A DNA stretch of 15,300 nt. It comes from an uncultured Magnetococcales bacterium (GTDB taxonomy: Bacteria; Pseudomonadota; Magnetococcia; Magnetococcales; Magnetaquicoccaceae). Shown here piece by piece: positions 1 through 15,300 of the stretch. How positions within the stretch are numbered: the first letter of the stretch is position 1; each line of letters opens with the position of its first letter. Under the pieces are notes generated by a model. It was not told where the DNA came from, did no database searches, and saw only the letters and a program-made list of their open reading frames with translations. The position numbers and the translations under genes are program-made. Where the stretch lies: positions 1-15,300 of the forward strand of contig CAIWLA010000129.1 of the NCBI GenBank assembly GCA_903913345.1. Reading direction: 5' to 3'.

Positions 1-289
1 ATTCTGGATCCCGATCTCCCTGGACTTCGACATGAATCAGCACCCAGAGTTCCTCGCCGGTGAGCAGCCATACCTTGATCAGCATGTCCACTCGGCGATT
101 TTTGGCTTGCGCCTCCTTCGTAATCCGGTCCAACTCCTTATCCAGGAACTCAGGGTCACGTTGCCAATCGATACCGTCATGCGCCTCAGGAAGGAAGAAC
201 GCCAGAAAATCTTTGAAGTACGCCTTCAAGATCTCCTTCCACGGTGAGTCGTACTCGGTCGTTTGGTTTTGGTCGTTGGTTTCTGTCAT
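1..289 (-). CDS. Rpn-like PD-(D/E)XK nuclease/transposase-family protein, C-terminus cut by window edge
   Basis: An open frame reads from an ATG at 289-287 off the left edge, giving the first 96 residues (MTETNDQNQTTEYDSPWKEI...). The start is supported by an AAGGAG about nine bases upstream. An in-frame ATG at 295-293 sits too close to that site. The sequence resembles the Rpn / PDDEXK-transposase-like family: a 'SPWKEILKAYFKDFLAFFLP' opening, then Asp68 in 'RRVDML', then Glu88 and Gln90 in 'HVEVQ', which match the D...ExQ core of that nuclease fold. Family members are usually about 250-330 residues, so most of the protein lies outside the window. It begins 40 bases after the ParE-like toxin stop and may share its transcript. 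Relatives are scattered among mobile and accessory regions; some promote recombination in E. coli, but the role here is unknown. Confidence 0.8.
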   Translation of the reverse strand, partial: MTETNDQNQTTEYDSPWKEILKAYFKDFLAFFLPEAHDGIDWQRDPEFLDKELDRITKEAQAKNRRVDMLIKVWLLTGEELWVLIHVEVQGDRDPE

Positions 290-329
290 GGGCATCTTCT
301 CCTTTGGTGGGCAATAGGGTAAGGCCATA

Positions 330-605
330 CTACCGCTCTTCACGGGTGTGCCACAGTCGTAGCACGCAAATGGTAGACCCCTGAATTTCATAACGCATTT
401 CATACCGACCCACCAGAATCCGCCGCACATCGCGCGGTTCAAACTGACAGAGTCGTTCGCCTATTCGCGGGTTTTCCAACAAACCGAGCGGAGCGGCCGT
501 CAGTGTTTGTATGGCGTGTGCTGCAGCAGGCTGATTGACTGGGGCCAAAAACTCGTACAACCTCGCCAAATCAGACATTGCCTCGCCAGTCCATTTCAGT
601 TCCAT
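330..605 (-). CDS. ParE/RelE-family toxin of a type II toxin-antitoxin pair
   Basis: A 91-residue protein starting MELKWTGEAM. The frame is open for 16 codons further upstream, but the ATG at 605-603 overlaps the antitoxin stop as ATGA, the usual translational coupling, so this start is chosen. Features of the ParE/RelE fold are visible: an N-terminal strand 'ELKWTGEAMSDLARLYEFL', a helix with 'PAAAHAIQTL', the 'ENPRIGERL' turn, then 'RRILVGRYEMRYEI' and 'VLRLWHTREER'. The Arg-rich strand and the final His-x-x-Arg segment are typical of ParE-like gyrase poisons. RelE-type mRNA cleavage cannot be excluded by sequence reading alone. It follows the antitoxin directly, and the partner's CopG-type fold favours the ParE assignment. 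Confidence 0.85.
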   Translation of the reverse strand: MELKWTGEAMSDLARLYEFLAPVNQPAAAHAIQTLTAAPLGLLENPRIGERLCQFEPRDVRRILVGRYEMRYEIQGSTICVLRLWHTREER

Positions 606-877
606 CAGAGTGGTACCGGTAATGGCTTGTCGGTGCTGAGGCTGTCTGCCCACGCCTGTACAGCCTGATGGTCAATGACGTGCCCAGCGTCCACGTCGGC
701 CAATGCCTTTCTGGTCAAACGATCCCGCTCCTCCTCCTGGTCGATCCAGGCCGTTAGTGCCTGTTTGATAATCCATCCTCGTGAACGTTCGAGGGAGGCT
801 GCCAACTGATCAACTTTATCGGCTAATGGCAAGGGCACGTGCGCGGTAAGTGCTCTGGTTTCTGTGGTGTGCGCCAT
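605..877 (-). CDS. ParD-like ribbon-helix-helix antitoxin
   Basis: A 90-residue protein (MAHTTETRALTAHVPLPLAD...) with an N-terminal ribbon-helix-helix (CopG/ParD) DNA-binding domain: a short beta strand at residues 9-17 and helices at about 18-30 and 33-48. An acidic/basic linker and a C-terminal toxin-binding stretch follow, including 'ALADVDAGHVIDHQAVQAW'. That tail pattern (AL-DVDAG-VI-H--V--W--SL, then PLP) is common in antitoxins paired with ParE toxins. Its ATG follows a TGGAG seven bases upstream, and its TGA overlaps the toxin ATG by one base. It should neutralise the toxin by direct binding and repress its own promoter. Confidence 0.85.
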   Translation of the reverse strand: MAHTTETRALTAHVPLPLADKVDQLAASLERSRGWIIKQALTAWIDQEEERDRLTRKALADVDAGHVIDHQAVQAWADSLSTDKPLPVPL

Positions 878-898
878 TTTGGTACTCCATCAAGAATT

Positions 899-912
899 GG
901 AAAAATATTTCC
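899..912. promoter_or_regulatory. Possible ParD operator dyad
   Basis: GGAAA, four bases, then TTTCC: a perfect 5-bp inverted repeat centred about 28 bases upstream of the antitoxin ATG. Ribbon-helix-helix antitoxins usually repress their own promoter through a dyad here. No convincing -35/-10 pair can be seen around it, so this rests on position and symmetry only. Confidence 0.3.
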
Positions 913-948
913 CGACATGAACTCTGTTCTTTCCGCGTGGGACACCGA

Positions 949-1095
949 TCACTTCAGAAAGTTCAAAACCACCTCTGTACCCACCAGCACAGTGTGCAGG
1001 GCATCCACCGTTTGGACCACATAGGTGTCGGCCCCGATGGTCGTATGGCCCGCCGCATCGGTCGCATGGCTGACTCCGTCCACGACGGTAGCCAA
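949..1095 (-). pseudogene. Possible C-terminal remnant of an unidentified gene
   Basis: Between the ATP-grasp gene and the antitoxin (878-1174) there is no intact gene. One minus-strand frame is open for 48 codons from just after a TGA at 1098-1096 down to a TGA at 951-949. It reads LATVVDGVSHATDAAGHTTI... and ends ...VLVGTEVVLNFLK. Codon third positions are GC-rich and hydrophobic residues alternate as in real protein. There is no ATG; the only candidate is an in-frame GTG at codon 5 without a Shine-Dalgarno. The sequence turns abruptly AT-rich above about 1099. I read it as the tail of a gene cut off upstream. No family is recognised, and chance coding potential is possible over so short a stretch. 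Confidence 0.35.
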
Positions 1096-1174
1096 TCAGG
1101 TTTTTTGAAAAGTTCTTCGATCATTAATTCGCTTAATAGAAAAGAAATTTTTCACTACAATCTGCGAAGATAGG

Positions 1175-2182
1175 TCAGGAGATGGATGGTCCGTGACTCC
1201 AGGGAGTGACCAGGGCAGAAGCGGCCTCAATGGAACCGCCACGAGCAAAACCAATCATGTAGACGGCCAATTGGTGGAATACCGCCTGAATGAAGGGTGC
1301 GCCAATCCACATCACGTAGGGGCCTGGGTTGCAGTCCAGATAGAGATATTTTCCCGTGGTGGTTAGCATGATATCCCAGGCTGCGAAATGGAGACCCAGA
1401 AACCGATTGGCACGTACCATCTCCCGCTCCACATCTTCCGGCAGTTTGACATATTCAAACTGTTGCGAACCGGTTCTGGAATCGATACCCCCTGCGTCCG
1501 AAATAATCCGCAAAGCCAGTACGACCGTATCCGCGACAATATGCACCCGCACCGTCTGACCCTCCAGCCGTTCCTGCAACAAAACCGGACAGGTACGCAC
1601 CTCCTCCAACCGTTCCCAATCGGCACTGCGTATCAGACGAGAGGATCCCACTCCGATCGCCGGTTTGACAATGGCTTCGGGATATTTCTGCAAAAATTGC
1701 CCGGCCTGGATGGGATCATTGGTGGTCAGGGTATGGGGTACGGAAAAGCCGTTGGCGCGCAGCTTTTCGTAAAACTGCGCCTTGCTGTCATGGTCTATGT
1801 AGCCACGGGTTAACGGATTGATCACCAATTTGCCCTGGGCGACCAACCAAGCAAAAAAACTGGCCGTCGCCGCATGAAGAGGTTGCTCACGCAAATATTG
1901 CAGACGCCATTCCGCATGGGAGAGTTCATTCAGAACCGGTGGGGGTGCTGGCAACGTGTTGGGTGCGGTGCAGCGAATGTGAATGGCCCGAATGTCGGTA
2001 AAATCCACGCCTCCCCAGAACATGCGACCATGGCCCATGGTGAGTGTCGGGGCTTCCCGTCCAGACAACTGAATGTTGCACACCACTGGATCGGCTCCTT
2101 CGGCCAACAATGCCTCCCGCACGGCGGCCACCTGTTCGCTGCCAGCATTGCCAAACAGGGCGATACGAGGAGGTGTCGACAC
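1175..2182 (-). CDS. ATP-grasp ligase, RimK/graspetide-synthetase-like, active-site residues present
   Basis: Starts at GTG 2182-2180 (MSTPPRIALFGN..., 335 residues), because GAAGGA lies six bases upstream. A TTG at 2200 would add six residues but has no ribosome site. Expected ATP-grasp elements appear in order: an N-terminal pre-ATP-grasp Rossmann part (about 1-80); 'INPLTRGYIDHDSKAQFYEK' (121-140); 'AIVKPAIGVGSSRLI' with ATP lysine 173; 'PVLLQERLEGQTVRVHIV' with Glu204 and Arg212; and the metal-binding end 'AAWDIML...YLDCNPGP' with Asp270, Asp283 and Asn285. The family couples a carboxylate to an amine or hydroxyl through an acyl phosphate; graspetide synthetases use this to make side-chain ester or amide rings. 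It lies 55 bases after the terminator that follows the glycine-rich peptide genes, so it is probably expressed by read-through. The proposed substrate is those peptides (inference). It is paralogous to the ATP-grasp gene at 4167-3160. Confidence 0.85.
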   Translation of the reverse strand: MSTPPRIALFGNAGSEQVAAVREALLAEGADPVVCNIQLSGREAPTLTMGHGRMFWGGVDFTDIRAIHIRCTAPNTLPAPPPVLNELSHAEWRLQYLREQPLHAATASFFAWLVAQGKLVINPLTRGYIDHDSKAQFYEKLRANGFSVPHTLTTNDPIQAGQFLQKYPEAIVKPAIGVGSSRLIRSADWERLEEVRTCPVLLQERLEGQTVRVHIVADTVVLALRIISDAGGIDSRTGSQQFEYVKLPEDVEREMVRANRFLGLHFAAWDIMLTTTGKYLYLDCNPGPYVMWIGAPFIQAVFHQLAVYMIGFARGGSIEAASALVTPWSHGPSIS

Positions 2183-2237
2183 AAACAATCCTTCTTTCAA
2201 ATGAAGTGGAAACGGTTATGGCTTTGTATCAACGTAC

Positions 2238-2277
2238 AAAAAAAAGCAGGATGGGCCTGCTACAAACGGCCCATCCT
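2238..2277 (-). terminator. Strong intrinsic terminator after the glycine-rich peptide genes
   Basis: A perfect 10-bp stem (AGGATGGGCC / GGCCCATCCT) with a 10-base loop. In the minus direction it is followed by GC and then eight consecutive T. It starts 29 bases after the stop of the second peptide gene and ends 55 bases before the ATP-grasp start. This is the arrangement expected if precursor mRNA is made in excess and the ligase is expressed by partial read-through. Confidence 0.9.
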
Positions 2278-2305
2278 ACCCAAAACTTGAAGTGACCCGT
2301 CCTGA

Positions 2306-2566
2306 CTAGGACGTAATGTTGATGTCGCCAATGGAGGTGTTGTCGGACACATCACCACCCGATTGGCCCATCGAGGCACTGGCATTGGAATCACCACTGT
2401 GACCCAGGCCACCACCACCACCACCAGAAAAAAACTCGCCGCCACCACCACTACCCATACCGAGGGAGGCGGCACCGGCACCAACCCCTCCCGCTGCAAA
2501 TCCCATGGCCTCTCCACCAGACTTGCCACTTTGATTGATACCACCCATACTGCTGCTTCCAGTCAT
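2306..2566 (-). CDS. Glycine-rich putative precursor peptide, copy 1 (86 aa)
   Basis: An 86-residue protein (MTGSSSMGGINQSGKSGGEA...) with 29 glycines, many Ser and Ala, one Lys and no Cys, Pro or Arg. It matches copy 2 at 70 of 86 positions without gaps. Residues 47-86 are almost invariant and end DVSDNTSIGDINITS. GGGAG lies eight bases before the ATG. There is no signal peptide or hydrophobic segment, so export would need the C39 ABC exporter encoded upstream. C39 peptidases cut after Gly-Gly or Gly-Ala. Several Gly-Gly pairs exist (8-9, 17-18, 26-27, 70-71), but none has the usual hydrophobic -4/-7/-12 pattern. Cutting after 70-71 would free the invariant 15-residue end, rich in Asp, Ser and Thr. 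It matches no precursor I know; its substrate role is inferred from its neighbours. The strong Shine-Dalgarno sites, duplication and conserved tail make it a real gene. Confidence 0.8.
   Translation of the reverse strand: MTGSSSMGGINQSGKSGGEAMGFAAGGVGAGAASLGMGSGGGGEFFSGGGGGGLGHSGDSNASASMGQSGGDVSDNTSIGDINITS
2409..2426 (-). repeat. Trinucleotide tract (six CCA units) in copy 1
   Basis: Six uninterrupted CCA units on the plus strand encode most of the six-glycine run at residues 48-53. The matching tract in copy 2 has five units at 2754-2768 and then a synonymous change, so the glycine count is kept although the DNA tract is not. Slippage here would change glycine number in frame. Confidence 0.7.
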
Positions 2567-2650
2567 GTCGTTTGCTCCCTTATCCGTTTGTCTGTTGAAT
2601 GAAAAATATCCGCTGTCACGTTATCCGCACCACAACACCGACCACCCACA

Positions 2651-2911
2651 TTAGGACGTAATGTTGATGTCGCCAATGGAGGTATTGTCGGAAACATCGC
2701 CACCCATCTGGCCCATCGAGGCACTGGCACTGGAGTCACCACTGTGACCCAAACCACCACCACCACCACCCGATCCATAAAAACCACCGCCACCGCCACC
2801 CACACCGGCGGATTCGGAACCGGCACCAACCCCTCCAAAGGCACCGCCCATGGCATCACCGCCATGCTTGCCACTCTGACTGATACCACCCATATTGCTG
2901 CTTCCGGTCAT
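2651..2911 (-). CDS. Glycine-rich putative precursor peptide, copy 2 (86 aa)
   Basis: An 86-residue paralogue of the gene at 2566-2306 (MTGSSNMGGISQSGKHGGDA...), with 32 glycines and again no Cys, Pro or Arg. Differences from copy 1 cluster in residues 6-46 (for example Ser16 to His, Phe23 to Gly, and 'EFF' to 'FYG' at 44-46). From residue 47 onward only two positions differ, and the final 17 residues are identical. AAGGGG precedes the ATG by about seven bases. It is first in transcription order, 84 bases upstream of copy 1 with no terminator between, so the two are probably co-transcribed from the promoter at about 3003-3020. Placement between two ATP-grasp genes and downstream of a C39 exporter suggests a modified and secreted peptide. 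A structural glycine-rich extracellular peptide is an alternative. Confidence 0.8.
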   Translation of the reverse strand: MTGSSNMGGISQSGKHGGDAMGGAFGGVGAGSESAGVGGGGGGFYGSGGGGGGLGHSGDSSASASMGQMGGDVSDNTSIGDINITS

Positions 2912-2918
2912 GTCGTTT
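2651..2918 (-). repeat. Tandem gene duplication, unit 2
   Basis: Second member of the direct repeat with 2306-2573, including the shared start context. Beyond it, only a short GGTCGGTG-type match is shared in the upstream regions, so the duplication appears to cover the gene and its immediate leader rather than the promoter. Confidence 0.85.
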
Positions 2919-3002
2919 TCCCCTTCATCGTTATGTGTGGATTAAAAAGCCGCATGCCCATCGTCGCTGCCTCGGCACCGACCATGAGCTATAAAACAGA
3001 GA

Positions 3003-3020
3003 AAGCATTATTGATGCCAA
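3003..3020 (-). promoter_or_regulatory. Candidate sigma54 (-24/-12) promoter for the peptide genes
   Basis: The minus strand reads TTGGCATCAATAATGCTTT. It has GG and GC separated by exactly ten bases and matches TTGGCA (-24 side) and TGC (-12 side) of the TGGCACG-N4-TTGC consensus. Transcription would start near 2993, leaving a leader of about 82 bases before copy 2. The same TTGGCA could serve as a sigma70 -35 (5 of 6) with a poor -10 near TTTATA, 19 bases on. The sigma54 reading is preferred for its exact spacing and the dyads upstream. Confidence 0.45.
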
Positions 3021-3041
3021 TTTAATTTAATTTGTTAATTT

Positions 3042-3054
3042 ATTGTTATACAAT
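3042..3054. promoter_or_regulatory. Dyad ATTGT-TAT-ACAAT upstream of the peptide promoter
   Basis: A perfect 5-bp inverted repeat with a 3-bp centre, about 55 bases upstream of the predicted start point and inside an AT-rich stretch (3021-3060). A related sequence, ATTGTATACAT, lies at 3133-3143. It may be a regulator site, but in AT-rich DNA short dyads also occur by chance. Confidence 0.3.
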
Positions 3055-3104
3055 GTATTTTTCATTGCCATCTTCATGCATAGAACCCTTCTCCGGTCCG
3101 ATTT

Positions 3105-3119
3105 TCTAGTCATACTAGA
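3105..3119. promoter_or_regulatory. Dyad TCTAGT-CAT-ACTAGA, possible upstream activator site
   Basis: A perfect 6-bp inverted repeat with a 3-bp spacer, lying about 112-126 bases upstream of the predicted start point. That is the usual position for binding sites of sigma54-dependent activators. No regulator gene is in the window, so the binding protein is unknown. Confidence 0.4.
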
Positions 3120-3159
3120 CGGTCATTCCACTATTGTATACATGTCGTTTGGTTGGCAC

Positions 3160-4167
3160 TCAACGAACATACTTGCTGTGCTCCAATTCAAACAAAATTT
3201 TTAACAAACGCCTCAAAAACAGTGTGGGACGTTCCTGGTCAAGTTGGGGAGCAATGGCGGTATGATCCCGCCCAGTCAAAGTCTCCGCCAGACAGGTCAA
3301 CAAAAAATCCCGAAAAGGGATGGGCAACCAATCCAAGAGCGGATCGGGGTCTAAGTCATAGATCCAGGGACCGGAGGAAGAAGGCACAAAGGTAATAACG
3401 GCCCAGGCCACCCCCCACTCCTGTGCCAATCGCTGTAATGGAGCAGCCTGTTCGGCACAGGAGACGGACCAGAGATCGCCCAGGCTTTCCATCGGGGGGG
3501 TGTGTTGTGGGGGAGAGTGTTGCAAACATAAAATCATCTGGCCATTCAGGAGATAGCCGCGCATCAAGGGTCCAGAGATCCCTTCCGCCAACAATACCGG
3601 CGGTTTGTTGGGATCAATTAGGGCTTTCCTCTGTTTTTTCTGGAAAAGCTGCCAGGCCGCCCGTCCCGTGGCGGGTCGCCAGACCACGGTGGACATCTCC
3701 CGACAAAAGAGGTCGACATTTTCCATGTCATTACTGCACAGCAGGGCAGGAACCTGAAAACCGGAGGCCCGAAACCCTTCCAGCAGGGCAAATTTCATGG
3801 ACTGACCCAGATGGATCCGAGGGGGATTGAACAGGGTGACACCGCGTCGATCCAACTCCTCAAACAGGCTGAACAGGGCCGAATATTCCTGTTGATGGGA
3901 CAAATAGTCCACTTGCCAGACACTCCAATCGCGCTGGAGAGTGGCATCGGGAATGACGGGATTGGCATAAGAAAATCCGTGGATCCACATCCGGTCAAAC
4001 CCGGTCAATGGCTGGTCATTCCAGACCACATGGTCCGCATCCAGGAGAAGACGACCGGTACCGGGCGTCCAATCAAAGAGATGGCCACTGCCTGGGGCCA
4101 GATGGTTGATCCTCTCCAGCAACAGATGGGGAATGAGACCGGGTTTAGCAAACAGTCCAATTTTCAC
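3160..4167 (-). CDS. Degenerate ATP-grasp paralogue, possible pseudoenzyme partner
   Basis: A 335-residue protein (MKIGLFAKPGLIPHLLLERI...) from a GTG at 4167-4165 with GGAAGGG eight bases upstream. It is colinear with the ATP-grasp protein at 2182-1175: 'FDRMWIHGFSYANP' matches 'DIRAIHIRCTAPN', and 'GFRASGFQVPALLCSND' matches 'KLRANGFSVPHTLTTND'. The active-site positions have changed. The ATP lysine of 'AIVKP' is Arg164 in 'VVWRP'; the Asp of 'AAWDIML' is Ala256 in 'VAWAVITF'; and the metal-binding 'DCN' is 'DLD' (271-273). Glu195 and Arg203 remain. The loss of two metal ligands and the ATP lysine suggests weak or no ligase activity, perhaps a substrate-binding or regulatory partner of the intact enzyme (inference). 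It follows the TolC genes by 97 bases and precedes the peptide promoter. A C-terminal basic tail, 'LFLRRLLKILFELEHSKYVR', extends past the fold. Confidence 0.75.
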   Translation of the reverse strand: MKIGLFAKPGLIPHLLLERINHLAPGSGHLFDWTPGTGRLLLDADHVVWNDQPLTGFDRMWIHGFSYANPVIPDATLQRDWSVWQVDYLSHQQEYSALFSLFEELDRRGVTLFNPPRIHLGQSMKFALLEGFRASGFQVPALLCSNDMENVDLFCREMSTVVWRPATGRAAWQLFQKKQRKALIDPNKPPVLLAEGISGPLMRGYLLNGQMILCLQHSPPQHTPPMESLGDLWSVSCAEQAAPLQRLAQEWGVAWAVITFVPSSSGPWIYDLDPDPLLDWLPIPFRDFLLTCLAETLTGRDHTAIAPQLDQERPTLFLRRLLKILFELEHSKYVR

Positions 4168-4205
4168 GCAATATACCCTTCCATCTCGATAATCTCCCTC
4201 GAAAC

Positions 4206-4226
4206 CCTGATCGTTTTCAAATCAGG
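4206..4226 (-). other. Weak intercistronic hairpin between TolC-like gene 1 and the ATP-grasp paralogue
   Basis: CCTGAT, nine bases, ATCAGG: a 6-bp stem in the 97-base gap, without a following T run. It does not look like a working terminator, so transcription from the TolC genes into the ATP-grasp paralogue is plausible. It could act in mRNA processing or stability. Confidence 0.25.
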
Positions 4227-4264
4227 CAGACAGAGGGTGCTAAATTGTTGCCGCCCAGAGCGGG

Positions 4265-6229
4265 TCAGTGACGATTGGTAAAATTGGGCGTCGCGCCACC
4301 AGCCTCCAACAGGGCCACCCGCTGACGGTCAAAGGGGTTGACTGCCGTCTGCCCTGCCAACCCCCCCGCCAGGATCCCTTGGGCGGCGGCCAATCGACTC
4401 TTCGCCTTTTGATGGTCAATCATGGCGGCTATTCGGGCCAGACGGGCATTCAAAAGAATGGTTGACTGGTTCAACAACTCCATTTCACTCAGATCGCCCC
4501 GGATTTCCCATCGATCCCTGGCCTTCTCAAGGGCCAGTGCAGCCAGTTTTTCGTTGTTCCGGGCCGAACTCAGTCGGGCGCGACCACTGGCCAGAGAGAC
4601 AAGGGCATCGTTCACCTCCTTGCTCACCGCCTGTTCCGCTGCTTGTTTAGACAATTGCGCACCCTCCACCGCATGGTCCTCCATGGCCAGGGTGGCCTTG
4701 GCTGCCCGGTTTTGCCAGGGATAAACATACGTGACCGAGCCATTGAAGGCGCGACTGTCTGGACTCAAGACATTGCTCACCGCATCAGTATAGGATTTAT
4801 AGCCGTACTGGGCATTGCTTTGACTCATGCTGCCGCTGCCAGAGAAGGTCAGATCGGGTCGTGTCTGGTTTTCCTGAAAATGACGTGCCAGCAGACTGGA
4901 CTGCACATCCAGATCCCGGACCTGCAATTCCGGTCTTTGTGCCAAAGCGGTCGCGATCGCCCCCTTGCCGTCCACGGACTTTGTCTCTTCTGCCAGTCGC
5001 TCTTGATAGGCCACAGGGAGCAAAAGGGCGTCACTCATCGGTTTGCGCCCCTCTTCAATCAACATGGCTAAGGCAGTCGAGGCAGCAACCAGGGATTGCC
5101 GTGCCGAGGCCTCTTGCACTTTGGCACTGGCCAACCCCATGGCCATTTGATCTCTGCCATATTGGGTCACCCGACCGGCTGCCAACAGACGGTCGGCATG
5201 GGCCGCCCTCTCCCCCAGGTATCGGCGATTTTCGATGGCAGCCAGCAAATTTTCCAGGGCACTCACCAGATCCCAATAGGCCAGATCAGCACTCTGCAAC
5301 GTGTCGTTGATGACCGCTTTCAACTGCCAATTCACCTGCTTGTCACCAATCTTTTTCTGCTCCAGATCCGTATTCAACTTGGAATAGGGACCATAATTTT
5401 TGCTGTAAGGCAACGGCGAATTTAGGCTGGCCGAGACGGAAACGGCCCAGGGGGCGTCCCAGCTTTTCTCATGGTTGGGATCATAGTAGCTTTCTTTGTA
5501 ACTCGTCCCATTGGTCAGCGTCAAACTCGATCCCCAGGGCAGTTGCTGCTGAATGGTCAAAGAACCGGTCTCCGTCATCAACCAACCCGGCCGCTGCTGT
5601 TTGCTGAGGTCATATGTTTGGTTGACAACGTTTGGATTGGGATCCGTTTTCAGAAATCCCAACCGGTTGGTTTGATATGCGCCCGGTGACTGAACATCCA
5701 GGTAAGGCTGACCATTTGTTGGGGTTACCCAAAACTTTTGCAAGTACACCGGACCACTGTTTTGCCGCTCGTAAACCATGGAACCCGACTGCCCCAAATC
5801 GACATAGAATACCGGTGCAAAGACGGCATTCGCCTCTTCTATGGCCTGTTTGGCCATTTCCGCATCCAACTTGCCAATTTGAATGGATAAATTGCGGCGC
5901 AATGCCTGCAATAAGACGGTGCCAGCAGGCAGATAGGCCAGTGGGTGTCCCAGAGAAGGATCCCAGTTGCCAACCGCCTGAGCATCGGCGAAGGATTTTT
6001 GTATGGTGGTCAATTGGGCCTGTTCCCGATCAGAAAGTGCCGGATCCAGCAGTGCGCTCAGGACCACGACATCCCTTTTTTCCTGACTAATCCCCGGCTT
6101 TGCCGCCTCAGCGGCCATGACGGGCGTACCACTGATGGCCAGCCCCAGCAGCCCCACCACACCGGCCACGACCGCCTGACACGCTGTCTCTACGAATAGG
6201 CCTGCGGGGAGATCGTTGCATCGTTTCAT
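4265..6229 (-). CDS. TolC-family outer-membrane channel protein, third of three tandem paralogues
   Basis: A 654-residue protein with an N-terminal signal peptide (hydrophobic about 18-37, cleavage near 'PVMAAEAA'). It has the two-repeat outer-membrane efflux architecture: coiled helices, 'SPLPYSKNYG' and 'AYWDLVSALENLL' in the first repeat (270-330), 'YVYPWQNRAAKA' in the second (501-512), and a long final helix pair (515-625). TolC itself is about 470 residues in mature form. The extra length is a 100-residue segment after the signal and an insertion of about 65 residues at 150-218, between the first two predicted barrel strands, where TolC has an extracellular loop. Its ATG overlaps the stop of the preceding paralogue (ATGA at 6229-6226), so translation is coupled. 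It should form an outer-membrane exit duct for the C39 exporter and HlyD adaptor encoded upstream. Whether it makes homotrimers or mixed trimers is unknown. Confidence 0.85.
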   Translation of the reverse strand: MKRCNDLPAGLFVETACQAVVAGVVGLLGLAISGTPVMAAEAAKPGISQEKRDVVVLSALLDPALSDREQAQLTTIQKSFADAQAVGNWDPSLGHPLAYLPAGTVLLQALRRNLSIQIGKLDAEMAKQAIEEANAVFAPVFYVDLGQSGSMVYERQNSGPVYLQKFWVTPTNGQPYLDVQSPGAYQTNRLGFLKTDPNPNVVNQTYDLSKQQRPGWLMTETGSLTIQQQLPWGSSLTLTNGTSYKESYYDPNHEKSWDAPWAVSVSASLNSPLPYSKNYGPYSKLNTDLEQKKIGDKQVNWQLKAVINDTLQSADLAYWDLVSALENLLAAIENRRYLGERAAHADRLLAAGRVTQYGRDQMAMGLASAKVQEASARQSLVAASTALAMLIEEGRKPMSDALLLPVAYQERLAEETKSVDGKGAIATALAQRPELQVRDLDVQSSLLARHFQENQTRPDLTFSGSGSMSQSNAQYGYKSYTDAVSNVLSPDSRAFNGSVTYVYPWQNRAAKATLAMEDHAVEGAQLSKQAAEQAVSKEVNDALVSLASGRARLSSARNNEKLAALALEKARDRWEIRGDLSEMELLNQSTILLNARLARIAAMIDHQKAKSRLAAAQGILAGGLAGQTAVNPFDRQRVALLEAGGATPNFTNRH

Positions 6230-8214
6230 GGACCATACTCCTTTGCTACCTGTTCATTCTGTCCCAACGATCCCATGGCGGCCAACTGATCGGTCTCTGC
6301 CTTCTTGGCTTCCACCTGGGCCAGAAGAAAATCCTTTTCAGCCGTCAATAAATCACCACTCTTGACGATCAACTCATATTCTACCACCCGCCCGGCGGTA
6401 CGTAACCGTTCCGCTCCCTCATAGGAAGCACGAGCTAACTGAAGATGTCGAGCTGTAATGGCAATGCGCAGCAAGGCACTGTCCAGAGCGGCATGGGCAT
6501 TTTTGATGGAACGCTCTACCTGGTTGTGAGCTAATTGCTGTTGCAGATCGCTCACCGACTGCTGGGCCTCTGCCTGTTTCACGTGGGCATTGGCCCATTG
6601 ATTTTTCCACGGATACCGGTATGTCGCGCCAACGGAGACGCTGATTGTATCAGGGTTGGCTAGGTTGGTCAGAGACTCCGACAGCGATCCATACCCAAAC
6701 GGTACACTGCTTTGTGTACCCGACAGGGAGGCATTCAAACTCAGATCGGGGCGGGCCTGACTTTCGGCCTGATTGCGATTCAAATCCGCTTGGTCTTTGC
6801 TGATTGTTTGTGACTGTAGTCGGGCATTGGCCAAGAGGCCAACCCGGATGGCCTCTTGGATGTCCATGCCAGCAAAATGGGATAATTCGACACTATAACC
6901 CACCGGAATCAGCAACACGGATTGGCTGTCCTTCATGTTTAGCAACAGTTTCAGGTTGTTGGACACCATGACATAATTATTCCAGGCTACAATCTCCTGG
7001 TTGCGTACCCGTTCCTGCTCTGCCTCCATCTGTGCCATGGCATAAGCGGTGGTCCGCTGCGAGTCAAACAATCGACGGGTTCTGGCCACCGATACCTCCA
7101 CCACGTGCTCGTTCTGAATGATGGCATCCAGTGTGCGCGATCCGCTGACCAGATCCCAGTATGCACTCTGCACCGTCTGCAAGAGGGTATTAGCTTGCGT
7201 CTGAAAATCAGCACGGCTGCGCTGCTGATCCAGTGCGGACGATTCAACCGTAGCATCCAATGCCGAGTAGCGACCAAAATTTTTCCCATAAGGAACCGGT
7301 ACAGCCAGCGAAGCGACCGACGACGATGTCCATGGTCGATCATAAGAGCCAATAATGGGACTAGGCGCGCCCGCGTGCAAAACCCACAAGGCATCCTGGT
7401 GGACGGTTTGTTCATTCAGTGCGGTCTCCACACCCCAAGGCAATGCCTTGTAGAGTCCCAGGGAAAAGGTTCCTGTCTGGGTCGCTCCTCCAGGATTGGC
7501 CTTGCTGGCATCTTCGTTGGTCAGGTAATACCCTTCAGGACGGGCCGTCGGACCAGGCGATGCTGCCGTACCCACCACGGCATTACCCGTCGAATCGTTC
7601 AACCGCAGAAAATGGACCGGACTCGTCGGTGGATACACCACAAAGGCCGGTTGGCTGGCTTCATCCGGAGTCAGCCCCTGGCAGATCCAAAGATCGTTAG
7701 GCCCACCACCTCCCAATGTGATGCCATTGGAGGTCGCATACCCCGCATCTGTTTGATGAATGACCTGAACCAGACTGCCATACTTGTCCAGGACGATCTT
7801 GTCGCCCGCTTGCGGACAGGGCGTAGTAGCCTTTTTGTATTTCATGTCCTGTACCGTTCGATCCAGGGTCTCCGAACGGCTAAAACTGCCGGATGCCGAC
7901 AAAACCGGATCAAAGGCAGCCTCACTTCTCTTTTGGGCCTCCTGGGTATTTTTGACCGTCAGGGATCCTTGCCGCAACGCCAGATTAGCTTGGATCGCCT
8001 TCTGTATCACCTCGGCCAGAGTGATCTCCATCCAGGACTGATCGGTAAAAGATAGAGCTGGTTGCCCTGCTTGCCAGGCACGAATGATCCGGTTGACCAC
8101 CTGCTCGGTTCGTTCCAGAGTGGCAGCGGGCACATCCGCATAAAGACCACGTTCCTGCGCGAGATAACCCAGACCGACCAGAAAGACAATCGGAAGTAAA
8201 TAACGTTTGGTCAT
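6226..8214 (-). CDS. TolC-family outer-membrane channel protein, second of three tandem paralogues
   Basis: A 662-residue protein with a short N-terminal signal (MTKRYLLPIVFLVGLGYLAQ). The TolC fold is recognised from 'LAEVIQKAIQANLALRQGSL' (66-85), 'FDPVLSASGSFSRSE' (101-115), 'VPVPYGKNFGRYSALDATVE' (305-324), 'AYWDLVSGSRTLDAI' and the second-repeat 'YRYPWKNQWANAHVKQAEA'. Between 'SGSFSRSE' and 'TGTFSLGLYKALPWG' (248-262) lies an insertion of about 130 residues rich in Gly, Pro, Ser and Thr, with a Cys pair at 133 and 178. By homology it sits on the cell surface or caps the barrel, and a disulfide there is possible. It begins inside the stop of the third-listed paralogue (ATGA at 8214-8211) and overlaps the next gene the same way. 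It is clearly paralogous to its two neighbours, so local duplication is likely. Confidence 0.85.
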   Translation of the reverse strand: MTKRYLLPIVFLVGLGYLAQERGLYADVPAATLERTEQVVNRIIRAWQAGQPALSFTDQSWMEITLAEVIQKAIQANLALRQGSLTVKNTQEAQKRSEAAFDPVLSASGSFSRSETLDRTVQDMKYKKATTPCPQAGDKIVLDKYGSLVQVIHQTDAGYATSNGITLGGGGPNDLWICQGLTPDEASQPAFVVYPPTSPVHFLRLNDSTGNAVVGTAASPGPTARPEGYYLTNEDASKANPGGATQTGTFSLGLYKALPWGVETALNEQTVHQDALWVLHAGAPSPIIGSYDRPWTSSSVASLAVPVPYGKNFGRYSALDATVESSALDQQRSRADFQTQANTLLQTVQSAYWDLVSGSRTLDAIIQNEHVVEVSVARTRRLFDSQRTTAYAMAQMEAEQERVRNQEIVAWNNYVMVSNNLKLLLNMKDSQSVLLIPVGYSVELSHFAGMDIQEAIRVGLLANARLQSQTISKDQADLNRNQAESQARPDLSLNASLSGTQSSVPFGYGSLSESLTNLANPDTISVSVGATYRYPWKNQWANAHVKQAEAQQSVSDLQQQLAHNQVERSIKNAHAALDSALLRIAITARHLQLARASYEGAERLRTAGRVVEYELIVKSGDLLTAEKDFLLAQVEAKKAETDQLAAMGSLGQNEQVAKEYGP

Positions 8215-10262
8215 GGCTTCGCCTCCACAGAAAGAACCGCCGCGTTACCCAAAAGACCCTGAGCAAACTGCAGATCGACCCAGGATTGTCGTCGCTCGGT
8301 CAATGCCTCGATCAGGTCCGCACGAGCCTCAAACAAACTCCGTTGTCGCTGAAGCAATTCAAATTCGGTCACGCGCTCCATGACGCGCAGTCGTTCGGCA
8401 GTGCGCAACGCCTCATCGGCCAGTCGCACTGCTGCACGCGCCATCTTGACCCGTTCCTCGCTGCCATGGGCCTTGGCTAATCCATTGGTTACATCACGAG
8501 CAACCTGCATCTCCATCAGGCTGGCGCGATCCATCGCCTGTGTGCGGGCGGAATTGGCCATGGCGTGGCGAGCTTTCTCTGCCCGATTTTCAAAAGGAAT
8601 GGTATACACCAACCCTACAAGATAGTTTCGCTCATCGGGCGTGGCCAAGGCACTGATGGAACTGCCGAAACTGTCATAACCGAAGAGGGCCGCAGAGCCT
8701 TTGCCCAAGGCATTGTAGGAGGCGGAAAAGGCCACATCGGGCAATAATTGTTGCGCGCGATAGTTTTTTTCCAGTTCTGCTTTTTGTACATCAATCTGTG
8801 CCGACCGGATTTCGGTACGATGCTCCAAGGCCGTCTGCGCAACGGACTGGTCATCCGGTATCACATCCGCAGCCAGTTCATCTCGATAGCCGTGCGGTAT
8901 GACGAGCAGTTCTGGAGTCAAATTCAACTGTTCGGCCAACTCATTGGCACGGGCCACCCAACTGTTCCAGGCAATCTCCTCCTGGTTGCGGGCATCTTCC
9001 AGATCGGTTTCCGTCTGGACTCGATCATACTCGGTGACCCGTTGCACCTGGTACAACCGCTGCACTTGCTCCATTCGTTGTTCTAGCAGGTTGCGCTGTT
9101 CCACAGCAGATAACACCGTCAACTGGCTACGCACCAGAGACCAATAAGCCCCGATGGCATCTTTGAGGGTCTGATTGACCTGTGCGGCCTGTGCCGACTG
9201 GCTCTTTTCATAATCAAAAGATGCCTGTTTGATCTGCACCGCCGTTCCAAAGCCCTCGGAACCAAAATTTTTGGTGTAGGGTAACGGCATGTTCAGGCCA
9301 ACGGAAAGCGTACTGGCCCACTCCTGATCTCCCACGGCCAAAGCCGTTTCCAGGGGGGCACCCATGGGTTTGAGAGGAACGGGTTGGGGGGTATCATAAG
9401 GAAGATAGGTGGTATTTATCCCGACATTGACAGCCCCTCCCCAGGGAAAGGGCTGGTAAATACCCAAATTGCCGGACCAGTACGGAGACCAATCAAACTT
9501 CCTGCTGGAAAACTCTTCAAAGGTGCCGAGTATATCCGCACCACACGTGCTTCCAGAGGTGATATTGACACCATCATCCAGCACACAAAAGTCCAATCCC
9601 GATGTATCAAATCCCGGCAAATCAGACCATTTTTTGCCCACATCCGTGCTCTGGACCGTCTTTGGCTGGGAAGATCCGACGACAGGATAGCTTTTACCAA
9701 CATCACCTGGCTGTATAGCATTCGTAGCCCAAGTCGGGGTGGGCGTTCGCAATCGGGTAATCACTGCGCTTCTGTCACGCCCCTTACTGCGGTTATACCG
9801 AACCGACAGGTTGAGTTCCGGGTTCAATGCCGCTTCCGTCGCTAGGAGGTTTTGTTTGGCCATATTGACCTGATGGGGCTGCATGGCCACCGTTGGATTG
9901 TGTTCCATGACCTGTTGCACCACATCCTGAACGGAAAAGGGTCGGATCGTCTTGCTGAAGACAAACCGCTTGGCACCAGAGGACCGCTTGGAGGTCGCCG
10001 CCTCCAGCAGATTCTGGAACCGTACCTCTCCCGCCGCCAACCATTTCAAGACGGACTTTTCCTCTGCCCAGGCATTGGCTCGTAAAGGAACATCCGGCAA
10101 TGCGGCGGAATCTGGCGCAGACAACAGGCCCTCGCGCACCGGTTGCGCAGAGTCAACCTCCTGACAAACCCCTTGAGGCGATGGCAGGCAAACCACCCAC
10201 AGGAAGATCCCAGGGGTTATCCATCGATGGATACTGAAATATCTTGGCAGACTGGATTTCAA
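8211..10262 (-). CDS. TolC-family outer-membrane channel protein, first of three tandem paralogues
   Basis: A 683-residue protein starting at TTG 10262-10260, with AGAGGA five bases upstream; no in-frame ATG fits better. The signal segment is 'WITPGIFLWVVCLPSPQGVC' (14-33), with no good lipobox, so an ordinary signal peptide is likely. A 75-residue pre-domain precedes the TolC repeats: 'VQDVVQQVMEHNPTVAM' (111-127), 'NPELNLSVRYNRS' (147-159), 'MPLPYTKNFG' (325-334), 'AYWSLVRSQLTV', and the second-repeat 'YTIPFENRAEKARHAMA'. The first extracellular loop is enlarged (about 158-262) and carries Cys226 and Cys240, which could pair. It starts 30 bases after the FHA-domain gene and is coupled by ATGA to the next TolC paralogue, so three channel subunits are made in series. 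Confidence 0.85.
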   Translation of the reverse strand: MKSSLPRYFSIHRWITPGIFLWVVCLPSPQGVCQEVDSAQPVREGLLSAPDSAALPDVPLRANAWAEEKSVLKWLAAGEVRFQNLLEAATSKRSSGAKRFVFSKTIRPFSVQDVVQQVMEHNPTVAMQPHQVNMAKQNLLATEAALNPELNLSVRYNRSKGRDRSAVITRLRTPTPTWATNAIQPGDVGKSYPVVGSSQPKTVQSTDVGKKWSDLPGFDTSGLDFCVLDDGVNITSGSTCGADILGTFEEFSSRKFDWSPYWSGNLGIYQPFPWGGAVNVGINTTYLPYDTPQPVPLKPMGAPLETALAVGDQEWASTLSVGLNMPLPYTKNFGSEGFGTAVQIKQASFDYEKSQSAQAAQVNQTLKDAIGAYWSLVRSQLTVLSAVEQRNLLEQRMEQVQRLYQVQRVTEYDRVQTETDLEDARNQEEIAWNSWVARANELAEQLNLTPELLVIPHGYRDELAADVIPDDQSVAQTALEHRTEIRSAQIDVQKAELEKNYRAQQLLPDVAFSASYNALGKGSAALFGYDSFGSSISALATPDERNYLVGLVYTIPFENRAEKARHAMANSARTQAMDRASLMEMQVARDVTNGLAKAHGSEERVKMARAAVRLADEALRTAERLRVMERVTEFELLQRQRSLFEARADLIEALTERRQSWVDLQFAQGLLGNAAVLSVEAKP

Positions 10263-10292
10263 TGGAATCCTCTCATGATTCTGGCATTGGGC

Positions 10293-11603
10293 CTATTGCA
10301 GTACCTCTTTCCAACGACTGATGGCGGGTAAATCCTCCTCGTCCACCTGGGTGACAATGCGCCCGAACAAAGGAAACTGTACGCTCAATAAAATATTGAT
10401 GCTGGTATCTTTCTTTAGTTTGACAATATTTCCGCTAACTTTACCCATGGACGTCATCCACTCCTGAGTGGGTCGGTCCGTGGACTTCTTGGAGGGGCGC
10501 GGATAGCGTTGGCGAAACTGCTGTACGGTGACAACATTCTTGACCAAATCCAGCAGTCCACGCATATCTTTCAGCCAAGCCTGCTTTTCCAAACTCCTGG
10601 TCCAATCGGCGGATACAAAGGCGACCAATTCGTCGACCATAGACTCCGTCTGTTGTGGATGTTCCTCTTGTGCAAAAAGTATCACCTGTCGCTCCAGACG
10701 CAAAAACCGCAAACGAACCTGCAACTCTTTTAGTTCCATGTTGCCTGGATAGCGTTCCGCATCCGCAGAGAGGGGTTTGAGCAACCCTTCAATCGTCGCA
10801 ATTTGTGTATTCAGATCATTGTTGGAGAGTGTGCCCTTGACCATCTCGTAAGCATCTAAAAACTTTTTAATCTCTTTTTGATACCGTTGTACCTCGTCAC
10901 CGCCACCTGGTCCCTTTTGCAGGGTGTATATCCCGTATCCTCCTCCGACCAGTGCCAACAAAAGGATGAATAACACTATCATTTTGATGGAAACCTTCGG
11001 TGAAGGCTCCTCCGACTTTACAAACATGGAGGGCACCGAAGCTGCCCTGCCCGCCTCTTTGGACGGTTTTTCTTCAACCTCTTCTTCCTGGGCTAGGTCC
11101 AGCAATTTCACGATCTTGTCGGCATTGTCTTCGTGATTGCCGCCCAGAAACAAGGTCTCGTTGTCGACGGACTGCCCGTGCCTAGGGGACGGAGCAACCG
11201 CAACCGGGTCGTCCACCACAAATTGAAAGGGAACGGCACCTATTTTGATAAAATCGCCGGGCACCAGAAAGGCATGTTTCTCCCGGATCCCCTTGATCCA
11301 AACGCCGTTGGTGGACCCCAGATCCTCAATGGCCCACTTACCCTGTAAGGGAGAAATGCGCGCATGCTGACCGGAAACACCCTTGTAGAGAATGGGATCG
11401 GTATTGTTGGGATTGCGTCCCAACGTATGGATGCCGCCAGTCAGGGCAATCACCAACCCCTTTTGTTTCGGATCCAGTTGTGAATCGTCCAAACAGATTA
11501 ACCTCGCCATGGGAACGGCCAGCGGATCAGTACTGACCCCAGCACCGCCTGGAGCAAGGTGGCCCACCATAATCGTCGCTCCGTCACCATCATCTGGTGT
11601 CAT
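10293..11603 (-). CDS. FHA-domain protein with one membrane helix and a periplasmic tail
   Basis: A 436-residue protein from the ATG at 11603-11601 (MTPDDGDGATIMVGHLAPGG...), chosen because AAGGA lies eight bases upstream; the frame could extend 12 codons further without a ribosome site. The N-terminal forkhead-associated domain (about 33-130) keeps the phosphothreonine-binding set: Gly62-Arg63 in 'GRNPNNTD', Ser77 and His80 in 'GVSGQHARI', and Asn99 in 'LGSTNGVWI'. An acidic linker (150-205) leads to one transmembrane helix, 'MIVLFILLLALVGGGYGIYT' (208-227), then about 205 residues with helical, coiled-coil-like content ('ELKELQVRLRFLRLERQVIL') predicted to face the periplasm. This layout resembles FHA-containing type III and type VI secretion scaffolds more than typical type I export genes. 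It may recognise a phosphorylated partner or help assemble the export complex. Its position between the exporter and channel genes ties it to the same machine. Confidence 0.85.
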   Translation of the reverse strand: MTPDDGDGATIMVGHLAPGGAGVSTDPLAVPMARLICLDDSQLDPKQKGLVIALTGGIHTLGRNPNNTDPILYKGVSGQHARISPLQGKWAIEDLGSTNGVWIKGIREKHAFLVPGDFIKIGAVPFQFVVDDPVAVAPSPRHGQSVDNETLFLGGNHEDNADKIVKLLDLAQEEEVEEKPSKEAGRAASVPSMFVKSEEPSPKVSIKMIVLFILLLALVGGGYGIYTLQKGPGGGDEVQRYQKEIKKFLDAYEMVKGTLSNNDLNTQIATIEGLLKPLSADAERYPGNMELKELQVRLRFLRLERQVILFAQEEHPQQTESMVDELVAFVSADWTRSLEKQAWLKDMRGLLDLVKNVVTVQQFRQRYPRPSKKSTDRPTQEWMTSMGKVSGNIVKLKKDTSINILLSVQFPLFGRIVTQVDEEDLPAISRWKEVLQ

Positions 11604-11702
11604 GGTGTTCATCCTTGTAAAAAGGTTTCCATCTATCATCTTGTTATCAATACGGAAATTACACGCATACTGTTCGTTTCCAAAGGGCGGAAGAGAGCCA
11701 GT

Positions 11703-14700
11703 CTATTGACCGGACGCAGACAAATCAAGGGGCGGCAAACCAAATTGTGACGCTGCCAGGGCATAGTACAGGCCGGAATAGCCTTTTTCTCGCAAATAAT
11801 CGGGATCCGTCAATTCTTGATGGGTTCCTTTTTCCGCCACCTTGCCATCCTTGAGGAAACAGATGGCATCAGAGTTAATGATCGTTGTCAACCGATGGGC
11901 AATGGTGATGGAGGTTTTACCCATTAAAATCTGGTTGATATTCTTTTGCACCAACGCCTCCGTTTGATTGTCCAGGGCACTGGTCGCTTCATCAAACAGC
12001 ATGATTTTCGGTCGGCGATAAATGGCTCGGGCGATGCAGATGCGCTGCCTCTGTCCGCCAGAGACCCCCATCCCCTTCTCGCCGATAGGGGTCTGATATC
12101 CCATGGCCATTTTTTGAATAAAATCATCGGCCCCCGACAATCTGGCGGCCTCTTTGACCTGAATCATGTTGGGTTCTGGATCGCCCAGCGCAATATTTTC
12201 CGCCACCGTACCGCTGAACAAAAAGCCATCCTGCAACACCACTCCAATATTGCGTCGCAAAACGGAGAGGTCCAACTCACGAATATCCTTGCCGTCAATG
12301 TAACATGTGCCCCCGGAGGGCAACGGCATGTTAAAGCCCAGAATCATTTTGGCTACTGTGCTTTTGCCACATCCAGCCGCCCCCACAAAGGCAACATGTT
12401 GGCCGGGTTCAATGGTCAATTCAAACTCCTTCATGATGAAGGCCTCCTTGCCGGAGGCTGTGGTATAGCTGAAATTAACCTTGTCAAAGGCAATACGGCC
12501 CTCAACGGTCTCGCCCAGGGTGGCGGGCAGGCGATCAGGGGAGGTGACCGGTTCCTGTTCCGGTTTGACGTTCAGGATATCCGTTACCCGCTCCACCGCA
12601 ATACGGACATCCTGAGAGCTGTTCCAAAGCTGAACGACCTGAAAGACTGGCCCCATGACCATGCCCAACAGCATTTGAAAACCCATCAACTCTCCAACGG
12701 TCATATTGCCCGCCATCACCTGATTGGCCCCGATCCAGAGAATGGCCACAGTGGAAGCTAATTGCACTAATTGATTTAAGTTGTTGGAAATCAGACTCAA
12801 TCTTTGCGCCTGGAATCCCATGTTGATGTTCTCCACAAAGGCATCCTCCCAACGGGCACGCGCCATGTATTCGTTGGCGGTGGCCTTGATGGATTCAATC
12901 GCATTCAAGGATTCGATCAGATTGGATTGCGACCTGGCACCGGTCAAAAACATTTGCTGGGAAAGTGCCTTCATACGCGGCGTAAAGTAGAGTGTAATGC
13001 CAACATAGAGGGGAATGAAAAGCATGGAGACCAACGACAGGGGCACACTGTAGCCGAACATCATGAAAAAATAGATGAACATCATCAACAAACTGAGGAT
13101 GATCGTGATGGTCGAACCCGCGATAATGCCCCGGATCTTTTGATTTTCGCCAAACCCCGCCAAAATTTCACCCTTGTTGCGGGTCAAAAAGAAACTCATC
13201 GGCAAGCTCAGCACGTGCCGATAAAACTCCGACATCATTTTGATGTCAATGCGGGTGGTGGTGTGGGCCAGAAGCAGACTTTGGGAGACAGTGGTGATCG
13301 TTTTGAGTATGGCCACCAGAATCATACCCCCCAGCATCATGTTCAACAGGCTGACATCCTTGTGCACCACCACCGTATCCACGATGGTCTGCGTGAAGAG
13401 AGGTGCCGCCAGGCCGAGCAGATTGAGCAGCAACGAGGCCACCAACGCATCGCCAAAATATTTTTTGTAGGGTAACACGTAGCGGACAAAGTGCATGATG
13501 GGCCGTTTGGGTGGCTCAGCATATTCAAATTTGAGAGTGGGATTCAGGGCAATAAAAACGCCCTTGTCCGCCTCGGTGACCGTGCCAGGCACCTGCGCCT
13601 GTGTCCATCCCGTTTCAAATTCCTGACGGGTCAGTTTGAGATGCCCCTTGACCGGATCGGCCAGGAAGACATACTTGTCGGTGAGGCGGTAGAGGACAAT
13701 ATAGTGATGCCCTTCCCAACCCACAATACCGGGCAGCTTGACCCCCTGGATCTCCTCGAAACGCAGGGCATAGGCACTGGCATTAAAACCCAACCGCTCG
13801 GCCCCGGCAATGACGGCATCCGGGGTGACTCCCGACGAGGACAGATTGCTAAGTTCCACAATCTGTCCCAGTTTGAACGCCTTGCCATAGTGGTTGCAGA
13901 TCATGGTCAGGCAGGCTGCCCCGCAATCGCTGGCCGCCCGTTGCCGAACCACCGGAAACGTCTTGATCTCCCCGGTCTTGCCCTTTTCCTCGACCTCCAG
14001 TATCCGGAACTCTGCCTCCGTAACACCCGCTGCGAGACGGATGCGTTGATCCACCCCTTCGGAGCGTTGCCGGGAATCAACCTCTTGCTGCTCCTTGTCC
14101 TGCAGGGAGAGAGCACGCAACCGCAACTGCTCGTTGAGAGAGGGATTGATGGCCAGAATTCTGGCCAGTTCCTCCTGGTGAAACACTAGAACGGTCGCAT
14201 CCTTCACAGCTTTGGCTGTATGGGGTTGGATACCCGTCGCACTCAATTCCGGCAGTGCCCCACTCTCGCCAAACAGCGAGCCAGCGTAGACATGATCCAG
14301 AACCACCTCTGGCCCCTGCAAAGACTGACGAACGAGAACAATCTCCCCCTTTTCAATGTAATACAAACGGGGGTCGGTATGTCCCTGTTCGTAAACTGCA
14401 TGACCGGAGACCACATTTTTGACCCCAATCTGGTGCAAAATTTCGACAAAATCGATCGCCTGATACGAAGAATCGCCCAACATGCCCCGCAGACGTTGCG
14501 CCAGGAGCAGATATCCGATCTCTGTCTTGAACAGATGCGCCATCTCCTCGTTTCCCGGCAACATTCTGCGTACACCGATGGTGGGCATCACCAGGGCGGT
14601 GACTGACTCCTCGGCCATGATCTGATACGGCCAATGATCTTCCCTGATCAGGGAAGTCTCCCCAAAACTGGTATGTTTTTCCACCAAACCCAGGCTGATT

Positions 14701-14915
14701 CGTTTGCCCTCGCTGGTGCGTCTCAGCCGAACCTTGCCAGAATATAGATAGAGAAAGGTCTCTATAGGACTATCCTGCTCGACGATGACAGCACCCGGTT
14801 CAAAGGTCCGCAGTTCAAACTGCGTCTGCAAAAATTCCTTGTCATGGCTAGGCAACTGACTGAACATGATGTGAGTGGCGAGAATGTGGCGAATGGCTTC
14901 TTGCGTAGCGTTCAT
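11703..14915 (-). CDS. Peptidase-containing ABC exporter with two cNMP-binding-like domains (C39 / ABC)
   Basis: A 1070-residue protein; AGGAG lies eight bases before the ATG. Domain order: a cyclic-nucleotide-binding-like domain (about 10-125, 'FGETSLIRE'); a second one (about 153-262, 'FGESGALPE'); a C39 peptidase (315-440) with Cys331 in 'SDCGAACL', His403 or His404 in 'WEGHHYIVL' and Asp420 in 'ADPVKG'; a six-helix membrane domain (480-770); and an ATPase with Walker A 'GAAGCGKST' (Lys851), signature 'VSGGQ' (951-955), Walker B 'IMLFDEATSALD' (Asp975, Glu976) and His1007. All catalytic residues are present. Such exporters cut a leader after Gly-Gly or Gly-Ala and export the product. The double-CNB, C39, ABC architecture resembles cyanobacterial HetC and NHLM-type transporters. 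In both CNB domains the phosphate-binding Arg before Ser/Thr-Ala is absent (Pro-Tyr-Gln and His-Thr-Ala instead), so cyclic nucleotide may not bind. It follows the HlyD gene by 112 bases. Confidence 0.93.
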   Translation of the reverse strand: MNATQEAIRHILATHIMFSQLPSHDKEFLQTQFELRTFEPGAVIVEQDSPIETFLYLYSGKVRLRRTSEGKRISLGLVEKHTSFGETSLIREDHWPYQIMAEESVTALVMPTIGVRRMLPGNEEMAHLFKTEIGYLLLAQRLRGMLGDSSYQAIDFVEILHQIGVKNVVSGHAVYEQGHTDPRLYYIEKGEIVLVRQSLQGPEVVLDHVYAGSLFGESGALPELSATGIQPHTAKAVKDATVLVFHQEELARILAINPSLNEQLRLRALSLQDKEQQEVDSRQRSEGVDQRIRLAAGVTEAEFRILEVEEKGKTGEIKTFPVVRQRAASDCGAACLTMICNHYGKAFKLGQIVELSNLSSSGVTPDAVIAGAERLGFNASAYALRFEEIQGVKLPGIVGWEGHHYIVLYRLTDKYVFLADPVKGHLKLTRQEFETGWTQAQVPGTVTEADKGVFIALNPTLKFEYAEPPKRPIMHFVRYVLPYKKYFGDALVASLLLNLLGLAAPLFTQTIVDTVVVHKDVSLLNMMLGGMILVAILKTITTVSQSLLLAHTTTRIDIKMMSEFYRHVLSLPMSFFLTRNKGEILAGFGENQKIRGIIAGSTITIILSLLMMFIYFFMMFGYSVPLSLVSMLFIPLYVGITLYFTPRMKALSQQMFLTGARSQSNLIESLNAIESIKATANEYMARARWEDAFVENINMGFQAQRLSLISNNLNQLVQLASTVAILWIGANQVMAGNMTVGELMGFQMLLGMVMGPVFQVVQLWNSSQDVRIAVERVTDILNVKPEQEPVTSPDRLPATLGETVEGRIAFDKVNFSYTTASGKEAFIMKEFELTIEPGQHVAFVGAAGCGKSTVAKMILGFNMPLPSGGTCYIDGKDIRELDLSVLRRNIGVVLQDGFLFSGTVAENIALGDPEPNMIQVKEAARLSGADDFIQKMAMGYQTPIGEKGMGVSGGQRQRICIARAIYRRPKIMLFDEATSALDNQTEALVQKNINQILMGKTSITIAHRLTTIINSDAICFLKDGKVAEKGTHQELTDPDYLREKGYSGLYYALAASQFGLPPLDLSASGQ

Positions 14916-14996
14916 ACGTCAAACTCCTGGCACAAAGGGTCTGCGGTTACCGGTGACTGCCTGATGAGACGGACGGACATACAATGGCACTGATCG

Positions 14997-15020
14997 ATGG
15001 AACAACAGGTTCGGTTCCAT
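14997..15020 (-). other. Small hairpin between the HlyD and exporter genes
   Basis: ATGGAAC, ten bases, GTTCCAT: a perfect 7-bp stem just after the HlyD stop in the transcription direction. No T run follows, so it is unlikely to terminate; an mRNA-processing or stability element is possible. Confidence 0.25.
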
Positions 15021-15027
15021 GCCTGAA

Positions 15028-15300
15028 TCACTCCTCTTTCTGGGTAAAAAATCGGGAAATAGGCGAAAAGACCAGTTCAATCAGTCGCTTTTCCCCCGTT
15101 TTGATCTCTGCAGAACCTTCCAGGCCAATTTCAAGCTGTCGCGGCTTTTCATCCCGCTTGGCAATGGTCTCCTCTTTCAAGGCGATGCGCACCTTATAGA
15201 GGGACTCCTGTCCGGCGACACCACCCGGTTTGGCGGCAATGTCGGAGATGATCCCCTCAGGAATGCCGTATTCCTGGTAGGGATAGGCAAAATATTTGAC
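15028..15300 (-). CDS. HlyD-family membrane fusion protein, C-terminal part only
   Basis: The last 90 codons and stop of a gene that enters from the right edge: VKYFAYPYQEYGIPEGIISD... then 'ESLYKVRIALKEETI' and 'GLEGSAEIKTGEKRLIELVF', ending ...SRFFTQKEE. The stretch from 'GLEGSAEIKTG' into the closing hydrophobic helix is typical of the C-terminal beta-barrel end of type I secretion adaptors. These proteins bridge the inner-membrane ABC exporter to TolC. The N-terminal membrane helix, lipoyl and coiled-coil parts are outside the window. Its position directly upstream of the C39 exporter fits that role. Confidence 0.85.
   Translation of the reverse strand, partial: VKYFAYPYQEYGIPEGIISDIAAKPGGVAGQESLYKVRIALKEETIAKRDEKPRQLEIGLEGSAEIKTGEKRLIELVFSPISRFFTQKEE

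What the first reader, a model, noticed from the sequence alone, without database searches (positions are those of the whole stretch)
1175..15300. Possible new peptide-modification and export system: twin glycine-rich peptides, two ATP-grasp proteins, C39 exporter, FHA protein and three TolCs
Seen: two 86-aa glycine-rich paralogues sit between two ATP-grasp paralogues, next to a complete C39-ABC/HlyD/TolC export line on one strand. Known: ATP-grasp enzymes with C39 exporters make and secrete graspetides such as microviridins. Inference: the glycine-rich peptides are the substrates. They lack the TxKxPSD-like cores and Gly-Gly leader layout I know, and the FHA protein and three TolCs are not usual parts of such clusters, so the class may be undescribed.
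Basis: partly seen in the sequence, partly recalled or inferred. Interest (0 to 1): 0.9.

Follow-up and report, generated by a model that had tools for sequence, protein, structure and literature searches.

The report
Glycine-rich peptide modification and export system
A gene set shared by distantly related environmental bacteria that appears to make, chemically cross-link and export families of small silk-like glycine-rich peptides, through an outer-membrane channel that may be built from three different subunits.

Summary
In detail: two glycine-rich 86-aa paralogues lie between two ATP-grasp genes, downstream of a C39 exporter, FHA protein and three TolC genes; HlyD is only its last 90 residues.

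It is a conserved system. Among 150 related genomes, searches with peptide, ATP-grasp and TolC hit the same six. An ATPg1 search added one carrier and peptide-only searches five more; of these twelve, eleven have the synthetase-type ATP-grasp by similarity (the twelfth a broken start read by eye) and eleven the second ATP-grasp. K-x-[GS]-G-[D/E] is kept in 119 of 120 listed homologues, D-[NQ]-[TS] in 120. The Lys-Asp spacing equals the proven lactam of corallotide.

New here: one ATP-grasp looks catalytic, the other has lost the ATP-site lysine; the three TolCs are three ancient lines in fixed order; a sigma-54-type promoter precedes 10 of 12 peptide arrays (2 of 198 control genes), and a sigma-54 activator lies upstream of the exporter in four relatives.

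Best reading: a graspetide-like pathway with an unusual export machine. Chemistry, assembly and role are inferred. New variant of a known kind.

The parts
1175..2200 (-). ATP-grasp 1 (ATPg1), the likely catalytic graspetide-synthetase-like ligase; TTG start as listed, true start may differ
   Evidence: Pfam ATP-grasp_3 1e-7, TIGR04187 78 bits against a cut-off of 350; best PDB match 7drm, PsnB, 124 bits; VKP lysine in 11 of 11 and DCNPGP in 10 of 10 aligned sequences, window included
2245..2261 (-). terminator-like hairpin with T run between peptide B and ATPg1
   Evidence: five such sites in the scanned region, shuffles mean 3.4, so not significant as a class
2306..2566 (-). peptide B, 86 aa, KSGGE ... 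DNTSIGDINITS
2651..2911 (-). peptide A, 86 aa, KHGGD ... DNTSIGDINITS
   Evidence: AlphaFold2 model disordered, pLDDT 46
3004..3019 (-). sigma-54-type -24/-12 promoter (TGGCATCAATAATGCT) upstream of peptide A
   Evidence: such a site precedes 10 of 12 arrays of two or more peptide genes, 1 of 11 single peptide genes, 2 of 198 control genes
3160..4167 (-). ATP-grasp 2 (ATPg2), divergent and probably non-catalytic partner with the same fold
4265..6229 (-). TolC3, outer-membrane channel subunit
   Evidence: Pfam OEP 8.4e-25; own clade, support 100/99
6226..8214 (-). TolC2, outer-membrane channel subunit
   Evidence: Pfam OEP 2.1e-21; own clade, support 100/98, 99/97 with more genomes
8211..10262 (-). 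TolC1, outer-membrane channel subunit
   Evidence: Pfam OEP 6.9e-34; own clade, support 100/99
10293..11639 (-). FHA-domain protein with one predicted membrane helix near residue 216
   Evidence: Pfam FHA 8.2e-11; R, S, H and N of the phosphothreonine site in 11 of 11 sequences (ten carriers and G042), hydropathy peak
11703..14915 (-). C39-peptidase ABC exporter with two N-terminal cNMP-binding domains
   Evidence: catalytic Cys and His present
15028..15300 (-). HlyD-type membrane fusion protein, last 90 residues only (contig end)
   Evidence: 77% identical over 90 residues to the HlyD-type protein of L032, which matches Pfam HlyD_3

Best explanation
This is a self-contained make-modify-export system for small glycine-rich peptides. 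A sigma-54 activator switches on the peptide genes (inferred from promoter and linked activator gene). ATPg1, with ATPg2 as a non-catalytic partner, activates side-chain carboxylates of the peptide and closes at least one side-chain lactam, most likely between the conserved Lys and the Asp/Glu four residues on (K-x-G-G-D/E); the conserved C-terminal D-N-T is either a second ring or the docking site (all inferred from conservation and from the proven Lys9-Asp13 lactam of corallotide). The peptide leaves through one HlyD - C39-ABC - TolC conduit, in most relatives with a PpiC-type isomerase gene beside it, whose outer-membrane trimer is a hetero-trimer of TolC1, TolC2 and TolC3 (inferred). Opening is controlled from inside by nucleotide binding to the exporter's cNMP domains and by phosphothreonine binding to the FHA protein (inferred). 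Outside, the silk-like peptides act as surface or matrix material rather than as a toxin (inferred, weakest step).
For: Shown: the same six of 150 genomes hit by searches with the ATP-grasp, peptide and TolC2. One further carrier, G398, came from an ATPg1 search; five more came from peptide-only searches of 398 and 369 genomes (G290; G499, G631, G716, G728). ATPg1: 11 of 12 carriers by similarity; in G290 only its first codons, read by eye, in a frame that breaks. ATPg2: 11 of 12, not in G019. Exporter: 11 of 12, not searched in G499. K in 120 of 120 listed homologues, then D 112, E 7, N 1; D-[NQ]-[TS] in 120 of 120 (two K motifs read by eye). ATPg1 keeps ATP-site residues, ATPg2 does not. TolC1-3 form three supported clades in a tree of 31 proteins from 11 carriers. 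Sigma-54-type site before 10 of 12 arrays against 2 of 198 controls; linked sigma-54 activator in four loci. FHA site residues 11 of 11; PP2C phosphatase next door in three carriers. Corallotide KIVAD lactam at the same spacing (PMC13097080, passages). One homologue, P0047, has a double-glycine leader in front of the peptide.
Against: No chemistry has been seen. One homologue of 120 has N instead of D/E after K-x-G-G. Of 49 peptide frames called by BLAST alone in the loci, 4 lack a motif: one is frame-broken (G290), two are cut by contig ends, and one, intact, in G631 has DNP instead of DNT and a C-terminal tail. Apart from P0047 I saw no leader in the 120 sequences, although 10 of 11 carriers keep an apparently active C39 domain; in G025 Cys and His are both lost. 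G042 has HlyD-C39-FHA without the rest. In G499, G631 and G716 peptide genes are scattered over four to six contigs, most away from the enzymes. PpiC is missing next to HlyD in two of nine loci. Single peptide genes mostly lack the sigma-54-type site (1 of 11), and two of twelve arrays lack it too.
Confidence: 0.55

Rival explanations
1. An ordinary graspetide cluster that belongs to one of the published groups with a peptidase-containing transporter; only the export genes look unusual.
For: ATPg1 is nearest to PsnB and hits the TIGR04187, MvdC and MvdD models. PMC13097080 now counts 43 groups, of which 26, 30, 32 and 40 have a neighbouring protease or PCAT (section read). Two ATP-grasp genes per locus occur in some microviridin-like loci (PMC8939145), and PPIases are known neighbours.
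Against: TIGR04187 score is 78 against a cut-off of 350. No paper in the library holds both ATP-grasp and Magnetococc- or any of three peptide motifs. A degenerate second ATP-grasp, FHA, TolC triplet and sigma-54 control are not mentioned in the passages I read.
Confidence: 0.2
2. The ATP-grasps do not close rings: like RimK they add amino acids to the peptide's carboxylate end, or join peptides to each other.
For: The C-terminal block and the end of the peptide are among the most conserved parts; RimK is the next fold after graspetide synthetases; three of four G398 peptides have no side-chain acid after the Lys besides the two conserved ones.
Against: Sequence and fold are nearer to PsnB, MdnC and CdnC than to RimK. 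The invariant Lys and the D-to-E exchange four residues on fit a side-chain lactam.
Confidence: 0.2
3. The peptides are bacteriocins of the class II microcin kind, exported by C39-HlyD-TolC, and the ATP-grasps merely stabilise them.
For: Small, glycine-rich, several paralogues, C39 exporter; the microcin resemblance is from memory.
Against: No double-glycine leader seen except in P0047; no further small gene recurred beside the peptides in the loci I annotated, though I did not search for immunity genes; the ends are nearly invariant between distant hosts instead of diversifying.
Confidence: 0.1
4. Low-complexity coincidence: glycine-rich reading frames next to unrelated ATP-grasp genes.
For: Gly, Ser and Ala make up 55% of the residues.
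Against: Conserved non-glycine ends in the 120 listed homologues and identical genome sets in three searches.
Confidence: 0.01

Closest known systems
Graspetides (PsnB/plesiocin, MdnB-MdnC/microviridin, CdnC, corallotide, rosaritide)
   Same: ATP-grasp ligase of the PsnB type beside small precursor genes; K and D/E at i, i+4 as in the corallotide KIVAD lactam (PMC13097080); PpiC-type PPIase near, as the partner MirC of rosaritide; C39-ABC and HlyD are common neighbours, and some microviridin-like loci have two ATP-grasps (PMC8939145)
   Different: No leader of the known kinds; conserved motifs at both ends with a variable Gly-rich middle; the second ATP-grasp is degenerate; TolC triplet, FHA protein, sigma-54-type promoter; ATPg1 far below the TIGR04187 cut-off
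HetC-type peptidase-containing ABC exporters with N-terminal cNMP domain
   Same: cNMP-binding, C39, membrane and ATPase domains in one chain; no gene with a typical leader found near hetC (PMC10986499, passages)
   Different: Two cNMP domains here, HlyD and TolC partners in the operon, and a candidate substrate in the same operon
Type I secretion systems (HlyB-HlyD-TolC)
   Same: Inner-membrane ABC, HlyD, TolC; best NCBIfam hit of the exporter is type_I_sec_HlyB, below its cut-off
   Different: Three co-conserved TolC paralogues, 615-743 aa where the frame is not cut, for one ABC-HlyD pair; FHA protein in the operon

Membership tests
Graspetide biosynthesis | ATP-grasp ligase homologous to known graspetide synthetases | tested here: met
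   ATPg1 profile best PDB match 7drm (PsnB) 124 bits, E 3.4e-35, then MdnC, MdnB, PruB, CdnC, AMdnB (for names); but TIGR04187 score 78, cut-off 350
Graspetide biosynthesis | catalytic ATP-grasp residues in the synthetase | tested here: met
   ATPg1: VKP lysine 11 of 11, DCNPGP 10 of 10 with that region; ATPg2: lysine replaced in 11 of 11; the roles of these residues are recalled
Graspetide biosynthesis | precursor gene beside the synthetase, with conserved donor (K, T, S) and acceptor (D, E) residues | tested here: met
Graspetide biosynthesis | leader peptide with a conserved synthetase-binding motif and a variable core | tested here: inconclusive
   No separate leader; both ends conserved, middle variable; P0047 alone has a double-glycine leader
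Graspetide biosynthesis | side-chain lactone or lactam in the product | not testable with these tools
   needs mass spectrometry or NMR
C39 peptidase-containing exporter (PCAT) | catalytic Cys and His of C39 | tested here: met
   present in the window and in 10 of 11 carriers with sequence (window included); lost in G025
C39 peptidase-containing exporter (PCAT) | substrate with a double-glycine leader | tested here: not met
   no such leader in peptides A and B; reading frames open only 10 and 18 codons beyond the 86
Type I secretion system | ABC exporter, HlyD and TolC partners together | tested here: met
   together in L032, L065, L094; in the window HlyD is cut by the contig end
Hetero-trimeric TolC channel (hypothesis) | three paralogue lines inherited as a set in fixed order | tested here: met
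   three clades, support 100/99, 99/97, 100/99, 31 proteins from 11 carriers (G290 left out), no outgroup
Hetero-trimeric TolC channel (hypothesis) | physical 1:1:1 assembly | not testable with these tools
   needs co-purification or cryo-EM

The most novel reading that the evidence does not exclude
A new kind of secreted covalent matrix: families of silk-like peptides are fastened by an ATP-grasp pair (one catalytic, one scaffold) at K-x-G-G-D and D-N-T, possibly tying the two ends of one peptide, or neighbouring peptides, together, and are laid on the cell surface through a phosphothreonine- and nucleotide-gated conduit with the first obligate hetero-trimeric TolC.
Probability: 0.2. Interest if true: 0.9.

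Novelty: new variant of a known kind. Interest (0 to 1): 0.72.

Why it matters
It gives a testable peptide-modification system with an unusually simple read-out: peptides A and B have one Lys and no Arg, so a lactam at that Lys would abolish the only trypsin site. It offers a natural case of an enzyme and a degenerate paralogue kept together, and a direct test of whether TolC channels can be obligate hetero-trimers. It links RiPP-like chemistry to sigma-54-type and phosphothreonine control, pointing to a regulated surface function in uncultured bacteria (named hosts of ATPg2 homologues include Magnetococcales, Gammaproteobacteria, Methylococcaceae, a Deltaproteobacterium and a Planctomycetota MAG) rather than to a stray natural product.

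Tried and rejected
Rejected: chance neighbourhood of low-complexity frames; a phage or plasmid module (viral contigs: 30 stretches matched a pattern, none confirmed; plasmids: one partial 38% match; PHROGs: nothing for the peptides); both ATP-grasps catalytic; strictly dedicated exporter (G042); PpiC always present (7 of 9 loci).

Led nowhere: AlphaFold2 of the peptide, pLDDT 46, pTM 0.13; searching our own genome for the PpiC gene (best E 2.3e-7 over 66 of 250 residues, taken as no orthologue); paper search for hetero-trimeric TolC (48 papers hold three of four terms, ten listed, none opened); a paper search that included a short motif gave only noise (36,762 papers); PpiC-HlyD-FHA-C39-TolC papers (two listed, none opened).

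Not done: outgroup for the TolC tree; TolC triplets outside the 150 relatives and the carriers; a wider census of ATPg1 (the three protein searches went to peptides and ATPg2); surroundings of the database homologues; a search for immunity genes; the supplements of the graspetide surveys.

Cautions on counts: the regex demanded both motifs, so its 45 distinct peptides are not independent evidence; one search gives the count without that filter (45 of 49, exceptions told above). The 120 of 120 for D-N-T came from a regex that all 120 listed proteins matched; 176 passed, 120 were listed. Sigma-54 scan: the weights are mine, from the recalled consensus; cut-off 19, chance 0.032 per 350 bases. I first grouped the sites as 8 of 8 large or window arrays and 3 of 15 others; grouped by array size they are 10 of 12 arrays of two or more genes (missing: L144 and L145 of G499) and 1 of 11 single genes (the one at -300 is doubtful). 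I noticed the site in the window first; without it, 9 of 11. The array of G019 could not be tested (upstream DNA not held). The 198 controls come from 27 loci, of which L041 and L065 overlap, so a few genes count twice. The pattern was drawn up after seeing the site. In G499, G716 and G728 the best BLAST match of one TolC is not its positional counterpart, but the tree places all by position. ATP-site roles of residues, the trimer nature of TolC, phosphothreonine-gated secretion, and the microcin and silk comparisons are recalled.
Full report
WHAT IS THERE. The window is one whole contig (15,300 bases) of a 3.63-Mb, 729-contig genome. Named relatives that match ATPg1 are five Magnetococcales MAGs and one Betaproteobacteria MAG. 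Reading with transcription, from 15300 down to 1175, all on the minus strand: the last 90 residues of an HlyD-type protein, a 1070-aa exporter (two cNMP-binding stretches, C39 peptidase, membrane domain, ATPase), an FHA protein, three outer-membrane efflux (TolC) proteins, ATP-grasp 2, peptide A, peptide B, a terminator-like hairpin and ATP-grasp 1. Peptides A and B are a tandem duplication.

IT IS ONE SYSTEM. I searched the same 150 related genomes, our own among them, with different components. The ATP-grasp query hit 6 (five carry ATPg2 itself; G019 was hit through ATPg1), the peptide 6, TolC2 6: the same six each time. The exporter, at E 1e-200, hit those six plus G042. None of the 6 other same-genus and 11 same-family genomes listed has it, so the distribution is patchy. 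Two equal sets of six from 150 would arise by chance with probability 7e-11 if genomes were independent, which they are not; but the six lie in six different families.

FINDING IT BY PEPTIDE ALONE. A seventh carrier, G398, came from an ATPg1 search. Searching with the peptide profile alone gave one new carrier among 398 genomes of the phylum (G290) and four new ones among 369 genomes of the class of G398. I then asked for the ATP-grasps: both ATPg1 and ATPg2 are in 4 of 4 of the latter. Over all twelve carriers, ATPg1 was found in eleven by similarity and, in G290, as its first codons near a contig end, read by eye, in a frame that breaks; ATPg2 in eleven (not G019, whose contigs break there); the exporter in eleven (G499 not searched, HlyD seen); consecutive TolC genes in all twelve, three of them in eleven (some cut or frame-broken) and two up to the contig end in G631.

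GENE ORDER. HlyD, exporter, FHA, TolC1, TolC2, TolC3 follow each other in that order in L032, L065, L094 and L156, and, from FHA or the exporter on, in L034 and the window. In the window, L032 and L034 ATPg2, the peptide genes and ATPg1 follow directly; elsewhere they are on other contigs or, in G398, divergent. In G499 and G716 ATPg1 faces ATPg2. Arrays hold two to five peptide genes. Upstream of HlyD lies a PpiC-type peptidyl-prolyl isomerase in 7 of 9 carrier loci with that DNA in hand; in L148 and L151 a lone peptide gene and a Calx-beta protein sit there instead. Further upstream a sigma-54 activator was recognised in L065, L097, L098 and L155, not in L094. Neither can be seen for the window, whose contig ends.

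THE PEPTIDES. The profile search returned 176 proteins, 120 listed. Two things hardly change: near the N-terminus K-x-[GS]-G-[D/E], near the C-terminus D-[N/Q]-[T/S]. Counts over the 120: K 120; the next acidic position D 112, E 7, N 1; the block NT 117, QT 2, NS 1 (two K motifs read by eye). Of 49 peptide frames called by BLAST alone in the loci, 45 have both motifs; one is frame-broken, two are cut by contig ends, and one intact frame in G631 has DNP and a C-terminal tail, the one real exception. The middle is Gly/Ala/Ser-rich and varies within one array. The Asp before the D-N-T block, well kept in the first set, becomes S, N or G in several carriers of the class of G398. In G499, G631 and G716 peptide genes lie on four to six contigs, most away from the enzymes, as if distant substrates served one enzyme and exporter. 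The AlphaFold2 model is disordered.

THE CHEMISTRY, INFERRED. In corallotide the lactam joins Lys9 and Asp13 of a KIVAD motif, shown by NMR, and the dehydrated product resists trypsin (PMC13097080, passages). The K-x-[GS]-G-[D/E] here has exactly that spacing, and the residue four on is D or E in 119 of 120. I therefore predict one lactam there. The C-terminal D-N-T may form a second ring or be the docking site; three of four G398 peptides have no other side-chain acid after the Lys.

THE EXPORT MACHINE. The three TolC genes are not recent copies: in a tree of 31 proteins from eleven carriers each of TolC1, TolC2 and TolC3, named by position in the operon, is one clade (100/99, 99/97, 100/99; a first tree of 20 proteins from seven carriers gave the same). 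TolC channels are trimers (established knowledge), there is one ABC-HlyD pair, and at E 1e-15 these OEPs were seen only in carriers among the 150 genomes. A hetero-trimer is the simplest reading, but no outgroup was used and no contact was tested. The FHA proteins keep the R, S, H and N of phosphothreonine-binding FHA domains in 11 of 11 (ten carriers and G042), and a PP2C phosphatase gene lies beside ATPg1 or the peptides in G499, G716 and G631, while in G042 a kinase with a cNMP domain precedes HlyD. This resembles phosphothreonine-gated secretion elsewhere (recalled). HetC of Nostoc shows that a cNMP domain on a C39 exporter can matter (ppGpp binding; PMC10986499, passages).

THE C39 PUZZLE. 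The catalytic Cys and His are kept in 10 of 11 carriers but both lost in G025, and the peptides have no double-glycine leader. One homologue, P0047, does have a classical-looking leader fused in front, linking the family to C39 export. I read this as: recognition by the C39 domain is general, cleavage is not always needed. What is cleaved in the other ten is unexplained.

REGULATION. A sigma-54-type -24/-12 site lies upstream of the first gene in 10 of 12 arrays of two or more peptide genes, including this window (3004-3019), against 2 of 198 control genes in the same loci. Without the window, where I first saw it, it is 9 of 11; both misses are in G499. Single peptide genes have it in 1 of 11, and that one lies at -300. 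Together with the linked activator this suggests one regulon for the arrays and the exporter; the single genes seem to be controlled otherwise.

KNOWN OR NEW. In a library of 5.39 million open-access papers no paper holds ATP-grasp and Magnetococc- together, and none holds any of three peptide motifs. Of the two graspetide surveys that I saw in passages, PMC8939145 has no occurrence of FHA, TolC, cyclic nucleotide or Magnetococc-, and PMC13097080 none of FHA or 'second ATP-grasp' (its section on groups read whole). The newer survey has 43 groups, and its tables were not open to me, so ATPg1 may sit in one of them. Class by chemistry: probably graspetide-like. System as a whole: not found described in these searches.

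VERDICT. Added here: one ATP-grasp is degenerate, the TolC triplet is ancient, most peptide arrays have a sigma-54-type promoter, and a specific, cheap chemical test exists.

Noticed in passing
window 330-877, minus strand: ParE-type toxin (PF05016) with a ribbon-helix-helix antitoxin (PF01402) next to the cluster.
   Followed up: partly
P0047 (115 aa, protein database): A peptide homologue with a double-glycine leader fused in front of the usual start.
   Followed up: partly
L032, L034, L036 peptide arrays: Two peptide subtypes recur in one array, one with AWV-N-DPIG in the middle region, one without it, mostly with AYAEG or VYAEG.
   Followed up: no
L077:9469-14997: G042 has HlyD, exporter and FHA (47% identical) without TolC triplet, ATP-grasps or peptides; its C39 Cys and His are lost, and a cNMP-kinase precedes it.
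   Followed up: partly
L148:1252-4400 and L151:4609-7574: A single peptide gene lies between HlyD and a roughly 900-aa Calx-beta protein in two genomes; a possible surface anchor.
   Followed up: no
L141:8952-9221: The only intact peptide frame without D-N-T: DNP and a C-terminal tail, next to a normal copy; a drifting or retired copy?
   Followed up: partly
L038:383-2284 and L036:7033-8580: FGE-sulfatase-type proteins near a solitary peptide, and about 4.6 kb from ATPg1 fused to a protein kinase.
   Followed up: no
L060, L066 and L099: In G290 one peptide, ATPg1, ATPg2, the TolC genes and the exporter are split over frames or carry a stop; assembly error or decay.
   Followed up: no
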